Origin: Candidatus Cloacimonadota bacterium
GTDB lineage: Bacteria > Cloacimonadota > Cloacimonadia > Cloacimonadales > Cloacimonadaceae
Direction of reading: 5' to 3'
DNA length: 64,000 nt
Assembly (NCBI GenBank): GCA_028706475.1
Contig: JAQWBI010000001.1
Span: forward strand, 1 to 64,000
Part shown: in pieces, positions 1 through 64,000 of the stretch
Position numbering within the stretch: the first letter of the stretch is position 1
How the letters are laid out: every line of letters begins with the position of its first letter
Program-made: the position numbers and the translations under genes
Notes under the pieces: generated by a model
What the model was told of the DNA's origin: nothing
The model's input: the letters and a program-made list of their open reading frames with translations, nothing else
The model's database searches: none

Positions 1-63
1 ATGAATGATGGGCGGTGCTGCGTACCGATAGTGGATGCGGCTTGTAGCTGCATATTTTTGAAA

Positions 64-89
64 AAGCGTCGAGACGACGCTTCCACAAT
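64..89. repeat. Hairpin repeat (family R5), copy 1
   Basis: AAGCGTCG, a 3-nt loop and CGACGCTT form a perfect 8-bp stem, followed by CCACAAT. The reverse complement, with about two mismatches, is at 29664-29686. There is no T-run, so it is not an obvious intrinsic terminator. Confidence 0.55.
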
Positions 90-253
90 ATCGCTTCGCT
101 TCGTTTCGCTGTGTCAAAACTGGCTCCGCAACTTATGCAGACGAGGACGTCTGCAATCCTCTTGATAAACTCATTGCATTCCCGCGGAGGCCCGGTAATT
201 TACTTTGTTGTAGCTGATTTTCAACAAATCGTGATTTTTTGCCCAGAAACTGC

Positions 254-283
254 TTGACAGCAGGTGCCTCACAAAAATCTTAA
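254..283 (+). promoter_or_regulatory. Putative sigma-70-type promoter for 327 gene
   Basis: TTGACA at 254-259 matches the -35 consensus. The -10 element is poor: TCTTAA at 278-283 with an 18-bp spacer is the best fit. The same TTGACA box recurs upstream of several other transcripts in the window. Confidence 0.35.
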
Positions 284-326
284 ATGTTAGCATTAGAAAA
301 AAGGATCTCATGGAGAAAACGGAAAT

Positions 327-1859
327 ATGTTAAAAGTATCAATTGCTCCAGATGGTAGGGAGTATCCTCTTCCCACCGAGCAGGAAAACGAACAGGAACG
401 AAATCTTTTGTTGCAAATCACCAAGGAACAGCGCGCCAAGGGCAGAAAGATTGTAGCAGTGCAGGGCTTGGGTTTTGTTGGTTGTGTGATGGCCTCCGTT
501 GTGGCCGATGCCGAAGATAAAGACGGCAATCCAGTTTATTTTGTCCACGGGCATCAGCGTGCATCCAAGCGGTCGTTTTGGAAAGTACCTGTAATCAATA
601 CCGGCGTACCTCCCGTTAGCTCCTCCGATCCGGAAGTTCCCGAAATCTTCCATCGCACCGTAGTGGAGAAGAAGAATTTCCGTGCCACCAGCGAAGACAG
701 CGTGTACAGCTTGGTGGACGTTGTAGTGGTGGATATCCAGTTGGACGCCACCAAGCCCGCATTTGGCGAGGCAGAAAAGGGATATTGTGACATCACTGCT
801 TTCCGTGAAGGCATCCGCATGCTGGGTCAGCACATCAATCCCGAATGCCTGGTTTTGGTGGAAACCACAGTACCTCCGGGAACCTGTCAGAAAGTGGTAA
901 AGCCCATTCTGGAAGAAGAATTTACCAAGCGCGGCATCGACATCACACAGAATCCGCCACTGGTAGCGCATTCCTATGAGCGTGTGATGCCGGGAAGCAA
1001 GTATGTATCTTCCATCCGCGATTTCTGGCGTGTGTTTTCCGGTGTGAATCAAAAGAGTATTGAACTCTGCCGGGAATTTCTGAGCAATGTGCTGAATGTA
1101 GAGGATTATCCTTTGACTCAGCTCGACAGTACCAATGCCAGTGAATTGGCCAAAACCATGGAAAACAGTTATCGTGCCACCAACATCGCCCTTACATTGG
1201 AATGGGCGCGTTTTGCCGAGCAGATTGGCGTGGACATCTTCAAAGTGCGTGATGCCATCCGCAAACGCAAAGGCACTCACGACAATCTCTTGCGTCCATC
1301 TTTGGGCGTGGGCGGATACTGCCTCACAAAGGATCCCGTATTGGCAAATTGGGCCATGAGCGCTCTCTTTGGTGTGAAAGGCCGGCTTTCGATGGCAATC
1401 AACAGCGTAAACATCAATGATACCATGCCCTTGCATACCATCGAGATCATCAAACGTGAAGTAGAAGATGTGAAGAATCTGCGGATCACAGTACTCGGCG
1501 TATCTTACCTGGAAAACGTTGGTGACACGCGGCACAGTCCTTCCAAGACTCTGGTTGAGTTCTTGCGGAAAGACCTCGCCCACGTTCGCACTCACGATCC
1601 CTATGTGGAACACTGGGATGAACTGGAAGAAGTAACGGTGGAGAAAGACCTCCCAGAAATCCTGGAAGGCAGCGAAGTAGTGATCTTTGCCGTTGGGCAC
1701 AATCAATACAAGGATATGGAACCCAAAGACTTGGTGGACATGTGCAAGACCCGTCCGCTGATCGTAGATTGCTCGAACTTCCTGGACGATGTAACCATAA
1801 ACAAATACAAAGGGCTGGGATGCAAAGTACGTGGCGTAGGCAAGGGCCACATAGTCTAA
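327..1859 (+). CDS. Nucleotide-sugar dehydrogenase (UDP-glucose/GDP-mannose DH family)
   Basis: Predicted cytosolic NAD-dependent oxidation of a UDP- or GDP-sugar to its uronic acid, a precursor for surface polysaccharide. The 510-aa protein has a Rossmann motif GLGFVG at about residues 47-52. The family signature GVGGYCLTKDP carries the catalytic Cys at about residue 332. A C-terminal UDP-binding domain begins with the VLGVSYLENVGDTRHSPS segment (family form GxaYKxnxdDtRxSpa). About 45 residues precede the Rossmann fold, longer than typical WecC or TviB proteins. ATG 327 follows GGAG. The exact sugar cannot be read from sequence; a WecC-like UDP-ManNAc dehydrogenase is one option. A hairpin terminator follows at 1882-1911. 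Confidence 0.85.
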   Translation: MLKVSIAPDGREYPLPTEQENEQERNLLLQITKEQRAKGRKIVAVQGLGFVGCVMASVVADAEDKDGNPVYFVHGHQRASKRSFWKVPVINTGVPPVSSSDPEVPEIFHRTVVEKKNFRATSEDSVYSLVDVVVVDIQLDATKPAFGEAEKGYCDITAFREGIRMLGQHINPECLVLVETTVPPGTCQKVVKPILEEEFTKRGIDITQNPPLVAHSYERVMPGSKYVSSIRDFWRVFSGVNQKSIELCREFLSNVLNVEDYPLTQLDSTNASELAKTMENSYRATNIALTLEWARFAEQIGVDIFKVRDAIRKRKGTHDNLLRPSLGVGGYCLTKDPVLANWAMSALFGVKGRLSMAINSVNINDTMPLHTIEIIKREVEDVKNLRITVLGVSYLENVGDTRHSPSKTLVEFLRKDLAHVRTHDPYVEHWDELEEVTVEKDLPEILEGSEVVIFAVGHNQYKDMEPKDLVDMCKTRPLIVDCSNFLDDVTINKYKGLGCKVRGVGKGHIV

Positions 1860-1881
1860 GCGTCCTACGCTTCATAATATA

Positions 1882-1911
1882 GGGGCGAATACTCTTTCGC
1901 CCCTTTGTTTT
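1882..1911 (+). terminator. Rho-independent terminator
   Basis: Inverted repeat GGGGCGA / TCGCCCC (7 bp, 8-nt loop) followed by TTTGTTTT, directly downstream of the 327-1859 gene. It ends 15 nt before the next ATG, so the following gene may be read through or have its own promoter within the gap. Confidence 0.75.
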
Positions 1912-1926
1912 ACATGGGGAAAAGCA

Positions 1927-3105
1927 ATGGATATGGATAAGGATCGTGATCTCTATGGCATAGAGATCAAGGAACTACTGCGGGAGAGCCTCAAAAAGAC
2001 CATTGAGGGGCACTTTTCCGCTCACAATGATGATCCGGTATTCTATACCCGTCAAAGCTATCCCGGCAAAACCAGAATCGAAGAGCTGCCGCTGTTTCCC
2101 CAAGGGATTCCGGATGTAATCCGGACTTGGGCAGATATCGACACAGAAACAGATTATAGACCCGAAGACATCCTGGTGCTGGATCTGGAAACTACCGGTT
2201 TGGGGCGCAGTGGTACCTTGGCCTTCATGATTGGCCTGGGCTATTTTGAAGCAGGCGAATTTTGGGTGGAGCAGATATTTCTGCCTGATCCCGATGCGGA
2301 GGAACACAGTTTTGAACGGCTGCAGGAATTGATGCAAGAACGCAGCCTACTCATCACCTTCAATGGTAAAAGCTTTGATGTGCCGGTGCTGGAAGCACGC
2401 CTGTTGTATCATCAGATCTGGCTGGACCTGCGTGGGATGGAGCATCTGGACTTGCTGCATATTGCCCGCAGATTGTGGAAACGCAAGCTTCCCAGTTGCG
2501 CACTGGAAACCATTGAATTCTACATCCTGGGGCATATCCGGGACAAGGAACTGGACATCAGCGGGAGCGACGTACCTCAGACCTATTTTAACTTCCTCAC
2601 TACAGGAGATGCGGAGAGCATCCGCAGAGTATTTGTGCACAATCACCATGATATACTGCACAGTGCCGCACTCTTTGCCCTGATCTGCGATAGCTGCAAG
2701 TATCCTCCTAAAGACGGGATGGATATCCGGGTAGATTATCATGCTCTTGCCCGGCTGTATCAAAGCCAGGGACAGAATGAAACAGCCCGGCGGATATTGG
2801 TGGATCTGCTCTCGCACGGTGAAGTGACTGCCGATATTGCGCATGATCTGGCCATGATCTACAAAAGGGCCAAAGAGATGGATGATGCACTGGCTGCCTT
2901 TGAGATAGCCGCCTCTTTGGACTATGCTCCTGCCCTCGTGGAAGCGGCAAAAATCCTGGAAAAGCAGAAGAGTTATCATAAGGCAATGCAGTACAGCCAA
3001 AGAGCACTGGCTTTGGAGCGGGGGCGCTTTCTGCAGAATCACAAGGCGCTGGCAGACATCGAAAAGCGGATAGAGAGGCTAAGTAAGAAGCTCTGCTCCG
3101 GTTAA
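1927..3105 (+). CDS. YprB-type RNase H-like exonuclease with C-terminal TPR repeats
   Basis: Predicted DnaQ-like 3'-5' exonuclease fold of the YprB/RNase_H_2 family; the substrate is unknown. Exo motif I, DLETTG, lies at about residues 86-91. The FNGKSFD motif is at about 145-151, and the H-x4-D type motif HNHHD at about 238-242, giving a DEDDh arrangement. From about residue 270 the chain turns into TPR-like helices (ALARLYQSQGQNETARRIL and a second at ALAAFEIAASLDYAPAL). That fusion is not part of the nuclease fold itself. ATG 1927 follows GGGGAAAAGC. No signal peptide is present, so a cytoplasmic location is likely. Confidence 0.75.
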   Translation: MDMDKDRDLYGIEIKELLRESLKKTIEGHFSAHNDDPVFYTRQSYPGKTRIEELPLFPQGIPDVIRTWADIDTETDYRPEDILVLDLETTGLGRSGTLAFMIGLGYFEAGEFWVEQIFLPDPDAEEHSFERLQELMQERSLLITFNGKSFDVPVLEARLLYHQIWLDLRGMEHLDLLHIARRLWKRKLPSCALETIEFYILGHIRDKELDISGSDVPQTYFNFLTTGDAESIRRVFVHNHHDILHSAALFALICDSCKYPPKDGMDIRVDYHALARLYQSQGQNETARRILVDLLSHGEVTADIAHDLAMIYKRAKEMDDALAAFEIAASLDYAPALVEAAKILEKQKSYHKAMQYSQRALALERGRFLQNHKALADIEKRIERLSKKLCSG

Positions 3106-3139
3106 GTAAAAGCAAAGAAAGGGTTACAAACAAAAGCAG

Positions 3140-3169
3140 TTGACACAAAATGGCATTAGCTTTTTATGT
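3140..3169 (+). promoter_or_regulatory. Putative promoter for 3202 gene
   Basis: TTGACA at 3140-3145 with TTATGT at 3164-3169 (18-bp spacer), 33 bp before the ATG. The -35 is perfect but the -10 is weak. Confidence 0.4.
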
Positions 3170-3201
3170 CTTCTAAATTCTGAAATCTTGGGAGTAATAC
3201 A

Positions 3202-3762
3202 ATGAAAACAACAGGATCGGGGTGGACCCCTACCGTTACGCTGGCAAAGCTTTTCGAAGAGCAGAACCAGTTCTTCGATGCGCTTGCCACTTACGAACTT
3301 ATCGCCCAAAATGATTCTTCTCCTGCCATCCGGGAAAAGATCGAGGCCTTGCATGCCCGCATTCTGAATGATCCTTCAAATCGCTATGATCCCCGCATAG
3401 AAAAGCTCTTTACTCCCGAAGAACTGGCCTATTTGAAGATCTTGAGCCACCAGGGTTTTGACAATATGTTCCGTGCGGTAGAAAAGCTCAATGAAGGCAT
3501 GCAGGATACCGAGATCGTATTTGACGAAGAAGAAGTCCTGGCCGAGGAATCAGAATTGGACACTCTGGACGAGGTTTTACGTGAAATCGAACAGCAGGCG
3601 CAATTGAACCTGATAAACGGTTCCGAAAGCTATGGCGATCTCACTGTGAGCGATCTGTTGATAGCGCTGCTTTCCCGCTGGGACAAATCCCAGTCGCTCC
3701 GAGATATCCGCCTGTCGGACATGATCAGCCTGTTTGTGGATATGCAAAGCCAACAGAAATAA
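3202..3762 (+). CDS. Hypothetical protein with TPR-like N-terminus
   Basis: Not recognised. The 186-aa protein begins with a helix pair resembling one TPR unit (LAKLFEEQNQFFDALATYEL). A helical middle follows, then a strongly acidic stretch around residues 105-130 (EIVFDEEEVLAEESELDTLDE). There is no signal peptide or membrane segment, so it is probably cytosolic. ATG 3202 follows GGGAG with a 7-nt gap. It leads a probable operon with the 51-aa Cys-rich ORF (3 nt gap) and rsmD, so a role linked to rRNA modification or general housekeeping is possible but not shown. Confidence 0.65.
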   Translation: MKTTGSGWTPTVTLAKLFEEQNQFFDALATYELIAQNDSSPAIREKIEALHARILNDPSNRYDPRIEKLFTPEELAYLKILSHQGFDNMFRAVEKLNEGMQDTEIVFDEEEVLAEESELDTLDEVLREIEQQAQLNLINGSESYGDLTVSDLLIALLSRWDKSQSLRDIRLSDMISLFVDMQSQQK

Positions 3763-3765
3763 GCA

Positions 3766-3921
3766 ATGCCAAAAGAGCCCCAAAAATGCAACAGCATCTG
3801 CGAAAAATGCCTTCACAAATGCAAACAATTGGATACCGTACAGCTGCTTTCCTGCCCGCGCTATGAAGCTCAACCGGTGCAGTTGGAGATAAAAGTACCG
3901 GGGCTGGACAAACGTAGGTAA
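3766..3921 (+). CDS. Small Cys-rich protein, 51 aa
   Basis: Short ORF wedged between the 3202 gene (3-nt gap) and rsmD (5-nt gap), filling the space almost completely. It encodes cysteines at 8, 12, 15, 19 and 30, that is C-x3-C-x2-C-x3-C followed by CP, a pattern suited to zinc or iron-sulfur binding. It has no signal peptide. Its terminal AGG-TAA may double as the Shine-Dalgarno of rsmD. No family is recognised. The tight packing and Cys pattern support a real gene, but the length leaves room for chance. Confidence 0.5.
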   Translation: MPKEPQKCNSICEKCLHKCKQLDTVQLLSCPRYEAQPVQLEIKVPGLDKRR

Positions 3922-3926
3922 CAGGC

Positions 3927-4478
3927 ATGATCCGCATTATTGCCGGAATCCACAAGAAGCGTAACTTGCAATCTGTTCCCGGAAGAAGCACACGTCCCAC
4001 TACCGATTTTAACCGCGAAATGATCTTTGGCACCTATCAGGATTTTAAGGGCAAGAAAGTGCTGGATCTCTTTGCCGGTACCGGAGCTTTTGGGTTGGAA
4101 GCGCTCTCGCGCGGAGCCGCCTGGATCGATTTTGTGGAATTTGCCAATGCCGCTATCGGAACCATTTTGAATAATATCTCTACGCTTTCCTGCACAGATC
4201 GGTGTCACGTGTATCGCAAACGTGCCGAAGCCTTTCTTAAGGATTGTGAGAGCAGCTACGATGTGATCTTTCTGGATCCGCCCTACGATAAAAACCTGAT
4301 CAATCCCTCTCTGCAGACCATATTTGAGCGTAAGATGCTGAAACCCAAGGGACTGGTGATGGTGGAGCATTCCCGCAACGAAAAGATAGCCGAAGACTTA
4401 TGCGGCTACATTCTGAAACAAAAGGAAATGAAAAAATGCTGCTTCACCTGGCTGGCAGAAGATCCTGAGGCTATTTGA
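3927..4478 (+). CDS. rsmD: 16S rRNA (guanine(966)-N2)-methyltransferase RsmD
   Basis: SAM-dependent methylation of G966 in 16S rRNA during 30S assembly. At 183 aa it matches the family length. The N-terminal MIRIIAG start is typical. The SAM-binding motif VLDLFAGTGAFGLEALSRGA lies at about residues 45-64, and the catalytic DPPY motif at 117-120. ATG 3927 lies 5 nt after the Cys-rich ORF. The stop overlaps the 3' end of the convergent lamin-tail gene by 8 bp. The coaD gene that often follows rsmD elsewhere is not here. Confidence 0.92.
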   Translation: MIRIIAGIHKKRNLQSVPGRSTRPTTDFNREMIFGTYQDFKGKKVLDLFAGTGAFGLEALSRGAAWIDFVEFANAAIGTILNNISTLSCTDRCHVYRKRAEAFLKDCESSYDVIFLDPPYDKNLINPSLQTIFERKMLKPKGLVMVEHSRNEKIAEDLCGYILKQKEMKKCCFTWLAEDPEAI

Positions 4479-6060
4479 TCACGATACTCTTTTGGCGACG
4501 ATACACTTTCCCGCCATCAGTAGATTGAGACTCCCACAAAACCAGATATAGACCACGCGGAGCGTAGCTACCACCGCTTTTCTTCCCATCCCAACATAGG
4601 ACTCCGCGATCCGCAATTTGCAGATTGTCCGCCAGGCTGATTACCTTGCGTCCATTCATATCCCAAATGCTGCAATTCACGCGGTTTGAGACTACCGGCA
4701 TATTGTAACTGATGTTTAGCACCTCACCATTGCGGACATCACAGGGAGATCCGAAGATTTTCAGGTACTCATTATGCTGCGGGAGGTCCTGACTTGTGTG
4801 GAAATTCTCTGCACAGGGGCTGGGTTCACCCAGGCGCCACATGACTTCTGTATCCTGTAAAACTCGTTGAAAAGACATCTCCGCGGTGCTGGAAACATAG
4901 GCCATTGAATCCAGCAAAGCGAATTCATCCCAGAGGTATAGGGCATCCCCGTCATTATTCAGCTGAGTCCAGGATTGTGCCTGCAGCACCAGAGCAGAGG
5001 GACATTGGGGATATTCTTCCAGAAAGCTTGCGGGATCGGAGCACAGCACGAAGTAGCCCGGTACATCCGGTAAATTGAAACTAATGCTTGCTCCAGATGC
5101 ATCATGGATTTGGTAGCTTCCCTTTGCAGAGGAAGCTGGGGCATACAGCTCTATCCATTCTTGTTTCCCTGGGAGTGGAGCAGGAAACACCTCGTTCAAG
5201 TGCGGAGCTTCTGCAAATTGCCCCAATACGCTGTAGTGCATGAGGTTATTATCTGTATCAAGATCGTTTTGATGTTCCAGAAACAGATACATCAATTCCA
5301 CATCTTCCGGCAGGATAAAGCTAAGCCTGATGCTGTCTCCCAGTGCCAGGGGCGGAAGCTCTTCCTGATGAAAGGCTTGCTCTCCATAATACGCGGTAAA
5401 CAGTGCATTGTAAGGGCTGGGATACGGACCCAGGTTTCGCACACCGATACTAAACTGACGGAAAGACTCCCCCGGTTCATAGGAAGGCCCATAGAGAGCT
5501 AGATCAGTGTAGACATGATTGTGTAGATTGGGGGTGGGATTCTGCTCAATCCGAAAGTCGTTGCCACACATATTGCTATCCCTGCCATCCACCACCCGCG
5601 CCAGAGAGCAACCTTCCGGAGCGTCCGGAGCAAAGCTGTAAGCCTCTGTGCCATAGTCGTCTGTGAGTAGATTTGTGTTTGGTTCATCGTAGATAATAGT
5701 ATCCGTGTAGGTGCTGTCGGAATTTACAAAGCGGATTCCGTCGCTAGCGCTGCCACCATTTTGAAAGTTGAGATTGGCATAGAACTGAGCATTTCCCATA
5801 CCCGTTCCTCCGATCATCACCATATAGCCTGGGCGTAACAGGAAATAGGGAAATTCGAATTGTTGGATCCAGGATGTGCCGCAACTATAAATCCTGGCAC
5901 CGGTTAGATCTACGGTTTCAGTACCGGGATTGTAGAGCTCGATCCATTCCTTGCCGCTATCTGCCCCCTCAGGATCGTAACATACTTCATTGATCACCAC
6001 TTGAGAGCCGAGACAGCCGTATATGAGCAGAAAAGCAAAGGTGAAAATGCAGGAGATCAC
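4471..6060 (-). CDS. Secreted lamin-tail-domain protein with C-terminal sorting domain
   Basis: Predicted exported or surface protein of 529 aa. A signal peptide at residues 1-20 is rich in I, F and L. A lamin-tail domain follows (VVINEVCYDP, then KEWIELYNPG), then a CARDB-like middle region, then a second lamin-tail domain (LNEVFPAPLPGKQEWIELYAP). The C-terminal FlgD-like/T9SS type-A-like domain contains VNCSIWDMNGRKV and GLYLVLWESQS. The start is placed at GTG 6060, whose GTGA overlaps the glgP stop. The longer open frame would run deep into glgP without a Shine-Dalgarno. Coupling to glgP is odd for a secreted protein. Its ligand is unknown. Confidence 0.75.
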   Translation of the reverse strand: MISCIFTFAFLLIYGCLGSQVVINEVCYDPEGADSGKEWIELYNPGTETVDLTGARIYSCGTSWIQQFEFPYFLLRPGYMVMIGGTGMGNAQFYANLNFQNGGSASDGIRFVNSDSTYTDTIIYDEPNTNLLTDDYGTEAYSFAPDAPEGCSLARVVDGRDSNMCGNDFRIEQNPTPNLHNHVYTDLALYGPSYEPGESFRQFSIGVRNLGPYPSPYNALFTAYYGEQAFHQEELPPLALGDSIRLSFILPEDVELMYLFLEHQNDLDTDNNLMHYSVLGQFAEAPHLNEVFPAPLPGKQEWIELYAPASSAKGSYQIHDASGASISFNLPDVPGYFVLCSDPASFLEEYPQCPSALVLQAQSWTQLNNDGDALYLWDEFALLDSMAYVSSTAEMSFQRVLQDTEVMWRLGEPSPCAENFHTSQDLPQHNEYLKIFGSPCDVRNGEVLNISYNMPVVSNRVNCSIWDMNGRKVISLADNLQIADRGVLCWDGKKSGGSYAPRGLYLVLWESQSTDGGKVYRRQKSIVIK

Positions 6061-8561
6061 GCGTTCAAGTTTAATACAAGCGGCTGAATGTTCCAGATCT
6101 CGTCGGCATATTCTTTGATCGCTCTGTCGCTGGAGAATTTGCCGATGCGGGCGATATTCAGTATAGCCTTCTGCACCCATTCGTCACGCTTGGTATATAG
6201 TTCGTCAACTCTGGCGGATGTATCCACATAGGCGCGGAAATCCGCCATGTTCAGATAGGGATCGCCGCCGCTAATCAGTGAATCGAAGATAGGCACAAAG
6301 ATGCCAGGCTCGTTTGGACACCAACTGTCATCCATCAGAGAATCCACTACCCGCTTCAATTCGGGGTCGTTTTGGTAGTAATGCAAAGGATTGTAGCAGG
6401 AGTTTTTTATTTGAGATACCTCTATAGCTTTGTGCCCAAAGATAAACATGTTTTCGCTGCCGATCTCCTCTGCCATTTCCACATTTGCTCCGTCCAGTGT
6501 ACCTATGGTAAGCGCACCGTTCAGGGCGAATTTCATGTTTCCGGTTCCGCTGGCTTCATAACCAGCGGTTGAGATTTGTTCTGAAAGATCAGCCGCGGGG
6601 ATGATTTTCTCAGCCAGGGACACACAGTAATTTGGCAGAAACACTACTTTCAGGCGGTCTCTTACATCCGGATCCTTGTTGATGATATCACCCAGATTAT
6701 TGATCAGCTTTATTAGACGTTTGGCCAGAAAGTAACCGGGAGCCGCTTTACCGGAGAATATCACCGTGCGGGGTACAAATTCCGCTTCGGGATTGTCCTT
6801 AATGCGATAGTACCGGGCAATGGTCGCCATCACATTGAGCAACTGGCGTTTATACTCGTGCAAACGCTTGATCTGCACATCGAAGATGCTTTCGGTGCGT
6901 ACCCGGACACCGGTGACTCTGTAGATATGACGGGAAAGCCGCTTTTTGTTGATCTCTTTTATCTCAAAGAAGCTGTCCTTGAAGTAGGGATCGTCCAGAT
7001 ACTCCTCCAAACCTCTCAACAATCGCAAATCCCGGGTCCAGGCAGAGCCGATGTGTTCGGATATCAAGCTGGAGAGCAGTGGATTGCAGATAAGCAGCCA
7101 TAAGCGGGGAGTGATTCCATTGGTTTTGTTCTGGATCTTTCCGGGATACAATTCATCAAAATCTGCAAAGACTCTTTTCTTCAAAATCTCGGTGTGCAGC
7201 TTTGCCACTCCGTTCACCGCATGAGAGCCGTGAATGCAGAGTTGGGCCATGCGTATGTTCTTTTCCAGACCTTCTTCGATGATGGATGTGCTGCGCATCT
7301 TTATGATGTTTCCGGGATATAGCTTACCAACCTCTTTCATGATAAGATCATTGATCTGATAAATGATTATCAGGTGGCGGGGCAACAGTTCTTCAAACAG
7401 TGCTACGCCCCATCGCTCCAATGCTTCCGGTAACACTGTGTGATTAGTGTAGGAAAATACAGCTTTGGTGATATCCCAGGCTTTGGCAAAGCTCATGCGC
7501 TCCACATCGATAAAGATGCGCATCAGTTCTGGAATTGCCAGGGCGGGATGGGTATCGTTCAGTTGGATACAGATTTTATTTGCAAAGCTGGAAAAGCCGT
7601 CGTGATCCTGTTTCCACCAGTACAATATATCCTGCAGAGTGGCCGATACAAAGAAATACTCCTGCTTCAAGCGCAACACCTTGCCCAAGTGTATATTGTC
7701 GTTTGGGTACAAGACCTTACTGATGTTTTCGCTGATGTTTTTCTGCTCCACGGCTTTCACATAGTCGCCGTTGTTGAAGTATTCAAAGTCAAATTCGTCT
7801 GTAGCAGTAGCTTCCCAAAGGCGGAGATTGTTTACGTTGTCCACTTTATAGCCCGGAATAGGTACATCCCAGGCAACTGCCATCACGTCTTTGGTATCCG
7901 TCCAAGAGTAAATCAGTCCCTCTCCGTTGTTTTCGGTCTGTTTTACTTTGCCGCCAAAGCGTACACGATAGCTGATCTCCGGGCGCTTAATCTCCCAGGG
8001 ACAGCCCTTTTTGCGCCAGTGATCCGGCACTTCGCTTTGATATCCATTACGAATCTCCTGGCGGAAAATGCCAAATTCGTAGCGTATGCCATACCCATAA
8101 CCGGGGTATGCCAGAGTGGCAAGAGAATCCATAAAGCAAGCTGCCAAACGCCCCAGGCCTCCATTGCCCAAGCCCATGTCCGGCTCCAGCTCAGCGATGT
8201 CTTCCAGCGAATGCCCCATTTCTTTCAGCATGTCATAGGTCTCGTTGTACAGATCCAGATTGATCAGGCTATTGCCCAGCAACCTGCCGATGAGAAACTC
8301 CATGGAGAGATAATAGACCTTTTTAACGTCTCGCTTGCGGTATTCATATTGGGTACGTAGCCAGCGCTCTATGAGGCGGTCTCTTAGGGTAATACCCAAA
8401 GCATAATACACATCCCAGGCTTCCACAGTGGTGTTGTCTTTGATCAATGAGTATTCCAGATGGTTCAAAAACCGGTTTTTTATGTCACTCGTCATCCCTT
8501 CCGCATTGTCGGAAAAGAAGATCGATGTATATTCGTTGTTTGGAATAAATCCTTCTTTCAT
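6057..8561 (-). CDS. glgP: Glycogen/alpha-glucan phosphorylase
   Basis: Phosphorolysis of alpha-1,4-glucans to glucose 1-phosphate in the cytosol. The 834-aa length fits bacterial GlgP. Seen are the N-terminal YYLSMEFLIGRLLGN segment, GLGNGGLGRLAACFMDSLA, and the PLP-site signature EASGTGNMKFALNGALTIG with its Schiff-base Lys. ATG 8561 is chosen because AAGGA sits 7 nt upstream; a TTG 6 nt earlier would lie on the Shine-Dalgarno. It feeds glucose phosphates toward the pgi encoded in the adjacent cluster. Its stop overlaps the start of the lamin-tail gene by 4 nt. Confidence 0.95.
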   Translation of the reverse strand: MKEGFIPNNEYTSIFFSDNAEGMTSDIKNRFLNHLEYSLIKDNTTVEAWDVYYALGITLRDRLIERWLRTQYEYRKRDVKKVYYLSMEFLIGRLLGNSLINLDLYNETYDMLKEMGHSLEDIAELEPDMGLGNGGLGRLAACFMDSLATLAYPGYGYGIRYEFGIFRQEIRNGYQSEVPDHWRKKGCPWEIKRPEISYRVRFGGKVKQTENNGEGLIYSWTDTKDVMAVAWDVPIPGYKVDNVNNLRLWEATATDEFDFEYFNNGDYVKAVEQKNISENISKVLYPNDNIHLGKVLRLKQEYFFVSATLQDILYWWKQDHDGFSSFANKICIQLNDTHPALAIPELMRIFIDVERMSFAKAWDITKAVFSYTNHTVLPEALERWGVALFEELLPRHLIIIYQINDLIMKEVGKLYPGNIIKMRSTSIIEEGLEKNIRMAQLCIHGSHAVNGVAKLHTEILKKRVFADFDELYPGKIQNKTNGITPRLWLLICNPLLSSLISEHIGSAWTRDLRLLRGLEEYLDDPYFKDSFFEIKEINKKRLSRHIYRVTGVRVRTESIFDVQIKRLHEYKRQLLNVMATIARYYRIKDNPEAEFVPRTVIFSGKAAPGYFLAKRLIKLINNLGDIINKDPDVRDRLKVVFLPNYCVSLAEKIIPAADLSEQISTAGYEASGTGNMKFALNGALTIGTLDGANVEMAEEIGSENMFIFGHKAIEVSQIKNSCYNPLHYYQNDPELKRVVDSLMDDSWCPNEPGIFVPIFDSLISGGDPYLNMADFRAYVDTSARVDELYTKRDEWVQKAILNIARIGKFSSDRAIKEYADEIWNIQPLVLNLNA

Positions 8562-8878
8562 AGTCAAATCCTTGATTTCAGCTCTTTTTACAGTAGCTTT
8601 GCAATAGGTTGTAAGGCAGGAATATCTGTCAAGTTCTTTATGCAGAAGCTATTGTTTACCCCCAGCAACCGAATGGAGCATTTGAATTGTATCGCTCCTC
8701 ATACCCTTTGTTTGATCCAGTATTGAAGCTGATATCAAGGTGTTATCATCCTGTGCTCACCCGATGATAACCCGATAATATCTGGTTCAAGTATCGATAA
8801 CCCAAAGAGGAATGAAGCTTCTGAATCTACTTGGAGTTTGCAGCCCAGTAGCATAACAACATTCATGCTGACGAGTCA
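8562..8878. other. Intergenic region with dispersed palindrome copy A
   Basis: No gene is seen. A TTGACA box on the minus strand (8632-8627) is a plausible -35 for glgP, although no good -10 follows. The 52-bp repeat core lies at 8731-8782, with further arms out to roughly 8690-8825. About 120 bp here is closely similar to the copy at 54361-54480. The block GACGAGTCACTA at 8870-8881 is identical at 54519-54530, and in both places it carries the stop codon of the minus-strand gene. Confidence 0.6.
8731..8782 (+). repeat. 52-bp dispersed palindromic element, copy A
   Basis: Layout is half-sites GATATCAAGGT and GTTATCATCCT, centre GTGCTCAC, then inverted half-sites CCGATGATAAC and CCGATAATATC: 11+11+8+11+11 bp. 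It lies between two co-directional minus-strand genes (glgP start, comEA-like stop). Flanking arms (TTTGTTTGAT left, ATCGATAACCCAAAG right) extend the symmetry. It is in the same orientation as copies C, D and F. Confidence 0.85.
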
Positions 8879-9493
8879 CTAGAGACTGATGCGCTTGCGG
8901 TTCAACTCCAAAGTTTTGGTACCAATGCCTTTTACCTGCAAAAGATCTTCTATAGTATTGAAGAGACCATTTTGCTCCCGGTATTTAATGATTGCTTCAG
9001 CGCGGGATGGGCCTATCCGCATCAAAGTGCATAGTTCCTCCTGGCCTGCAGTATTGATGTTTACGATATTGCTACGGTTGGCCTTGGAGGATAATGCCCG
9101 GCTGGAGGATTCATCTGCTGCAGTGCTATCGCCAAAAGCGATCAGATAGGGCAGAATGCGGCGATAGGTTTTTACTCCGATACCTTTCACCAGCATTATT
9201 TGATTCATGGACGTGAAGGGATTGGTTTCACGATAGTTCAGGATATCCTGGGCACGCTTTTCCCCAATACCCGGTAGGCACATCAGCTCTTCCATGCTGG
9301 CAAACCGCAGATCCAGCATCATTTCTTCGTCTTCTTGCAGAGCTGCTTCGAGGCTGTCTGCCGCCTGCTGCTTCAAATCCTCTTTTCCCTTGTAGCCAAA
9401 GAGATTGAGTATGCTGCCCACGAGGATAAAAATCGAAAGCACCAAAAGTAGCTTTTGTTCCTGAGGAGTGAAGATATGGCGAAAGGCTTTCAA
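8879..9493 (-). CDS. ComEA-like membrane-anchored helix-hairpin-helix protein
   Basis: Predicted DNA-binding protein of 204 aa with one N-terminal membrane segment (residues about 14-33, LLLVLSIFILVGSIL). HhH modules include LCLPGIGEKRAQDIL-like, VKGIGVKTYRRIL, TLMRIGPSRAEAIIKYR and VKGIGTKTLE. The family includes ComEA, the DNA receptor in natural transformation, but many such proteins have other roles. The start is TTG 9493, overlapping the thioesterase stop as TTGA; later starts would lose the membrane anchor. The stop is TAG followed at once by in-frame TGA, within a repeat shared with 54519-54530. Confidence 0.75.
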   Translation of the reverse strand: MKAFRHIFTPQEQKLLLVLSIFILVGSILNLFGYKGKEDLKQQAADSLEAALQEDEEMMLDLRFASMEELMCLPGIGEKRAQDILNYRETNPFTSMNQIMLVKGIGVKTYRRILPYLIAFGDSTAADESSSRALSSKANRSNIVNINTAGQEELCTLMRIGPSRAEAIIKYREQNGLFNTIEDLLQVKGIGTKTLELNRKRISL

Positions 9494-9894
9494 TGTTCTT
9501 TGGCTACCACAAATACTGCCTCCGCTTCTGCATAAGTGGCGGAGAAATCGTATATTCTGGCTTCAGTGCGGATGGTTCTGGATTTAGCAGATACAATCCT
9601 GCCCCACAGTGTAATCTCTGTATCCGGGGACAGAGCTTTGCGATAGCTGATATTCAGCTTGGCTGTGTAGGCGAGTTTGCCGGAGTGAATCACAGCCTTT
9701 GCCATCACTTCATCCATAAGGGTGGAGATGATGCCGCCGTGGATCACATTGGGATAGCCTTCATACAGCTCCGAGAGCTTTAGGACGGCTTTGGCAGAGC
9801 CCATTTCGTCATAGCTGAAATCCACCTTCAGGCCTATGGGATTATCCTTGCCACAAACAAAGCAATTCCGATAGTCCTTATTAATTTCGTCCAT
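9490..9894 (-). CDS. Hotdog-fold thioesterase, PaaI family
   Basis: Probable acyl-CoA thioesterase of 134 aa. The family motif is IHGGIISTLMDEVMAKAV, with the conserved HGG and downstream acidic residue. The N-terminal CFVCGKDNPIGLK segment is typical of PaaI-like proteins with a Cys pair. ATG 9894 overlaps the preceding stop by one base (TAATG). The substrate cannot be deduced. It lies in a run of tightly coupled genes with no obvious shared pathway. Confidence 0.8.
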   Translation of the reverse strand: MDEINKDYRNCFVCGKDNPIGLKVDFSYDEMGSAKAVLKLSELYEGYPNVIHGGIISTLMDEVMAKAVIHSGKLAYTAKLNISYRKALSPDTEITLWGRIVSAKSRTIRTEARIYDFSATYAEAEAVFVVAKEH

Positions 9895-11351
9895 TATTCA
9901 GCGCACAGATAGTCTGCCCAGAAACTCAGTTTTTCTTCCAGATCGAAAGAAAAGCCCACCTGCTCCCAGGCGATATTGCCTTGTTTATCTATCACCACAA
10001 TGTGCGGAATTGCCTCTACACCATACTCTGCGGCCAGAGAATCGGTTCCCTCCAAGTATTCCATGGCAAATTCATTGTCGCGAAAATACGCTATGGCTCT
10101 GTCGTAATCGTTATCCATCACGTTTACGGAATAAACCTTCACACCTTCGGGCATTTTAGTTTGCACCCAATTGCTCAAAGCCGGCATCGTCATCTTGCAG
10201 GGACCGCACCACTGAGCCCAGAAATCCAGGATAATCACCTGCCCGCGCAGATCATCGGACTTGTGAATAATGCCATTGATATCTTTCAATTCCCATTGGG
10301 TTGCGGGTTTTACTCTCCTGCTTTGCAGCAAAGCAGCCTCCCGCTGGGGAGCTTCGGCATCATAAGTGTTCTTTGCCTGAGTGAGGAGGTTATTCCATTC
10401 CGGATTGCTTTCGAAATACGAATACTGAGGAGAATTGATCATTTCCGGATACTGCAGTGCTCCAAGCTCGATAGCCATACGCAAATACTCCAGAGCCTGC
10501 TGAGGGTCTTCATTTTCAAAATATGAATCTGCCAGATATTTCAGAACCTCTCCATTCTCTGTAACAGCGGGATTTTCGGATATATAATGTTCCATTGCTT
10601 CAATTCCTGCGCTGTCATATATAAATGAAAGCACAAACAGCACCTTGGAATCTTCCGCTTGTTTTTCATCGATTTTCCCGGCGGCAATGGCGGAATCCAT
10701 CAAGATATCTATCATGCTGCCATATACTTCAGAACTACCGGATTGAACACAGAGATCGTAGATAAAGGAGTAGTTGCTCTGAATGGTATTGGCATCCTTC
10801 AATTTTTCCAGATAGCTAAGCGCGGTGTTGAGCTTACCTTCGGAGCTGTATCGGTAGGTTTGCGCCAGCAGCAGATAATCGTCTTCGGGAAATTCCTTGA
10901 GTCCCTTGTCGATGATTTTGGTACCCTTATTGTAATCATCTGTATATAGATAGCTGTAATCTTGAATGTCCTGAGTGAATCTGAGCGCTACCAACCTGTA
11001 TCCCCAGTAGAATTTGGGGTGCTTTTGCACCAATGTGTAAGCTTCCTTTTTGTTATCTTCCAAGAGGCGGATGGACAGGTAAGCATAATCCGGATTGGCG
11101 GGATTGGCTTGGGCCAGGCGTTGATAATGACTCTGGCAGGCTTCCGGATCAAAAGTAGCCCAAAAGTCTTGCAGAGTACGGTGTTCATCTACGGTCTGAG
11201 CTTTATACAAGTATTCCTGTACCAGTTTGTGTTGAGCCGCTGTATCATCCTGGATGGCGGCGGCACGAGCGCTAAACTCTTCGAATGCGGCAGCCCAAAG
11301 GGCTCCGGATATTATGCTGATCATTATCAGCACACTTGCTATTTGTTTCAA
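9894..11351 (-). CDS. Exported TlpA/ResA-like thioredoxin with TPR-like N-terminal region
   Basis: Predicted periplasmic thiol-disulfide oxidoreductase of 485 aa. The start is TTG 11351, with GGAGG 4 nt upstream; it gives a clean signal peptide (MKQIASVLIMISIISGALWA). A longer frame would run into pgi. Residues about 30-330 are helical with TPR-like repeats (for example AQTYRYSSEGKLNTALSYLEKL). The C-terminal thioredoxin domain carries the redox motif WCGPC in VIILDFWAQWCGPCKMTMP, then a cis-Pro region AIPHIVVID. Large N-terminal TPR extensions on such thioredoxins are seen in Bacteroidota relatives. Confidence 0.8.
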   Translation of the reverse strand: MKQIASVLIMISIISGALWAAAFEEFSARAAAIQDDTAAQHKLVQEYLYKAQTVDEHRTLQDFWATFDPEACQSHYQRLAQANPANPDYAYLSIRLLEDNKKEAYTLVQKHPKFYWGYRLVALRFTQDIQDYSYLYTDDYNKGTKIIDKGLKEFPEDDYLLLAQTYRYSSEGKLNTALSYLEKLKDANTIQSNYSFIYDLCVQSGSSEVYGSMIDILMDSAIAAGKIDEKQAEDSKVLFVLSFIYDSAGIEAMEHYISENPAVTENGEVLKYLADSYFENEDPQQALEYLRMAIELGALQYPEMINSPQYSYFESNPEWNNLLTQAKNTYDAEAPQREAALLQSRRVKPATQWELKDINGIIHKSDDLRGQVIILDFWAQWCGPCKMTMPALSNWVQTKMPEGVKVYSVNVMDNDYDRAIAYFRDNEFAMEYLEGTDSLAAEYGVEAIPHIVVIDKQGNIAWEQVGFSFDLEEKLSFWADYLCAE

Positions 11352-11406
11352 AGATCCTCCATATATGTAGTTCTCCAGCGTAGCAATAAAGCAGGCTGAG
11401 ATAAAC

Positions 11407-12747
11407 TTATGATCTTGTGTATTTGGCGATTTCCTCTCGCTCTTTATCATAACCGTTCTTTCCCATCAAAGCAAAAGTGGCAATCTTCCCGGTTTCCACT
11501 CCCGGTTGATCCAATGGATTGATATTCAGGAGCTTGCCGCAAAACACGGTTTGAATTTCGTACATCATGATGGCTGAACCGATGTTTTCTGCATCGATTT
11601 TGGGAAAGATCAGGTTGGCATTTGGTCTACCGGCCTTGCAAAGTGCAATTTCGGTGGCCAAACGTTCGGCATTCAGCAGTTCGGACAACTTCTTGCCACC
11701 CAGATAACTGATGTCTTCCAAGTCCGGATGAAGGTTCGGGATAGTGTAATCGTGCGCAAAGTGCTCCACACTCAGGAATGTGATCACCTTGTCGTTTGGT
11801 CCTTCGGTATAGAGCTGGATCTGCGAATGCTGATCGGTGGTGCCCAATGCTTTCACAGGAGTTTGTCCCACAAATATTTCGCGCCCCTTCCGGTCGTAGC
11901 GTTTGCCCAAACTTTCTGCCCAGAGCTGACGATACCAATCGGCAAAGTCGTACAGTGAATTGCTGTATGGCATCATCACACTGATGTTCTTACCTTCCCG
12001 CATATACAGGAAATGTAAGAGACCGTTTAGCAAAGCGGGATTGTGCATAATCTCCGTTTCTTCACAGATGTTCCTCATCTGCGCAGCTCCTGCCAGCAGG
12101 GCATCGATATCCACTCCGGCAAAGGCAGAAGAAAGCAATCCCACGTCTGATAGCACAGAGAAACGTCCTCCCACATTACCGGGTACCGTGAAAGTGCTGT
12201 AGCCTTCATCATCAGCAATGCGGCGCAAGAAACCTTTCTCTTTGTCTGTAGTAATGATCATACGTTTGCGAAAGTCCTGGGGATACTTACGTTTCAGGAT
12301 GTCCAACAGGATCATGTAAGCGCTCATGGTTTCCGCCGTGCCACCGCTTTTGGTGATCACGTTGAACAGGGTCTTATCCAGAGTAGTCTGCTGCAGGATC
12401 TCATGTAGAAACACCGGATCCGCATTGTCGTAAACCAATACTTTGCGCGTCAATCCGGCTTCGGTCTTCAAAGCGTTATAGATGGCTTTATTGCCCAGTG
12501 CGCTGCCCCCGATGCCCAAAACCACCATGGTATCGAACACGGGATCCAGCTTTTGCACAAAAGCTTTGATGTGGCCTGTGTCTTGCTCCGGAAGATCGTA
12601 AAAGCCCAGAATACCGGCTTTGCGGACTACATTCAGTTCTGCTTTTGCTTCTTGCACTTTATCACTGAAGTCCAAGACCCTAGAAGGGCGCATAGCACCA
12701 GGAAGAAACTGATTTGCCAAGAGATTACGATGATCAAATCGGATCAT
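11407..12747 (-). CDS. pgi: Glucose-6-phosphate isomerase
   Basis: Interconverts glucose 6-phosphate and fructose 6-phosphate in the cytosol. At 446 aa it is the short form seen in Bacillus-type enzymes. Seen are VLGIGGSALGNKAIYNAL, the phosphate-binding ITKSGGTAETM, and the signature-like region LGTTDQHSQIQLYTEGPNDK. ATG 12747 overlaps the ptsI stop as ATGA. Its position in the PTS block links the sugar-phosphate pool to the HPr/HprK system. Confidence 0.95.
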   Translation of the reverse strand: MIRFDHRNLLANQFLPGAMRPSRVLDFSDKVQEAKAELNVVRKAGILGFYDLPEQDTGHIKAFVQKLDPVFDTMVVLGIGGSALGNKAIYNALKTEAGLTRKVLVYDNADPVFLHEILQQTTLDKTLFNVITKSGGTAETMSAYMILLDILKRKYPQDFRKRMIITTDKEKGFLRRIADDEGYSTFTVPGNVGGRFSVLSDVGLLSSAFAGVDIDALLAGAAQMRNICEETEIMHNPALLNGLLHFLYMREGKNISVMMPYSNSLYDFADWYRQLWAESLGKRYDRKGREIFVGQTPVKALGTTDQHSQIQLYTEGPNDKVITFLSVEHFAHDYTIPNLHPDLEDISYLGGKKLSELLNAERLATEIALCKAGRPNANLIFPKIDAENIGSAIMMYEIQTVFCGKLLNINPLDQPGVETGKIATFALMGKNGYDKEREEIAKYTRS

Positions 12748-14483
12748 AAATCGGCCCCTTTTTTCGCATAATATTTCTTTAATGTATGATATACCAGGTT
12801 GTCTATGTCATTTAGTGATTTGGAAAAATCGAAGTTCTTCACCAGATTATCCAGATGCTCGTCACAGTTACGCACCACGCGCTTGATATCGTATAATGAA
12901 GATGGATTCACGCTCAATTCGCTGATCCCCATACCGATCAACAACGGAGTATATTCCTTCAACGATGCCATTTCACCACACACTGATATGCTACGGTTAT
13001 ACTTGTTGGCACTTGCAATGGTGAGCCGGATCAATTTGAGCACAGCCGGATGGTGTTGAATAAAATAGCGACTCACTGTGTCGTTATTACGATCCACCGC
13101 CAAAGTATATTGCACCAGATCATTTGTGCCCAGGGAAAGGAAATCGCATTCCCGGGCCAGAGATTCGGAGCTGATCGCAGCCGAGGGAATCTCGACCATG
13201 GTGCCCACCTGGATGTCGTAATCGTACTTTACACCCTGTTCATACAGCTCGTCCGCACAGGACTTCAATTCTCTTTTGGCCTGCAAAAAGTCCTCTACGT
13301 CGATGATCATGGGAAACATGATGCGGATATTGCCCAAAACCGAGGCACGCAGAATGGCGCGAAGCTGTGTGCGTAGCACTTCCGGATGTGCCAAAGAAAA
13401 ACGGATACCGCGGTTTCCCAAATAGGGATTCTCTTCTTTGGGGCTGTCTATGGAATGGGTGAGTTTATCCCCACCCAGATCGAAAGTGCGGATGGTAAGG
13501 ATCTTGGGCGCAATCTTTGTTGCCAAACTGTGATAAATCTCGTATTGTTCATCTTCCGAAGGAAGGTCATTGCGTGAGAGGAAGAGAAATTCGGTTCTGA
13601 ACAAACCCACACCATCAGCATTGAGCTCATTCACTTGGTCAATCTCCGCAGGAATCCCGATGTTCAAGGTCATGGTGATGTTTCGTCCAGACAGAGTAAT
13701 GGCGGGATCTTCGCGTAGTAATCTCTGTTTTTGGGAGATCAATTCCAGTATCTGCATTTTTTGGGCATAGAACTCCAGGGCTTCATCATCCGGATCGTTT
13801 ACCACCAAACCCAGTTCGCCGTCGATGATGAGATGGTCTCCTTCGTGAATATGCTCCCGCAGATCGGGAATAGCGCCCACACAAGCTATGCTGAGCGCAC
13901 GGCTTAAAATCGCTGAGTGTGAAGTAATACTGCCCACTTCACAGACATAAGCCCGTACACCCATTTTGTTCAAAAGACTTACTTCACTGGGATGAATCTC
14001 GTGGAATATGGGTATGGTCTCTGGTCCCAACTTAGCAAAGGGATCGCTCTCCAGCTTCAGAATCTTCAGCAATAGGCGGTTGCGAACGTCCCGAAAATCA
14101 GCAGCCCGCTGAGCGAACATCTCGTTTTGCATACTGCTGAAAAATTCTATTGCCTCGCTAAAGGCTTCCTGGATCGCCAGAGCTGCGTTTTTGTATTCCT
14201 TCAGGATTTTGTTTTGAATATTCTTCCGAATGTCGGGATCGGCCAGGATATCCAGATGAGAGCTCAGTATCTCCATCTCGTTTTTATTCAGGCTATGTGC
14301 GCCTAGATGTTCTTTGATCTCTGCTGCTGCCTTTGCGCAAGCTTGAATATATACAGTCTCTTCTTCCTTGGTTTCTTCTGGTAGAATCTTATGCTGGGGC
14401 ACATCCAGCCCACGCTGATCAATATATACCGCTATTCCCGCAGCCAATCCCTTGGCAAGGCTGTTCCCACGAACTTCCTTCAT
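12744..14483 (-). CDS. ptsI: PTS enzyme I (phosphoenolpyruvate-protein phosphotransferase)
   Basis: Transfers phosphate from PEP to HPr. The 579-aa length matches the family. The active-site His lies in GSITSHSAILSRA. The PEP-binding domain includes DGVGLFRTEFLFL, and the conserved Cys is in SVCGEMAS. The start is ATG 14483, with GGAG 9 nt upstream; a TTG five codons earlier is less likely. No EII permease lies in the window, so with HprK this set looks regulatory rather than transport-dedicated. That is inference from a partial genome view. Confidence 0.95.
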   Translation of the reverse strand: MKEVRGNSLAKGLAAGIAVYIDQRGLDVPQHKILPEETKEEETVYIQACAKAAAEIKEHLGAHSLNKNEMEILSSHLDILADPDIRKNIQNKILKEYKNAALAIQEAFSEAIEFFSSMQNEMFAQRAADFRDVRNRLLLKILKLESDPFAKLGPETIPIFHEIHPSEVSLLNKMGVRAYVCEVGSITSHSAILSRALSIACVGAIPDLREHIHEGDHLIIDGELGLVVNDPDDEALEFYAQKMQILELISQKQRLLREDPAITLSGRNITMTLNIGIPAEIDQVNELNADGVGLFRTEFLFLSRNDLPSEDEQYEIYHSLATKIAPKILTIRTFDLGGDKLTHSIDSPKEENPYLGNRGIRFSLAHPEVLRTQLRAILRASVLGNIRIMFPMIIDVEDFLQAKRELKSCADELYEQGVKYDYDIQVGTMVEIPSAAISSESLARECDFLSLGTNDLVQYTLAVDRNNDTVSRYFIQHHPAVLKLIRLTIASANKYNRSISVCGEMASLKEYTPLLIGMGISELSVNPSSLYDIKRVVRNCDEHLDNLVKNFDFSKSLNDIDNLVYHTLKKYYAKKGADL

Positions 14484-14487
14484 AATT

Positions 14488-14751
14488 CTACTCTCCAAAA
14501 CCGGAGGAAATCATTTCCGAGATTTCGTCTATCAGATATTCTTCATCCACTCCATCGGCGATCAATTCCAAAGAACTACCACATTCCGCCGCCAACATCA
14601 TCACACCCATGATGCTTTTACCGTTTACCTGGGTACCATCTTTTTCGATGTGAAATTCCGAACGGTACTTTGTGGCTGCACGTACCAAGAGAGCAGATGG
14701 ACGGGCATGTAAACCAAGCTTATTCTTTACTATCACTGTCTTTCTCATCAT
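14488..14751 (-). CDS. ptsH: Phosphocarrier protein HPr
   Basis: Small phosphocarrier of 87 aa. The EI-phosphorylated His is in KLGLHARPSA. The HprK-regulated Ser is in VNGKSIMGVMML, the Ser46 motif of Gram-positive-type regulation. Both sites are intact. Two adjacent ATGs (14751 and 14748) are possible starts. The first 32 nt overlap the 3' end of hprK, and ptsI follows 4 nt downstream, so the three are translationally coupled. Confidence 0.95.
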   Translation of the reverse strand: MMRKTVIVKNKLGLHARPSALLVRAATKYRSEFHIEKDGTQVNGKSIMGVMMLAAECGSSLELIADGVDEEYLIDEISEMISSGFGE

Positions 14752-15700
14752 CTTCTATCTTCTTTTGCATGGTTTTCTTGCGGATTTCGTCGTGGATTTT
14801 GCGGTTGAAGTCTTCAGCGGCATCGTATCCAACACCCTTCAGGATCATATTCATCGCCGCCACTTCTACTATTACAGATACATTCTTCCCCGGAGATACA
14901 GGCAGATAGATGATGGGAATCTTTACCCCGAGATGCTCCGCATAACTGTTGGACAGCCCGATACGCTCGTAATCCATGTTTTCCTGCCATGGCATCAGCT
15001 CGATTTGCAAATCGATAGTCTTTTGCCGGCGAGTACGCTCTATGCCAAACATACGTTCCACATTCACAAAGCCCACTCCACGAATCTCCATGAAGTGTCC
15101 AAACTCACGCCCCGGACGACCATAAAGCTGTTCATCCAAATAGCGTAGCGTGATGAGGTCGTCGCCCACCAGACTGTGACCCCTGTGCACCAGATCCAGT
15201 GCGCATTCGCTCTTACCGATACCACTTTTACCGGTGAGCATGATGCCCAGTCCAAACACATCCACCAATGTAGCGTGAATGGTTTTTTCCAAGGCAAAGA
15301 TATCCTGCAAATAGCGGGATAAATGCTGGATCAGATTGATGGTGGACAGCCGGCTGGAGAGCAGGGCAATATTGAGGTCGTTTGCCAGATACTCTATCAC
15401 CGGGGGCAGTGTGAGACCTTTACTGATGATGATGCAGGGAATGTCCGTCTTGAACATGTCTCTCACGCGGGACACGAGGTCTTCTTCTTTCATGGATTGC
15501 AGATAGCGCACCTCGGTCTCGCCAAAGACCTGAATGCGCTCTGCTGAAAACACTTCCAGATATCCGGCCAAGGCCAGTCCCGGACGGTTCACATGAGGCG
15601 AACTCACTTTCTTGGAGAGGGTTTCCGGCTCTGTAACCAAGGAAAGAGCCAGATCCTTCTTCTTGGCATCAAAGAATTCTCGAACTGTGATTTCCTTCAT
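14720..15700 (-). CDS. hprK: HPr kinase/phosphorylase
   Basis: Phosphorylates and dephosphorylates HPr on its regulatory Ser. The 326-aa protein has the Walker A motif GKSGIGKSECALDL at about residues 158-171, followed by RGHSLVGDD. The family signature MEIRGVGFVNVERMFG is present. ATG 15700 follows AAAGGATT. It overlaps ptsH by 32 nt. A 96-nt gap with a GC-rich hairpin separates it from hpf upstream. Confidence 0.95.
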   Translation of the reverse strand: MKEITVREFFDAKKKDLALSLVTEPETLSKKVSSPHVNRPGLALAGYLEVFSAERIQVFGETEVRYLQSMKEEDLVSRVRDMFKTDIPCIIISKGLTLPPVIEYLANDLNIALLSSRLSTINLIQHLSRYLQDIFALEKTIHATLVDVFGLGIMLTGKSGIGKSECALDLVHRGHSLVGDDLITLRYLDEQLYGRPGREFGHFMEIRGVGFVNVERMFGIERTRRQKTIDLQIELMPWQENMDYERIGLSNSYAEHLGVKIPIIYLPVSPGKNVSVIVEVAAMNMILKGVGYDAAEDFNRKIHDEIRKKTMQKKIEDDEKDSDSKE

Positions 15701-15720
15701 ATAATCCTTTTCTCTTTAAT

Positions 15721-15747
15721 GCCCCCTTCGGAATAGAGGAAGGGGGC
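15721..15747. other. GC-rich hairpin in hpf-hprK gap
   Basis: GCCCCCTTC and GAAGGGGGC form a 9-bp stem with an 8-nt loop. No T-run follows on either strand, so it is not a clear intrinsic terminator. It could be an mRNA processing or stability element, or weakly uncouple hprK-ptsHI from hpf. Confidence 0.45.
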
Positions 15748-15796
15748 CAATGGATTCTTTTATGCGGAAGGCAATGTGCCGGCCACAGCAAACGCT

Positions 15797-16333
15797 TTAA
15801 GGCTCAAAGAGCTTATAATTCTCGTTGTCCTTTTTAACCAATACATTGATGCGGTCTGTTTCGATGTTTCTGAAGATGAAAAAATCTTCCTTACTTGCGT
15901 CCATCTTATCCAGGGCTTCCTGGATCTCCATCAGTTCGGTAACCACACGTTTGGTTTTGATTGTTTTACGGGCGTGATCCTGATTGTTCACTTGTATGTC
16001 TGACGCGCGGGAGAAATCATTGAATTGCTCCTTCAACGCCCGCTTCTGATGATCCGTTACACGGTCTTTCAGTTTCTTTATCTGAGCTTCCATTTTTTCC
16101 AGAGATGTGTCGATGGAAAGGTACATATCCATCTCCTCTGCAGTAGCCTGCAATCCAAATTTGCCGGCATGCAGAGAAAGCTCGCAGAGATTGCGGCTGT
16201 TCTCCAAAGCCAGAGTGACGTGGATGGTGATAATCTGGTCAAAGTACTTCTTTAGTTTCAGGCAAGAACTTTCCACGTAGTCCCGGATCGCCTTTGTCAG
16301 TTCAAAATGGCGTGCTGTAATCGTGATTTGCAT
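15797..16333 (-). CDS. hpf: Ribosome hibernation-promoting factor, long form
   Basis: Binds the 30S decoding region and supports 70S inactivation or 100S dimer formation. The N-terminal domain MQITITARHFELTKAIRDYV continues to about residue 105. A linker leads to a C-terminal domain (FFIFRNIETDRINVLVKKDNENYKL, shown to end LFEP), which at 178 aa total marks the long HPF form. ATG 16333 has a near-perfect AGGAGG 6 nt upstream. Its place just after rpoN and lpdA recalls the proteobacterial rpoN-hpf-ptsN order. Confidence 0.93.
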   Translation of the reverse strand: MQITITARHFELTKAIRDYVESSCLKLKKYFDQIITIHVTLALENSRNLCELSLHAGKFGLQATAEEMDMYLSIDTSLEKMEAQIKKLKDRVTDHQKRALKEQFNDFSRASDIQVNNQDHARKTIKTKRVVTELMEIQEALDKMDASKEDFFIFRNIETDRINVLVKKDNENYKLFEP

Positions 16334-16346
16334 GTTGATCCTCCTG

Positions 16347-17747
16347 TTAAATTTTGTGAATGGAGAGTTCGCGCAGATCTTCCACGGATTCCATAATTGC
16401 CTCGGAAAGAGTGGGATGGGCAAATACGATATCCTCAATGGATTCTGCAGTCATGTGACCTGAGATCATGATGGCGCCCTGAGCTATTAACTCAGCGGCT
16501 CCAGTACCCATGATGTGCATACCCACCAATTCGCCGTTATCTTTTCTGGCGATAGTCTTTACAAAGCCCTGGGTAGCAGACATTGACATGGCCTTCCCAC
16601 TGGCGGAGAAGGGGAATTTTCCGATGATGATCTCGCCGAATTTCTCTTTGGCATCAGCTTCATTGTAGCCAACTGAGCCAATTTCCGGATTGGTGAAAGT
16701 GCAACGCGGAATATTCACATATTCCAAACCGCATGTGCGAGCGGTAGTCCCTTTCAACAGATGTGCGATGTGTCCCGCTGCCAGCAAACCCTGTTTACTG
16801 GCGGTATGAGCCAATTGCAGCTTGGCCGTCACATCGCCGATGGCATAGATTCCGGGTTCGGATGTGCGCATCAATTCGTCGATAGATATAGCTCCTTTAT
16901 CTGTTTTAAGGTCAAAACCTGTACTTTGAATGTCATACGAAGGTAGCCTGCCCACCGAAAGCAGTACTTTCTCGGCGCGCAATTCGCTCTCATTACCTAG
17001 TTTCAAGAGCATTTCCTTCCCGTCTTTTTCTATGCTATGCACCGCAGTATTGGTCATCACTTTGATTCCGCTCTTCTTCAGCGCCAGGGCCAGGCGTTTG
17101 GATATCTCTTCATCTTCCAAGGCTACCAGACGCGGCAGGAATTCTATGATGCTCACTTTAACGCCAAAAGCCGCATAGATGGAGGCAAATTCACAACCGA
17201 TAACACCCCCGCCTACTATTGCGAGGCTTTCAGGCAGGCTGTCCATCTGTAGGATGCCGGTGGAACTCATGATGTCCTGCTCGTCTATCGTGATGCCGCG
17301 CAAGCTCTTGGCAGTACTGCCGGTGGCAATTATCACAAATTTTGATTTGAAGCTCTGATCATCTGCGGTTTTTACTTCGAAAGCATCCTGATGCTTGATG
17401 ATTTCCGTAACTGCACTGTGATGCAGGGCAATCTTGCGTTTCCGATACAAAAATTCGATGCCGCCCACCAGTTGTTCCACGATCTTGTTTTTGCGTTCAA
17501 ACACCTGCGCATAATCCAAGTGTATGTCGGTTGCAGGCAGGCCATATACTTCCGCCTCACGCATTTCCCGGTACAATTCGGCACTTTTTACCAGTGCTTT
17601 CGTAGGAATGCAACCCCGGTTCAAGCACACTCCGCCCAAGCGTTCTTTTTCGATAAGCAGACAGCTAATGCCATATTGTGAGAGGCGAATGGCCGCTTCA
17701 TAGCCTCCGGGACCTCCGCCGATTACTATTACATTGTAGTTTCCCAA
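16347..17747 (-). CDS. lpdA: Dihydrolipoyl dehydrogenase
   Basis: FAD-dependent oxidation of dihydrolipoyl groups; E3 of 2-oxoacid dehydrogenases or L-protein of glycine cleavage. The 466-aa protein has an N-terminal FAD site VIGGGPGGYEAA, the redox disulfide in GGVCLNRGCIPTK, and an NAD site AIVGGGVIGCEFA. The C-terminal His-Glu dyad region is FAHPTLSEAIMESV. The start is TTG 17747, with AGAGG upstream, 8 nt after the rpoN stop. No partner E1/E2 or gcv genes lie in the window. Its insertion between rpoN and hpf is unusual. Confidence 0.93.
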   Translation of the reverse strand: MGNYNVIVIGGGPGGYEAAIRLSQYGISCLLIEKERLGGVCLNRGCIPTKALVKSAELYREMREAEVYGLPATDIHLDYAQVFERKNKIVEQLVGGIEFLYRKRKIALHHSAVTEIIKHQDAFEVKTADDQSFKSKFVIIATGSTAKSLRGITIDEQDIMSSTGILQMDSLPESLAIVGGGVIGCEFASIYAAFGVKVSIIEFLPRLVALEDEEISKRLALALKKSGIKVMTNTAVHSIEKDGKEMLLKLGNESELRAEKVLLSVGRLPSYDIQSTGFDLKTDKGAISIDELMRTSEPGIYAIGDVTAKLQLAHTASKQGLLAAGHIAHLLKGTTARTCGLEYVNIPRCTFTNPEIGSVGYNEADAKEKFGEIIIGKFPFSASGKAMSMSATQGFVKTIARKDNGELVGMHIMGTGAAELIAQGAIMISGHMTAESIEDIVFAHPTLSEAIMESVEDLRELSIHKI

Positions 17748-17755
17748 AACAACCT

Positions 17756-19213
17756 CTATTTTCTTCTTAATCTACTGTTCAAGATACCCATCTCATCACG
17801 ATACTTGGCGATGATGCGGCGCGAGATATTCAGTCCTTCCCCTTTTAGGATTTCCACCAAAGCCCTGTCCGAAAGCGGCTTTTTCTTGTCTTCGGAATCC
17901 ACCAGACGGATAATGCAATTCTTTACCTTGTGCCTGGAGATGCTCTCGTAGTTATCGTCCCGTCCCGCCGTGGAAGTAAAGAAATCCTTGAATGCAAAAA
18001 CCCCGTAGGGAGTCTCAGCATATTTATGCTTCACCACACGGCTGATGGTCGATTCGCTCTTCCCCAGATCTTGCGCTATCGCACTGTAGGTGAGTGGTTG
18101 CATTACTCCGCTGCCATTATAAAAGAAATCGTGCTGATGCTTGATGATGGACAGCGACACCTGTTCCAGAGTGCGCATCCTCATATAGATGGATTTGATC
18201 AGGAACTTGGCGCTATTGATCCGCTCCCGCACATAGGAGGTGGTTTCCTTGTCGAAGTAGCCACGGTTGATCATCTTGCGATAGCGCGGACTGATGATGA
18301 TGTTTGGCGTAATGTGATCGTTAATAATAACCACATACTCTCCGTCGATCAGCTTCAAAGTCACATCCGGATACACGTATGCCGCACTGTTCCGCATTAT
18401 CCTTAGCCCGGGTTTGGGATCCAGCTTCGAAATCTGATCCCGATAGGTCATTATGGTGTCTTCAGACACATTGAAGTAAGACGCAATCTTCTGAAAGCGC
18501 CGATGTATAAGATTCTCAAATTGAAATGTGACCATGCCCAAAATGATGGGATTATGCTTCTGCTCCGCATCCAATTGGGCCACCAGGCACTCCGAGATGT
18601 CCCTCGCAGATATCCCCTTGGGGCTCAGATGCAGCACGATTTCGTGAAGCTCCTCCGCCCGGCGGGCACTCACCTTAAACCGTGCGGCAACCCGGGATAT
18701 GGGATAATCCTTGGGCAAAAAACCGTATGAATCGCAGCTATCCACCAGCTCCGTTATAAAATCCACTTCATGCTCCGGCAGATTCAGAGGATAGAGCTGC
18801 TCCAGATACTTTTCTTTGGCATCTCCCTCATAGCGTATCATTGCATCGCCCTGCTCCGAGTCGCCCTCGCTGCGGTATCCCTCACCACCGGAATGGTATT
18901 CATTCCACTGATCCAAAATATCGGTCAGTTGGCGAGCTTCGGCAACAGCGCTGGACACCTCGTCCGTAGCATCCACATCCTCTATTGGAGTATTTGATTC
19001 CGGTGGAGCCTGTTCATAATCGCTATCTACCAAATCCTCTTCATCTTTCTCATCTCTTAGCTCCAGCAGGGGATTGCTCTCCAGCTCTTGCTTGATGTAA
19101 CTCTCCAGCTCCAGAATGGGTAACGCAAGCATCCTGAGGGATTGTAGCATCTTGGGCTTGAGGGCGAGCTCCTGTTTTTGTTTCAGAGACAAGTGTTGAT
19201 TTATGGTGCTCAT
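17756..19213 (-). CDS. rpoN: RNA polymerase sigma-54 factor
   Basis: Alternative sigma factor needing an AAA+ activator. The 485-aa protein has region I, MSTINQHLSLKQKQELALKP with Gln/Leu-rich helices, then an acidic region at about 60-105. The helix-turn-helix is in SESTISRVVKHKYAETPYG, and a variant RpoN box reads SRRIIAKYRDEMG (canonical ARRTVAKYRE). ATG 19213 overlaps the lptB stop as ATGA. No enhancer-binding protein or clear -24/-12 promoter was found in the window. Confidence 0.95.
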   Translation of the reverse strand: MSTINQHLSLKQKQELALKPKMLQSLRMLALPILELESYIKQELESNPLLELRDEKDEEDLVDSDYEQAPPESNTPIEDVDATDEVSSAVAEARQLTDILDQWNEYHSGGEGYRSEGDSEQGDAMIRYEGDAKEKYLEQLYPLNLPEHEVDFITELVDSCDSYGFLPKDYPISRVAARFKVSARRAEELHEIVLHLSPKGISARDISECLVAQLDAEQKHNPIILGMVTFQFENLIHRRFQKIASYFNVSEDTIMTYRDQISKLDPKPGLRIMRNSAAYVYPDVTLKLIDGEYVVIINDHITPNIIISPRYRKMINRGYFDKETTSYVRERINSAKFLIKSIYMRMRTLEQVSLSIIKHQHDFFYNGSGVMQPLTYSAIAQDLGKSESTISRVVKHKYAETPYGVFAFKDFFTSTAGRDDNYESISRHKVKNCIIRLVDSEDKKKPLSDRALVEILKGEGLNISRRIIAKYRDEMGILNSRLRRK

Positions 19214-19959
19214 AGTCGTTGCTCAAAAGGGCTCATTGTAAACCTTTCTCCCAGATACAGTCTTTTTGCATCTTCATCGTTGATCAATTCCATCGATGAT
19301 CCCGATACGATGATCTTACCTTCGTAGATAATATAAGCACGGTTCACTATTTTCAAAGTCTCAATTACATTATGATCGGTAATCATCACTCCGATGTTTT
19401 TTTCTCTCAGTTTTCCGATGATATCCTGAATATCTGCTACTGCAATGGGATCTACTCCCGCAAAAGGCTCGTCCATGAAGATGAAAGCTGGATTTGTTAC
19501 CAAGGCTCTGGTGATCTCCAGCTTTCGCCGCTCGCCCCCAGAGAGAGTATAGGCTTTCTGCTTTGCCAGTTTGCTGAGGTTCAGCTCCTCCAAAGCCTCT
19601 CCCAGGCGTTGCTTGCGTTCCTTACGGGACAAGTTCAGGGTTTCCAGAATCGCCATCACATTGTCTTCCACACTCAGCTTGGCAAAGATCGAAGGCGCCT
19701 GAGCCAGATAACCCATCCCCATCCGGGCACGCTTGTACATGGCTTTGTGAGTGATGTCCGCATCGTTTAGCAATACTTTGCCGCCATTGGGCTTTGCCAG
19801 TCCGATTATCATATAAAATGTGGTGGTCTTTCCGGCTCCGTTCGGCCCCAGGATGCCCACAACCTCACCCTGATGGATTTCCAGACTGAGATCGTTCACC
19901 ACAGTGCGTTTGCCGTATACCTTCACGAGATTCTGTGCTTTTATAGTATTCAATTCCAT
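19210..19959 (-). CDS. lptB: LPS export ABC transporter ATPase
   Basis: Cytoplasmic ATPase powering LPS extraction through LptFG. The 249-aa protein has Walker A GPNGAGKTT at about residues 38-46, the ABC signature LSGGERRKLEI, Walker B AFIFMDEPFAGVDP and the switch His in MITDHNV. It lies directly between the OstA-like gene and rpoN, the same order as proteobacterial lptA-lptB-rpoN. lptF and lptG are not in the window. Confidence 0.95.
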   Translation of the reverse strand: MELNTIKAQNLVKVYGKRTVVNDLSLEIHQGEVVGILGPNGAGKTTTFYMIIGLAKPNGGKVLLNDADITHKAMYKRARMGMGYLAQAPSIFAKLSVEDNVMAILETLNLSRKERKQRLGEALEELNLSKLAKQKAYTLSGGERRKLEITRALVTNPAFIFMDEPFAGVDPIAVADIQDIIGKLREKNIGVMITDHNVIETLKIVNRAYIIYEGKIIVSGSSMELINDEDAKRLYLGERFTMSPFEQRL

Positions 19960-19990
19960 GGTGATAATCTAAGTGGAGAGGTGAATTGTG

Positions 19991-21073
19991 TCAAGAATCA
20001 TTCTTGAATCTGTATGTCCCCCGAATATTCCCTCCCATGTCCATCAGCCTTAGCTTGTTGTCTTCATCAAACTTAGCTTTCAGCCTATCCCCGTCTGCAG
20101 CGTTGATAAAAAAATCCTGCTTCTCGCCTTCTTCCTGAAGAAAGTAATACGATACCCGGGCATCTGCGCTAAAATCCAGTATCCTACCCTCGGCAAAGTT
20201 CAGCACTATATCCTGCGCTCTCACCCAGTTGTTGCGCTCCTCATTCTCTTCAGCAGCAAATTGCACCAGACACGAATCCACCAGAACCACCTGCGTCAGC
20301 TCCTGCTCCTTGAAATAAACCTGAAATTCGATGGCCTCCGCTGTGGCGAAGTTGTTCTCAAACTTTGGCTCTCCCAGAAACACCGCCTTCTCTTCCTCCG
20401 AAAAGTAGATCAGAAAGTCGCTGGTGGCATGATAATCCTTGCTATCCGTGCGTACATTGAAGGTGGCGATCAACTTGCCCTCCTCCTCGTAAAGCTCCAT
20501 TTTATCCGCTTTGATGATAAGAGTATCCTCCACCCCGGTAACCACTTCCGGCTCTTCAATCAGGAAAGCATAGCCATTGGGACGATCCCAAAATCCATAA
20601 CCACACTTTGCATTGGCATTTTCCTTCTGATCGTAAGCCCTTACACGGCTCCACACCGTGAAAGTGTCTTTCCCCTGGTCGTAGATGGCATGATCCCCCT
20701 CCATATGGCGCACAAATCCGTCTTTTGTGCGTTGTGTAAGCTTTACCCTGCCCCCCAGGTTCAATACCTGCGGAATGCGATAGTAAGCCAGAGAATCTGC
20801 CACCAGATGCAGAGAATCGTTTTGCACCACCACATTGCCGGTTAGCCGCGCAATCTTCTGTGTGTCCAGGATCAAAGCCCTGTTGCCCCTAAACTCGGTG
20901 TCTCCATAAAAGAAATGAACATTCCCCGTGAGGTCCAGTATCTGCGCCGTTTCCACATTGCTCATATACATGCGGTCGGCATGGATCAGCTTGAATTTCT
21001 GCCGCTCTGTCTCATCTGCGCTTAGAGAGAGCAACACCAACAGCAGACTACCAATCCACAAAATCTTCTTCAT
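19991..21073 (-). CDS. OstA/LptA-like periplasmic LPS transport protein
   Basis: Predicted periplasmic bridge component for LPS. The 360-aa protein has a signal peptide (MKKILWIGSLLLVLLSLSA). OstA-like beta-jellyroll repeats follow, such as LDLTGNVHFFYGDTEFRGNRA, ARLTGNVVVQNDSLHLVAD and LNLGGRVKLT. It is about twice the length of E. coli LptA, as in Bacteroidota OstA-like proteins. ATG 21073 is preferred over the TTG just upstream. The 5' end overlaps lptC by 26 nt. Position between lptC and lptB supports the role. Confidence 0.85.
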   Translation of the reverse strand: MKKILWIGSLLLVLLSLSADETERQKFKLIHADRMYMSNVETAQILDLTGNVHFFYGDTEFRGNRALILDTQKIARLTGNVVVQNDSLHLVADSLAYYRIPQVLNLGGRVKLTQRTKDGFVRHMEGDHAIYDQGKDTFTVWSRVRAYDQKENANAKCGYGFWDRPNGYAFLIEEPEVVTGVEDTLIIKADKMELYEEEGKLIATFNVRTDSKDYHATSDFLIYFSEEEKAVFLGEPKFENNFATAEAIEFQVYFKEQELTQVVLVDSCLVQFAAEENEERNNWVRAQDIVLNFAEGRILDFSADARVSYYFLQEEGEKQDFFINAADGDRLKAKFDEDNKLRLMDMGGNIRGTYRFKNDS

Positions 21074-21611
21074 CAAAATAACCTTCGGCAGTCACGGTGT
21101 TCATCTCCGCAAAGCTCAATTTGGTATTTGTGCGCAGGTTTTCGCCCCTTAGTGCGTCCCCCATCCGCGTCAGCGTAAGTTGAGTGGGCACAATGATCTC
21201 GTCCACATTGCGATCCCAATACATCTTTTGTGTCTTGATGTCCCCGTCTTTGGTCTTGAAACTCACGCTACCGCTGGCAATCACCACATTCCGCGCATCG
21301 TCCACGACGGTGGTATCCGCCTTGATCACGGAGCTCACCTGCCCTTCCTTGTCATAGGAAGTAAGGGTTACTATGTATCCATACAGCATTCGGCGATCCG
21401 TAAAACGCTCCATACTTTTGGCTTCTATAATATAATCCAGGCGTTCATTGCGATATTCCGCCAGCTGTACTCCCTCGGAATACTCATCCGCCACACCCTG
21501 CTCCAATACCGGAATTTTCTGATTCAGGCTCTCCTCTGAACACGAGCAGATGATAACTAGAAGCAAGAGCGGATAAATCAGCTTCAGCGCTTTGAAGCCT
21601 CTTCTCATCAT
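21048..21611 (-). CDS. lptC: LptC-family LPS export protein, probable lipoprotein
   Basis: Inner-membrane-anchored LptC relative of 187 aa. The hydrophobic N-terminus LIYPLLLLVIICSCS could be a lipoprotein signal, though the lipobox is imperfect. LptC-like strands include YIIEAKSMERFTD, VIKADTTVVDDARNVVIASGSVSFKTKDG, DEIIVPTQLT and EMNTVTAEGYF. ATG 21611 overlaps the kdsC stop as ATGA. Neighbouring OstA-like and lptB genes make the assignment firm. Confidence 0.85.
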   Translation of the reverse strand: MMRRGFKALKLIYPLLLLVIICSCSEESLNQKIPVLEQGVADEYSEGVQLAEYRNERLDYIIEAKSMERFTDRRMLYGYIVTLTSYDKEGQVSSVIKADTTVVDDARNVVIASGSVSFKTKDGDIKTQKMYWDRNVDEIIVPTQLTLTRMGDALRGENLRTNTKLSFAEMNTVTAEGYFDEEDFVDW

Positions 21612-22165
21612 TTGCAGCCCACGCTTTCCAGATAGTTCCTTATCGCACTGTCATACACGCCTTTTTTGTGCAGGATCAGGTTGATCAATTCCCGTACCGC
21701 CCCTTCTCCGCCCCGGCGTTCGGTAACCATATCCGCCGTCTTTTGCACTTCCGGCCAGGCATTGGCGGGTACCACCCCCAAAGCCGCTCTGCGAATGCAG
21801 GGAACATCATTCCAATCGTCGCCCATATAAATCACGTTGTCAAAAGTAAGACCCAGCTCCTCCAAGAGCTTTGTAACACACTCCAGTTTATTGTCTATAC
21901 CCTGATACAGATGCTCGATCTTCAGATCTTGACATCGCCGCTGAAGTGCTTCAGACGATCTGCCGCTCACCACAGCCACGCGGGTGCTGATTTCCCTTAT
22001 CAGAATCAAGCCCATTCCATCCGCAGCATTGAACTGCTTGATGTCCTGGCCGTCGCTACCATATATGATCTTTCCGTTTGTCAATACCCCATCACAATCC
22101 AAAATCAGGAGCTTGATCTCTCCCCAGGGAACGGGACGCTTGTTTGGCCTCATCATTGGATTCAT
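21608..22165 (-). CDS. kdsC: 3-deoxy-D-manno-octulosonate 8-phosphate phosphatase
   Basis: HAD-family hydrolase releasing Kdo from Kdo-8-phosphate. The 185-aa protein has motif I, LLILDCDGVLTNGKI, followed by the typical FNAADGMGLIL. Motif IV is VIYMGDDWNDVP. ATG 22165 is chosen because GGAG lies 8 nt upstream; the longer frame would start inside kdsA. It sits 11 nt after kdsA and is coupled to lptC downstream. Confidence 0.94.
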   Translation of the reverse strand: MNPMMRPNKRPVPWGEIKLLILDCDGVLTNGKIIYGSDGQDIKQFNAADGMGLILIREISTRVAVVSGRSSEALQRRCQDLKIEHLYQGIDNKLECVTKLLEELGLTFDNVIYMGDDWNDVPCIRRAALGVVPANAWPEVQKTADMVTERRGGEGAVRELINLILHKKGVYDSAIRNYLESVGCK

Positions 22166-22176
22166 AGTAATCTCTC

Positions 22177-22977
22177 CTATAGCTTTTCGCAGATGCGCAC
22201 ACAATCCCGCAGCAGGTTCTCCATGCTGTCCAGAGCTAACATGGTGGATGCATCACTCAGGCCTTTGGCGGGATCGGGATGGCACTCTATAAAGAGTCCG
22301 TCCACCTTTCCGGTAGCCAGTGCTGCTTTTGCCATCATCGGCGCAAATTCCGGATTTCCCCCGCTGCGCTTGCCGATGGATGGCAGCTGTAAAGAGTGCG
22401 TAAGGTCGTAGATGATGGGATATCCAAATTCTTTCATGATGGCAAAGCCCCGGAAGTCCACTACCAGATTGTGATAGCCAAAGCTGCTCCCGCGCTCTGT
22501 AAGTAGTATCTTTTCATTCCCGGTTTCGCTGGCCTTTTGTGCTGCAGATTGCATGTCCTCAGGAGCCATAAATTGCCCTTTTTTGATGTTCACGATCCGT
22601 CCCGACAGCGCCGCTGCCCTTATCAAATCCGTCTGCCGGCTCAGAAATGCCGGGATCTGCAGAATGTCACATACTTCCGCTGCGGAAGCCACCTCACATA
22701 CTTCATGCACATCGCTCAAGATTGGCAGATTGTAGTCCCGCCCTATGTTGTGCAAGAGTTTCAGCCCCTCCAGGATTCCGGGACCTGTATAGGAATCCCC
22801 ACTGCTGCGGTTTGCCTTTTTGTAAGATGACTTGAAGATAAGGGGCAATTCCAGCCGCCGGCATACCTGCGATAAACGCTCCGCACATTGGTGCATCACG
22901 GCTTCACTCTCTACCACACAGGGACCCGCAATTACAAAGAAAGGCCGGGCAGACTTCAGGTTTTCAAAAAGGCTCAT
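22177..22977 (-). CDS. kdsA: Kdo-8-phosphate synthase
   Basis: Condenses arabinose 5-phosphate with PEP to Kdo-8-phosphate. The 266-aa protein shows FFVIAGPCVVES, the substrate-binding KSSYKKANRSS, and VDGLFIECHPDPAKGLSDASTML. ATG 22977 has AGGA upstream; an upstream in-frame TTG-like start would overlap metK. It follows the metK stop by 8 nt. kdsB, which activates Kdo, is elsewhere in the window at 44877. Confidence 0.95.
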   Translation of the reverse strand: MSLFENLKSARPFFVIAGPCVVESEAVMHQCAERLSQVCRRLELPLIFKSSYKKANRSSGDSYTGPGILEGLKLLHNIGRDYNLPILSDVHEVCEVASAAEVCDILQIPAFLSRQTDLIRAAALSGRIVNIKKGQFMAPEDMQSAAQKASETGNEKILLTERGSSFGYHNLVVDFRGFAIMKEFGYPIIYDLTHSLQLPSIGKRSGGNPEFAPMMAKAALATGKVDGLFIECHPDPAKGLSDASTMLALDSMENLLRDCVRICEKL

Positions 22978-22985
22978 GTATCTTC

Positions 22986-24143
22986 CTAGCAAATTTTTTT
23001 GATCTTTTCCCAACTGCAATCTTTGGTGTTCAAACCAAAATGTCCATAACTGGCAGTAGGCTGAAAGATCGGTTTGCGTAAATCAAGATAATCGATGATT
23101 CCCTTTACTGTCAAGTCAAATTCCTTCAGGATCTTCGCCTCGATCTCATGCTCGGCAATCTTGCCGCTACCAAAGGTTTCCACCATCACGCTGTTCGGTG
23201 CAGCGTCGCCGATTACAAAACTGAACTGGATCAGGCATTCATCTGCCAAACCGCTGCCCACTACGCTCTTGGCAATGTGGCGCACCATATAAGACGCACT
23301 GCGATCCACCTTGGTGGCGTCCTTTCCACTAAAAGCACCGCCGCCATGCTGTGCCCAACCACCATAAGTGTCCACGATGATCTTGCGCCCAGTAAGCCCA
23401 GTATCCGACGCCGGCCCGCCTTCGTGCCAACGCCCCAGGGGATTGATGAGAATCTTCAGATGATCCGCATCAAAGCGAACTTCATCTTCCATTTCCAGGA
23501 TGGTGCTTTTCACTACTTTATCTACAATCGCCCGCTTCAATTCCTCAAATTCCAGTTCACAGATGGCCTGGTGGTGAGTGGAAATCACCAGAGTCTCCAA
23601 TTCCCGTGGTTTACGCCCTTCAAAGCGGAAACTCACCTGACTCTTCGCATCTGGAAGCAAACAGGGAATGCTGCCGTCTCTACGGGCTTTGGCAAGGTTT
23701 ATCAATAGTTGATGCGCCACCTCGATGGGTATCGGCATCAGGGATTTGGTCTGATTGCAGGCATAACCGAACATCAGGCCTTGATCTCCGGCACCATCAT
23801 TGAGCGCCAATGCCCGCTCTTGCTTGTGCAACAGATTTGTAATCTCACAATTGTGATCAAATCCCTTGCCCGCATGCGTGTAGCCGATCTTGCGGATCAC
23901 CTCACGCACGATTGGCTCTACATCAATGGATGCTTGGGAATTGATCTCTCCGGAAAGAATAACCCTATCCTGCGTACACAGTGTTTCACAGGCTACCCGG
24001 CTAAGCGGATCCTGCTCCAGATATGCATCAAGAATGGCATCCGATATCAGATCGCAGACCTTGTCCGGATGACCTTCGGACACAGATTCGGATGTAAAAA
24101 TATAACCGCTTCTGTCGGATGGTTTTGCATGTAGTGCTGTCAT
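22986..24143 (-). CDS. metK: S-adenosylmethionine synthetase
   Basis: Makes SAM from methionine and ATP. At 385 aa it matches the family. Seen are FTSESVSEGHPDKVCDLISD, the signature GAGDQGLMFGYA, and the P-loop-like GGGAFSGKDATKVDRSA. ATG 24143 follows AAAAGGAG. The 5' leader between tRNA-Lys and metK contains competing hairpins (see 24191-24237) and could regulate it. It heads the kds-lpt-rpoN run, an unusual partner for LPS genes. Confidence 0.96.
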   Translation of the reverse strand: MTALHAKPSDRSGYIFTSESVSEGHPDKVCDLISDAILDAYLEQDPLSRVACETLCTQDRVILSGEINSQASIDVEPIVREVIRKIGYTHAGKGFDHNCEITNLLHKQERALALNDGAGDQGLMFGYACNQTKSLMPIPIEVAHQLLINLAKARRDGSIPCLLPDAKSQVSFRFEGRKPRELETLVISTHHQAICELEFEELKRAIVDKVVKSTILEMEDEVRFDADHLKILINPLGRWHEGGPASDTGLTGRKIIVDTYGGWAQHGGGAFSGKDATKVDRSASYMVRHIAKSVVGSGLADECLIQFSFVIGDAAPNSVMVETFGSGKIAEHEIEAKILKEFDLTVKGIIDYLDLRKPIFQPTASYGHFGLNTKDCSWEKIKKIC

Positions 24144-24190
24144 TTATATTCTCCTTTTTTCTTTCTCAATCTCACTTGCCTGCGCCACAA

Positions 24191-24237
24191 TAAAAACCGG
24201 CTGCTAAAGCCGGCGAAAAAAAGAGCCGCACTTTAGC
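24191..24237 (-). promoter_or_regulatory. Possible attenuator: competing hairpins upstream of metK
   Basis: Read on the minus strand, CCGGCT and AGCCGG (24213-24208, 24202-24197) form a GC-rich 6-bp hairpin followed by TTTTTATT, an intrinsic terminator. An alternative 11-bp pairing joins GCTAAAG-t-GCGGC (24237-24225) with GCCGG-CTTTAGC (24214-24203), using the same bases. The two folds exclude each other, as in a transcription attenuator. It may equally be just the terminator of the tRNA transcript. No known SAM-riboswitch core was recognised. Confidence 0.5.
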
Positions 24238-24366
24238 ACATTTCTATCGCGGAGCAAAGGGCAAATTACCGCGTTCTTTGGGCATTGAAGCTCTTTGGCT
24301 TCATCATTTATACAAAAAAACGGCTTACACGCTATGTCCCACGGACAGCGGACAAACCGCAAAGTG

Positions 24367-24442
24367 TGGTACATCTTCGGGGACTCGAACCCCGGACCCA
24401 CTGATTAAGAGTCAGTTGCTCTACCAGCTGAGCTAAAGATGC
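24367..24442 (-). tRNA. tRNA-Lys (anticodon CUU)
   Basis: A complete cloverleaf is seen on the minus strand. The acceptor is GCATCTT / AAGATGT, the D arm AGCTCAGCTGGTAGAGC, and the anticodon loop CTCTTAA inside ACTGA/TCAGT. The T arm is CGGGGTTCGAGTCCCCG, with discriminator A. The CCA end is encoded. The anticodon CTT reads AAG. About 150 nt separate its 3' end from the hairpin terminator upstream of metK. Confidence 0.97.
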
Positions 24443-24455
24443 ACACTGTGAAAGT

Positions 24456-24484
24456 CAGCAAAATCCGCCTGCGCTTTGTGTCAA
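24456..24484 (-). promoter_or_regulatory. Putative tRNA-Lys promoter
   Basis: TTGACA on the minus strand at 24484-24479, with a poor -10 (TTGCTG at 24461-24456, 17-bp spacer), 14 bp before the tRNA 5' end. Confidence 0.4.
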
Positions 24485-24554
24485 GAAATTTCCGATTTTA
24501 CACGGCTACGAAAGGACACACTGGTTGATTGCTCCAATGCTGCTTCTATATTTT

Positions 24555-24577
24555 CGGAGGATCGGAATACTCCGTTA
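24555..24577. repeat. R3 hairpin repeat, copy 1
   Basis: CGGAG, ATCGGAAT-type loop region and CTCCG followed by TTAC form a hairpin. Closely similar units occur at 38453-38475 and 38480-38503. Confidence 0.55.
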
Positions 24578-24690
24578 CGAGAACCCCGTAAACTGCAGCA
24601 CTACAGCACCATTAAACTACGAACTAAAGAACCGATATAAACCTTGACGGTTTTGTGTATACTCTAATATGTGTTTTGAGGACTAAAGTA

Positions 24691-25365
24691 ATGAGAAACA
24701 TTACGTTGACAGTATTGATCCTAATGCTTTGTCTGCCTTGTTTTGGACAGAGCGTTCCCATCACGGAGAAAGTTGAGACGGAAGAATACTCAAATCTGGA
24801 GCTCGATTTGAATGTGGGCATGGGTGTCAGGCTTACTGGTCCCACTAGATACCGCTGGCGCATACAACCTGCTGCCGGAATCGCATTGAAATACCATACC
24901 TTCGTCTCCCCAGAATTCCGCATCCATGTAGGGTTGAGCGAGCACTATTATTCTGCTACCAGAGTGGTGGATCATCCCTACCCTTATGTGATGGACATGC
25001 GTCTAAAGCTTATTAGCTACAACACCCGTTTATCTGTGGGGGGAGATTATATGCTCAATCCCACAAAAAGGGGACATCGATACTATGTAGGAGCTTCTGT
25101 TTATAACGATTTCGTTCACTATGCAAAAGCGAAAAACATACTGTACTACGTAGATGGTAATGTGCCTGAGACCCTGAATGTAAAAGACAGCTTTCAAGAC
25201 CCTGTGATCGGGGCACAACTCAGCTTTGGTATTGCGAGACCCGCCGGTAAATTGGAATTGCGCTATTGGCAGGATATTACTACGTTTCAGATAGAGGGCA
25301 TTCCCATGGGAAAGGAGCGGCGCAGCTACGTCGGATTCACGGGCACAATCCCAATCCGGTTTTAG
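24691..25365 (+). CDS. Predicted outer-membrane beta-barrel protein
   Basis: Not assigned to a named family. The 224-aa protein has a signal peptide (MRNITLTVLILMLCLPCFGQ), then alternating amphipathic strands such as ELDLNVGMGVRLTG and RHRYYVGAS-like segments. It ends in IPIRF; a terminal Phe is typical of barrel insertion signals. ATG 24691 follows GAGG. It stands alone, with a convergent lipoprotein gene 39 bp downstream. Confidence 0.65.
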   Translation: MRNITLTVLILMLCLPCFGQSVPITEKVETEEYSNLELDLNVGMGVRLTGPTRYRWRIQPAAGIALKYHTFVSPEFRIHVGLSEHYYSATRVVDHPYPYVMDMRLKLISYNTRLSVGGDYMLNPTKRGHRYYVGASVYNDFVHYAKAKNILYYVDGNVPETLNVKDSFQDPVIGAQLSFGIARPAGKLELRYWQDITTFQIEGIPMGKERRSYVGFTGTIPIRF

Positions 25366-25404
25366 CCGCTTGCGCATGCGCTGTTTACTGATCCCTGCGC
25401 AATC

Positions 25405-26466
25405 CTAGGTCTTGGGTTTCCAGTAATGCTGCCAAGCCTTCATATGGATGATCCTACCATCAAATCTGGGATAGATTTCCGATACGCAATATGAAAATGT
25501 GTCGTAGTGATAGTATCCGTCCCAGATCGTTTCGATCTCGCGGGAAGGCAAAGACATCCTCATCAAATCCGCCATACCGTGCTTCTCGCGAGAATACAGC
25601 AGTGTACCTAGATTTTGCGTGAAGGCATAGCTATAGCAATCCTCAATCGAAAAGATCTCATCATTCTGACGATCGTAAACCATTAGCACCGACGGATATC
25701 GCTGCGTTATCACATTACCAGAATATGAAACATGATCGTAAGGTTCTCTTTTACCTTGCAGAGCAAAATAACGTAAGTCTTTGCTGATCCGAGCATTGGG
25801 CATCTCATAATAATTATCTCTTGGGATCTCAAATATCAGGGATGAATCCCTCTGTGCGTTCATTTTGCATAATGCGTACTTTGGATCGAATGGCCCGGTA
25901 CTACTGTAGAAATAGTATTCATCTGTATCTTCGATGTAGACGGCATAGAATGCAGATACCGGCTCCGGCAATTCAGTCCAGATCCCGGTTTGGATATCCA
26001 TTCTAGCGATCTGACCGTGCTTGATGGCAGTAAGATAGTTGAAATTTGTCGATAACTCCGGAGCGCTATAATAGGATCCATCATCGGGGCTTAGGCGGCT
26101 GAAGTTGTTACCGTTCATATCAACACGACAAATGGCATAACCCATAGCGAAATACAACATCATGTTCAGCTTATCGATTGCAAGATGCTGAGTGTCTGTG
26201 ATATGGGAACCAGCCGGAGTAAGCTCTATGCCGGGACTACCAAGCTCTCGTCTCACCAATCTCTCGCCAAGGTGGAAGATCAGTTTATCGGAAGTATAGA
26301 ATGGCGTGCCATAAGTTTCTACTTCCAAGCTGTTATCCAGACGAAAACTGCTACCATCATCATTGATGCTGCAATACACCTGTACCGCCGGATTGCTTTC
26401 ACTACAAGCACCGGTGCAGAGAAACATAACCACTGCCAGTATTACAATAATGTAGGTACAACGCAT
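25405..26466 (-). CDS. Lipoprotein with TolB-like beta-propeller character
   Basis: The 353-aa protein has a lipoprotein signal (VVMFLCTGAC, Cys about residue 21). The rest is a chain of repeated four-strand units such as LAIDKLNMMLYFAMGYAICRVDMNGNNFSRLS and FALQGKREP, suggesting a WD40/TolB-like propeller. Function is unknown; it may be surface- or periplasm-facing. ATG 26466 has AAGGAGG upstream. A TTGACA box (26523-26518) and a perfect palindrome GCAAATTTGC (26493-26502) sit in its promoter region. Confidence 0.65.
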   Translation of the reverse strand: MRCTYIIVILAVVMFLCTGACSESNPAVQVYCSINDDGSSFRLDNSLEVETYGTPFYTSDKLIFHLGERLVRRELGSPGIELTPAGSHITDTQHLAIDKLNMMLYFAMGYAICRVDMNGNNFSRLSPDDGSYYSAPELSTNFNYLTAIKHGQIARMDIQTGIWTELPEPVSAFYAVYIEDTDEYYFYSSTGPFDPKYALCKMNAQRDSSLIFEIPRDNYYEMPNARISKDLRYFALQGKREPYDHVSYSGNVITQRYPSVLMVYDRQNDEIFSIEDCYSYAFTQNLGTLLYSREKHGMADLMRMSLPSREIETIWDGYYHYDTFSYCVSEIYPRFDGRIIHMKAWQHYWKPKT

Positions 26467-26492
26467 ATGGCTTCCTCCTTGAGGTTAGTAAC

Positions 26493-26523
26493 GCAAATTT
26501 GCATACTTGTAATCAGATGTCAA
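26493..26523 (-). promoter_or_regulatory. Putative promoter with palindromic operator-like site
   Basis: TTGACA on the minus strand at 26523-26518. The 10-bp perfect palindrome GCAAATTTGC (26493-26502) overlaps the expected -10 position, so a dimeric regulator could bind there. No regulator is linked to it. Confidence 0.35.
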
Positions 26524-26565
26524 GCAATATTTTTTAATTCTTTAGTTCTTAGTTATTAGTTAGTT

Positions 26566-26610
26566 GGTGCTACAGTGCTGCGGTGCTACAGTGCTGCGGT
26601 GCTGCAGTTG
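26566..26610. repeat. 16-bp tandem repeat (R2)
   Basis: GGTGCTACAGTGCTGC occurs at 26566-26581 and 26582-26597, then GGTGCTGCAGTTGG. Related sequence is at 38345-38382, and inverted at 24589-24615, 26785-26808 and 48470-48490. Confidence 0.65.
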
Positions 26611-26643
26611 GCGGTCAACACTCCACTTCGTTCCGCTTTTGAT

Positions 26644-26715
26644 CGTTCCGCTTCGCTTCACTGTTGAACGGCCTTCGGCATGTTGAGTGCTCAGGCTTCG
26701 CCTTTGCTGTTTAAC
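26644..26715 (+). repeat. Mosaic intergenic module P, copy 1
   Basis: About 70 bp beginning CGTTCCGCTTCGCTTCACTG and ending in GCTGTTTAAC. It contains the small hairpin GAACGGCCTTCGGC. The reverse complement recurs at 48490-48561 with few differences. Confidence 0.6.
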
Positions 26716-26871
26716 CACCCCACTAAAACGCTGCGCATTTTCGTGGGGACACCGGCAATCCTCGGAGAACCCAGCCAACCTCAATACTGCAGCACTGTAG
26801 CACCGTTCAACAGGTACGAAGCAACTCATCGCGAGCTATTCATCCTCCATACATCAAGCAGTGCCGAAGTA

Positions 26872-26923
26872 GATATCATCCCGTTATCATCGAGTGGTCA
26901 CTGCTTGATAACAGCTTTATATC
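26872..26923 (-). repeat. 52-bp dispersed palindromic element, copy B
   Basis: Half-sites GATATCATCCC and GTTATCATCGA, centre GTGGTCAC, then TGCTTGATAAC and AGCTTTATATC. It is in reversed orientation relative to copies A, C, D and F, because the AAGC-type arm is on the right. It lies between divergent genes. Flanks ATACATCAAGCAGTGCCGAAG and GGATCGGCAC continue the symmetry. Confidence 0.85.
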
Positions 26924-26971
26924 TGGATCGGCACAAGTGAAGCAAGAAGGATAGACCTCTGCAGAATTATT

Positions 26972-27006
26972 TTGACAGCAATGCGGCATTCACCCATTTT
27001 GTATCC
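26972..27006 (+). promoter_or_regulatory. Putative promoter for 27016 gene
   Basis: TTGACA at 26972-26977. The -10 is unclear (CATTTT or the TTTTGTAT segment around 26997-27004). Confidence 0.35.
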
Positions 27007-27015
27007 GAGGTAACC

Positions 27016-28044
27016 ATGATAAAGTTTGTATATTTATTACTGCTTGTGCTGCTATGCACTACGCTTGCAGCTCTCGACATCGATCAAAGCCATTACGGCT
27101 TCACACCCGGCGCACAAAGAGATTATCGGCAAGGAGCATGGAATCAAAACACTACCGACCTCAGCGAAGGCAACGGAAAAAGCTGGAACTTCTCTTTGCC
27201 CCAGACCGGTTATGTGCACAACAGCTATTATAGTACAAATGCGCTCCCGGATTATCCCGGCGCCAATATCCGCTGCGCATACACTCAGTACATAAACGGG
27301 ATAGATGATGCAGGCACTACATATCTGCAAAATGACGGCATAGATATCATCACTCTGGGCTATACCGGCTATCCCAATGTAGTATGGAATCCGGGCATTC
27401 CTCACGGTTTACCGCATACAATTAACAAAACCTGGCAGGGCACGCATGCATGGCTTTATGGCAGCTACACCGTTAGCGGAAAAGTGATCTCCGAAGGCAG
27501 TATCAGCATCCCTCTGGGTAGTTTTCCCGCCCTGTGCATAAGGTATCATTACGAAACCACAAATTTCGATTACTACTACTATCAATGGGAAACCACGGAA
27601 TATGGAATTGTGGCTTATGCAAACACCCTAAACGGCGGCATGCTCTATGTGCTGGAAGATGCAGAACCCAATGGCTCAGCGCTGGATGAAGAGCTTGCCT
27701 GCGCAGTTCCAGAGCTATGCCTGTACCCCAATCCGATGCTGAATACCAGCCCAGTAGCGGGACTTTCCATCGAATTCAGCATGGCAAAGAAGCCCGCTGG
27801 ACAACCCGTGATTCGGATCTACAACCTAAAGGGACAAAAAGTAAAAACCATCGTCCTGACCGATGAATGCAGCCTGGGTAACAAATCCGGGCTCCGCAGC
27901 GATCCAAAGCAAAACGGGATATTCTATTCCACACTTTGGAATGGCAGGGACGATAACGATAGAAAGCTGACATCCGGTACATATATTGCAAAGGTGATGG
28001 CGGATAAGGAAGTAACTACGGCAAAGTTCACGATTGTCAAATGA
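27016..28044 (+). CDS. Secreted protein with C-terminal T9SS-like sorting domain
   Basis: The 342-aa protein has a signal peptide (MIKFVYLLLLVLLCTTLAA). A Tyr/Gly-rich beta domain spans about residues 20-230. The C-terminal FlgD-like/T9SS type-A-like domain begins at CLYPNPML and includes IRIYNLKGQKVKTI and SGTYIAKVMADKE. Such domains direct export and surface attachment in Bacteroidota and relatives; the secretion machinery is not in this window. ATG 27016 follows GAGG. The N-terminal domain is not recognised. Confidence 0.75.
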   Translation: MIKFVYLLLLVLLCTTLAALDIDQSHYGFTPGAQRDYRQGAWNQNTTDLSEGNGKSWNFSLPQTGYVHNSYYSTNALPDYPGANIRCAYTQYINGIDDAGTTYLQNDGIDIITLGYTGYPNVVWNPGIPHGLPHTINKTWQGTHAWLYGSYTVSGKVISEGSISIPLGSFPALCIRYHYETTNFDYYYYQWETTEYGIVAYANTLNGGMLYVLEDAEPNGSALDEELACAVPELCLYPNPMLNTSPVAGLSIEFSMAKKPAGQPVIRIYNLKGQKVKTIVLTDECSLGNKSGLRSDPKQNGIFYSTLWNGRDDNDRKLTSGTYIAKVMADKEVTTAKFTIVK

Positions 28045-28098
28045 GTGCAGATTTGCAACACCTGCATCACGAAACTCTGACAATTTTCAAGATTTATC

Positions 28099-28126
28099 TT
28101 GACGCGAAACGGGAACTGAATAACGT
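28099..28126 (+). promoter_or_regulatory. Putative promoter for OmpP1-type gene
   Basis: TTGACG at 28099-28104 and TAACGT at 28121-28126, 16-bp spacer, about 50 bp before the ATG at 28179. Confidence 0.4.
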
Positions 28127-28178
28127 TCACTAGCAAGTCTCAAAATCCCAATATTGTAATCTTTAAAGGAGATTAGTT

Positions 28179-29510
28179 ATGAAGCAAATTCATAATGTCA
28201 CGGTTCTGTTGTGTATGGTGCTAGTGACCGGACAGCTGTTTGCCAGTGGATTTGGCCTCACAGGAGTTGGCTCCAGAGCTACTTCCATGGGTGGAGCTTT
28301 CCGCGGTTTGAGTGACGACGCCAGTGCAATGTATTGGAATCCTGCTGGTTTGGGCTTTATGAATGAAAATTCCGTCTCTTTGGGCGGCACTTTCATTATG
28401 CCATCTGCCAAATGGGATCCCAGCGGCACTACTGTTGCGAGCATTCCCGGATTTTCCGCCAAGGAATATGAAGCCAAAAAGAAAGTAGTTGCTTTCCCCA
28501 ATGCCTTCCTCACAATGGCCAAAAACCCGCGCTTTAAGTATGGCTTGGGCGTTTATGTACCATACGGTTTGGGCACCACTTGGGATGCTTACGATCTTCC
28601 CAGCGCACCATATGTGTATAATGACGCTGCCAGCTTCCCCGATGAAGAGATGATGAGCAGCATCGCCGTGGTCGACATACATCCCTCCGCAGCTTACCAG
28701 ATCCTGCCCAATCTCTCTGTGGGAATGGGCATTAGCGCCATGTACGGCATGATCGACATCACCCAATTGAAATTCCCCTCCGCTAATGTGGCTCCGATGA
28801 GCATCGATCTCTCTGGAACCGGCATCGGCTTTGGGGCGAATATGGGAGTGTTGTATAAACCCACGTACTGCCTTGCCATCGGTCTTTCCGGTAAACTGCC
28901 CTCCTCCATCGATATGGAAGGAGACATCGATATGCACCTGTGGGCCCCGGCAAATCCTGACGGCACTCCTGCCATGAAACTGGGCGGAAAGTCCGATATC
29001 GACGCCACTTTGGATATACCTGGCGACATCGGCATCGGCCTTGCCTGCACAAGGTTTGACAATCTGACTCTTACCTTGGACTACAGCTATACCATGTGGG
29101 ATGCCTTGGAAACAGTAAAAGTGAAGATTGATGATCCCATCGTGATTGCCGACCCCGCCAATCCCTTTGCGGAAGTTCCCTTGACCTTCAATTGGGAAAA
29201 TACCCACCGTGTGAGCCTTGGTGCGGAATATATGATGGGGATTCATAGATATCGCATGGGCTTTTTCTACGATCAGACCCCGATCCCGGAAGATACCCAA
29301 ATTCCCACCCTGTCCGACATTAGCGACAAATTCAGCAGCAACATCGGCTGGGGCATCGATCTGGGAAACATCGGCTTTGAAGCCAATGCCCAATGGGTGA
29401 TGTTTACCGAACGGGAAATAAAGGATACTCAAGTAACCGAATATAACATGCCCGGTAAATACAGTTCCAATTCCATCTCAGGAAATATAGGGCTTTCCTA
29501 TAGATTCTAG
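28179..29510 (+). CDS. FadL/OmpP1/TodX-family outer-membrane transporter
   Basis: Predicted beta-barrel for uptake of hydrophobic compounds. The 443-aa protein has a signal peptide ending at LFASG. The family N-terminus is GVGSRATSMGGAFRGLSDDA, with the NPAGL motif at about residues 54-58 (WNPAGLGF). The C-terminus is SGNIGLSYRF, ending in Phe. ATG 28179 follows AAAGGAGATTAGTT. A strong hairpin terminator follows at 29536-29568, so it is probably monocistronic. The substrate cannot be predicted. Confidence 0.88.
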   Translation: MKQIHNVTVLLCMVLVTGQLFASGFGLTGVGSRATSMGGAFRGLSDDASAMYWNPAGLGFMNENSVSLGGTFIMPSAKWDPSGTTVASIPGFSAKEYEAKKKVVAFPNAFLTMAKNPRFKYGLGVYVPYGLGTTWDAYDLPSAPYVYNDAASFPDEEMMSSIAVVDIHPSAAYQILPNLSVGMGISAMYGMIDITQLKFPSANVAPMSIDLSGTGIGFGANMGVLYKPTYCLAIGLSGKLPSSIDMEGDIDMHLWAPANPDGTPAMKLGGKSDIDATLDIPGDIGIGLACTRFDNLTLTLDYSYTMWDALETVKVKIDDPIVIADPANPFAEVPLTFNWENTHRVSLGAEYMMGIHRYRMGFFYDQTPIPEDTQIPTLSDISDKFSSNIGWGIDLGNIGFEANAQWVMFTEREIKDTQVTEYNMPGKYSSNSISGNIGLSYRF

Positions 29511-29535
29511 ATGTAAATCTGTGTGTTGCAGAGGA

Positions 29536-29568
29536 ACGGCTGCCTCATAACGGGGCAGCCTGTTTTTT
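29536..29568 (+). terminator. Rho-independent terminator
   Basis: GGCTGCC (29538-29544) and GGCAGCC (29554-29560) form a 7-bp stem, followed by TGTTTTTT. It is directly downstream of the FadL-type gene. Confidence 0.85.
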
Positions 29569-29578
29569 GGGTTTTTTT

Positions 29579-29745
29579 GGGGTCCCCGCAGAAATGCGAA
29601 GCGTTTTTGTGGTGTGTTTTCCGGGGTCCCCAAAGCTGAGCAAAGCGAAGGTTTGGGGTAAAGTGGAAGCTTCGTCTCGATGCTTGTTGGTCCAAACGGC
29701 AAGATGCTGTTTCCACAATCGGTGCGCAGCGCCCAGCTGCGCTCC
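29579..29745. repeat. Repeat island with R4 and R5 modules
   Basis: Between two GGGGTCCCC boxes (29579-29632) lies AAATGCGAAGCG, an inverted relative of the AACGCTGCGCATTTTCGTGG segment at about 26726-26745. At 29664-29686 lies an inverted copy of the hairpin at 64-89. The last part has GC-rich words (GGTGCGCAGCGCCCAGCTGCG) up to the stop of the SIMPL gene. No coding gene is supported. Confidence 0.5.
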
Positions 29746-30513
29746 CTACTTCAAAGCAAAATACGCGGTCAAGGTTACGCTGATACTCTTTTTGCGGGTG
29801 CTGGTATTGTAGATGCCATAATCCGAGACCTCGGTGGAATAGGGCTCTGTGATCTGAAATACACCGGCGCGGGCCTCACGCATCTTGCCCAGTTTACTTT
29901 CAGCAGAACCGGAGATTTCACGGGCTCTGGCCATGGCATCGGCAGTGGCTGCTGCCAAAAGCTCCTGTTTCAATTCCGGAAGCTTGCTGTAGAGATATTC
30001 CAAGCGGCTGTTTTGCAGCACCATCCCGCGATCGGCAATGAAATCCGGATTGAGGGCAAGGTCTTCCACCTTGTCCAGCTTGTCCGACAGTATAAAGATC
30101 TCCTGATTCAGGTTGTATCCAGTCATGGAGCCATAATTGTCATAGCGGGGATAGCTGCTCACCGGCTGCACACTGATCTCTTCAGCGGCAATGCCCTGAC
30201 TGATCAGGTATTCACGAAAGGCCACGATATCCCGGTTCATGCTCTTGTACCCGCTATTCAGTTCATCATTGCCCACGCTTTTTTGCAACGAGACGTTCCA
30301 TTTCACCAAGTCCGAATCGAAGAGCTTGCTGGAGTATCCCACCACACGCAGGCTGGTTTCGGCTTTGCGGCTCTGCCAGAAGAATACGCTAAATATCGTG
30401 ACGCCGACTATGAACGCAATTCCCAACAGCGCATAAGTATTTTTGGATTCCTTCATCCAGATCAGGATGCCGACGATCACCAAAGCTGCGATGAGTACTA
30501 AGAAATATGGCAT
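29746..30513 (-). CDS. SIMPL (DUF541) domain protein
   Basis: Membrane-anchored SIMPL-domain protein of 255 aa. Two N-terminal hydrophobic helices are at about residues 2-20 and 27-46. The SIMPL fold starts at TSLRVVGYSSKLFDSDLVKWNVSL and ends with KSISVTLTAYFAL. The conserved middle ATADAMARAREISG is typical. The role of the family is poorly defined (cell envelope and stress related). ATG 30513 has GGAGG 6 nt upstream. It follows the BatA-like gene by 28 nt. Confidence 0.85.
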   Translation of the reverse strand: MPYFLVLIAALVIVGILIWMKESKNTYALLGIAFIVGVTIFSVFFWQSRKAETSLRVVGYSSKLFDSDLVKWNVSLQKSVGNDELNSGYKSMNRDIVAFREYLISQGIAAEEISVQPVSSYPRYDNYGSMTGYNLNQEIFILSDKLDKVEDLALNPDFIADRGMVLQNSRLEYLYSKLPELKQELLAAATADAMARAREISGSAESKLGKMREARAGVFQITEPYSTEVSDYGIYNTSTRKKSISVTLTAYFALK

Positions 30514-30541
30514 GTGTTACCTCCAGGTAGATAATAATAGT

Positions 30542-32536
30542 TTACAACAGACCCCAGCGACGCCGGAAAAAGAGCTCCAGACAGAATGCCAGGATGAACA
30601 AGGTGATGATATACCACTGTTTATAAAGATTATATTCTCGTTTTAGGATCTCCTCCCCGATTACAGGGGGCAGGGGATTGTGCAAGGCTGCATCCTCAAG
30701 ACTGATGAGCTTGCCGCGGGTGGTCTGAGCAAGGTAGCCCAAAAGCGGCAGGTTAAAATCGAAATCACGTTCTTCAGCCGAGATTTCGGAGATGGCAAAG
30801 CTTCCCTTGCTGCTCTTTTCGCTATCAGCTTCGCGAATCTCAAAACGGTAGTTACCCGGTTCAGTAAGCTTGCTGGTGTAGCGGTATTCGTCTCCGGAAC
30901 TGGTCATGAAGTCTTGCTCCAAGAGCTTTCCTTCGGCATCATAGATGCTGATCCGGGGGTTTTTGTCCAGATCGTGACTGCGAATATCGTCTTCTGCCCT
31001 CAGGCTCAACAGCACTTCTTCTCCCTGAAGATAGCTGCTTTTGTAGATAGCGCTGTAGCTGCCCAATGCCTTGTTGCTAAGCCAGGTGAGGATGTTTACC
31101 ATCATCTTCTGATAGCCGGATTCCGCGCGTTGCATTTGCCAGCGCCAGAGATTCAAAAAGCTGAATGCCAGGGCGCGGTTCTTGCCCTGGAGCTTGATAG
31201 CGATGGCTGGGGACTTTTGGGGATTGTTCATCACGCCCAGAAGCTCGCTGCCGGGTGCGGGATTGCAATAATAATAGTCCAAAGGAGGTAGTTTTGCCTG
31301 CTCCAAGCCCAATTGAGACAGCATGGGATACATATCTGCTGCCGGTTGTAACTGCACAAAACCCTGATAGGGGCTAGTGAGATTGGATCGGGTAAACGGC
31401 AGATAATCCGCCAGTTCGCTAAGCGGAAGCCCTTGATAGAGCAATCCGGCCCCGCTCTTGAGACGGTCTTCAATGTATCGGCGCAAGCTGGGATCAAGGC
31501 GCAGATTACCGTTGTTCAAGATCACAATCACCGCTGGACGTTCGTTATCAGACAGAGTTGCCATCTCTTCACCCCGGTAGGCAACACCGTTGCGAACCTG
31601 ATAGGACACGCTTTGCCAGCGCGGATTTGTGGCGATGGCATCCAGGATGAATTTGTTGTCCCAACCGGGAGCATCACTCAATACAGCAATCAATTCCTTT
31701 TCCGCCAATACCTCGATGGCGCCGGGATACACGTTGTTGCCCAGGCTTTGTTCCTTGTCCAGGGCTTCCAGCTCCACCCGGTAGTTGAAGAAGCCAAGCT
31801 GAGGAAAGCGATGCATAAATTCCACGATTTGCTCTACATTGTCCTCTAGCTTCAGCGTTTGGCTGCTAATGCGCTGCTGACCAAGGTAGAGATGCACTTT
31901 TGCCTGACCGCTGTAGCCTGTTGCCGCTACTTTGGCACGGATAAAGGTGTTTTCATTGCGATAGGCATAGCGATTGGCTTGCAGTTCCCGGATTGCGAGA
32001 TCTCCGCTGCTGTAGCGGGTGGTATCTGCAAGTGCGTAGATGGGGTATCCAAGGCGGGATACCTGCTTGAAATCCTCGTCTCTTAGCCAGCCATCTGAGG
32101 CCAGTAGGACTGAACTGATATTGCGGAAATCCTCCTTCTTGCTTATCTCCGCCAAGCTTTTACCCAGCAGGCTGTTTGACCTCTCCCCATCGATGCCGTC
32201 GGCAAAGCTATACTCCAGTATGCGATATCCGGCATCCTGATACTTCCTCTTCAAGGTGTTCAGGGGCTCTTTCAGCGCTTTGCTTTTGCTTTTGCCCTCG
32301 CGGGAGATATCCATAGAGAGGCTTTCGTCCTTTAGCACCAGGATTTGCGGAGCATTCTTGCGCGTGCTGAAGAAGTGCAATACGGGACTAAGCAGCACAA
32401 TCAACAAGATAAACAGTGCTACAAATCGCAGGGCACAGAGCAGGAACAACCTGCCCCTGCTGAGTTCGGGACGGCTTCGGTGATACAGCAAGGCAGCAAG
32501 TAGCAGTGCAAATATCGCCGCAAAGAGAAAGGACAT
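30542..32536 (-). CDS. BatA/vWA-like membrane protein
   Basis: The 664-aa inner-membrane protein has two N-terminal membrane helices (residues about 3-18 and 28-50). A vWA-like domain follows, with the MIDAS-like DESLSMDIS at about 70-78 (canonical DxSxS), and VLLASDGW. A large middle region resembles the glutamine-amidotransferase-like fold of such proteins (VIVILNNGNLRLDPSLRRYIEDRLKSG, broken here). A C-terminal helix ends RRRWGLL. The role is unknown; relatives occur beside MoxR/Bat genes, not seen here. The start overlaps the previous stop as TGATG. Confidence 0.7.
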   Translation of the reverse strand: MSFLFAAIFALLLAALLYHRSRPELSRGRLFLLCALRFVALFILLIVLLSPVLHFFSTRKNAPQILVLKDESLSMDISREGKSKSKALKEPLNTLKRKYQDAGYRILEYSFADGIDGERSNSLLGKSLAEISKKEDFRNISSVLLASDGWLRDEDFKQVSRLGYPIYALADTTRYSSGDLAIRELQANRYAYRNENTFIRAKVAATGYSGQAKVHLYLGQQRISSQTLKLEDNVEQIVEFMHRFPQLGFFNYRVELEALDKEQSLGNNVYPGAIEVLAEKELIAVLSDAPGWDNKFILDAIATNPRWQSVSYQVRNGVAYRGEEMATLSDNERPAVIVILNNGNLRLDPSLRRYIEDRLKSGAGLLYQGLPLSELADYLPFTRSNLTSPYQGFVQLQPAADMYPMLSQLGLEQAKLPPLDYYYCNPAPGSELLGVMNNPQKSPAIAIKLQGKNRALAFSFLNLWRWQMQRAESGYQKMMVNILTWLSNKALGSYSAIYKSSYLQGEEVLLSLRAEDDIRSHDLDKNPRISIYDAEGKLLEQDFMTSSGDEYRYTSKLTEPGNYRFEIREADSEKSSKGSFAISEISAEERDFDFNLPLLGYLAQTTRGKLISLEDAALHNPLPPVIGEEILKREYNLYKQWYIITLFILAFCLELFFRRRWGLL

Positions 32537-33786
32537 CAGAAGCCGATCTTTGTAGCTATACCAAAGGAAATCCCCTTGGATTTGTAACCTGGGATGATGC
32601 TGTCAAAACTCTGTAAAGCGAGTCTGAACTCGTTGTTTCCTCCCTTGATTCCGATTCCGTAGGATACCTTGAGAGGGTTATTGCTGTTTGGTAACGAGAT
32701 ACCCAGAGAGATGGGCAGTACCGGTAGCGGCATCAGTGAAGCTCCCAGAGACAGGCGTCCCACTTTGCTGCTTACTGCGCTTTCGGAAAAGCCCTGCACC
32801 CAATCTGCGGAAACATCGAAGAAACGGCGCTTGTACAGTACGGCAAGGCGCAATTCTGTGCCCAGTGGCGAACTGAACGAACCGGTATCCTCTTCTATAT
32901 CCTCGTAATCGACTATGTCATCATCCAGATCGATAATGAATACAGAATCCGCGGTAGCATAGTAGCGATAATTCTTGGTATCCGTACCCCATTTAATGAA
33001 ACCGGCGATGTTGTCCACGGTAAGCCCCGCAACCAGCCGGGGAGTGACCTCGCTATAGAAGCCCAGCATGCCCTTGAATCCTGCACCGATGAGGCCGGTA
33101 CGTACCAGCAGCTCGGAATCCAGATTGGCGCCCACATCGCTGTTGCTCACATAGTCTATCTTGAATTCCTGAGTATCTATGCTCATGGCTCCGGTTAGCA
33201 AGCTGGCGGAGGCTCCGGCTTTGATCTGAGGCCAGTTTTCCGGAAGGAAGGGAATCCGGATATTACCAATACCATATGTAAAATCCAGATAGGAGATCGC
33301 CGAAGCATTGTTTGAGCCCTTATGGAAAGTATATTCGTCCTCTGTGTTGCCGTATAGGGCAAGGCGCAGGAAATCTTCGGACAACTTGCCTTTGCCGTAG
33401 ATATGGGCAGAAGCTGAGAAAGCGGTATTATCCATAGTGATGCCAAAGAGGCTGATGTTCGAGTTTACTCCAAAGGACAGGGAACCATCCACATCCTTCA
33501 GGATGCGCTCTTTATCGTCCACATTCAGGGTGTCACGACTCATGAAGTAGTTGTAGGTATCCAGATCCAGGGCATTGTTGCTCACTTGGATTCCGGAGTT
33601 TAGAAGGGGCATCCAGATATCCCTGGGGCCGTCCGCACTCAATCTGGCGGGATTCCAATAGTTTGCTTCCACACCGGTGGCACGCAGCATATAGCTATCG
33701 GCATAGAAAAGAGATTTCGCGGAGGGTGTGGCGTACAGCGACAGAGCTACAACGGCAATCAGCAGGCAAATAAACATCTTCTTCAT
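32536..33786 (-). CDS. Predicted outer-membrane protein (DUF5723-like)
   Basis: The 416-aa protein has a signal peptide (KKMFICLLIAVVALSLYA). The N-terminal region LRATGVEANYWNPARLSADG resembles the plug start of OmpP1/PorV-like barrels. Many amphipathic strands follow, and it ends KGISFGIATKIGF with terminal Phe. An acidic loop (IIDLDDDIVDYEDIEED) is notable. It starts 2 nt after the upstream lipoprotein gene, which suggests an outer-membrane pair. Confidence 0.65.
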   Translation of the reverse strand: MKKMFICLLIAVVALSLYATPSAKSLFYADSYMLRATGVEANYWNPARLSADGPRDIWMPLLNSGIQVSNNALDLDTYNYFMSRDTLNVDDKERILKDVDGSLSFGVNSNISLFGITMDNTAFSASAHIYGKGKLSEDFLRLALYGNTEDEYTFHKGSNNASAISYLDFTYGIGNIRIPFLPENWPQIKAGASASLLTGAMSIDTQEFKIDYVSNSDVGANLDSELLVRTGLIGAGFKGMLGFYSEVTPRLVAGLTVDNIAGFIKWGTDTKNYRYYATADSVFIIDLDDDIVDYEDIEEDTGSFSSPLGTELRLAVLYKRRFFDVSADWVQGFSESAVSSKVGRLSLGASLMPLPVLPISLGISLPNSNNPLKVSYGIGIKGGNNEFRLALQSFDSIIPGYKSKGISFGIATKIGF

Positions 33787-33788
33787 TT

Positions 33789-35315
33789 CTATTTCCCCGA
33801 TTCTTCAATTCTCAGTTTACCCAGCAACATGCTCTTTATGGCTATGTAATCTCCGCTGCCAGCAGTGATATTTACCCAATCCTGGCTTTCCGCAAAGCGA
33901 AACTCCCATCTGAGATACACCGTTTCATTGGTAAAAAGATCCAGCTCGGCTTTGTTCAAAGCCAGTCCCTCAATCTTTTGCCATTGGTCATTTGTTTCCG
34001 CAGAATCGATATGGACTTCTTTGTAAAACACATAGGAATCCGGATTCTGAGGATCAATCTCCGCAGTATGGCCAAAATATGCCCGGGCGCATAGTCCCAC
34101 GGGGATTTTATTCATTATATCCATATCCAGTTCTGCATTTTGCAGGTTTTTACTGATGTTATCACGGTTGTCCGCACTGATGTCGATTTGTTGAACTTCC
34201 CTCATCAATATGGGGTAATCGTGAAGCATGAAGCGGAAGGGCAGGTCGACTACGTAATCCGCATTCAGATAGTCTGTATTCCTGATGCTGCCATATCCAG
34301 AGGCGGTACCGATCTTCACCACCGCATCCACGATCTCCACATGCTCCGGCATCTGTTGGATAAGGTCGCTGATGCCTTCTTCCAGGGTAACCCGGGTATA
34401 ACCGGGTTCATTGCCGGTGGCTGGATTGATGATGAAGTTCTGTCCCTGGTCATCTTGGATCGCAATTCTGGTGGGAGGAGTGAAGCTATCCACTCTGGCT
34501 TCCAGGAACCCCCTGAATTCACAACTGAATCCCATGCGGTTAAACAAATCGATTTGCAATTTTGCCCCATTCGCCGTTACAGCCTGATTGAGGCCGTAAG
34601 GATATTCGATGTCGATCTGAGCTGCAGAGCTGTCCAAACTCAATTCCAGAGTCTGTATCTTGCCCTGAAACATCGAGAAACTAAGCGTCTCCACCATTTG
34701 CAAGTCCATCGTGCCCAATGGACTATAACCAGGTAATGAGGAGGTGGTGGTTAAACCGCAGGTCAATTCATCCAAAGGATCGGTGGCGTTCAAAGTACCG
34801 AAAGTGTAGGCAGCCAGATTGATCTCCTGCCAGCCTACCTGCCCTTCATATACTATCCGCAAGGGATCACCCGCGGGATCTTTGATCTCCGCTACAGTAA
34901 TCTCAATCTCCTGAGTCTGGGCCACGATATCGACGAAGCGATAGCGGAGGCTTCCAGTAGCAACCTTTCCATAGGAGAGATTGGCATTGTTCTGCGTGTC
35001 TGCAAAAGGTAGCCCCTGGCTGATTGTGATTCCGGAAAGCAAGGGGAAATGTGCGTCGATAGCAGGCTGCAAATCGATGTTACCAACCATGGGAGTCTCC
35101 ACTTCTCCGGAACTGGTGAGATACAACATTTCACCATAATCTTCATGTTCCTGGATTATGATATTTACGCTGTCTACAAGATCAGATGCATAATAAAGGT
35201 CGTTTACCAGAGGAATCTTGAGATCAATATCCCATACCGGCAGAGAGGGATTTTTCACGGTACAGGCAGCAAGTAATAGCAAGATGCTAAGAATAACTGC
35301 GATTTTTGCTTTCAT
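33789..35315 (-). CDS. Lipoprotein of unknown function
   Basis: The 508-aa protein has a clear lipobox (ILLLLAAC, Cys at about 18). The body is beta-rich with no recognised domain, including segments such as GNIDLQPAIDAHFPLLSG and KTLSFSMF-like strands. ATG 35315 is chosen, with GAAGGA upstream; the longer frame enters the radical SAM gene. It lies immediately upstream of an outer-membrane protein gene, so an envelope complex is plausible but unproven. Confidence 0.65.
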   Translation of the reverse strand: MKAKIAVILSILLLLAACTVKNPSLPVWDIDLKIPLVNDLYYASDLVDSVNIIIQEHEDYGEMLYLTSSGEVETPMVGNIDLQPAIDAHFPLLSGITISQGLPFADTQNNANLSYGKVATGSLRYRFVDIVAQTQEIEITVAEIKDPAGDPLRIVYEGQVGWQEINLAAYTFGTLNATDPLDELTCGLTTTSSLPGYSPLGTMDLQMVETLSFSMFQGKIQTLELSLDSSAAQIDIEYPYGLNQAVTANGAKLQIDLFNRMGFSCEFRGFLEARVDSFTPPTRIAIQDDQGQNFIINPATGNEPGYTRVTLEEGISDLIQQMPEHVEIVDAVVKIGTASGYGSIRNTDYLNADYVVDLPFRFMLHDYPILMREVQQIDISADNRDNISKNLQNAELDMDIMNKIPVGLCARAYFGHTAEIDPQNPDSYVFYKEVHIDSAETNDQWQKIEGLALNKAELDLFTNETVYLRWEFRFAESQDWVNITAGSGDYIAIKSMLLGKLRIEESGK

Positions 35316-35383
35316 AGCTTTTCCTTCACCAGGTCTATATGCCCGGTAATTTATAGAATAATCATTTTCGTGTATAAAGCTCT

Positions 35384-36280
35384 TCATGGATACATCTCTC
35401 CGGCATTATGGGCTCCTAGTAGCTGTACTTCTTTGGGATATAGATGCTTGCCTCGCTCCGGATCGCGCTGGATCTCCCGCCGCAAGAGTTCTTGTTTCAC
35501 CAATTCACCAAAGGCAGGATGATATGGCCCTGCCACGACATCTACCGTATTCAGATTGGAGGGTACGCCATACTTGATGATTCTGATCCCGTTTGCGGCA
35601 CATAATTCAGCATAATCGGCGCAGATACCAACCGCCTGTTTCAGGGAAAGCGGCAGATAGTCTCCCTGCTTATAAAGCCGGGATAGAGGGGTATCTTGGA
35701 TTACAACCGTGGGATACAGACGCAGTAGATCAGGCTTCATCCTTACCAATACACGCATATTTAGTTCCAAACTCTCCGGATTGCTGTGCGGCAACCCCGG
35801 CATCAACTGAATGCCCAGAGTGAAGCCTGCTTTGCGTACTGCCCCTGCTGCAGATAGAGCGGACTCCGCAGTGTATTTTCGCCCGGCAGCCAGCAATACT
35901 TCATCACAAAAATCCTGAACGCCCAGTTCGATGGTTCTCACCCGGTATCGCCATAAGCGCACCAGGACATCATCACTGATGTACAAAGGATGCGTGCTCA
36001 CCCTCAGGCTGTCGCCCTCATCCAAAAGACGGCTGATCTTCTTCAGATAGTCTTCCTGGATAGCTTCCGGTAATGCCGTAAAGGTGCCTCCATAGAAGGC
36101 TACTTCCTTCTTTCTGCCAGGATTACGCCGGATAAAAGCCGCTACCTCGGCTTCCGCCTTTTCCATGTTGAACGTTCCGGCCCCGCTGATCTTGCGCTGG
36201 TCGCAATATACGCAGGTTCCGGGACACCCTTGCATGGGTATGAAGAGGGGATAAATGAGGCTCTTATCCGGCTGCTTCAT
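35384..36280 (-). CDS. Radical SAM protein, Elp3-like
   Basis: The 298-aa radical SAM enzyme carries its [4Fe-4S] motif C-x4-C-x2-C in QGCPGTCVYCDQ at about residues 18-29. FYGGTFTALP (SAM-binding GGE-type) and ELGVQDF follow. It resembles the short Elp3-related radical SAM proteins that lack a GNAT domain. The substrate is unknown. The start abuts the hydA stop (TGA then ATG), so the two are co-translated. It is not HydE or HydG by motif, so a role in hydrogenase maturation is not implied. Confidence 0.8.
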   Translation of the reverse strand: MKQPDKSLIYPLFIPMQGCPGTCVYCDQRKISGAGTFNMEKAEAEVAAFIRRNPGRKKEVAFYGGTFTALPEAIQEDYLKKISRLLDEGDSLRVSTHPLYISDDVLVRLWRYRVRTIELGVQDFCDEVLLAAGRKYTAESALSAAGAVRKAGFTLGIQLMPGLPHSNPESLELNMRVLVRMKPDLLRLYPTVVIQDTPLSRLYKQGDYLPLSLKQAVGICADYAELCAANGIRIIKYGVPSNLNTVDVVAGPYHPAFGELVKQELLRREIQRDPERGKHLYPKEVQLLGAHNAGEMYP

Positions 36281-38032
36281 TCAATCTTCTTGTATGATCT
36301 TCACGGGACGCGCTATATATTTGGTGTGCAAGAGCTTTTTGGCTCTATCGCTGTTGGGCGCACCCAGATACTCTTTATAAAGGTTTAGGATGGATTCATT
36401 GTTGTGAGACTCTCTGCGTTCTGCAAGTTCGTCCTCTTTGTACAGTCCCTTGGCACGGGCTGAGCGAACCCGGTTTGTGCTGCGATATGGCTGACCGCCA
36501 CCGCCCACACAACCACCGCTGCAGGCCATCACTTCCACAAAGTGGTAGGGAGGTTCTTTGCCGGCTTGCTTTGCCTCACGGATTTCGTTCATCAATTTGC
36601 TTACATTGCCCAAACCTGAGGCTACTCCGATGCGGATTTCCTTGCCTAGCAGATTGATCGTGCCTTTTTTGATCCCTCTGGAACCGCGCACAAAGTCGAT
36701 CTTGGGATTCGGCAATTCTTCGCCAGTAGCCAATTTGTAAGCAGTACGCAGAGCCGCTTCCATCACACCTCCGGTGGCTCCGAAGATAGTGCCTGCACCA
36801 CTGTATTCGCCCAGAGGATTATCTGCATGGCCTTCTTCCAGCTTCGCCATATCTATGCCGCGGGTTTTCAGCATCCGCGCCAATTCGCGAGTGGTGATGG
36901 TGAGATCCACGTCCTTGCGGCCGCTGGCATACATGTCTTCCATGCGTTCGATCTCATATTTCTTTGCCGTGCATGGCATTACGGACACCAGGAAGATTTT
37001 GTTGGGGTCGATGCCCATCTTTTCTGCCCAATATGTCTTCACCATTGTACCCACCATCTGATGCGGACTCTTTGAGGAAGAGAATTGCGGGATGAGGTCG
37101 CTGTGGAACTTCTCCAGATAATCCACCCAGGAAGGGCAACAGGTGGTGATGAGCGGGAATTTCTCCGGATGTTCTGTGAAGATATGTACAAATTCGCTGG
37201 CCTCTTCCATGATGGTGAGGTCTGCCCCGAAGTTTGTGTCAAACACATATTTGAAGCCCAATTCACGTAAAGCGCTGTACATCTTGCCTTTCACGTTCGT
37301 TCCGGGTTTGTAGCCAAATTCTTCACCCAAAGCCACGCGCACCGCCGGAGCTTCCTGAGCCACCAGCACCAGATCGGGATTGTCCAGCGCTACCCACAAG
37401 GGATCGCTGTCGTCACATTCATAGATGGCTGCCACGGGGCAATAAGCGCTGCATTGTCCGCATTTTACACATTCGCTGCTCTCCAGCGGACGATCAAAGG
37501 TGGGTCCCACGTAGGTTTCGAAACCGCGATCACTGTTTTGCAGAGCATGAACGTCCTGAACCTCGTTGCACACATAGGTACAGCGTCCGCACTGAACACA
37601 ATATGATGGGTCTAAAGTGATGGAGGGAGAGGATTCATCACGACCCTTATACTTACGTTTTACCTTCTTCAGATGCATGTGGCGGATGGCGAGCTCCTGA
37701 GCCAAATCCTGCAATTCACAGCGTCCGTTTTTGATACATTCCGGACAGTTGTTGGGATGGTTCGATAGGATAATCTCCACCGCTTCCCGTCTCAGATCCA
37801 ATAGCTTTTTGCCAGTAGTCTTTATCTGCATCCCATCTTCACAAGGAGTGGAACAAGCCCGCACAGTGCGGCCGTTGATCTCAACCATGCATACACCGCA
37901 ATTGCCAAATGCGGGCAGATCCTCATGATAACATAGATGGGGAACCGGGTATCCGGCTTTTGTGCATGCATGCAAAACCTTGGTATTCTTGAGCACCTTG
38001 GTGGCCTTGCCGTTTACAAATACTGTAATCAT
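36281..38032 (-). CDS. hydA: [FeFe]-hydrogenase catalytic subunit (HndD/HydA type)
   Basis: Makes or oxidises H2. The 583-aa protein shows a [2Fe-2S] domain (Cys 34, 45, 48, 60), a His-Cys3 cluster (His 92, Cys 96, 99, 105), and two 4Fe-4S motifs (Cys 145-155 and 188-198). The H-cluster motifs are TTCCPSW (Cys 298/299), MPCTAKKYE (Cys 354), and EVMACSGGCVGGGGQP (Cys 504, 508). L1 has Thr where TSCCP is usual. This architecture normally works with NuoE/NuoF-like subunits, which are not adjacent. ATG 38032 follows GGGAGAG. Confidence 0.95.
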   Translation of the reverse strand: MITVFVNGKATKVLKNTKVLHACTKAGYPVPHLCYHEDLPAFGNCGVCMVEINGRTVRACSTPCEDGMQIKTTGKKLLDLRREAVEIILSNHPNNCPECIKNGRCELQDLAQELAIRHMHLKKVKRKYKGRDESSPSITLDPSYCVQCGRCTYVCNEVQDVHALQNSDRGFETYVGPTFDRPLESSECVKCGQCSAYCPVAAIYECDDSDPLWVALDNPDLVLVAQEAPAVRVALGEEFGYKPGTNVKGKMYSALRELGFKYVFDTNFGADLTIMEEASEFVHIFTEHPEKFPLITTCCPSWVDYLEKFHSDLIPQFSSSKSPHQMVGTMVKTYWAEKMGIDPNKIFLVSVMPCTAKKYEIERMEDMYASGRKDVDLTITTRELARMLKTRGIDMAKLEEGHADNPLGEYSGAGTIFGATGGVMEAALRTAYKLATGEELPNPKIDFVRGSRGIKKGTINLLGKEIRIGVASGLGNVSKLMNEIREAKQAGKEPPYHFVEVMACSGGCVGGGGQPYRSTNRVRSARAKGLYKEDELAERRESHNNESILNLYKEYLGAPNSDRAKKLLHTKYIARPVKIIQED

Positions 38033-38068
38033 ATACTCTCCCTTCGGGCTTTTATTGATGCTTGTTCC

Positions 38069-38097
38069 ATTTTGTGCAACCCTGAAAAAAGTGTCAA
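38069..38097 (-). promoter_or_regulatory. Putative hydA promoter
   Basis: TTGACA on the minus strand at 38097-38092 and CAAAAT at 38074-38069, 17-bp spacer, about 37 bp before the hydA ATG. Confidence 0.5.
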
Positions 38098-38222
38098 GCG
38101 AATAGCTGATTGCATTCTAGTAATGAATGAAGTATGTATAAAGGGGGTGTTGCGGTGTTGTGGTTCTGCAGGTGAATGCTCACGTGCCATTCATTCTCTC
38201 TATTTCAACCAGAGTTGAAGCT

Positions 38223-38274
38223 GATATCAAGCTGTTATCAAGCAGTGCTCACTCGATAATAACCCGATGATATC
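38223..38274 (+). repeat. 52-bp dispersed palindromic element, copy C
   Basis: Half-sites GATATCAAGCT and GTTATCAAGCA, centre GTGCTCAC, then TCGATAATAAC and CCGATGATATC. Flanks AGTTGAAGCT and TGCTTCATCACG continue the symmetry. It lies between divergent hydA and rrf2. Confidence 0.85.
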
Positions 38275-38340
38275 TGCTTCATCACGACTTGATGCATAGA
38301 GGATGAATGGAACGCAGATGGCTGTTCCCCTTTCGTAGCT

Positions 38341-38430
38341 GAACGGTGCTACAGTGCTACAGTGCTGCGGTTCTGCAGTTGGAGGTTTGTAGCTTGTGCC
38401 TCAGGCACGTCTTTGTCAGTTGAACTTTCC
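38341..38430 (+). repeat. Mosaic intergenic module Q, copy 1
   Basis: It starts GAACGGTGCTACAG, passes CTGCAGTTGGAGGTTTGTAG and the hairpin GTGCCTCAGGCAC, and ends CAGTTGAACTTTCC. The reverse complement with several differences is at 48421-48495. Confidence 0.6.
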
Positions 38431-38452
38431 GATACTACTTCTCTTTTCTTTT

Positions 38453-38522
38453 GGAGGATCGGAATCCTCCGTTACAGATCGGAGCTGCGGAAAGCTCCGT
38501 TACGGATCGGAACTGCGGCTAG
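38453..38522. repeat. R3 hairpin repeats, tandem copies 2 and 3 plus half copy
   Basis: GGAGGAT-CGG-AATCCTCC then GTTAC at 38453-38475. CGGAGCT-GCGG-AAAGCTCCG then TTAC at 38480-38503. CGGAACTGCGG at 38508-38518. Each is a small stem-loop of the form seen at 24555-24577. Confidence 0.6.
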
Positions 38523-38598
38523 ACAGGTCGCCTTCACCCCAACCTGTACTGCCTTCCGTTTTGGAGATTCGAACAATCATCATAAGCCAAAATCATAC

Positions 38599-38627
38599 TT
38601 GACAGATATAGCATAGAGAATTAGTAT
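38599..38627 (+). promoter_or_regulatory. rrf2-nifS-iscU promoter, possible Rrf2 site
   Basis: TTGACA at 38599-38604 and TAGTAT at 38622-38627 with a 17-bp spacer give a good sigma-70 promoter. The sequence ATACTTGAC overlapping the -35 resembles one half of an IscR type-1 box, so autoregulation by the downstream Rrf2 protein is possible. Confidence 0.6.
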
Positions 38628-38674
38628 GTATTATAGAAACAAGAAACAGCCGTAGATAAACAAAGGAGAATGAA

Positions 38675-39085
38675 ATGGCGCTGAATACCAAGACAGAGTA
38701 TGCTTTACGGGTACTCCTCGAAATCCAGGAGCAAGGCCATGTGTCGGCACAGAAAATTTGTGAAGCCCAGAATTTGCCCAAGAAGTATATTGAGCACCTT
38801 ATGGCGATGCTCAAAACTGCCGGATTGGTGAATAGTAGCCCCGGCAGTCTGGGAGGTTATGCTCTGGCAAAAAAGCCTGAAGAGATTAGTTTTGCAGATG
38901 TATTAGCAGCCGTGGAAGACTATAGTTTCAATACTGCTTGTGTGGATACCTCCAGAGAGCATTGTTTGGGAGATTCCTGCACTTTATCTTCATTCTTCAA
39001 CGAAATACAAAATGAACTACAGCAGGTTTTCAGTTCCTACACATTGAAGGATATACTGAAAATATGGCAAAGGAAAGACAAATGA
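38675..39085 (+). CDS. Rrf2-family (IscR-like) transcriptional regulator
   Basis: Predicted DNA-binding sensor of Fe-S status. The 136-aa protein has an N-terminal winged helix (KTEYALRVLLEIQEQG, then AQKICEAQNLPKKYIEHLMAML, GGYALAKKPEEIS). A Cys triad at 89, 97 and 102 matches the spacing of cluster-ligating Cys in IscR. ATG 38675 follows AAAGGAG. It heads an operon with a desulfurase and an Fe-S scaffold, and overlaps the next gene as ATGA. Confidence 0.88.
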   Translation: MALNTKTEYALRVLLEIQEQGHVSAQKICEAQNLPKKYIEHLMAMLKTAGLVNSSPGSLGGYALAKKPEEISFADVLAAVEDYSFNTACVDTSREHCLGDSCTLSSFFNEIQNELQQVFSSYTLKDILKIWQRKDK

Positions 39086-40269
39086 AGCCCGGTTCAATCT
39101 ATTTGGATAACTGCGTAAGCAGCCCCATGGCTCCGGAAGTATTGGATGCCATGATGCCTTATTTCCGGGAAAAGTTTTGGTTTCCCGGCAGCTTCATCAG
39201 CACAGGTGAAAGCGCTAACGACGCCTTGGAAGGCTTTAGTCAGATTGTGGCACATTCGCTGGGTGCAAGTCCAGAGGAAATTCACTTTACCTCTGGCGGA
39301 ACAATAGCAAACAACATCGCCATCAAGGGCCTTGCCGCATCCTTGAAGCGAGGTCATGTTATCGTGAGCGTGGTGGATTATCCCGATCTGCTCACCAATG
39401 CCGCCTGGCTGGAGAAAAAAGGTTTTGAGGTAAGCTATCTTGAAACAGACAGCAAAGCCCGCATCGACCTAGATCAGCTAAGAGACGTGATACGTCCTGA
39501 TACAGTACTATTTATGACCACTGCTGTAAACCACGTGGTGGGCACGATTCAGCCCTTGAAAGAGATTCACGAAATACTCTCACGGGCACCAAACAAGGTC
39601 TATTTCCATGTGGATGCCGGGCAAGCCTACGGGAAAATACCCTTGAACGTGAATGACTATGGCATCGATACCCTGAGCGTGTCTGCACACAAGATTCACG
39701 GTCCACAGGGCATTGGCGCACTGTATGTGCGCAAAGGCACGAAACTGGGGCAAGTAATCCACGGAGTAAAACGAGTGGACGGATTGCAGACCGGAGGTCT
39801 TTCCATCGCACTGATCGCCGGCTTTGCCAAGGCGGTGGAGCTTACATTTGCAGATCTGGATGGAGGTATCAGGCACTTGCGGGAGCTTTCGAACCATCTG
39901 CTGGAGCGTCTAAAGGAAAAGATTGAGTATATCGAGTTGAACGGCGCCGAAGGCGAAGGCCGCGCTCCGCACAATATCAATATCTCCATCGACTACATTG
40001 AAGGCGAAGCCATTACGATGATGCTGGACATGCATGGCATCACGGTTGCCACCGGTTCCGCCTGTGCGTCTCAGGGATTGAAAGCAAACTACGTACTGAT
40101 GGCAATCGGCAAGAGCCACGTGCAATCGCATGGTTCGATGAAATTTACCGTCAACCGCTACAACACAAAGGAAGACCTGGATTTTACAGTGGATAAACTG
40201 GCGGAGATCACTGCAGAATTGCGCCAGCGCAGCCCGCTTTACAATGCTATGAAGAAACAGGAGAGATAA
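39082..40269 (+). CDS. Divergent NifS/IscS-like cysteine desulfurase
   Basis: PLP enzyme of 395 aa, expected to supply sulfur for cluster assembly. The PLP Lys is at about residue 204 (SVSAHKIHGPQG) and the PLP Asp/Gln pair in HVDAGQAYGKIP. The mobile-loop Cys is at about 328 (ATGSACASQG). Several canonical residues differ by eye: VVDYPDLL replaces the T-E-H-K-x-V-L segment, so Tyr stands where the PLP-stacking His normally is. VNHVVGTIQP replaces VNNEVGTIQP. ATG 39082 overlaps the rrf2 stop. The iscU-like gene begins immediately after. Confidence 0.82.
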   Translation: MKPGSIYLDNCVSSPMAPEVLDAMMPYFREKFWFPGSFISTGESANDALEGFSQIVAHSLGASPEEIHFTSGGTIANNIAIKGLAASLKRGHVIVSVVDYPDLLTNAAWLEKKGFEVSYLETDSKARIDLDQLRDVIRPDTVLFMTTAVNHVVGTIQPLKEIHEILSRAPNKVYFHVDAGQAYGKIPLNVNDYGIDTLSVSAHKIHGPQGIGALYVRKGTKLGQVIHGVKRVDGLQTGGLSIALIAGFAKAVELTFADLDGGIRHLRELSNHLLERLKEKIEYIELNGAEGEGRAPHNINISIDYIEGEAITMMLDMHGITVATGSACASQGLKANYVLMAIGKSHVQSHGSMKFTVNRYNTKEDLDFTVDKLAEITAELRQRSPLYNAMKKQER

Positions 40270-40893
40270 ATGCAATACTCACAGAAGGTTTTAGACCACT
40301 TTATGCACCCTCACAATGTGGGCAAAATGGAAAATCCCGATGCCACTGCCACGGAAGGCAGTCCCGCTTGCGGCGATCAGGTGACTGTGTATCTGAAAGT
40401 AAATGAAGAGAACAAAGTAATAGAAGACGTCAGCTTCCTGTCCTATGGTTGTGCGTCAAACATTGCCACCGCCTCCATCATCACCGATCTGGCCAAAGGC
40501 AAAAGCCTGGATGAGGCGAAAAAGATCACCTGGCGTGATGCCATGGAAGCCCTGGACGGTCTGCCTCCGGTGAAAGTGCATTGCTCCGTATTGGCGGCTG
40601 ATACTCTGCAGACTGCGATCTCGAATTACGAGATTGCCCACGGTTTGAAAGAAGTGCCAAACTTTGGCAAAGAGACCATCCTGGAAGAGCTGAAAAAGAT
40701 CATCTATCCCCAGGTGGGTGAAGACATCGTAAGCCTGAAAATGGTGAAGTATATCGGTTTTATGGATGGAGAAGTGCTGATCGACCTGAATATGATGAGC
40801 TTCGACAGTTGGCGGGACAACGTAGCAGAAGAGATTCATGAACACCTGGAAAAGTATCCCGAAGTGAAAACGATCCAGATCAATTTCCCCTAA
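40270..40893 (+). CDS. IscU-type Fe-S scaffold fused to a C-terminal MIP18/NifU-like domain
   Basis: Scaffold for nascent clusters. Residues 1 to about 130 form IscU, with ligand Cys 34 (SPACGDQ), 61 (SYGCAS) and 105 in LPPVKVHCS. Residues about 140-207 (VSLKMVKYIGFMDGEVLIDL, then an EEIHEHLEKYPEVKTIQINF-like end) add an alpha/beta domain without CxxC. It looks more like a DUF59/MIP18-type or degenerate Nfu fold. At 207 aa it is about 80 residues longer than IscU. It abuts the desulfurase and is followed by a terminator. Confidence 0.85.
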   Translation: MQYSQKVLDHFMHPHNVGKMENPDATATEGSPACGDQVTVYLKVNEENKVIEDVSFLSYGCASNIATASIITDLAKGKSLDEAKKITWRDAMEALDGLPPVKVHCSVLAADTLQTAISNYEIAHGLKEVPNFGKETILEELKKIIYPQVGEDIVSLKMVKYIGFMDGEVLIDLNMMSFDSWRDNVAEEIHEHLEKYPEVKTIQINFP

Positions 40894-40916
40894 ATAAAGC
40901 ACATCCATAAGCAAGC

Positions 40917-40944
40917 GGCGCATCCTTGGGGTGCGCCATTTTTT
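40917..40944 (+). terminator. Rho-independent terminator
   Basis: GGCGCATCC and GGTGCGCC pair around a short loop, then ATTTTTT. It closes the rrf2-nifS-iscU operon. Confidence 0.85.
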
Positions 40945-41080
40945 GTCCCAGTTGTGTCCGCTATATAGATTGTGAAGGCATGGTTGTGCCCCGTGCATTG
41001 CCTCAAGATGAAAATACCTTGCCAAATTGTATCGCCTTTGGGAAACTGGCATCACATGATAAAGAAAGGAGGTATCGGAA

Positions 41081-42013
41081 TTGATTCTGTATTACAAGAT
41101 TGCCGGTCAGCGCTTTGTCCCTGCACTCAATTGGGATGAATCCTTTTGGGTGCATCTGGAAAACCCTGACCCGGAAGAAGTGAAAACTGTATTGGATAAA
41201 TATGACCTCCCGGAAGACTTTATCACAGACCTTCAGGATGCCGATGAGAACTCACGTATGGAGCATGACGAAGGGGCAATGCTCATCATCCTGCGTGTAC
41301 CGTTGTATTACCGTCATCGTTCTGCCAGCGTCAGCTTTGCCACTGCACCTCTGGGGATCATCGTTGTGGAAGACAAGGTGATCACTGTGTCTTTCTACGA
41401 AAATGAGATACTCACGCAGTATCTGGACGGCAAGCACAAAGCCTTCAACATCACCCAACAAAGCTTCATTCTGGCCATCAATCTGCGCACGGCCATCTAC
41501 TATCTAAAGTTTTTGAAAGAGATCAACCGGCGCACAAACAATATCGAAAGCGAACTTCACCAATCTATGCGCAATAAGGAGCTAATCCGCTTGCTCCGGA
41601 TGGAGAAATCGCTGGTTTTTTTCAATACATCTTTGAAGAGCAACGAGATCATTCTGGAACGGATGCAGCGCTCTCGCTGGCTGCTGGAGGATCCGGAGGC
41701 TGAAGATCTCATCGAGGATGTGATCATCGAAAACAAACAGGCTATCGAGATGGCGATCATCCACAGCAGCATCCTCAGTGGCATGATGGATGCTTTTGCC
41801 TCGATCATATCGAACAATCTGAATGTGGTGATGAAGTTTCTTACTTCGATCACCATCATCCTGGCACTGCCCACACTGATAGCCAGCATCTACGGTATGA
41901 ATCTGATTCTACCCCTACAATCCCATCCCCACGCATTCTTCATAGTGATGGGATTTTCGGTGTTGCTCTCGATGCTTTTAGTCTTTATCTTCATCCGCAA
42001 AAAGTATTTTTAG
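41081..42013 (+). CDS. corA: CorA-family magnesium transporter
   Basis: Homopentameric Mg2+ channel of 310 aa. A cytosolic N-terminal domain runs to about residue 245. Two C-terminal membrane helices are separated by the signature YGMN (ASIYGMNLILP). The basic C-terminus is RKKYF. The start is TTG 41081, with AAAGGAGG 8 nt upstream. queD follows after 8 nt. It could carry Co2+ or Ni2+ in some relatives. Confidence 0.9.
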   Translation: MILYYKIAGQRFVPALNWDESFWVHLENPDPEEVKTVLDKYDLPEDFITDLQDADENSRMEHDEGAMLIILRVPLYYRHRSASVSFATAPLGIIVVEDKVITVSFYENEILTQYLDGKHKAFNITQQSFILAINLRTAIYYLKFLKEINRRTNNIESELHQSMRNKELIRLLRMEKSLVFFNTSLKSNEIILERMQRSRWLLEDPEAEDLIEDVIIENKQAIEMAIIHSSILSGMMDAFASIISNNLNVVMKFLTSITIILALPTLIASIYGMNLILPLQSHPHAFFIVMGFSVLLSMLLVFIFIRKKYF

Positions 42014-42021
42014 GAGTGAGT

Positions 42022-42393
42022 ATGTTTTTATTGAACGTGAGTGATCAATTTTCCGCCGCACACCGGCTGTGCGGTTACCAGGGAGCCTGTTCAAACCTGC
42101 ACGGACACAATTGGAAAGTGCGGGTGGGAATTGAGTGTGAAACGCTGGATGAGATCGGGATGGGCCTGGATTATGGCGTCATCAAAGACATTCTGACCTG
42201 CATCCTGGACCAATTTGATCACGAATATCTGAACGATATGCCCCTACTGGAAGGGCAAAATCCCACTTCCGAGAATCTGGCACGCATCATCTACAAAGAA
42301 ATGGAAAGAGGCTTGGTCAATTATCCTGCGAAGATCAAAGAAGTGGAAATCTACGAATCCGAACGCAGCAGCGTAATCTATAGTAATGCTTAG
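42022..42393 (+). CDS. queD: 6-carboxy-tetrahydropterin synthase (QueD/PTPS family)
   Basis: Second step of queuosine/7-deazaguanine synthesis from dihydroneopterin triphosphate. The 123-aa protein has zinc ligands in FSAAHRL and LHGHNW. The catalytic Cys lies in GACSNLHGHNW (C-x3-HGH), and EVEIYESE contributes the pterin-binding Glu. ATG 42022 is chosen over the GTG at 42016 because AGGAG gives correct spacing only to the ATG. queC, queE and queF are not in the window. Confidence 0.9.
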   Translation: MFLLNVSDQFSAAHRLCGYQGACSNLHGHNWKVRVGIECETLDEIGMGLDYGVIKDILTCILDQFDHEYLNDMPLLEGQNPTSENLARIIYKEMERGLVNYPAKIKEVEIYESERSSVIYSNA

Positions 42394-42994
42394 AATAGTA
42401 GATTCATACTTCGTAAAAAGTGCGGTGGAACCGGTAGACTACCCCGCTTCCGCATACCCCGAATTTGCTTTTGCCGGACGTAGTAACGTGGGAAAATCCT
42501 CCCTCATAAACCTGCTTACAAATCATCATGAACTAGCCAAGACCTCTGGTACACCGGGAAAAACCAGACTATTGAACTTCTTCCTGACCCGCTACAAGAT
42601 CGATGACAGCGAAGACGCAGGTTTTATGCAATTTACCGATCTGCCGGGCTACGGATTTGCCGAGGTTAGCCAGAAAGAGCAGGAAAAATGGCGCCGGATG
42701 GTAAATAGGTACTTTGAACAACGCAACCAGTTGAAAGCTATGTTTGTGCTTGTGGACATCCGGCATCCAGCCGACAAAAAGGACATCATGATGCTTGATA
42801 TACTGCGCATCAAGAAGATCGACCACTGTGTGATCGCCACCAAAGTAGATAAAGTGCCCAAGACCAAGCACAAGAAGCTTCTGGAGGATCTGGCAAAAGG
42901 GCTGGCGCTTGCTGATAAACCCATCTACGCTGTCTCTTCCCTGAAAAACACCGGGATTCAGCAGATTTGTGACTTTTTACAGAGTAAATTGTAG
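42386..42994 (+). CDS. engB: Ribosome-biogenesis GTPase EngB/YsxC
   Basis: GTPase for 50S assembly, 202 aa. G1 is GRSNVGKSSLIN, and the G2 region is TSGTPGKTR. G3 is DLPGYGFA, G4 is TKVDK, and G5 is VSSLKN. ATG 42386 overlaps queD by 8 nt. mnmG follows 9 nt downstream. Confidence 0.95.
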   Translation: MLRIVDSYFVKSAVEPVDYPASAYPEFAFAGRSNVGKSSLINLLTNHHELAKTSGTPGKTRLLNFFLTRYKIDDSEDAGFMQFTDLPGYGFAEVSQKEQEKWRRMVNRYFEQRNQLKAMFVLVDIRHPADKKDIMMLDILRIKKIDHCVIATKVDKVPKTKHKKLLEDLAKGLALADKPIYAVSSLKNTGIQQICDFLQSKL

Positions 42995-43003
42995 CAGCCA
43001 TAT

Positions 43004-44854
43004 ATGTTCGAGCACTTTGATGTAATCGTGGTCGGAGCCGGTCATGCCGGCATCGAAGCGGCCTTGGCGGCAGCACGCCGGGGCGCAAACACTGCGCTGT
43101 TTACAATGAAGCTGGAAGCTATTGGCCGCATGAGCTGCAATCCATCCATCGGAGGCCCCGCCAAGGGTAATCTGGCACGGGAAATTGACGCCCTGGGTGG
43201 TGAAATGGCACGCGTTGCCGACCTCAGCGGGATTCACTTTCGGATGTTGAACCACAGCAAAGGCCCGGCTGTATGGGCACCCCGCACACAAAACGACCGC
43301 TCCCAATACTCGCTTCTGATGCGGGAAGCGGTGGAGAACTGTGCCGGACTCCAGCTCATCGAAGCCAATATCGCACAATTGATCGTGGAAAACGGCATTA
43401 TAAAAGGCTGCATCAGCGAGATTGGACACAGATACTACGCCTCTAAAGTGATCATCGCCTCAGGAACATTTCTGGCGGGACTTATTCATATCGGCAAGAA
43501 GAGTTATCACGGCGGACGCAGCGGAGAACCGTCCTCAGACGAGCTTTCCCGCTCCCTGGCAGATTTGGGACTGAAGGTGCTTCGATTCAAGACAGGAACC
43601 CCGCCCAGAGTTGACCTCAATAGTCTGGATTACAGCGTGCTAGAAGCTCAACCGGGCGATCCCGATCCCAGCGGCTTCTCATATTACCGCAACATCCCCC
43701 TGAAGAACCTGGTGAGTTGCTACATGACCCGCACCACACCGGAAACTCATCGCATCATCCGCGATCATTTGCATGAATCGGCTCTCTATGGCGGTGTCAT
43801 CAAGGGAATCGGACCCCGCTATTGCCCCTCCATCGAAGATAAGATTGTAAAGTTTCCCCAACGTGACAGCCATCATGTCTTCATCGAACCCGAAGGCCTG
43901 AATACTATCGAAGGCTACGTGAACGGAATATCCACCAGCTTGCCCACAGAGGTGCAGGAACGCATCGTACACAGTATCCCCGGACTGGAAAAAGCCCGCA
44001 TCATGCGCTATGCCTATGCCATCGAGTATGACTATGTGGATCCCTCCGAGATTTATCCCTCTTTGGAATGCAAGCAGATCAAGGGATTGTATCTTGCCGG
44101 ACAGATAAACGGTACCAGCGGTTATGAGGAAGCCGCCGCTCAAGGATTGATGGCAGGAATAAACGCCAGCTTGGCACTGGAAGGCAAAGACCCCCTCATC
44201 CTGTCACGCAGCGAGGCATACATCGGTGTTTTGATCGACGATCTAGTGAGTTGCGGCACAAACGAACCCTACCGCATGTTCACTTCCCGTGCTGAATATC
44301 GTCTGCTGCTACGTCAGGACAATGCTGATGAGCGCTTGATGCCGCTCGGTTACCGATTGGGCTTGGTCTCAGACACACGCTGGCAAGCTTTTCAAACCAT
44401 GCTGAGTGTAAAGCAGCGCGAGACAGAGTATCTGCAGACTCACAACAGCACTATGCATCCGGATTTGAAGGAACCCGTCAAGCTGGCTCTGCTACTGAAA
44501 CGTCCCGAACTGCATCTGGAAGATCTGGAGCGCTATGGTTACCGGATTCCCGAGGACTTTAGCACCGATACCCAACAAAGAGTGGAACTGGAAATAAAGT
44601 ACTCCGGCTATCTGGACCGTATGCACGAGGAACTGGCGCGACACCAAAAGGCAGAAAACTATAGCATTCCTTTAGATATCGACTACCATAATATACAGAG
44701 CCTAGCTTGGGAAGCGCGGGAAAAGCTGGCGCTAATCAAGCCACTCAACTTAGCGCAGGCTATGCGCATCCCCGGTGTGAACTACACCGATACGTCAGCC
44801 CTGTTGATCTGGCTGAAAAAGCACTACAACAAGGCGGAGGATCCTTCCGGATAA
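43004..44854 (+). CDS. mnmG: tRNA uridine 5-carboxymethylaminomethyl modification enzyme MnmG
   Basis: FAD protein that with MnmE modifies wobble U34. The 616-aa protein begins with FAD motif [17 protein letters not shown]. The family signatures [19 protein letters not shown] and [11 protein letters not shown] are present, with [17 protein letters not shown]. The C-terminal region ends in an alpha-helical tail ([17 protein letters not shown]). mnmE is not in the window. kdsB follows after 22 nt. Confidence 0.96.
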
Positions 44855-44876
44855 GCCTCTGCCGGGGAGATGAGAG

Positions 44877-45614
44877 ATGATAAGCTATGCTGTGATCCCT
44901 GCCCGCTATGCATCCAGTCGCTTTCCCGGAAAGCCTCTGGCATTGCTGGCCGGAAAACCCATCCTTCAACATGTCTGGGAAAGAGCAAGCCGCTCTAAAC
45001 TCTTCAACGATGTGATTATCGCCACCGACGATCTGAAGATATCCTCTGTGGCACAAGACTTTGGAGCCGTGGTGATGCTTACCGACAGCAGCCTGCCCAG
45101 CGGAACCGACCGTGTAGCAGCCGTGGCGGAATATCTGGAGGAAGAAAGCGTGATCCTGAACATTCAGGGAGACGAACCGCTCATAAGTATTGAGGCACTA
45201 ACGGCTTTACTACAGTCCTTCAAAGATGAAGCGGTGATGATGGCCAGCCTGATGACACCTTTTGAAAACGATGAAGACATTACAAATCCCAATATGGTGA
45301 AAGTGGTGACTGACTCCCTGCAGAACGCCATCTATTTTTCCCGCTGCCCCATCCCCTACAATCGCGATAAAGACCCGGATTGCCGCTATTTCCGCCATAT
45401 CGGAGTGTATGGCTTCCGTCATCCCGCGCTGATGCGTTTCGTTAGCCTACCCGTGGGCAAATTGGAGGCCATCGAGAAGCTGGAGCAATTGCGCGCTTTG
45501 GAAAACAGCATCCCCATCCGCATGACCATAACTAATTACAAAGGCATCGGCATCGACACTCCCGAGGACTTAAAAAAGGTATCCGCAGCGCTTGCCAAAG
45601 GTAAATCTCTATGA
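44877..45614 (+). CDS. kdsB: 3-deoxy-manno-octulosonate cytidylyltransferase
   Basis: Activates Kdo as CMP-Kdo for lipid A glycosylation. The 245-aa protein begins with the nucleotide-binding VIPARYASSRFPGKPL. IIATDD, NIQGDEPLIS and the C-terminal IGIDTPEDLKK are typical. ATG 44877 follows GGGGAGATGAGAG. It completes, with kdsA and kdsC at 21.6-23 kb, most of the Kdo route. Confidence 0.95.
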   Translation: MISYAVIPARYASSRFPGKPLALLAGKPILQHVWERASRSKLFNDVIIATDDLKISSVAQDFGAVVMLTDSSLPSGTDRVAAVAEYLEEESVILNIQGDEPLISIEALTALLQSFKDEAVMMASLMTPFENDEDITNPNMVKVVTDSLQNAIYFSRCPIPYNRDKDPDCRYFRHIGVYGFRHPALMRFVSLPVGKLEAIEKLEQLRALENSIPIRMTITNYKGIGIDTPEDLKKVSAALAKGKSL

Positions 45615-47044
45615 AATATAGCCTCTACTTCTGCCTATTTCTATTCTTGTTACTCACTGCCTGTGCCCAAAACCTGAGAATACTGCACACAAACGACAGT
45701 CACGCCGCCTACGAACCTGCCCGCAACGGCCAAGGCGGATACCTTGCCTTGGAATACCATCTGGACGAAGCCCGCAAGGGTCATAAGAACACATTATGGC
45801 TGGATGCCGGAGATATGCAAACCGGCTCCATCTTCTCCTCCATGGAATACGATGCTCTGAAGGGCGGAGCCGTATTGGAAGTATTTGAACGACTCGATCT
45901 TGATGCCGCCACTTTTGGCAACCACGAGTTCGATGTCTCCGAGGTTCACTCCCGGGCATTGGTGGAGCGCTCCAAATTTCCCTTCCTCAGCGCAAACTTA
46001 CTGAATGCTGATGGCAGCAGTTTTGGCCATGCGCCTTATCAAGTCTTCCACAAGGGACATACCAGAATCGCAGTGATAGGCCTCACTATAGACAGTCTGC
46101 CCGAAAGGGTGAAACCAGAAAACGTGGCAAACCTGAACATCTTGCCTTACAAAGAGGCCATCGACCGGGTACTGGATGAAGCAGATGCCAAGAGCGATCT
46201 GCTGGTACTCCTCAGTCACAACGGCTGGGAAGCGGACAGCCTGCTCGCCACTCAATTGGACGAGCGAGTTGATATGATCATCGGCGGCCATTCGCATCTG
46301 GCTTTTGAACCCGCACAAGTAGTTAACGGCATCTATATAGTATCCACCGGCAGTCACTTACAATCGTTGGGTCAAGTTGATCTAAAGCTTCGGCAAGACC
46401 GGATCACGCACTTTTCCAATCGCTTGATCCCGCTGTCCCAGCCCCCTGCAGACTATCAGAGCGATCTGGCGAGCTTTCTGGAGGAAAGTGTAGGTGAGAT
46501 GGAGCGCAAACTCAGTAAAACAGTTGGCATTCTACCGGAGCCTTTTATCTCCGACAAATTCAGCGTTACGCCCAGCATTATGTGGGTCGCTCAATCTTTG
46601 GTGAAAGAGTATCCGGAAACCGAACTCGCCATGGTAAACAACGGCGGTTTCAGGCGCAATCTGCCCCAAGGCGAGATTACTCTGCGCGATCTGCATGAAT
46701 GCATCCCTTTTGGCAATACCATAGTGTTTTTCTCCTGTTACGGCCGAGATATCTTGACCGCCCAGACCAAAAACCTGCAGATATTGGAAACAAAGCCCTA
46801 CGATATCATGACTGTAAGTGAAGCCTCATGGCTGCAGGATTCTACCACCGACTTCCGCATCGATAATAAACCCTTGGAATTGGATAGAGTTTACCGCATA
46901 GTGAGTCACGACTACATTCTCAGTCAGTGGGACAAGTATCTGGGATTCAAGCCTTTTGATGTAGTAGAACAGGGCGATCTCTTTCTGGATGCCGTCATAA
47001 ACCAGGTACAACAGCAGTTTGCCCCTCCGCAAACTAAAGAATAA
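45611..47044 (+). CDS. 5'-nucleotidase/UshA-family lipoprotein
   Basis: Metallophosphoesterase of 477 aa acting on nucleotides outside the inner membrane. A lipobox is at LLLTAC (about residue 18). Metal motifs are ILHTNDSHA, WLDAGDMQTG, FGNHEFD, LLSHNG and GGHSHL. A C-terminal 5'-nucleotidase domain carries MVNNGGFRRNLPQGEITLRD (substrate Asn/Gly/Arg). ATG 45611 overlaps the kdsB stop as ATGA. It could alternatively act on UDP-sugars or cyclic nucleotides. Confidence 0.88.
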   Translation: MKYSLYFCLFLFLLLTACAQNLRILHTNDSHAAYEPARNGQGGYLALEYHLDEARKGHKNTLWLDAGDMQTGSIFSSMEYDALKGGAVLEVFERLDLDAATFGNHEFDVSEVHSRALVERSKFPFLSANLLNADGSSFGHAPYQVFHKGHTRIAVIGLTIDSLPERVKPENVANLNILPYKEAIDRVLDEADAKSDLLVLLSHNGWEADSLLATQLDERVDMIIGGHSHLAFEPAQVVNGIYIVSTGSHLQSLGQVDLKLRQDRITHFSNRLIPLSQPPADYQSDLASFLEESVGEMERKLSKTVGILPEPFISDKFSVTPSIMWVAQSLVKEYPETELAMVNNGGFRRNLPQGEITLRDLHECIPFGNTIVFFSCYGRDILTAQTKNLQILETKPYDIMTVSEASWLQDSTTDFRIDNKPLELDRVYRIVSHDYILSQWDKYLGFKPFDVVEQGDLFLDAVINQVQQQFAPPQTKE

Positions 47045-47053
47045 CACCTCTAT

Positions 47054-48277
47054 CTATTTATCTAACTCTGCACCCGGTATAGACTTCGCCAGCGATGCAG
47101 TCTCTTTCAGCGATATTTGTACATAGCGTTTCCGCAGCAAACTGAAGGCCATCACCAAGCGGTGATCGTTTTGCGTATCCAACTGCACTGCAGGCAGTTC
47201 CCTGTTCCCGATAGGATATAGCTCCAAATAGTCCTCATTCAGCACATAAGCCACCCCGATCAAATCCAGCACCCGAGCTATTCCCAATACCCGGTCACTC
47301 TCTTTATGCTTCAACCTGGCAATGCCCCGCAGAACAGTTTTACCATCACAAAAGAGCGCCAGAATGCTAAGGATAGGCATCAGATCAGGACAATCCCTCA
47401 GATCCAAGTCCACAGCCTTCATCCTTCCCGGTTTGATATTACAAACGCTTCCAGACCAATCTACTTGCGCCCCCATCTGAGTCAGGATTGGGAAGATTGC
47501 CATATCGGCCTGAGGATATTCCGGATTGATTTGTAGCTGCATCCGCACACCTTCCGGCTGCACAGCACCAAGGGCGGCGTAAAATGCTGCAGTAGAGATA
47601 TCTGAATCCACAGTAAAGTGCCGGGGAAGGCTGTACTTACCCCGCAATACCCGAAGATAATCTCCCTCTTCCATGATCTCTGCCCCAAAGGTCTTCAACA
47701 TCTGCAGACTAAGCTGAAGATAGGGCAGCGAAACCTGATATTGATCCCGCCTCAACCAGAGGTCATTCTGCATGTAAGGTGCGGCAAGCACAAGAGAACT
47801 GGCGAATTGACTGCTGATTGAATCTCGTAAATCGACCTTTCCACCGTTCAGACAGCTTGAGTCTATAGTCAGGATGTTTTCGTTAGGTGAAAACGCTGCT
47901 CCCATTGATTCCAGAGCATTGCGTAAAGGAGTATAACCCCGCTTTTGCAGGATATCCGAAATTGCTATGTAAGACTTTGTTCCCTTGAGGTTTGCCAACA
48001 CCGAAAGCCACAATCTGAAGGCGGTGGCGGATTCCTGAAACTGATACTTATGCGAACTTGCCAGATGTGCGTTCTCATTGAAGTGGAAATGCATGCCATC
48101 TTGTTTTTTCTCTACATGATAGCCGAATGTCTTCATTGCGCTTTCCAATTCCACTACATCAGCGCAAGGATTGTAGTTTTCCAGCCTGATATCCGCCCTG
48201 GCATGGGCTGCCAGCACCATTATCCGCTGTAATATGGATTTTGATCCGGGTATTTTGGGTAGCATCGTAAGTTTCAT
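47054..48277 (-). CDS. aroA: 3-phosphoshikimate 1-carboxyvinyltransferase (EPSP synthase)
   Basis: Shikimate-pathway enzyme joining shikimate 3-phosphate and PEP. The 407-aa protein has PGSKSILQR at about 10-18, SSQFASSLVLAAP, a DISTAAFYAALGA segment, RLKHKESDR and NDHRLVMAF. Where most enzymes have LGNAGTAMR this one has QESATAFR, so Ala replaces the Gly equivalent to E. coli Gly96, a change known from glyphosate-insensitive class II enzymes. It is convergent with the nucleotidase gene (9-bp gap). Other aro genes are not in the window. Confidence 0.9.
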   Translation of the reverse strand: MKLTMLPKIPGSKSILQRIMVLAAHARADIRLENYNPCADVVELESAMKTFGYHVEKKQDGMHFHFNENAHLASSHKYQFQESATAFRLWLSVLANLKGTKSYIAISDILQKRGYTPLRNALESMGAAFSPNENILTIDSSCLNGGKVDLRDSISSQFASSLVLAAPYMQNDLWLRRDQYQVSLPYLQLSLQMLKTFGAEIMEEGDYLRVLRGKYSLPRHFTVDSDISTAAFYAALGAVQPEGVRMQLQINPEYPQADMAIFPILTQMGAQVDWSGSVCNIKPGRMKAVDLDLRDCPDLMPILSILALFCDGKTVLRGIARLKHKESDRVLGIARVLDLIGVAYVLNEDYLELYPIGNRELPAVQLDTQNDHRLVMAFSLLRKRYVQISLKETASLAKSIPGAELDK

Positions 48278-48420
48278 TGATGGTATCCTTCATTCGTCTC
48301 TTCATGGGCAAAAATATACCACATCTCCGCCTGAAATATAGTCTAATCCGCTTTGTGCGAGATGCTTCTTTCTGTCCACAGATTTACACTGATCTTCACA
48401 AATTATCACGATCGAAAGTG

Positions 48421-48561
48421 GGAAGTTTAACTGACCAAGACGTGTCTGAGGCACGAGGTACAAACCCCCAACTGCAGAACTGCAACACCGTTCAACAGCG
48501 AAGGCAAAACCTGAGCATTCAACAGGCCGAAGGCCGTTCAACAGTGAAGCGAAGCGGAACG
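48421..48561 (-). repeat. Inverted copies of modules Q and P
   Basis: 48421-48495 is the reverse complement of the 38341-38430 module, including the GTGTCTGAGGCAC hairpin. 48490-48561 is the reverse complement of 26644-26715. They are joined at a GTTCAACAG sequence common to several module borders. Confidence 0.6.
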
Positions 48562-48613
48562 TTCAACCTTATGTGTGCTATTCCTCCTGTATACATCAAG
48601 TGGTACCGAAGCC

Positions 48614-48665
48614 AATATAAAGCCGTTATCAAGCAGTGGTCACTCGATGATAACACGATGATATC
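48614..48665 (+). repeat. 52-bp dispersed palindromic element, copy D
   Basis: Half-sites AATATAAAGCC and GTTATCAAGCA, centre GTGGTCAC, then TCGATGATAAC and ACGATGATATC. The left flank ATACATCAAGTGGTACCGAAG matches that of copy B. Confidence 0.85.
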
Positions 48666-48752
48666 TGCTTCAGCAGAGGATGATTCTCAGGGGAAGGATT
48701 ATTCATTCCATATGCTTTTGGGCTGTTAAGCAGCTTCAGCCCAAGTTCCTGC

Positions 48753-48781
48753 TTGACAGAATAGTGTCCAATGTCTTTTTA
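48753..48781 (+). promoter_or_regulatory. Putative promoter for dCMP deaminase-ECF operon
   Basis: TTGACA at 48753-48758 with TTTTTA at 48776-48781 (17-bp spacer), 31 bp before the ATG. Confidence 0.4.
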
Positions 48782-48812
48782 GTAAAAATATCGTATCAAT
48801 CAGGTGATATAT

Positions 48813-49289
48813 ATGGATAAACGTCCCTCCTGGCAGCAGTACTTCATGAAGATGGCATTTTTGGCATCCACCCGCAGTACCTGTCTGCGCCGAGCAGTTG
48901 GTGCCGCTTTGGTGCGGGATAATCAACTGATCTCCACCGGATACAATGGTAGCCCCAAAGGCAGTCCTCATTGCGCCGAAACCGGTTGTTTGAGAGAGCA
49001 GAACAACATCCCCTCCGGCGAGAAACACGAGCTTTGCCGTGGAGTTCATGCGGAGCAAAACGCCATCATTCAGGCGGCAATCAATGGCAGCAGCACACGC
49101 GGGGCGATTTTGTACTGTACTCACCAACCCTGCAGCATCTGCGCCAAGATGATCATAAATGCTGAAATCAAAACCGTTTACATTGCCAACTCCTATCCCG
49201 ATGAATTGGCCACCAACCTCTTCCGGGAATCCGGGATCGAGATGATCCTTTTGGATTTGGAAAGTGGGCACATGACAAGGATGACTTAA
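48813..49289 (+). CDS. dCMP deaminase (ComEB family)
   Basis: Zinc-dependent deamination of dCMP to dUMP, feeding dTMP synthesis. The 158-aa protein has the zinc/catalytic motif HAEQNAI (His and proton-shuttling Glu) and PCSICAKMI. GYNGSPKGSPHC is typical of the family. ATG 48813 is preferred to GTG 48804 on spacing from AGG. It complements dut at 61691 in dUMP supply. The ECF transporter genes follow within 1 nt. Confidence 0.9.
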   Translation: MDKRPSWQQYFMKMAFLASTRSTCLRRAVGAALVRDNQLISTGYNGSPKGSPHCAETGCLREQNNIPSGEKHELCRGVHAEQNAIIQAAINGSSTRGAILYCTHQPCSICAKMIINAEIKTVYIANSYPDELATNLFRESGIEMILLDLESGHMTRMT

Positions 49290-49290
49290 C

Positions 49291-49824
49291 TTGCTGAAAC
49301 ACTTCTCTGTGAAAGAATTGATCCTGATTGCATCCCTGGCGGCACTCGGTATTGCGGTGAAACCCTTGGTAGGGCCTATTTTCAAGCTTCTATCCCGCCC
49401 TTTGGGCATCCCTGGTGGTTCCTTTGCCGGAGGTTTCTATATGATGTGGCTGGTGTTAGCGATTGTAATCGTAAATAAACCCTTTACCGGCTTTATGTTT
49501 GGCCTCATCCAAGCGATCGGCGTGTTGATCTTTGGCATATCCGGCAATCAGGGTGCTTTATCGCTGATATCCTACACGGTTCCCGGCTTGGTGGCTGACT
49601 TGGTATATATGACCTTTGCCAAGCGTAACCACATACTTTCACAGATCTTTATATGCGCACTAGCCAATGGTGCCGGAGCCTTGATTTCGGTCTATGTAAT
49701 GTTTCGGCATCCGCCTCTTATCATGCTGATTGTATTGGCCATGGCGCTGGTTTCCGGGGCGGTGGGTGGAGTCTTAAGTTATGGAATCTATAAGAGTTTA
49801 AAAGAAACGAGGATGATACAATGA
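49291..49824 (+). CDS. ECF transporter substrate-binding (S) component
   Basis: Integral membrane vitamin-binding subunit of 177 aa with about six hydrophobic segments. The motifs PGGSFAGGFYMM, FTGFMFGLIQAIGVLIFG and YTVPGLVADLVYM resemble YkoE-like S components for thiamine precursors. The start is TTG 49291, just after the dCMP deaminase stop. The genes for A, A', T and a thiamine pyrophosphokinase follow in the same run, so thiamine or hydroxymethylpyrimidine is the likeliest substrate. That is context inference. Confidence 0.78.
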   Translation: MLKHFSVKELILIASLAALGIAVKPLVGPIFKLLSRPLGIPGGSFAGGFYMMWLVLAIVIVNKPFTGFMFGLIQAIGVLIFGISGNQGALSLISYTVPGLVADLVYMTFAKRNHILSQIFICALANGAGALISVYVMFRHPPLIMLIVLAMALVSGAVGGVLSYGIYKSLKETRMIQ

Positions 49825-50747
49825 GATACTATTTATTAATACTGATACTGGTTTTGATGGACCCCCTGGCGGCTCTGATTATTACTGACAATCAAGGCAT
49901 TAGCCACGAATATTCCTATGAACAATTCTTCAAGATACCAGCTCAGGAATTTTCTACCAGCAAGGAAGTGGATGGTGAGACCGTGATAAATACCTGGAAA
50001 GGCATACGCTTCGACACCTGGTTGAAAGAGCAGAATCTGGGCGATTTTGCCGTGATTAAGTTTCTATCCGGAGATCGTTACGAAGTAAAATTCAATAAAG
50101 CAGAATGGGATACTCTCACCTGCTTTTTGGCGCATACAGGCGAAGGCAATATCTTTCCCAATGAGCAACTTCGCATTATCTTCCCCCATCTGCGTAGCAT
50201 GTACTGGGTGCGGGATGTAAAGAGAATCTCCCTGGAACATTACAAAGAGATACCCATCCCTGTAAAGTTCTACTCTTTAGCAGAGTTTCTTTCCAAACAG
50301 GAACTTGTGCAGGATCCCAAACCCTTTGTGAAAATGAAGGGCTATCGCTTTGACGACTTTGTGGGAAAACTGAGCGACCTGCCGATCAAGGATGTGGTGA
50401 TATATAGCCGTGACGGTTTGATTCAGACGCTTGTGTACCCTTCGCAACTGGCGGGAGCGGTTTTAGAACTTACTGAAGAAGGTACATACAACGTGAAAAG
50501 TCCGCAAATCCCGGGTGGAATGTGGATGAAGAATATCAGCTATATTCAGGTGGATTATCAAGCGCTGATCGATACCTACAATGCCTCTGTCCTTGTACCT
50601 CTGGCAAAGGCACTTCAGTGGCAGTTGAGCCCGAATGTAAAGCTGAATATGCACTTCCCCCGTGCCACGGAAGTGATGGAATTGGGAGACGTTCTGGCAG
50701 AGCCAATGCTCTTGAATGATACCCTATATTTCGAGCTTGTTCCCTAA
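49821..50747 (+). CDS. Secreted protein with two sulfite-oxidase-like repeats, ECF-associated
   Basis: The 308-aa protein has a signal peptide (RYYLLILILVLMDPLAA). Two similar units follow: WKGIRFDTWLKEQNLGDFAV with FLSGDRYEVKF, and MKGYRFDDFVGKLSDLPIKD with YSRDGLIQTLVYP. They recall the SUOX-like fold of molybdopterin-binding domains, without a clear cofactor Cys in place. The start overlaps the S-component stop as ATGA and the A-component gene follows, so it probably acts with the transporter outside the membrane. The assignment is tentative. Confidence 0.6.
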   Translation: MRYYLLILILVLMDPLAALIITDNQGISHEYSYEQFFKIPAQEFSTSKEVDGETVINTWKGIRFDTWLKEQNLGDFAVIKFLSGDRYEVKFNKAEWDTLTCFLAHTGEGNIFPNEQLRIIFPHLRSMYWVRDVKRISLEHYKEIPIPVKFYSLAEFLSKQELVQDPKPFVKMKGYRFDDFVGKLSDLPIKDVVIYSRDGLIQTLVYPSQLAGAVLELTEEGTYNVKSPQIPGGMWMKNISYIQVDYQALIDTYNASVLVPLAKALQWQLSPNVKLNMHFPRATEVMELGDVLAEPMLLNDTLYFELVP

Positions 50748-50754
50748 ACTTCAG

Positions 50755-51411
50755 ATGCGCGAGCTGGAGCTACAATTTCCCGATGCTCCGGCAACCCTGT
50801 TTCAAGGCTTGAATCTGGACTTGGACGCAGGGCAAATCCTAGTGATCTCAGGAGGCAATTCCAGCGGTAAAAGTAGCCTGATCAATTGCCTGTGCGGCAT
50901 TATCCCAAAAGGGATCCCGGCTCGTGTGTCCGGAAGTATCCGCTGGGGAGACCGCAGTCTGAAAGAAATCCCGTTGTGCGAAATATACCGCTTCATCAGC
51001 CTTGCTCCAGCTGAAACAAGAGAGCAGATGCTGATGCCCACAGTAGAACTGGAACTGGCTTTCGCACTGGAAAATATGGGCTTGCCACCCTCCGAGATAC
51101 GCAAGCGCATTGATAGCGCTGCAGATCGTTTTGGCATATATCATTTGCTGCAAGCTGCACCGCAGAACCTTAGCGGAGGTGAACAGCGTTTGCTGCTTTG
51201 TGCTATATGCGATTCCATGCAAAACCCGGTATTGCTGATGGATGAGCCCGAAACAGGGCTGTCCGAAAGCTCACTGGCGCTGCTCTGCGAATGGCTAATG
51301 GAACTGCGCAAACTGGGGAAGGGAATCGTGTTGGCCAGCCACAATCCGCACATCATTAGCATGGCTGATAGCCGGATTCATCTGGAGAAGACAAGTGTTC
51401 ACCCTGCATAA
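50755..51411 (+). CDS. ECF transporter ATPase (A)
   Basis: ABC ATPase of 218 aa. Walker A is GGNSSGKSS, the signature LSGGEQR, Walker B PVLLMDEPETGL, and the switch His is in ASHNPH. The start is uncertain: ATG 50755 gives a normal domain length. ATG 50716 would overlap the upstream gene by 32 nt and add 13 residues. It ends inside the second ATPase gene (17-nt overlap). Confidence 0.85.
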   Translation: MRELELQFPDAPATLFQGLNLDLDAGQILVISGGNSSGKSSLINCLCGIIPKGIPARVSGSIRWGDRSLKEIPLCEIYRFISLAPAETREQMLMPTVELELAFALENMGLPPSEIRKRIDSAADRFGIYHLLQAAPQNLSGGEQRLLLCAICDSMQNPVLLMDEPETGLSESSLALLCEWLMELRKLGKGIVLASHNPHIISMADSRIHLEKTSVHPA

Positions 51412-51970
51412 GCTTGGCTTTACCTATCCTGAGCGGGAAGCACTGTTTACGGCGCTATCACACCATTTCAACAGGGAAGAAAACATCCTGCTGTGTGGAG
51501 AAAACGGCAGCGGTAAAAGTACGCTGCTGAAGCTTTTGTGCGGTAAACTGAGTCCCAATGCAGGAAAGATAGACACTTGTGAGCATCCCTTGTTTTACCT
51601 GCCTCAGGAGGCTGACGGAAGGATATTGGGGATCACTCTGGAGCAGGATCTTAGCATCTGGCAGATGGCCGGTATGGCTGTGGATGCGGTAAAAGGACAT
51701 GCTCTGATGCAGGGTTTTGGCGATATCTGGCGCTTACCTCTGCGGGAGTTATCCAAAGGCACCCGGCAGTGCTATCTTCTAAGCCTTGCCTTGTGTTTAA
51801 AGGATCACTATCTGGTTTTGGATGAGCCCTTTACTGCTCTGGACAACGATCGCAGAAAGCTGTTGGCGGATTTATTGGCTCTGCGCAAAGGGATGCTGAT
51901 CGTAAGCCACATCCAGGGACTGCTGATACCGGATAGAACACTTTTGCTAGCGGAAGGAAAGCTGGTGTGA
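51395..51970 (+). CDS. ECF transporter ATPase (A')
   Basis: Second ABC ATPase, short at 191 aa. Walker A is GENGSGKST, and the signature is degenerate, LSKGTRQ. Walker B is YLVLDEPFTAL, and the switch His is in VSHI. The start is GTG 51395, with GGAG upstream. The GTGA overlap with the T component shows translational coupling. The two different ATPases suggest a heterodimer as in EcfAA'. Confidence 0.85.
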   Translation: MFTLHKLGFTYPEREALFTALSHHFNREENILLCGENGSGKSTLLKLLCGKLSPNAGKIDTCEHPLFYLPQEADGRILGITLEQDLSIWQMAGMAVDAVKGHALMQGFGDIWRLPLRELSKGTRQCYLLSLALCLKDHYLVLDEPFTALDNDRRKLLADLLALRKGMLIVSHIQGLLIPDRTLLLAEGKLV

Positions 51971-52692
51971 AGCGGCTTTTACATCCTCTGAGCTTTTTTG
52001 TACTTTGTGTGTTTTACAGCAGCCTTGCCATCATCTTGCAGAGTCCGGATTCACTCCTGATCGTCTTTTTCCTGGCCTGGCTGTGCGAGTATCGCAGCGG
52101 AGCAAAAGCGCTGTGGAACAGATTACTTGGGCTCAAAAAGCTGATGTGGCTGGTGCTGAGTTTGGTGATTATCCAGCTACTCTTTCGCAAGGGAGGGGGC
52201 ATCGCACTGGATCTGGGCATCGTGCACATCCATAACTACGCTCTGGTAAGCAGTGCCTTTCTATCTCTACGCATCCTGATCATCTACCTTTGTGCCATCA
52301 GCCTCAGTGGAATGGATTTCAGCCAGTACAGAGCCGCATTTGCCGCACTGAATCTGCCTGAGGAGATATCATTTATGATATCCTACATGGCGCAATTGAT
52401 CCCCTATTATAGCGGAAAGTTCAAGGAACAGATGCAAGAGCTGAGGGACCGCGGAATCAGTATTCGCCGCTTGAGAATGAATGATAAGCTTCAGATTTAT
52501 AAGATCCTGGCCATCACGGCCATTGCGGATATCATCATGATGAGCGGCAGGCAAGCCATTGCTTTGGAGATCAGAGGTTTTCGCAGCAAGGGGAAACGCA
52601 GCAGTTTGAACCGCTATGCCTTTGGACTGTATGACCTTGGCATCCTGCTTTGGATACTGGGAGTTGCAGTGCTGATCTACCGTTTATCATGA
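51967..52692 (+). CDS. ECF transporter transmembrane (T) component
   Basis: The 241-aa integral membrane scaffold has about five hydrophobic helices. Two Arg-Gly motifs in the C-terminal cytosolic region, RDRGISIRR and EIRGFRSKG, match the ATPase-coupling helices of EcfT. The start is GTG 51967, overlapping the A' stop. With S, A and A' it makes a self-contained transporter in one operon. Confidence 0.85.
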   Translation: MKRLLHPLSFFVLCVFYSSLAIILQSPDSLLIVFFLAWLCEYRSGAKALWNRLLGLKKLMWLVLSLVIIQLLFRKGGGIALDLGIVHIHNYALVSSAFLSLRILIIYLCAISLSGMDFSQYRAAFAALNLPEEISFMISYMAQLIPYYSGKFKEQMQELRDRGISIRRLRMNDKLQIYKILAITAIADIIMMSGRQAIALEIRGFRSKGKRSSLNRYAFGLYDLGILLWILGVAVLIYRLS

Positions 52693-52718
52693 TCTTGGAA
52701 TATTAATTGCATCATAGT

Positions 52719-53609
52719 ATGAATGTTATGACAGAACAACAAGATACAAAGATTATCAACAATAATGAATTAAGTCCCACAGGCTTGGGAGAATTGCGTC
52801 CAGAGAAGGGACCCTTGTATGCCAAATTGGCGATACTGCTGCTTTTGCTGGTGCTTTCAGCCGGATTTGGTTACCTAATGAACGCGATGTCGGAAAGCCG
52901 CAAGCTTGCTCTTTTGGAAGAAGAGAACAGGCTTTTGCGCGCCAAAATAGAGCTCTACGATGCCACGGTCGATTCCATCCACTGCATGCTTGATTCCCTG
53001 GGTCTGAAGAGTGAAAAGAAGAACAATCCTGCTCTCTATCGCGGTGGAGCAAGCCTCACAAATCATAGTTTCGCTGATCCAAAACTGAAACTGAAGATTG
53101 AAGATACCGAGAAGAAACTGGTTCATATCATGCAGGTTTTGGTACCAAATCTCCCTGAAAGCCCTCTTCTGCAAGAGGACACAGAGATCGTGGATGGAGA
53201 TATCCCCTCGATATATCCCACTTTCGGTCGCATCTCAGACGCCTGGGGCACTCGCATTCACCCCATCACAAACAGTCTGGAATTTCATTATGGTATAGAC
53301 ATCGCCAATGAGATGGGAACTCCAGTCTATGCTACAGCTGCGGGCACAGTAGTTTATGCCGATTATGATGATGGCTATGGCAAACGGATACTGGTGGATC
53401 ATGGCAATGGTTATCGCAGTATGTATGCCCATCTCTATACCTCCCGCGTAAAGGCAGGCGAGACCGTTACAAAAGGGCAGATCATCGCTCTGATGGGCAA
53501 TAGCGGGCTCTCCACCGGGCCACACCTGCATTATGAAGTGCACCTGAACGAACGCAAGGTGAATCCGGCAAACTACCTCAACCGCGTGGACCGCTATGCT
53601 ATGCGCTGA
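52719..53609 (+). CDS. M23-family (LytM) peptidase, membrane-anchored
   Basis: Predicted cell-wall endopeptidase or amidase-activator of about 296 aa. One membrane helix is near residues 35-55 (LAILLLLLVLSAGFGYL). A coiled coil follows (LLEEENRLLRAKIELYD). The C-terminal LytM domain has HYGIDIANEMGTPVYA (H-x3-D) and GPHLHYEV. The zinc His residues are intact, so it may be active. Starts at ATG 52719 or 52728 are both possible; no strong Shine-Dalgarno decides. Confidence 0.85.
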   Translation: MNVMTEQQDTKIINNNELSPTGLGELRPEKGPLYAKLAILLLLLVLSAGFGYLMNAMSESRKLALLEEENRLLRAKIELYDATVDSIHCMLDSLGLKSEKKNNPALYRGGASLTNHSFADPKLKLKIEDTEKKLVHIMQVLVPNLPESPLLQEDTEIVDGDIPSIYPTFGRISDAWGTRIHPITNSLEFHYGIDIANEMGTPVYATAAGTVVYADYDDGYGKRILVDHGNGYRSMYAHLYTSRVKAGETVTKGQIIALMGNSGLSTGPHLHYEVHLNERKVNPANYLNRVDRYAMR

Positions 53610-54234
53610 TAAGAGCGCATGGTTGATCACCAATCATGCTCCGAATAGGATTCTCTCCTCATATACCGGCATCGATGGCGATATTATAGCTGTGGATGGC
53701 GGGCTGCAAACCGTCTTTGAACAAAAGCTTTCACCCAAGATAATTGTAGGAGATCTGGATTCGCTCAATCCGGCTTTATTTAATGAGTATCCGGATACAC
53801 CCCTGTTGCGTCATGAATCCCGCAAGAATGCCACGGACACCGAATTGGCGCTGGATTGGTGTGTAACGCAGGGATATACCCGCATAATTATCTGCAATGA
53901 TATGCAGGGACGCTTTGATCACTGTCTGGCAATCGTTCAGAACCTTCTTGATCTGCACCGGCAAGGGATCATGGCATTCATAGAGAGCGATAGCCAGCGC
54001 ATCTTCTTCATTCGGGAATCACTGACATTGAAGGGTAAAAAGGGAGATTTGCTCTCGCTGGTTGCCTACAGTCCCTGCGTGTGTTTCATTGCGTCCGAGG
54101 GGCTTGAGTATCCGCTGAAAGGCCTTAGGATACATCAACACCAAAGCCGCGGCATCAGCAATGTGTTTGACCGAGAAGAGATCAGCCTGAAAGTGGCAGA
54201 AGGTGAGGTTCTGGCTATATATACCCCGCTGTAG
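53596..54234 (+). CDS. thiN: Thiamine pyrophosphokinase
   Basis: Converts thiamine to thiamine diphosphate. The 212-aa protein has AVDGGLQTV, IIVGDLDSL, RKNATDTELALDW, and the C-terminal Ser/Gly-rich RGISNVF thiamine site. ATG 53596 overlaps the peptidase stop by 14 nt; TTG 53623 is an alternative. Its place at the end of the ECF run suggests imported thiamine is trapped by phosphorylation. Confidence 0.9.
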   Translation: MLCADKSAWLITNHAPNRILSSYTGIDGDIIAVDGGLQTVFEQKLSPKIIVGDLDSLNPALFNEYPDTPLLRHESRKNATDTELALDWCVTQGYTRIIICNDMQGRFDHCLAIVQNLLDLHRQGIMAFIESDSQRIFFIRESLTLKGKKGDLLSLVAYSPCVCFIASEGLEYPLKGLRIHQHQSRGISNVFDREEISLKVAEGEVLAIYTPL

Positions 54235-54527
54235 GGCTTGCGGACTATATATAGAACCGGTGTTTGCCGTATATACTATCTAGGGTCATGTCAAGCTAGG
54301 TATGGGAATATCTGTAATACCACAGCAACCGAGGGCAACTTGTGAATTCCTCCTCTTTCCCTTTGTTTGATACAGTGTTGAAGCTGATATCAAGCCGTTA
54401 TCATCCTGTGTTCACTCGATGATAACCCGATAATATCAGGTTCAAGTATCGATAAACCAAAGGGGGAATGAAGCTTTTGCATCGTTCTGTAGAAGTATCT
54501 GCAAAATTGGAGTTCAGCGACGAGTCA
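54235..54527. other. Convergent intergenic region with palindrome copy F
   Basis: No gene is seen. The 52-bp core at 54386-54437 has arms reaching roughly 54345-54480, nearly matching copy A. The last bases GACGAGTCACTA (54519-54530) repeat 8870-8881 and contain the SNase stop codon. No clear terminator for thiN was found; the palindrome itself could serve. Confidence 0.55.
54386..54437 (+). repeat. 52-bp dispersed palindromic element, copy F
   Basis: Half-sites GATATCAAGCC and GTTATCATCCT, centre GTGTTCAC, then TCGATGATAAC and CCGATAATATC. It lies between convergent thiN and the nuclease gene. Confidence 0.85.
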
Positions 54528-55184
54528 CTATGGTTTGCAGACCTTGCATGCCTCATAGCCCTTTAGTAAAGCCTCGGAGAGTGGAATGGGCAGAGAACCT
54601 TCCTTTGTGTAGCGGCAGCTGTTGCGATGGTATTTACTACTTCCGGGATTGAACCAGACCAGGCTATCAGATGACGCCACAGTGTCTTCCGCTTCGCCCC
54701 AAAGACCGAGCTGTTGCATCCGGGCATCACGTTCCAGCTTCAGAAAATCCTCCAGATAAGTGAAAGGATAGGAAGTATAGACAAAGCCATAGCCTTGCTT
54801 GATGATTTCGGCGTTTATGAAGAGGGAGTCACTGGCGCGATATGCATAAGCCAATGTCCTGTCATAGCGGTCTTTGTGGTTAGTAGCACTGTTGCTTTGG
54901 TCGTACTTGAAATATACCCTTTCATCCTTCAGTAAGGTTTTCAGATAATCGCTTGCCTCCAGAGCATAGTGCTCCACGTCTTTGTTTGGATGCACAGATT
55001 CCGGGGTATCCACTCCGATCAGACGGATGCGCTCGTCCTTGCCGTCGATGTAAGCGATGAATGTGTCTCCATCCACTACCCGCACTACTCTGTAGGTATC
55101 TGTAGCTATAGAGCTCTTTTCCGGGCATGTAAAGATACCCAGCAGAATGATGAGAAGCATCGTGATGATAAGAACGTATTTCAT
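54528..55184 (-). CDS. Secreted thermonuclease-like (SNase) protein with C-terminal Cys motif
   Basis: Ca2+-dependent nuclease fold of 218 aa. The N-terminal hydrophobic signal is KYVLIITMLLIILLGIF, possibly with lipid-modified Cys after it. SNase motifs are VVDGDTFIAY, RIRLIGVDTPES (catalytic Arg and Glu), and DRYDRTLAY. The C-terminal unit KYHRNSCRY with CKVCKP resembles the small Cys domain found on some ComEC and nuclease proteins. ATG 55184 lies 4 nt after the ABC ATPase stop. The stop TAG is followed in frame by TGA. Confidence 0.85.
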   Translation of the reverse strand: MKYVLIITMLLIILLGIFTCPEKSSIATDTYRVVRVVDGDTFIAYIDGKDERIRLIGVDTPESVHPNKDVEHYALEASDYLKTLLKDERVYFKYDQSNSATNHKDRYDRTLAYAYRASDSLFINAEIIKQGYGFVYTSYPFTYLEDFLKLERDARMQQLGLWGEAEDTVASSDSLVWFNPGSSKYHRNSCRYTKEGSLPIPLSEALLKGYEACKVCKP

Positions 55185-55188
55185 GGTG

Positions 55189-55956
55189 TTAGGGATAAAT
55201 GATGTTGTTGGTACCGGAAATGGGATTGCGGGCAGTGCTAAGCCTGATTCCATAGAGATCGCTGAGGATATCGTCTTGCATCAATGTATCGGGCTTACCG
55301 TTATGCAGCAGACTGCCATTTCTGATGAAGAGCATACGGTCGGCATAGTTTGCAGAAAGATTTAGGTTGTGCGAGATAAGCAGGATACCCTTGTGCTCTT
55401 CACTGCAAATACTGCGTAACAGGCGCATGATCTCCAGCTGATAGTTGATGTCCAATTGGGAAAGGCTTTCATCCAGCAGGATGTAAGGAGTTTGCTGCAC
55501 CAAGGCTCTGGCGATGTAAACGCGCTGTTTCTCGCCTCCACTGAGTTGGTGTAGAAATCTGTGGCGCAAGTGATGCAGTTCCAGCCGCCTAAGAGTGATA
55601 TCGACTAGTTCCCGATCCTCTTCGCTGTGATTCTGCATGATGTCCATAAAGGGGTATCGCCCCATCAATACAGTATCGGCCACACTGTAGTCAAATTCAC
55701 TATGCAGCTCTTGGGGAATGTAGGCAAAGATGCCAGCCAGTTCTGTCCTGCTGTAAGCTCCCAGCTGTTTGTCCCGGATCAGGATCTTACCCTTGCGAGC
55801 TTTCAGAAAGCCCATCAGAGCGAAGAGCAGAGTAGATTTACCCGCTCCGTTTGGTCCCAGTAGTGCGGTAAATTCCGCTGCTGGCAATTCAAAAGAAACA
55901 TCGCTCAGGATGTCCTTCTCATCATATCCGCAGTAGAGGTTTTGTACTTTGATCAC
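55189..55956 (-). CDS. FecE/BtuD-type ABC transporter ATPase
   Basis: The 255-aa ATPase of the iron-siderophore/haem/cobalamin importer family. Walker A is GPNGAGKST, the signature LSGGEKQRVYIARAL, Walker B YILLDESLSQLD, and the switch is LLISHNL. GRYPFMDIM is typical of FecE-like proteins. The start is GTG 55956, with no alternative ATG nearby. The cognate permease and binding protein are not in the window; it stands in an unrelated run. Confidence 0.85.
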   Translation of the reverse strand: MIKVQNLYCGYDEKDILSDVSFELPAAEFTALLGPNGAGKSTLLFALMGFLKARKGKILIRDKQLGAYSRTELAGIFAYIPQELHSEFDYSVADTVLMGRYPFMDIMQNHSEEDRELVDITLRRLELHHLRHRFLHQLSGGEKQRVYIARALVQQTPYILLDESLSQLDINYQLEIMRLLRSICSEEHKGILLISHNLNLSANYADRMLFIRNGSLLHNGKPDTLMQDDILSDLYGIRLSTARNPISGTNNIIYP

Positions 55957-55971
55957 TGTGCCAGGATAGTC

Positions 55972-57693
55972 CTATTTCAGGATCTTGAGCTGTTCTTTGG
56001 CCATATTGCTATAGTTTTCAGGATAGGCTGCATCCACGGACATCTGCAGATACCTGAGGGCAGTATCCCGTTGTTCCAGAGCCAGATAGATCATGCCTAT
56101 GTGATAGAAGAGTTCGGCAGATTTCACCGAGGAGGCTTCGATGGTGGGGATATATTCCAGGGCTTTACCGTATTCACCGCGCAGATAGTGCAGCCAAGCC
56201 ATGGAATCGAGGTAACTTACCGAATTTGGTTCCTGCTTTATCGCAGCAGATATCAAGCGTTCTGCTTCATCCCAATCCTCCGGGGAAGAGAGCAGTAAAT
56301 AACCCAGGTTATTCATTAGCATAGCGTCGTTTGGCCAGCGTTTCAAGGCATCTCTCAGATAGAATATCTGGCTGCGTTCATCGCCCGCTTGCATAAAGAA
56401 ATCCAGCATTGCCATCACATCGTTCTTGTCGCCATAACCTCTGTCCCACAGCGCTTCGCTGAATTGTAGCTGAGCCGGAGATTCCGGGTCTTCATCTTCA
56501 CTGAGTATATAGAGCAAGTAGTTACTTAGCAGGCCGTTATCAAGGTTCTTACGGATGTCTGCCACAATCTTCTGGCGGCGGTTTGCCAATTCTTCTTCGC
56601 TGATGCCGGAAGGCAGGATTGCCGTATAGAGGGCGGAATTGAGGTCACCGGAGGCAAAGATACGGTCGGACAGCTCGCGGATACCTCTCTGATCTGATAT
56701 CCTGATGGCATGAAAGAGCAGGATAGCTGCGTATTTGCTGTCCGCTTGAGGGCTTGGTACTTTGTGTTCCAGATAATCCAGCATTCTGTAGTAGCTTTCG
56801 TCAGATTCTGCCTGCACCACACTGGTGGCAAGCACCACCAACATCCCTGTATCCCCAGTTGCCAGTATCTTATCCTGATGAGCGAAGATTCTCTGTGCAT
56901 CCGGTTTCTGATTGTAATAGAACAGAAACCCCGTCATGGCCTGACTGTCTTCGGGATAGCTAAAGCTTTCGAAGCGTTTGTCCACAATGTCCGGATCGCC
57001 TTTTTTATCGAGCAGAGACAGCAGCAAGGCCTCATTCAGGATACCCGAAGGCAGTTCTTGCAGGATCGAGATGGCCTTGTCGTCGTCCTCTCCCATCCAG
57101 GACAGTGCGATCAGTTGATCCAGCCGCGTATCGTCCTTATTCAGCTTCTCCGCTTGCTGCAGAAGCTTGGTATCCGCTGTGCCGTAACGCTCTTTTTGCA
57201 GCGTGTATTTGTAGAACAGCGTCCAGGCATCGGGATACTTGCTTTCCAGTTCATCCACTGCCCAGGCCATACCTTCCATATCGCCCAGGCTTTCGTAGGC
57301 TTTGTAGGCTTCATGCAGCATGGAACGATCAAATTGATAGTTCAGCCGTGCCTCACTCAGCAATTCCTGCAAACGCAGAGAGGCATCCGCATTGCGAGCT
57401 GAGCGGTAGTAATTTACAGCATTTTCAAAGTATGCTTTGCGCAATTGCGGACTGCCGGAATCCTGTGCTATAGCCAAGTTTAATACCTGATCTGCCACGG
57501 CGTAATCCCCCCACAGAGATAGATAGCTCCCGCTCATCAGATAGTACATGGAAGCCAGATTGGGGCGGGATGCATCCTCCCAAGCCTCATCAATCTCTGA
57601 GGCATCGGATGCTGCCTTCTTCGGCACTGTGGCGCAGGCAGCCAAAGCAAGAAGCACCATGGTAAGGACTGTGTAATGCAGCGTTCGCGTCAT
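55972..57693 (-). CDS. TPR-repeat lipoprotein
   Basis: The 573-aa protein has a lipobox (LLALAAC, about residue 20). TPR-like helices run throughout. The clearest are near the C-terminus: AMLMNNLGYLLLSSPEDWDEAERLI, SVSYLDSMAWLHYLRGEYGKALEYI (broken here) and FYHIGMIYLALEQRDTALRYL. It is probably an outer-membrane or periplasmic scaffold. It starts at ATG 57693, overlapping the DUF4837 stop as ATGA. No specific function is indicated. Confidence 0.8.
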   Translation of the reverse strand: MTRTLHYTVLTMVLLALAACATVPKKAASDASEIDEAWEDASRPNLASMYYLMSGSYLSLWGDYAVADQVLNLAIAQDSGSPQLRKAYFENAVNYYRSARNADASLRLQELLSEARLNYQFDRSMLHEAYKAYESLGDMEGMAWAVDELESKYPDAWTLFYKYTLQKERYGTADTKLLQQAEKLNKDDTRLDQLIALSWMGEDDDKAISILQELPSGILNEALLLSLLDKKGDPDIVDKRFESFSYPEDSQAMTGFLFYYNQKPDAQRIFAHQDKILATGDTGMLVVLATSVVQAESDESYYRMLDYLEHKVPSPQADSKYAAILLFHAIRISDQRGIRELSDRIFASGDLNSALYTAILPSGISEEELANRRQKIVADIRKNLDNGLLSNYLLYILSEDEDPESPAQLQFSEALWDRGYGDKNDVMAMLDFFMQAGDERSQIFYLRDALKRWPNDAMLMNNLGYLLLSSPEDWDEAERLISAAIKQEPNSVSYLDSMAWLHYLRGEYGKALEYIPTIEASSVKSAELFYHIGMIYLALEQRDTALRYLQMSVDAAYPENYSNMAKEQLKILK

Positions 57694-58742
57694 TTGACCT
57701 CAATGCTGGAGGATATTACATATAGTTCCACCAGGAGGGACAGTTTATCTCCCGCAGGGAAGTACACACTGTTGTCCACGATGTAAGCCTTGCCATTGTT
57801 CCAGAAGGCATAGGACTGGAAAGCCCCGCCGATGAGGTGAGTCATGTTTTTCCACGCTCCCACAATACGATAGGCGTCATATCCGGCGAGCTTGGTCTGC
57901 TCTTTGCGGATCACTTCTTCATCGAAGGTATCGCCTTCAAAGTACTTTTCTCCCAACATCTTACGTTTATCGATCAGCCATTGATGATCGATCACGTTCT
58001 CGGGCATATCCTCATAATACACATTTATATATTTATCCGGAATCTGGCTATCCTGCATGCGGGCACGATAGATGAAGCTAATAAAGCGTCCCAGCTTGTC
58101 GTTAGAATACAGGCTGTAGTTATTGGGTATCTTCAGGCTGAAAGGATAATCTTTCCAAAAGGTAGATGGAATGACAGGCTGTTGATAGGCCTGATATCCC
58201 AGGCGTTCTGCATAGCGCTTGATGAGCAGTTCAAATATCTTATCGCTCTGAATGGCGCCGATCTTCTCCAGATTGAGCTGGTTTGATCCCATCAGATACA
58301 TGATCAACTGATCCCGGCTATTGTGATTGTTGGCGATAAACAGATCGCCTCCGCTGGATTTCACGCGGTTGATAAAGTCTTCCGCCAAGCTTGACCGCAT
58401 ATACTGGGACACCTTTGCGTTGGATTCCAGATCGCCGATAAAGAGCAGATTGCGATGTTTGGAATAGGTCTCAGCTTCGGCAATCGGAGTATGAATCAGG
58501 CGGAAATACTTTTCCCCATAGACCAGGATCAGTTCGCGCTCAATACTGCTTTGCACAAAAGGCTTGAGCGCTTTCCAATTGTCATCATCACAAAAGAGAT
58601 ACACATCCCTTTCGTCACCCATAGCCAGAGGTTTGGAATGGTCTATCACATCATCAAATCTATCGTAGCGTGCCGGCTCTTTCTCACCTCCGGAACAGGC
58701 AAAGAGTAGCAAAAGGCTTAGTAATACCATTATGTAACGCAT
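57690..58742 (-). CDS. DUF4837-family lipoprotein
   Basis: The 350-aa lipoprotein has lipobox LLLLFAC (about residue 15). The family of unknown function is common in Bacteroidota. Segments such as YDRFDDVIDHSKPLAMGDERD, NLLFIGDLES and TFWKDYPFSLKIP are typical. ATG 58742 has AAAGGAGGG upstream and overlaps the pgsA stop (TAATG). The longer frame lies inside pgsA. The role is unknown. Confidence 0.8.
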   Translation of the reverse strand: MRYIMVLLSLLLLFACSGGEKEPARYDRFDDVIDHSKPLAMGDERDVYLFCDDDNWKALKPFVQSSIERELILVYGEKYFRLIHTPIAEAETYSKHRNLLFIGDLESNAKVSQYMRSSLAEDFINRVKSSGGDLFIANNHNSRDQLIMYLMGSNQLNLEKIGAIQSDKIFELLIKRYAERLGYQAYQQPVIPSTFWKDYPFSLKIPNNYSLYSNDKLGRFISFIYRARMQDSQIPDKYINVYYEDMPENVIDHQWLIDKRKMLGEKYFEGDTFDEEVIRKEQTKLAGYDAYRIVGAWKNMTHLIGGAFQSYAFWNNGKAYIVDNSVYFPAGDKLSLLVELYVISSSIEVK

Positions 58743-59299
58743 TATCCCTCCTTTACAAAGAGTAGCTTCAGGTAATTGAATCCGCTGAATATAGTGATCA
58801 GTACCACCAGCCAAAACCAAGTTTGGACAACCAGCCGCAGGCCATCACTGATCGAAGGCAGCATGCCCCAGGCAGCAAGCGCAAAGATGATGCCAAACAT
58901 CTGCATTACAGTCTTTGCTTTACCTAGTTTGTCGGCCGGCAACACCGTCCCCCGCTGCTGCAAGACTTCACGCAATACCGTAATTCCCGCTTCACGAATC
59001 AGGATTATGATGAAGATCAGGATGTTGAGTCTCCAAGGCTGAAGCAAACACAATCCCAACAGCGCCGAAAGCACCAGCAACTTATCTGCCAGGGGATCCA
59101 TGATCTTGCCAAAATCGCTGATTACATCCCATTTGCGCGCCAACATCCCATCCACGTAATCCGTGAGCGATGCCAGCGCAAACACGATCAGACTCAACAT
59201 CGGCGCATTCGTACCACTATGCAGAAATAGCAGATACAGAAACAGCGGAACCAGGAGGAAACGCAGGATTGTGAGAGCATTGGGGATATATTTACGCAT
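58742..59299 (-). CDS. pgsA: CDP-diacylglycerol-glycerol-3-phosphate 3-phosphatidyltransferase
   Basis: Committed step to phosphatidylglycerol at the inner membrane. The 185-aa protein has the CDP-alcohol phosphotransferase motif complete in DYVDGMLARKWDVISDFG then KIMDPLAD. Several membrane helices are present. ATG 59299 has GGAGGCGG upstream and overlaps the FtsX-like stop by 8 nt. Confidence 0.92.
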   Translation of the reverse strand: MRKYIPNALTILRFLLVPLFLYLLFLHSGTNAPMLSLIVFALASLTDYVDGMLARKWDVISDFGKIMDPLADKLLVLSALLGLCLLQPWRLNILIFIIILIREAGITVLREVLQQRGTVLPADKLGKAKTVMQMFGIIFALAAWGMLPSISDGLRLVVQTWFWLVVLITIFSGFNYLKLLFVKEG

Positions 59300-60149
59300 T
59301 ATCCGCCTCCTTATTCTCCGGCTTTTCACTAACCACCACCACTGGTTCTGCGTTTCCCAGGATCGCTTCGTGTTCATACACTCTGAGGTTGAAGTAAATC
59401 ACAAGCGTGGCAATCAGGCTCAATATCCCCATCGAGGCAAAGCTCCACCACGAAGCCAGGTTTTCCCAGCGCTCCAGATACACCCCCAGATAATACAATC
59501 CGCTCACCACTCCACCGGGAACCAGCATCATCAACCAGCTATGGGCTGCATTGAGTTTATTGTGACGCATCACATCCACCACACTGATCAACTGTCGTTT
59601 TTGCTTCAGATAGATGTGCAATTCATAGCTGAGGCGGCTGAAGATAAAGATGAGAAACAAGAGCAATCCCACAAAGATATTCAGGATCAGATTACGATGG
59701 GACAGCCTGTCCAATTCTTCCATTATCTTGCCGTAAGCGCTTGTCTGAGCGTCGATATCTTCTTCCGGCAGATACATGCGCAAGAGATCCATCACCCGGG
59801 CTTTGGCCTCGATCCCCGCTTTGTTCGAGGGAAAAGTGATAGTGAAGACATCCGGAAAACTATATGTGGACACCATATCATTGGTGAGCGGCAAGGCATA
59901 AGCTTCAATCAGCTCCAGCGCCGCCTGATACCCAGTCTCGTATTCATAGCCTTTTAAGGGAGAAATTCCCTCCAGTCCATTTCTGATGGGCTCCACATGA
60001 GTGGTATCCGCCACATAGGCATAAACTGGAAGCAATGAAAGCTCATTATAACAAGCCTTCACGCTTTCTCCCTGATTGTGTGCCAGATATGCCCAGGCTC
60101 CAAAGAGCAGACTCAGCAGCACCAGGATCAGATAAAATCTTGCGTTCAT
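59292..60149 (-). CDS. Membrane protein with FtsX-like topology
   Basis: The 285-aa protein has one N-terminal helix (residues about 5-22), a large periplasmic domain, then three C-terminal helices at about 155-175, 205-225 and 240-260. This is the layout of FtsX permeases. The segment LIEAYALPLTNDMVSTYSFPDVFTITFP, shown in parts, resembles their extracellular loop. No ftsE neighbour is present and motif similarity is weak, so the family call is tentative. The C-terminus is acidic and soluble. It overlaps the methyltransferase stop as ATGA. Confidence 0.5.
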   Translation of the reverse strand: MNARFYLILVLLSLLFGAWAYLAHNQGESVKACYNELSLLPVYAYVADTTHVEPIRNGLEGISPLKGYEYETGYQAALELIEAYALPLTNDMVSTYSFPDVFTITFPSNKAGIEAKARVMDLLRMYLPEEDIDAQTSAYGKIMEELDRLSHRNLILNIFVGLLLFLIFIFSRLSYELHIYLKQKRQLISVVDVMRHNKLNAAHSWLMMLVPGGVVSGLYYLGVYLERWENLASWWSFASMGILSLIATLVIYFNLRVYEHEAILGNAEPVVVVSEKPENKEADNA

Positions 60150-60763
60150 ATAACATCCCTGTGTTTTATGATGGCCAATAAGAAGGCCTTGTTACCATAA
60201 TGTATTGTGTGCTTGATTATGTCAAGTAGAGTGTTCCCGATGAGCTGCTGAAGGTCTTCCCACCGCTGTGCGGGATAGATCAGTATTGCCTTTCCCTGCG
60301 GTGCCATCAAACGCTGGATGGATGCCAGCAGCTCTTCCATATTGATTTCCAGCTCAAAGCGGCAGATATTACGTTCGCTATTGGGACTCAGATGCCCGCT
60401 GTTCAGCTTGCGCCAGGGCGGATTGGTAAAAACCAGATCATATTGCCCGGTAAGCTCTTTCATGTTACCGCAATGCAGCTCCAGTTCCACTCCGCAAGCC
60501 GCCGCATTCTGCCATGCCAGAGCCGCCAGATGCGTCTGAATCTCAATGGCGGAAATTTTCCACAGAGGCCGGGAAAGTGCGCACATGATGCTTACAATCC
60601 CACAGCCGCAGCCCAGTTCCACTGCTCGTAGAGCTCCATGCCCACCGGTGGCAATCACTTCCCGATATAGCAATTCTGCGGCAATTGATACTCCCTGACC
60701 GGAGGAATCCTGCTTGATCTTTTTGCCTGCAAAGGGCAGCAGCACTTCCTGATATGTCGCCAA
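60146..60763 (-). CDS. TrmN6/YfiC-like N6-adenine methyltransferase
   Basis: SAM-dependent methyltransferase of 205 aa. Motif I is AVELGCGCGIVSI and the catalytic motif is FTNPPW, the N/DPPY/F type that targets exocyclic amino groups. It resembles enzymes modifying A37 of tRNA1(Val). The N-terminal FAGKKIKQDSSGQGVSIA suits this family. The start is TTG 60763, 12 nt after nadA. The substrate is not certain. Confidence 0.78.
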   Translation of the reverse strand: MATYQEVLLPFAGKKIKQDSSGQGVSIAAELLYREVIATGGHGALRAVELGCGCGIVSIMCALSRPLWKISAIEIQTHLAALAWQNAAACGVELELHCGNMKELTGQYDLVFTNPPWRKLNSGHLSPNSERNICRFELEINMEELLASIQRLMAPQGKAILIYPAQRWEDLQQLIGNTLLDIIKHTIHYGNKAFLLAIIKHRDVI

Positions 60764-60775
60764 AGGCAGCCCACC

Positions 60776-61678
60776 TCAGGACAGAGCCAGCATGCGGTCT
60801 ATGCTTTCTCTTGCTTTCTTTGCTATTGCTTCATCCACCACAATGTGATGGCGGCTTTCTTCTAAAGCCTTCAATACATCCCGCACTGTGGTCTTTTTCA
60901 TGTTCTGACACACCGCTTTGGGAGATAGCGTAATGATCTTTTTATTCGGATAAATATGCTTCAGATAGTCCGTCAGCCCGTTCTCTGTGGCTATTATCAC
61001 CTTGTCGTTTTGCTCCACATACTTCATCATGCCTCCGGTGGACATCACCATATCTGCTTCATTCACGATGACGGGATCACATTCCGGATGCGCCAGCAGT
61101 GCGTAATCTGGATACTTGGTTTTCAGATTGCGGATGTCTCCCAGTCCAAAGCCCCATTGATGGGTGGGACAGTAACCGTTCCAGGTGATCACCTTACGCC
61201 CGCTCTGATGCGCTGCCCAGGAGCCCAGGTTTCGATCCGGCACAAAGAGTATATCCTTATCCGCCGGCAGTGATTGCAACACCTTCACAGCATTGGAGGA
61301 TGTACAGCAGATATCGCTTTCGGCTTTCACTTCCACCGTGCTGTTTACATAACACACCACCGGACTGCCGGGATGCTGGGCTTTGAACTGCCGCAATTGG
61401 TCCGCACTTATCATGTCCGCCATGGGGCATCCTGCGTCCAGCACGGGCAGGAGCACTGTGGAGCTTTCATTCAGAATGGCTGCAGTTTCTGCCATGAATC
61501 TCACGCCGCAAAAGACGATCATGGGATTCTTCAGATCCCGCGAGAGCATTGCCAATTGCAGTGAATCCCCGCGATAATCCGCCAAATCCTGGATTTCCAC
61601 AGCCTGATAGTTATGCGCCAAAATCAGTGCATTATGCTGTTTTTTAAGCAGCAATATTCTATCGATTATATCGTTCAT
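60776..61678 (-). CDS. nadA: Quinolinate synthase A
   Basis: [4Fe-4S] enzyme making quinolinate from iminoaspartate and dihydroxyacetone phosphate. The 300-aa short form has cluster Cys in DAGCPMAD, WNGYCPTH and KAVCQNMK. LILAHNYQ and DLADYRGDS start the fold. ATG 61678 follows AAGGAACAG. nadB and nadC are not in the window. Confidence 0.95.
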   Translation of the reverse strand: MNDIIDRILLLKKQHNALILAHNYQAVEIQDLADYRGDSLQLAMLSRDLKNPMIVFCGVRFMAETAAILNESSTVLLPVLDAGCPMADMISADQLRQFKAQHPGSPVVCYVNSTVEVKAESDICCTSSNAVKVLQSLPADKDILFVPDRNLGSWAAHQSGRKVITWNGYCPTHQWGFGLGDIRNLKTKYPDYALLAHPECDPVIVNEADMVMSTGGMMKYVEQNDKVIIATENGLTDYLKHIYPNKKIITLSPKAVCQNMKKTTVRDVLKALEESRHHIVVDEAIAKKARESIDRMLALS

Positions 61679-61690
61679 TATCTGTTCCTT

Positions 61691-62125
61691 TTAGTGTCCG
61701 CTGGAGCCAAATCCCCCCGCTGCTCTGTGGGTTTCGTCCAGGCGTTCACACTGCTCAAATTCTATGCTTTCCACCCGCTGTATGACCATCTGGGCGATGC
61801 GCATACCGGGCGTAATCGTTACTGTTTTTCTACTCAGATTGATCAGGATCACTCTGATCTCGCCCCGATAATCCGAATCGATGGTTCCCGGAGCGTTCAA
61901 TACACTCAACCCCAGCTTCAGAGCCAGACCGCTGCGCGGGCGAATCTGCGCTTCATGGTTTTCGGGCAGAGAGATCGCCAGACCGGTAGGCACCGCTATC
62001 CGCTCAATAGGCTCCAGAAGGATGTCTTCTGGGATGCAGGCATAGAGATCGTATCCGGCGGCACCGCTGCTCATCCGCCGGGGTTCGACGGCGTCGGGAT
62101 GCAGCTTTTGATAGCTGATTTTCAT
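61691..62125 (-). CDS. dut: dUTP diphosphatase
   Basis: Trimeric dUTPase of 144 aa, producing dUMP and preventing uracil incorporation. The five motifs are visible, including [38 protein letters not shown] and [13 protein letters not shown] 62125 overlaps the ispA stop as ATGA. Confidence 0.95.
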
Positions 62126-63012
62126 GACTTGCGGTTCAATAGATAATCCGCCAATACCATCAGGCGCAAACCGCGTTCGCCAAAGTGAGAGATGCTTTCT
62201 TTGGCCTTTGCGGTAAGATCCATGGCCATCTGCCGGCTTTGTTCGATACCATAAATAGCAGGGAAAGTAGCTTTGCCCTGAGCTTCGTCTTTACCAATGC
62301 TCTTACCCAGTTTTGCCTCGCTACCTTCTATATCCAGCAGGTCATCGACAATCTGGAAGACCAGACCGATTTTGGTGCCATAATCTTCGATAATGGCCAG
62401 GTCTTTGGCACTGGCTTTTGCGGCAAGGGCGCCAAAACGCAGGCTCACATTGATCAGCTTCGCAGTTTTATTGTTATGAATAAAGTTCAGGGTCTTTTTA
62501 TCCACATTCTTACCCTCGGAATCGATATCCATCATCTGTCCGGCGATCACACCTTTGATGCCCGCTTCCTGAGCCAATTCGCGCACAAATTGCACTTTCA
62601 GGGCATCGTCGATCTCGGCATAGGTAATCAGTTCAAAGGCATTTACCAAAAGAGAATCCCCTGCCAATAGCGCTACACCTTCTCCGAATACGGCATGACA
62701 GGATTTCTTGCCGCGACGGTATTCATCGTCATCGATGTCCGGCAGATCATCATGGATGAGCGTGTAGGTGTGGATCATCTCGATGGCAGCGGCAACCGGA
62801 GCGATGGCATCCAATTCGTCTTTATAGAGTTGATAAGCCAGAAATGTGAGATATGGGCGCAAGCGTTTTCCACCGGCAAAGGTACTGTATCTGAGAGCTT
62901 TATGTATATCCTTGGGGTATTCGTCCTTGCGGGGCAGATAACGATCCAGGATGATATTCACCAATTCCTGTTTTTCTTTCATGTCCTTTTTTAAGAGTAC
63001 TTTAGGATCCAT
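62122..63012 (-). CDS. ispA: Polyprenyl (farnesyl/geranylgeranyl) diphosphate synthase
   Basis: Chain-elongating prenyltransferase of 296 aa. The first Asp-rich motif is [11 protein letters not shown], then RRGKKSCH; the second is [20 protein letters not shown] is typical of the family. Product length (C15 or C20) cannot be fixed by eye. ATG 63012 overlaps xseB by 11 nt, matching the common xseB-ispA pairing. Confidence 0.93.
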
Positions 63013-63238
63013 TATTCATCTCCTGAACCTTACCCGGGAGTTCTTCGCTGAGGATCTTGATCTTGGCTTCCGCCTCACCCAGCTTCGCTTGACAGCGCTT
63101 GAGATAGTCCACTCCCCGGGCATAGAGCTGTAGCATCTCATCAAGATTTGTCGCATTATTCGAGAGCCGGTCAACGATCTCCTCCAAGGCTTTCAAAGCC
63201 TCTTCAAAACTGAGCTCTTCGGGATTTGTATTTTCCAT
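63002..63238 (-). CDS. xseB: Exodeoxyribonuclease VII small subunit
   Basis: Small helical subunit of exonuclease VII, 78 aa. The motif LSFEEALKALEEIVDRLSNN, then LDEMLQLYARGVDYLKRCQAKL, is characteristic. ATG 63238 has GGGAGAG upstream; a longer frame lacks support. xseA is not adjacent. It heads the eleven-gene minus-strand run. Confidence 0.93.
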   Translation of the reverse strand: MENTNPEELSFEEALKALEEIVDRLSNNATNLDEMLQLYARGVDYLKRCQAKLGEAEAKIKILSEELPGKVQEMNNGS

Positions 63239-63264
63239 GCTTCTCTCCCTTATCTTTTTGACCG

Positions 63265-63292
63265 AGTATAAGCAATTCATGGATTCTGTCAA
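63265..63292 (-). promoter_or_regulatory. Promoter of the xseB-ispA-dut-nadA run
   Basis: TTGACA on the minus strand at 63292-63287 and TATACT at 63270-63265, 16-bp spacer, about 27 bp before the xseB ATG. This is the best promoter match in the window. Confidence 0.7.
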
Positions 63293-63498
63293 ACAAAAAA
63301 TTCATTCTTTGTTCAAATACAGATAATTGCAGGGCTGATATTTCTGGAAATAGCAGCAAAGATTAGTAGTCATACGATACTATATTCGAAGTTGATGTTG
63401 AAACTTTTATATTGCAGAAGCTTCATATTGAATCATTTCGGCTGTTTAAGCGGTAATCCACAGCGTTCTACCTCTCTATATTATCCTGTTTAAAAGCA

Positions 63499-63550
63499 GA
63501 TATCATCCCGTTATTATCGAGTGAGCACTGGATGATAACGCCTTTATATC
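63499..63550 (-). repeat. 52-bp dispersed palindromic element, copy E
   Basis: Half-sites GATATCATCCC and GTTATTATCGA, centre GTGAGCAC, then TGGATGATAAC and GCCTTTATATC. Orientation is reversed like copy B. The right flank AGCTTCGGCACTGCTTGA matches the arm of copy B. Confidence 0.85.
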
Positions 63551-63661
63551 AGCTTCGGCACTGCTTGAATAGTACGCAGATTGCACGGAATTACCCTCTT
63601 TCTTTACCCGGATCTGTATTCACTCAATTTGATGCTGTTCAATCCGCTCATAATGCTTATT

Positions 63662-63850
63662 TCAGATATAAAATCTACTACCTGCTTTTTTCCTACCAGC
63701 TTCAACCACTACAAAGTAGATACCGCCGCTTACCTGTTTACCAGAATCATCTCTGCCGTCCCATTGGAAAGTGTGATCGCCTGATGAATTGGAGCTTTTG
63801 CCGGGACTTCGAATCAGCTGGCCTTTGATGTTATAAATACTGAACCTATA
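63662..63850 (-). pseudogene. Remnant of a FlgD-like/T9SS sorting domain
   Basis: The minus-strand frame encodes about 60 residues resembling the end of a C-terminal sorting domain: FSIYNIKGQLIR, FQWDGRDDSGKQVSGGIYFV. Upstream of this there is no YPNP start, no mature domain and no signal peptide. The end AGRKKAGSRFYI lacks the usual hydrophobic-basic tail. It looks like a decayed 3' end of a secreted-protein gene. Confidence 0.6.
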
Positions 63851-63905
63851 GAACTCTGGTTCTGGACGTAAAGACCGACAGCTTAAGCCATTCCAAAAAA
63901 AGAAA

Positions 63906-63933
63906 TTGACAAAATAAAAGTCCGTATAAAAAT
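63906..63933 (+). promoter_or_regulatory. Putative promoter for right-edge gene
   Basis: TTGACA at 63906-63911 with AT-rich TATAAAAAT at 63925-63933; spacing to any -10 hexamer is short (13-16 bp). Confidence 0.3.
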
Positions 63934-63994
63934 GAAAGTGCATGGGATTTCATGTGAATACGTGATTTATCCCTCGAATAATATGGAGGTATAT

Positions 63995-64000
63995 ATGCCG
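63995..64000 (+). CDS. Start of a gene cut by the window edge
   Basis: ATG at 63995, with GGAGG at 63985-63989 and a 5-nt gap, begins a frame that leaves the window after two codons. An in-frame ATG lies at 63983. The product cannot be judged. Confidence 0.35.

Follow-up and report, generated by a model that had tools for sequence, protein, structure and literature searches.

The intergenic element that occurs six times in the window, a stretch of 64,000 nucleotides of a Cloacimonadota genome, belongs to a high-copy family whose members lie between genes at even distances in base pairs. Its counterparts in related species keep an architecture of 11-bp units around a dyad, and their sequence is replaced from species to species. 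Even spacing, together with an architecture that is kept while the sequence is replaced, points to a distance rule along the chromosome and suggests an unreported genome-wide chromosome-organising system in Cloacimonadota. The original prediction of six copies was correct but is a small part of this larger phenomenon; it missed that the element extends over about 127 bp, that copies are evenly spaced and that the sequence is replaced from one species to another.

Results

Copy number and anatomy of the element

The window belongs to a Cloacimonadota MAG of 2.06 Mb in 90 contigs (G000); its named MnmE relatives are Cloacimonetes/Cloacimonadota MAGs. All six predicted 52-bp cores were borne out at their positions (Table 1), and each followed the plan 11+11+8+11+11 bp without insertion or deletion. 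The inner pattern GTTATCAnnnnGTGnnCACnnnnTGATAAC matched the window exactly six times at ≤3 mismatches, compared with no match in 100 dinucleotide shuffles. At the same threshold, 131 copies were counted in the whole genome and none for the pattern read backwards, so the family is real and high-copy. The expected intergenic bias was also found, as a gene caller placed 57 of 59 copies in 788 kb of G000 between genes. The stronger statement that copies never lie inside a gene was true of all six in the window, whereas two of these 59 fell within predicted ORFs, which are possibly miscalls.

The 52-bp core was confirmed, but the conserved unit in the aligned G000 copies was larger, covering approximately positions -63 to +64 relative to the dyad (~127 bp). 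The consensus reads TCCCT.Tg..GaaGC to the left of the core, GATATcAAGcc GTTATcAtcCa GTGnnCAC TCGATGATAAC CCGATgATATC in the core, and tGcTTC...CA.AGgGg. to its right. Conservation was highest in the inner units, and the ends form pyrimidine/purine-rich terminal inverted repeats of the CCCT..AGGG type. A long form of about 285 bp accounted for 19 of the 59 copies in 788 kb, many of the 19 having common ends at about -134/+150; it looks like a recent, mobile-element-like spread.

The covariation expected of a conserved stem was not observed: none of 18 core pairs had a compensatory base change among 17 copies. Moreover, the elements of two related genomes, G018 and G001, have arms with differing unit numbers. 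Because of this lack of core covariation and the unequal arms in relatives, the element is better described as double-stranded half-sites than as a conserved RNA hairpin. A search of the window against Rfam at the gathering score returned tRNA-Lys only, in agreement with the view that the element is not catalogued as an RNA family or terminator. The phage, plasmid and viral-contig records searched gave no match, and an origin from these sources was rejected. The exact core pattern had no match among named GTDB contigs, from which its own genome was possibly left out.

Table 1 Copies of the element in the window and their neighbours
Copy	Extent	Core	Strand	Type and genomic context
1	8694..8819	8731-8782	+	of the long-form type (subfamily A), with TCAC CCGATGATAAC CCGATAATATC as right arm; glycogen phosphorylase 6057-8567 (-) on one side, HHH protein 8879-9493 (-) on the other
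2	26835..26960	26872-26923	-	flanked by divergent genes 25405-26466 (-) and 27016-28044 (+)
3	38186..38311	38223-38274	+	divergent gene pair; upstream of Fe-hydrogenase gene 36281-38032 (-)
4	48577..48702	48614-48665	+	intergenic; EPSP-synthase-like gene 47054-48277 (-) to its left
5	54349..54474	54386-54437	+	long-form type, homology with other long-form copies spans ~54278-54515; convergent genes 53596-54234 (+) and 54528-55253 (-)
6	63462..63587	63499-63550	-	polyprenyl synthetase 62122-63012 (-) to its left

Spacing along the chromosome

The 59 copies in 788 kb of G000 define 49 gaps with a mean of 12.6 kb, a coefficient of variation (CV) of 0.41 and a minimum of 5.0 kb. Random intergenic placement yielded a CV of 0.81±0.09 and about 13 gaps shorter than 5 kb, and none of 20,000 draws was as even as the observed set. 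Even spacing was also determined for the elements of G003 (CV 0.47 versus 0.88 for random intergenic placement, P 5e-5), for those in 200 kb of G005 (0.15 versus 0.78) and for those of G008 (0.19 versus 0.79); in neither of the last two was any of 20,000 draws as low. Genome-wide, the 115 copies of G008 gave 82 gaps with a CV of 0.28 and a range of about 7-25 kb, and the gap ranges in G005 and in contig C1 of G008 were about 1:1.6 to 1:1.8. The test was weak in 140 kb of G018 (P 0.04); in this genome, one contig of at least 405 kb had almost no copies of the main family. The whole-genome lists of G000, G003, G008 and G018 together contain 286 gaps, of which one was shorter than 5 kb where about 62 would have been expected. 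Distances counted in bp had a lower CV than those counted as numbers of genes, of intergenic regions or of transcription units, and this held for each of the five species tested.

The G000 assembly tends to break at copies, since 16 of its 90 contigs start within 600 bp of one and only about 3 were expected to do so. The vanished short gaps cannot be attributed to contig breaks in G008, which is 99% complete, or in G005. Elements were mildly enriched between divergent gene pairs (odds 2.1, p 0.004) and not between convergent ones.

Relatives with the same plan and other sequences

When 50 genomes of the family were searched with the G000 core profile, relatives were found in G003 only, a genome of the same genus with the shifted consensus GATTTTAAGCT GTTATTATGC. 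The other species examined, from the genus or the wider family, have intergenic elements of unrelated sequence, built of 11-bp units around a dyad and in most cases evenly spaced. The element of G005 is a 92-bp palindrome around GATGCAGTnnnnACTGCATC with gaps of 11.1-18.0 kb, and that of G008 is about 115 bp long. G018, from another genus, has CTAGTGATCCC units, G001 has ATGACCACATC units, and G020, which we take to be Cand. Cloacimonas acidaminovorans, has CATTGCTTACC units and two further unit sequences.

In each of the six species tested, self-similarity peaked at a lag of 11 bp (z 43, 27, 8, 12, 21 and 7). As these species have unrelated element sequences, this result strengthens the earlier idea of half-sites repeated about every helical turn; the protein proposed to bind the half-sites is putative. 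A sequence-blind detector, which requires a repeat lag, a palindrome and an intergenic location, recovered 63 sites at lag 11 versus 0-1 at lags 9, 10, 12 and 13; main-family elements made up 59 of the 63. In 737 kb from other phyla, lag 11 was no commoner than other lags. No convincing array was seen in G028, from another family of the order, or in 60 kb of G007, and one array was present in a more distant Cloacimonadota contig (L142).

Several unit sequences occur within the single genomes G018, G020 and G003. Elements of other sequence fell within the gaps of the main family in G018 (C11 118578), G020 (101448, 145367 and 160772) and G005 (C87 76247); the exception was an other-sequence array at C10 2345 in G003, just 2 kb from a main element.

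Positions shared between species

Among orthologous intergenic regions pooled from the G000-G003 and G003-G005 comparisons, four were occupied in both species, two in one of them and 16 in neither (p 0.003), a count that takes in five G000-G005 regions empty in both and makes positional orthology rest on few regions. The G003-G005 set is by itself too small for significance because about one-third of the larger intergenic regions carry an element. Three sites were shared despite unrelated sequences: C58 7.5 kb in G003 with C87 24.1 kb in G005, C58 114.8 kb with C87 57.9 kb, and C8:17610 with C12 49465, the last of which is also adjoined by the G000 copy at C76:4318. In addition, the long-form copy of G000 at C4 11.4 kb occupies a site that holds an element in G003 (C58 131.2 kb). 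Between G000 and G008, positions were in common no more often than by chance. Positions are thus kept only between close species, and individual sites therefore turn over while the spacing is restored or kept.

Discussion

Proposed role of the elements

Here, we propose that the elements are composite sites for a putative oligomeric, sequence-specific DNA-binding protein that acts in chromosome architecture, a reading to which we give nearly even chances. One subunit would occupy each 11-bp unit, one per helical turn on a single face of the DNA, and the subunits would form two inverted arrays around the dyad, within the pyrimidine/purine-rich terminal inverted repeat. Placed at intervals of roughly 10-15 kb, the sites would mark the chromosome as loop, domain or topology anchors, or as a segregation scaffold, and selection would maintain the physical distance between them. 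The unit sequence would change fast between species, presumably tracking the specificity of the protein. Copying between sites may homogenise the sequence by concerted evolution, and the 285-bp long form may represent one such sweep. The data show the architecture, the copy number, the intergenic location, the even spacing in bp and the turnover of sequence; that a protein binds and oligomerises, that its role is architectural and that sequence is copied between sites is inferred. In favour of this reading are the spacing tests, the 11-bp lag common to six species, the detector result, the lack of covariation, the unequal arms and the other-sequence elements that fill gaps of the main family. 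More tentatively, the arrays may constitute a system of mile-posts in Cloacimonadaceae, in which 11-bp dyad arrays every ~10-15 kb are used by a fast-evolving protein to measure or fold the chromosome and the units turn over completely between species. With the same reserve, this turnover might be compared with that of rapidly evolving centromeres or PRDM9 sites.

Several observations count against a binding site. No trans-acting protein was found for the elements, and one sequence-specific protein would be insufficient without paralogues because several unit sequences coexist in G018, G020 and G003. The turnover of sites, the weak test in G018, the 2-kb exception on C10 of G003 and the mobile-like 285-bp form are further points against it.

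Alternative explanations

The main rival, which we consider unlikely, is a non-autonomous MITE-like family with target immunity, the 11-bp arrays being transposase sites. Insertion would be blocked within ~5-10 kb of an existing copy, saturation would yield even spacing without a host function, and selection would purge insertions in genes. Target immunity is known for Tn7, Mu and Tn3. The many copies, intergenic bias, terminal inverted repeats and species-specific families agree with this account, as do the 19 long-form copies with common ends and the loss or replacement of elements over longer times seen between G000 and G008; the narrow gap ranges in G005 and C1 of G008 are like those produced when positions are filled one after another at random with an exclusion zone around each. 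However, no convincing target duplication was detected (best diagonal z 4.4 at -72/+65, in a test confounded by long-form copies), neither an autonomous copy nor a dedicated transposase was found in the part of the genome examined, and the RAYT of the genome has another repeat. Matches to PF05621, regarded as a sign of an immunity-type transposon, were generic AAA/IstB-like ones that occurred in 13 of 14 control genomes too, and were uninformative. Family-specific immunity would not lead to the avoidance that is mostly also seen between elements of unlike sequence within a genome. The occupation of one site by a long-form copy in G000 and an element in G003 is likewise against it, and each well-sampled species would require its own saturated family with an identical 11-bp plan. 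Sites for gyrase or another DNA-wrapping topology protein, which would recognise ~130 bp of phased, dyad-symmetric DNA and leave the sequence free to drift, appear rather improbable. They would account for one architecture with unrelated sequences and for regular spacing in bp, and BIME repeats are gyrase sites in E. coli. A wrapping site of this type is attractive because the G000 extent of -63..+64 matches the E. coli gyrase motif, which spans -63..+66 with flanks of 10.75-bp periodicity (PMC6379681). In contrast to that motif, whose central cleavage region is non-periodic, the periodicity here is one of repeated sequence and is strongest centrally. An ~11-bp period in GC content was present in G000 and G003 only and absent from G005 and G008, and the enriched gene pairs are divergent rather than convergent.

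We regard it as very doubtful that the elements serve the adjoining genes as operators, terminators or ERIC-like mRNA stability elements. Their intergenic location, hairpin capability and mild enrichment between divergent genes would suit such a role; the genome-wide even spacing does not, and the neighbours in the window share no gene class, and elements occur with all gene orientations. A terminator or RNA element was rejected on this gene context together with the Rfam result and the absence of covariation. Least credible of all is a REP/REPIN family mobilised by a RAYT (Y1) transposase, whose co-distribution the original prediction had proposed to examine. REPs are intergenic palindromes (PMC3116915), and G000 does contain one RAYT (C46:297-554). 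This gene is, however, flanked by inverted repeats of its own, CGTGCCTCTGGCACG, its 2-kb locus has no copy of the element, and G005 and G008 carry elements without a match to PF01797 (Y1). The flanking repeat refutes a RAYT/REP origin of the main family, unless a further RAYT lies in unassembled DNA.

Comparison with known systems

Searches of the open-access literature returned nothing relevant on evenly spaced palindromic repeats or on such elements in Cloacimonadota, and we found no earlier description of sites that are evenly spaced and have their sequence replaced in this way. To our knowledge, even spacing is not a property of dispersed bacterial repeats, and the chromosome-organising sites known to us are conserved in sequence. 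If the proposed architectural role is true, the elements would provide a readable genome-wide domain map for a phylum with few cultured members, and would make it a testable question whether the folding of a bacterial chromosome is set by sites at fixed intervals.

As far as we know, ERIC sequences are similar in length and placement and lack the 11-bp plan. ERIC/IRU and bacterial MITEs are likewise imperfect intergenic palindromes of ~127 bp (127 bp for ERIC; PMC2229807) with terminal inverted repeats and more than 100 copies. The Cloacimonadota elements differ in their 11-bp units, their even spacing and their unrelated sequences on one plan within a genus. REP, BIME and REPIN sequences are also high-copy extragenic palindromes of species-specific sequence, whereas the present elements are far longer, stand as single evenly spaced sites, do not flank a RAYT and occur in genomes without a RAYT match. 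The gyrase motif of E. coli, like the BIME-2 gyrase sites, is also ~130 bp, dyad-centred, phased at ~11 bp and sequence-degenerate (PMC6379681), but the elements have sequence repeats in the core and even spacing, and their GC periodicity is not general.

A lead may come from the parC locus of plasmid R1, where arrays of 11-bp repeats that vary between systems are bound by an oligomer of the ribbon-helix-helix protein ParR, which needs at least two 11-bp repeats (PMC9426499). The 11-bp repeats are present here too, and no parM or parR match was obtained among the flanking proteins scanned. Unlike parC, which is a single plasmid locus of direct repeats beside parM, the Cloacimonadota arrays are inverted and occupy more than 100 chromosomal places. 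The parS, matS, KOPS, Noc and SlmA sites are dispersed and short, bind one protein each and have an architectural role. Their sequences are conserved over broad groups, and they are clustered or skewed to certain regions, whereas the elements described here are spaced evenly at ~12 kb and turn over fast.

Long form of the element and possible rearrangement at its copies

A long form of the element, approximately 285 bp, was found in 19 copies in 788 kb of the window genome (G000). This form extends from approximately −134 to +150 relative to the dyad, many of its copies have their ends in common, and it may be a MITE with the element inside. Many contigs of this genome (16 are named in the table) start within approximately 500 bp of an element, indicating that the assembly is broken by the element repeats. 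The flanks of one element in the related genome G008 corresponded to the flanks of two separate G000 elements, as if rearrangement breakpoints lay at the elements.

Additional families and the RAYT-associated repeats

In G018, of another genus, the main element family was dense on C1, C4, C11, and C14 and nearly missing on C2 (at least 405 kb). Since a second family with TTCGACTTGAT units was also present, element families may be regional within one chromosome. A second array type, with CCTCCCAAAGA units, was identified twice in G003; one array was 2 kb from a main element and the other was inside a gap. Furthermore, a near-perfect palindromic 11-bp array, CACCTTCGCCTCGAGATCGCCTCGAGAC..., in a distant Cloacimonadota contig suggests that the architecture extends outside the family.

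Inverted repeats CGTGCCTCTGGCACG were located on the flanks of the RAYT-like Y1 transposase of G000. These repeats belong to this transposase and are a REP family separate from the 11-bp-unit element.

Coordinates of elements, arrays, and the transposase
Feature	Genome or contig	Position
Long-form copies	Window	8731; 54386
Contigs starting near element	G000 C2, C4, C5, C8, C16, C26, C28, C35, C38, C42, C52, C59, C63, C66, C74, C80	
Element at putative breakpoint	G008 C1	123.5 kb
Two corresponding elements	G000 C1	113–144 kb
TTCGACTTGAT family	G018 L140; C11	10504; 118578
CCTCCCAAAGA arrays	G003 C10	2345; 47921
CACCTTCGCCTCGAGATCGCCTCGAGAC... array	L142	5751
RAYT-like Y1 transposase, 216 aa	G000 C46 (locus L024)	189–839 and flanks

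Follow-up and report, generated by a model that had tools for sequence, protein, structure and literature searches.

The uptake of B12 by BtuB-BtuF-BtuCD combines a TonB receptor, a periplasmic binder and an ABC-type pump under a cofactor riboswitch. For the tungsten/molybdenum-pterin (Mo/W-pterin) cofactor, the usual view, to our knowledge, is that every user makes its own, and a literature search found no published example of a dedicated importer of this cofactor with a secreted pterin-binding protein. Among described transporters the closest is YkoEDC, in which YkoE (PDB 5edl) contacts thiamine through Y46, W49, E77, Q95 and D131 (PMC5037267). The closest secreted protein is PruR (7kom, 7rkb), a signalling protein with the SUOX fold that binds monapterin and neopterin; it has no Mo-ligating Cys and contacts the pterin via an Asn/Asp-x-Tyr motif (PMC13259868). 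Moco riboswitches often govern molybdate transporters, and the forms without the P3 stem track the tungsten cofactor (Regulski 2008; PMC2408646).

The locus analyzed here lies in the window, a stretch of 64,000 nucleotides from a Cloacimonadota-type draft genome of 2.06 Mb. Analyses of open reading frames, Pfam and NCBIfam domains revealed eight genes in one overlapping run (Table 1) and agreed with the sequence-only reading that S, A, A' and T overlap and that thiN ends the run after a peptidase gene. That reading had treated 48813-54234 as the transporter with thiN; the layout stood, but position 48813 falls inside the deaminase gene, outside the transporter. The overlap of S and P is ATGA, confirming that a secreted protein is encoded between S and A with coupled translation, and the overlap of A' and T is GTGA. 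The open reading frame of A contains an internal Met just past the P stop codon, while the signature of A' is LSKGT, where LSGGQ would be usual. The claim of a complete ECF transporter was borne out, and specifically of one of group I: the locus has an S-component fold (PF09819 and a structural match to YkoE), two ABC ATPases (PF00005 twice) and a CbiQ/EcfT protein (PF02361), with dedicated S, A and T genes in one place, contiguous and overlapping, an arrangement that is kept across the phylum.

Table 1. Genes of the transporter locus and its neighbours in the window.
Feature	Position	Strand	Evidence and remarks
ComEB-like (ComEB-type) dCMP deaminase	48804..49289	+	PF00383 7.9e-27; upstream neighbour, outside transporter
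S, YkoE fold, divergent subfamily, TTG start	49291..49824	+	PF09819 4.8e-15
P, secreted two-repeat SUOX/PruR-like protein	49821..50747	+	AlphaFold, Foldseek, internal repeat
A, ECF ATPase	50716..51411	+	ABC_tran 8e-18; TIGR04520 ECF_ATPase_1 1e-27, below cut-off
A', second, short ECF ATPase	51395..51970	+	ABC_tran 5.5e-17
T, CbiQ-like coupling membrane protein	51967..52692	+	PF02361 (CbiQ) 4e-13
M23 peptidase	52707..53609	+	PF01551 7.5e-36; neighbour, outside transporter
ThiN thiamine pyrophosphokinase	53596..54234	+	TPK_catalytic 8e-23; TIGR01378 8e-36, over cut-off; neighbour, outside transporter

A survey of PF09819 in 125 Cloacimonadota genomes, mostly MAGs and related to one another, revealed two classes, canonical YkoE with 12 loci (103-110 bits) and a divergent type with 83 (34-71 bits), the window S being among the latter. 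The best PDB match of its AlphaFold model (pLDDT 89) was YkoE (5edl; E 6e-4, TM 0.78), reached by structural search alone, as a search of PDB by sequence with S gave no match. In a tree that included Clostridial relatives, a long branch (support 100/100) parted divergent S from canonical YkoE. The earlier description of S as YkoE-like therefore holds for Pfam family and fold, which S shares with YkoEDC along with dedicated A/T genes within the operon, but not for the clade; the present system further differs in the replaced thiamine contacts, the secreted partner P, the two short ATPases and a riboswitch context of Moco instead of TPP.

The N-terminus of P is hydrophobic and signal-like. The two SUOX-like repeats seen in the sequence proved real, because the halves of P align with each other by profile (E = 1e-4); the PF00174 match was weak in the window copy (0.015), and relatives scored 27.8 and 34 bits, above the threshold of 24. 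Foldseek with the AlphaFold model of P (pLDDT 93, pTM 0.67) returned PruR 7kom as top match (E 4.8e-7, prob 1.00), with SUOX enzymes including MsrP/YedY coming after, whereas a sequence-only search of PDB with P gave nothing useful; a plasmid collection searched with P gave no match. In an alignment of 49 P sequences, D85 was present in 49/49 and Y87 in 48/49, and D85-x-Y87 aligned with the N-x-Y motif of PruR. W129 and W235 were also conserved, their equivalence to Trp160 of PruR being putative, and a search for a conserved metal-ligating Cys found no column above 15/49 Cys. Thus P resembles PruR as a secreted SUOX-fold protein with a putative N/D-x-Y motif and no Mo-ligating Cys, and differs in being two fused domains tied to an ECF transporter and not to DcpA or sensor kinases. 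With the SUOX molybdoenzymes (MsrP/YedY, SoxC, SorA) it shares the fold and a weak profile similarity; since P is PruR-like and has no conserved Cys, sequence and model suggest that it is more likely to bind a cofactor than to use it.

The gene for P was found in 71 of the 125 genomes, as a single copy in the window genome; relatives of P occur in Candidatus Syntrophosphaera and in a Tenebribacter MAG. It lies directly 3' of divergent S at 65 of 83 loci and of canonical YkoE at 0 of 12, and 65 of the 82 P copies in total occupy this position, the other 17 lying elsewhere; P therefore travels with the divergent S subfamily, and its occurrence beside S is not due to chance. In a family-13 subset, S occurs without P. 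The tie of P to this S family, which homologues lying mostly away from ECF genes would have refuted, is thus upheld, and the proposal of P as an accessory subunit gains support both from these counts and from a predicted structure that points to a periplasmic pterin binder.

The Moco/Tuco riboswitch (RF01055) was detected in 75/125 genomes, directly 5' of divergent S at 38/83 loci and of canonical YkoE at 0/12. The P3 stem was absent from the three riboswitch alignments inspected, and by-eye reading showed a linker no longer than about four bases in place of P3 in 20 of 22 sequences, of which a regular expression matched only some; the metal is more likely to be tungsten than molybdenum. At the window operon no RF01055 was found even at E 10, nor a degenerate form upstream, and no riboswitch was found at the S locus elsewhere in the window genus. 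Loss within this genus is the simplest view, because S still has the riboswitch immediately beside it in several genomes from certain genera of f1 (G010, G011, G015 and G046-G049). One of the two riboswitches of the window genome leads a lipoprotein and a TonB-dependent receptor. In family f10 (for example L039), a riboswitch at 4530-4655 heads one run in the order lipoprotein, S, P, second lipoprotein, single SUOX-like anchored protein, A, A', TonB receptor and T. The first lipoprotein (E about 1e-18) and the receptor (E about 1e-102 to 1e-104) of f10 are homologous to those of the riboswitch locus in the window genome, and the window operon is therefore linked to the cofactor regulon.

Moco biosynthesis was judged by two genes, MoaC and MoeA, which were present in 3/125 and 2/125 genomes, respectively, and both in 11/14 controls. 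The window genome has neither, and by these two genes its bacterium, like most of the phylum, seems unable to make the Mo/W-pterin cofactor. Both divergent S and P are absent from the three genomes that have MoaC. Genes of AOR, a tungsten-pterin enzyme family, were found in 83/125 genomes, including the window genome (L114). Fisher odds ratios, calculated with kinship ignored, were 59 for S vs P, 23 for S vs riboswitch, 11 for P vs AOR, 7 for S vs AOR and 1.0 for canonical YkoE vs AOR. Within the window genus, the four genomes without S and P are also without AOR and riboswitch. S occurred without AOR in 16 genomes, and AOR without S or MoaC in 13, some of them over 95% complete; S did not turn up in a more sensitive search of those 13 and of seven further genomes. 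These mismatches could stem from gaps in the assemblies, from other enzymes or from other routes.

The S-P-A-A'-T system, a group I ECF transporter, is thus likely to import the Mo/W-pterin cofactor; P is proposed as its periplasmic capture subunit and S as the membrane subunit that binds the cofactor. There is a reasonable likelihood that the cofactor enters intact, that most Cloacimonadota are auxotrophs fed by their community, and that an ECF transporter gained a TonB receptor along with a periplasmic pterin-binding subunit for capture. The riboswitch-controlled TonB-dependent receptor and lipoprotein, encoded elsewhere in the genome, would take the cofactor across the outer membrane; P, with its two putatively pterin-binding SUOX/PruR-type domains, would capture it in the periplasm and hand it to S; S with T-A-A' would import it, driven by ATP; and it would then be inserted into AOR-type enzymes, bypassing the MoaC and MoeA steps missing from the genome. 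Such a route would resemble BtuB-BtuF-BtuCD in its TonB receptor, periplasmic binder, ABC-type pump and cofactor riboswitch, and differ in the unrelated fold of the binder, in an ECF instead of a type II ABC pump and in the cofactor. If true, it would add a new shared currency for anaerobic communities and explain tungsten enzymes where the cofactor pathway is absent; proteins of the P type may bind a fragile cofactor extracellularly, which is relevant to Moco replacement. With capture protein, receptor and riboswitch named, cofactor uptake becomes directly testable.

A scan of a genome collection with S gave 259 relatives, of which 80 were kept; among these, 17 outside Cloacimonadota were examined, and nearly all belong to Clostridia or other Bacillota. 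Isolates that carry the locus include Sedimentibacter acidaminivorans and Geosporobacter ferrireducens. Several such operons encode MobB, a protein resembling nucleotide pyrophosphatases and a small kinase-like one, together with as many as four SUOX proteins. In L194, L200, L208, L210 and L211 a Moco riboswitch is located at the operon or next to it. The Clostridia are thus an independent replicate of S together with SUOX proteins and Moco riboswitches. A test for MoaC in 18 genomes, 17 of them from outside Cloacimonadota, found it in 14, and therefore the system there would serve for salvage and not as sole supply. Extracellular trimming of Moco dinucleotides is a conceivable role of the pyrophosphatase-like protein. 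These operons also bear on whether the ligand is another pterin or an unfinished precursor, such as metal-free molybdopterin, cPMP or a monapterin- or folate-like pterin. The likeness of P to PruR, a binder of monapterin and neopterin (PMC13259868), would suit such a ligand, but MobB and the pyrophosphatase-like gene suit Moco dinucleotides, the Moco riboswitch indicates Moco/Tuco, and known enzymes could not finish precursors without MoaC and MoeA; this alternative is improbable.

It is highly unlikely that P serves as a Mo/W enzyme or, like PruR, as a pterin sensor, and that its membership in the operon is incidental. The SUOX fold and the signalling role of PruR would allow it, as would the 17 P copies away from S, but for 8 of these 17 a Moco riboswitch is found at a distance of 6 kb or less, and two of those inspected have an adjoining TonB receptor. 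P also has no conserved metal-ligating Cys and is mostly coupled to S, and a search beside P for a PruR-type operon partner (DcpA, DTB sensor kinase) found no c-di-GMP or kinase partner, the neighbours being ECF genes.

The sequence-only reading had tied the system to thiamine; on that view it would be a transporter of thiamine or a precursor, in which P would capture thiamine and ThiN would make TPP from the import. The YkoE fold of S and the ThiN gene that closes the same run in the window genus speak for this, but the other evidence indicates that it is very probably wrong. A TPP riboswitch was found within 5 kb of 0/83 divergent S loci vs 6/12 canonical YkoE loci. In a remote alignment with approximate positions, Y46, W49, E77 and Q95 of YkoE correspond to G47, Y50, V78 and P98 of the window S, which thus appears to lack the thiamine contacts, while canonical YkoE of Cloacimonadota keep the Trp and Gln of the thiamine site. 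Of the 125 genomes, 100 have ThiN, whether or not they also have the transporter; among them are four members of the genus that are without it. The M23-ThiN pair was found with no transporter between or beside in G036, G037, G043, G045 and G001; the sister genome G045 (L215) has AroA, ComEB, M23 and ThiN with the S-to-T block cleanly missing, and in G001 the ThiN-M23 pair stands at an unlinked place. From the G045 and G001 loci it follows that the transporter is a separable module and ThiN a neighbour. As for the completeness of the thiamine pathway, the host appears to make thiamine de novo, because the TPP riboswitch of the window genome precedes Thi4 and ThiC. A partner of the SUOX/PruR fold and Moco riboswitches also make no sense for thiamine, and this substrate was rejected. 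An importer of molybdate or tungstate, transporters of which Moco riboswitches often govern (PMC2408646), is scarcely tenable, as the bare metal would be of no use without MoaC and MoeA, and the YkoE-fold S and its PruR-fold partner are binders of small organic molecules.

A further riboswitch in the window genome leads an ALDH-type aldehyde dehydrogenase, which may be a cofactor-free stand-in for AOR. The same riboswitch-ALDH pair was found in Geosporobacter, where it lies beside the transporter operon.

In two Cloacimonadota families (L103, L104), P, the secreted SUOX-like protein, is absent beside the S component, and a secreted phosphodiesterase-like protein and a small anchored protein are encoded between S and the ATPase A, with a Moco riboswitch upstream. 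Additional SUOX-like proteins are encoded in the S operons of four Clostridia loci (L192, L193, L188, and L208); that of L192 includes a two-component-propeller protein, an FMN-binding plus SUOX protein, a nucleotide-pyrophosphatase-like protein, MobB and an APH-like kinase. L206 (JABMPU010000011.1), labelled Armatimonadetes, is equal in length to the Cloacimonadota contig L035 (G070:C55) and is probably a mislabelled MAG.

An ALDH-type aldehyde dehydrogenase gene was found downstream of a Moco/Tuco riboswitch in the window's genome and in Geosporobacter, and its product is possibly a cofactor-independent stand-in for the tungsten enzyme AOR.

The window has six copies of the near-palindromic element GTTATCA...TCACTCGATGATAAC, where chance would give none; those at 48625 and 54397 bracket the gene run. 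The element may be a repeat of the REP or MITE kind.

Coordinates of the features
Feature	Location	Strand
Site with P absent beside S, first family	L103:6626-7999	
Site with P absent beside S, second family	L104:4765-6117	
Moco/Tuco riboswitch, window's genome	G000:C20:29597-29718 = L113:11598-11719	
ALDH-type aldehyde dehydrogenase, window's genome	L113:9923-11551	-
Riboswitch and ALDH-type aldehyde dehydrogenase, Geosporobacter	L208:13544-15403	
Near-palindromic element, window	8742-8771, 26883-26912, 38234-38263, 48625-48654, 54397-54426, 63510-63539
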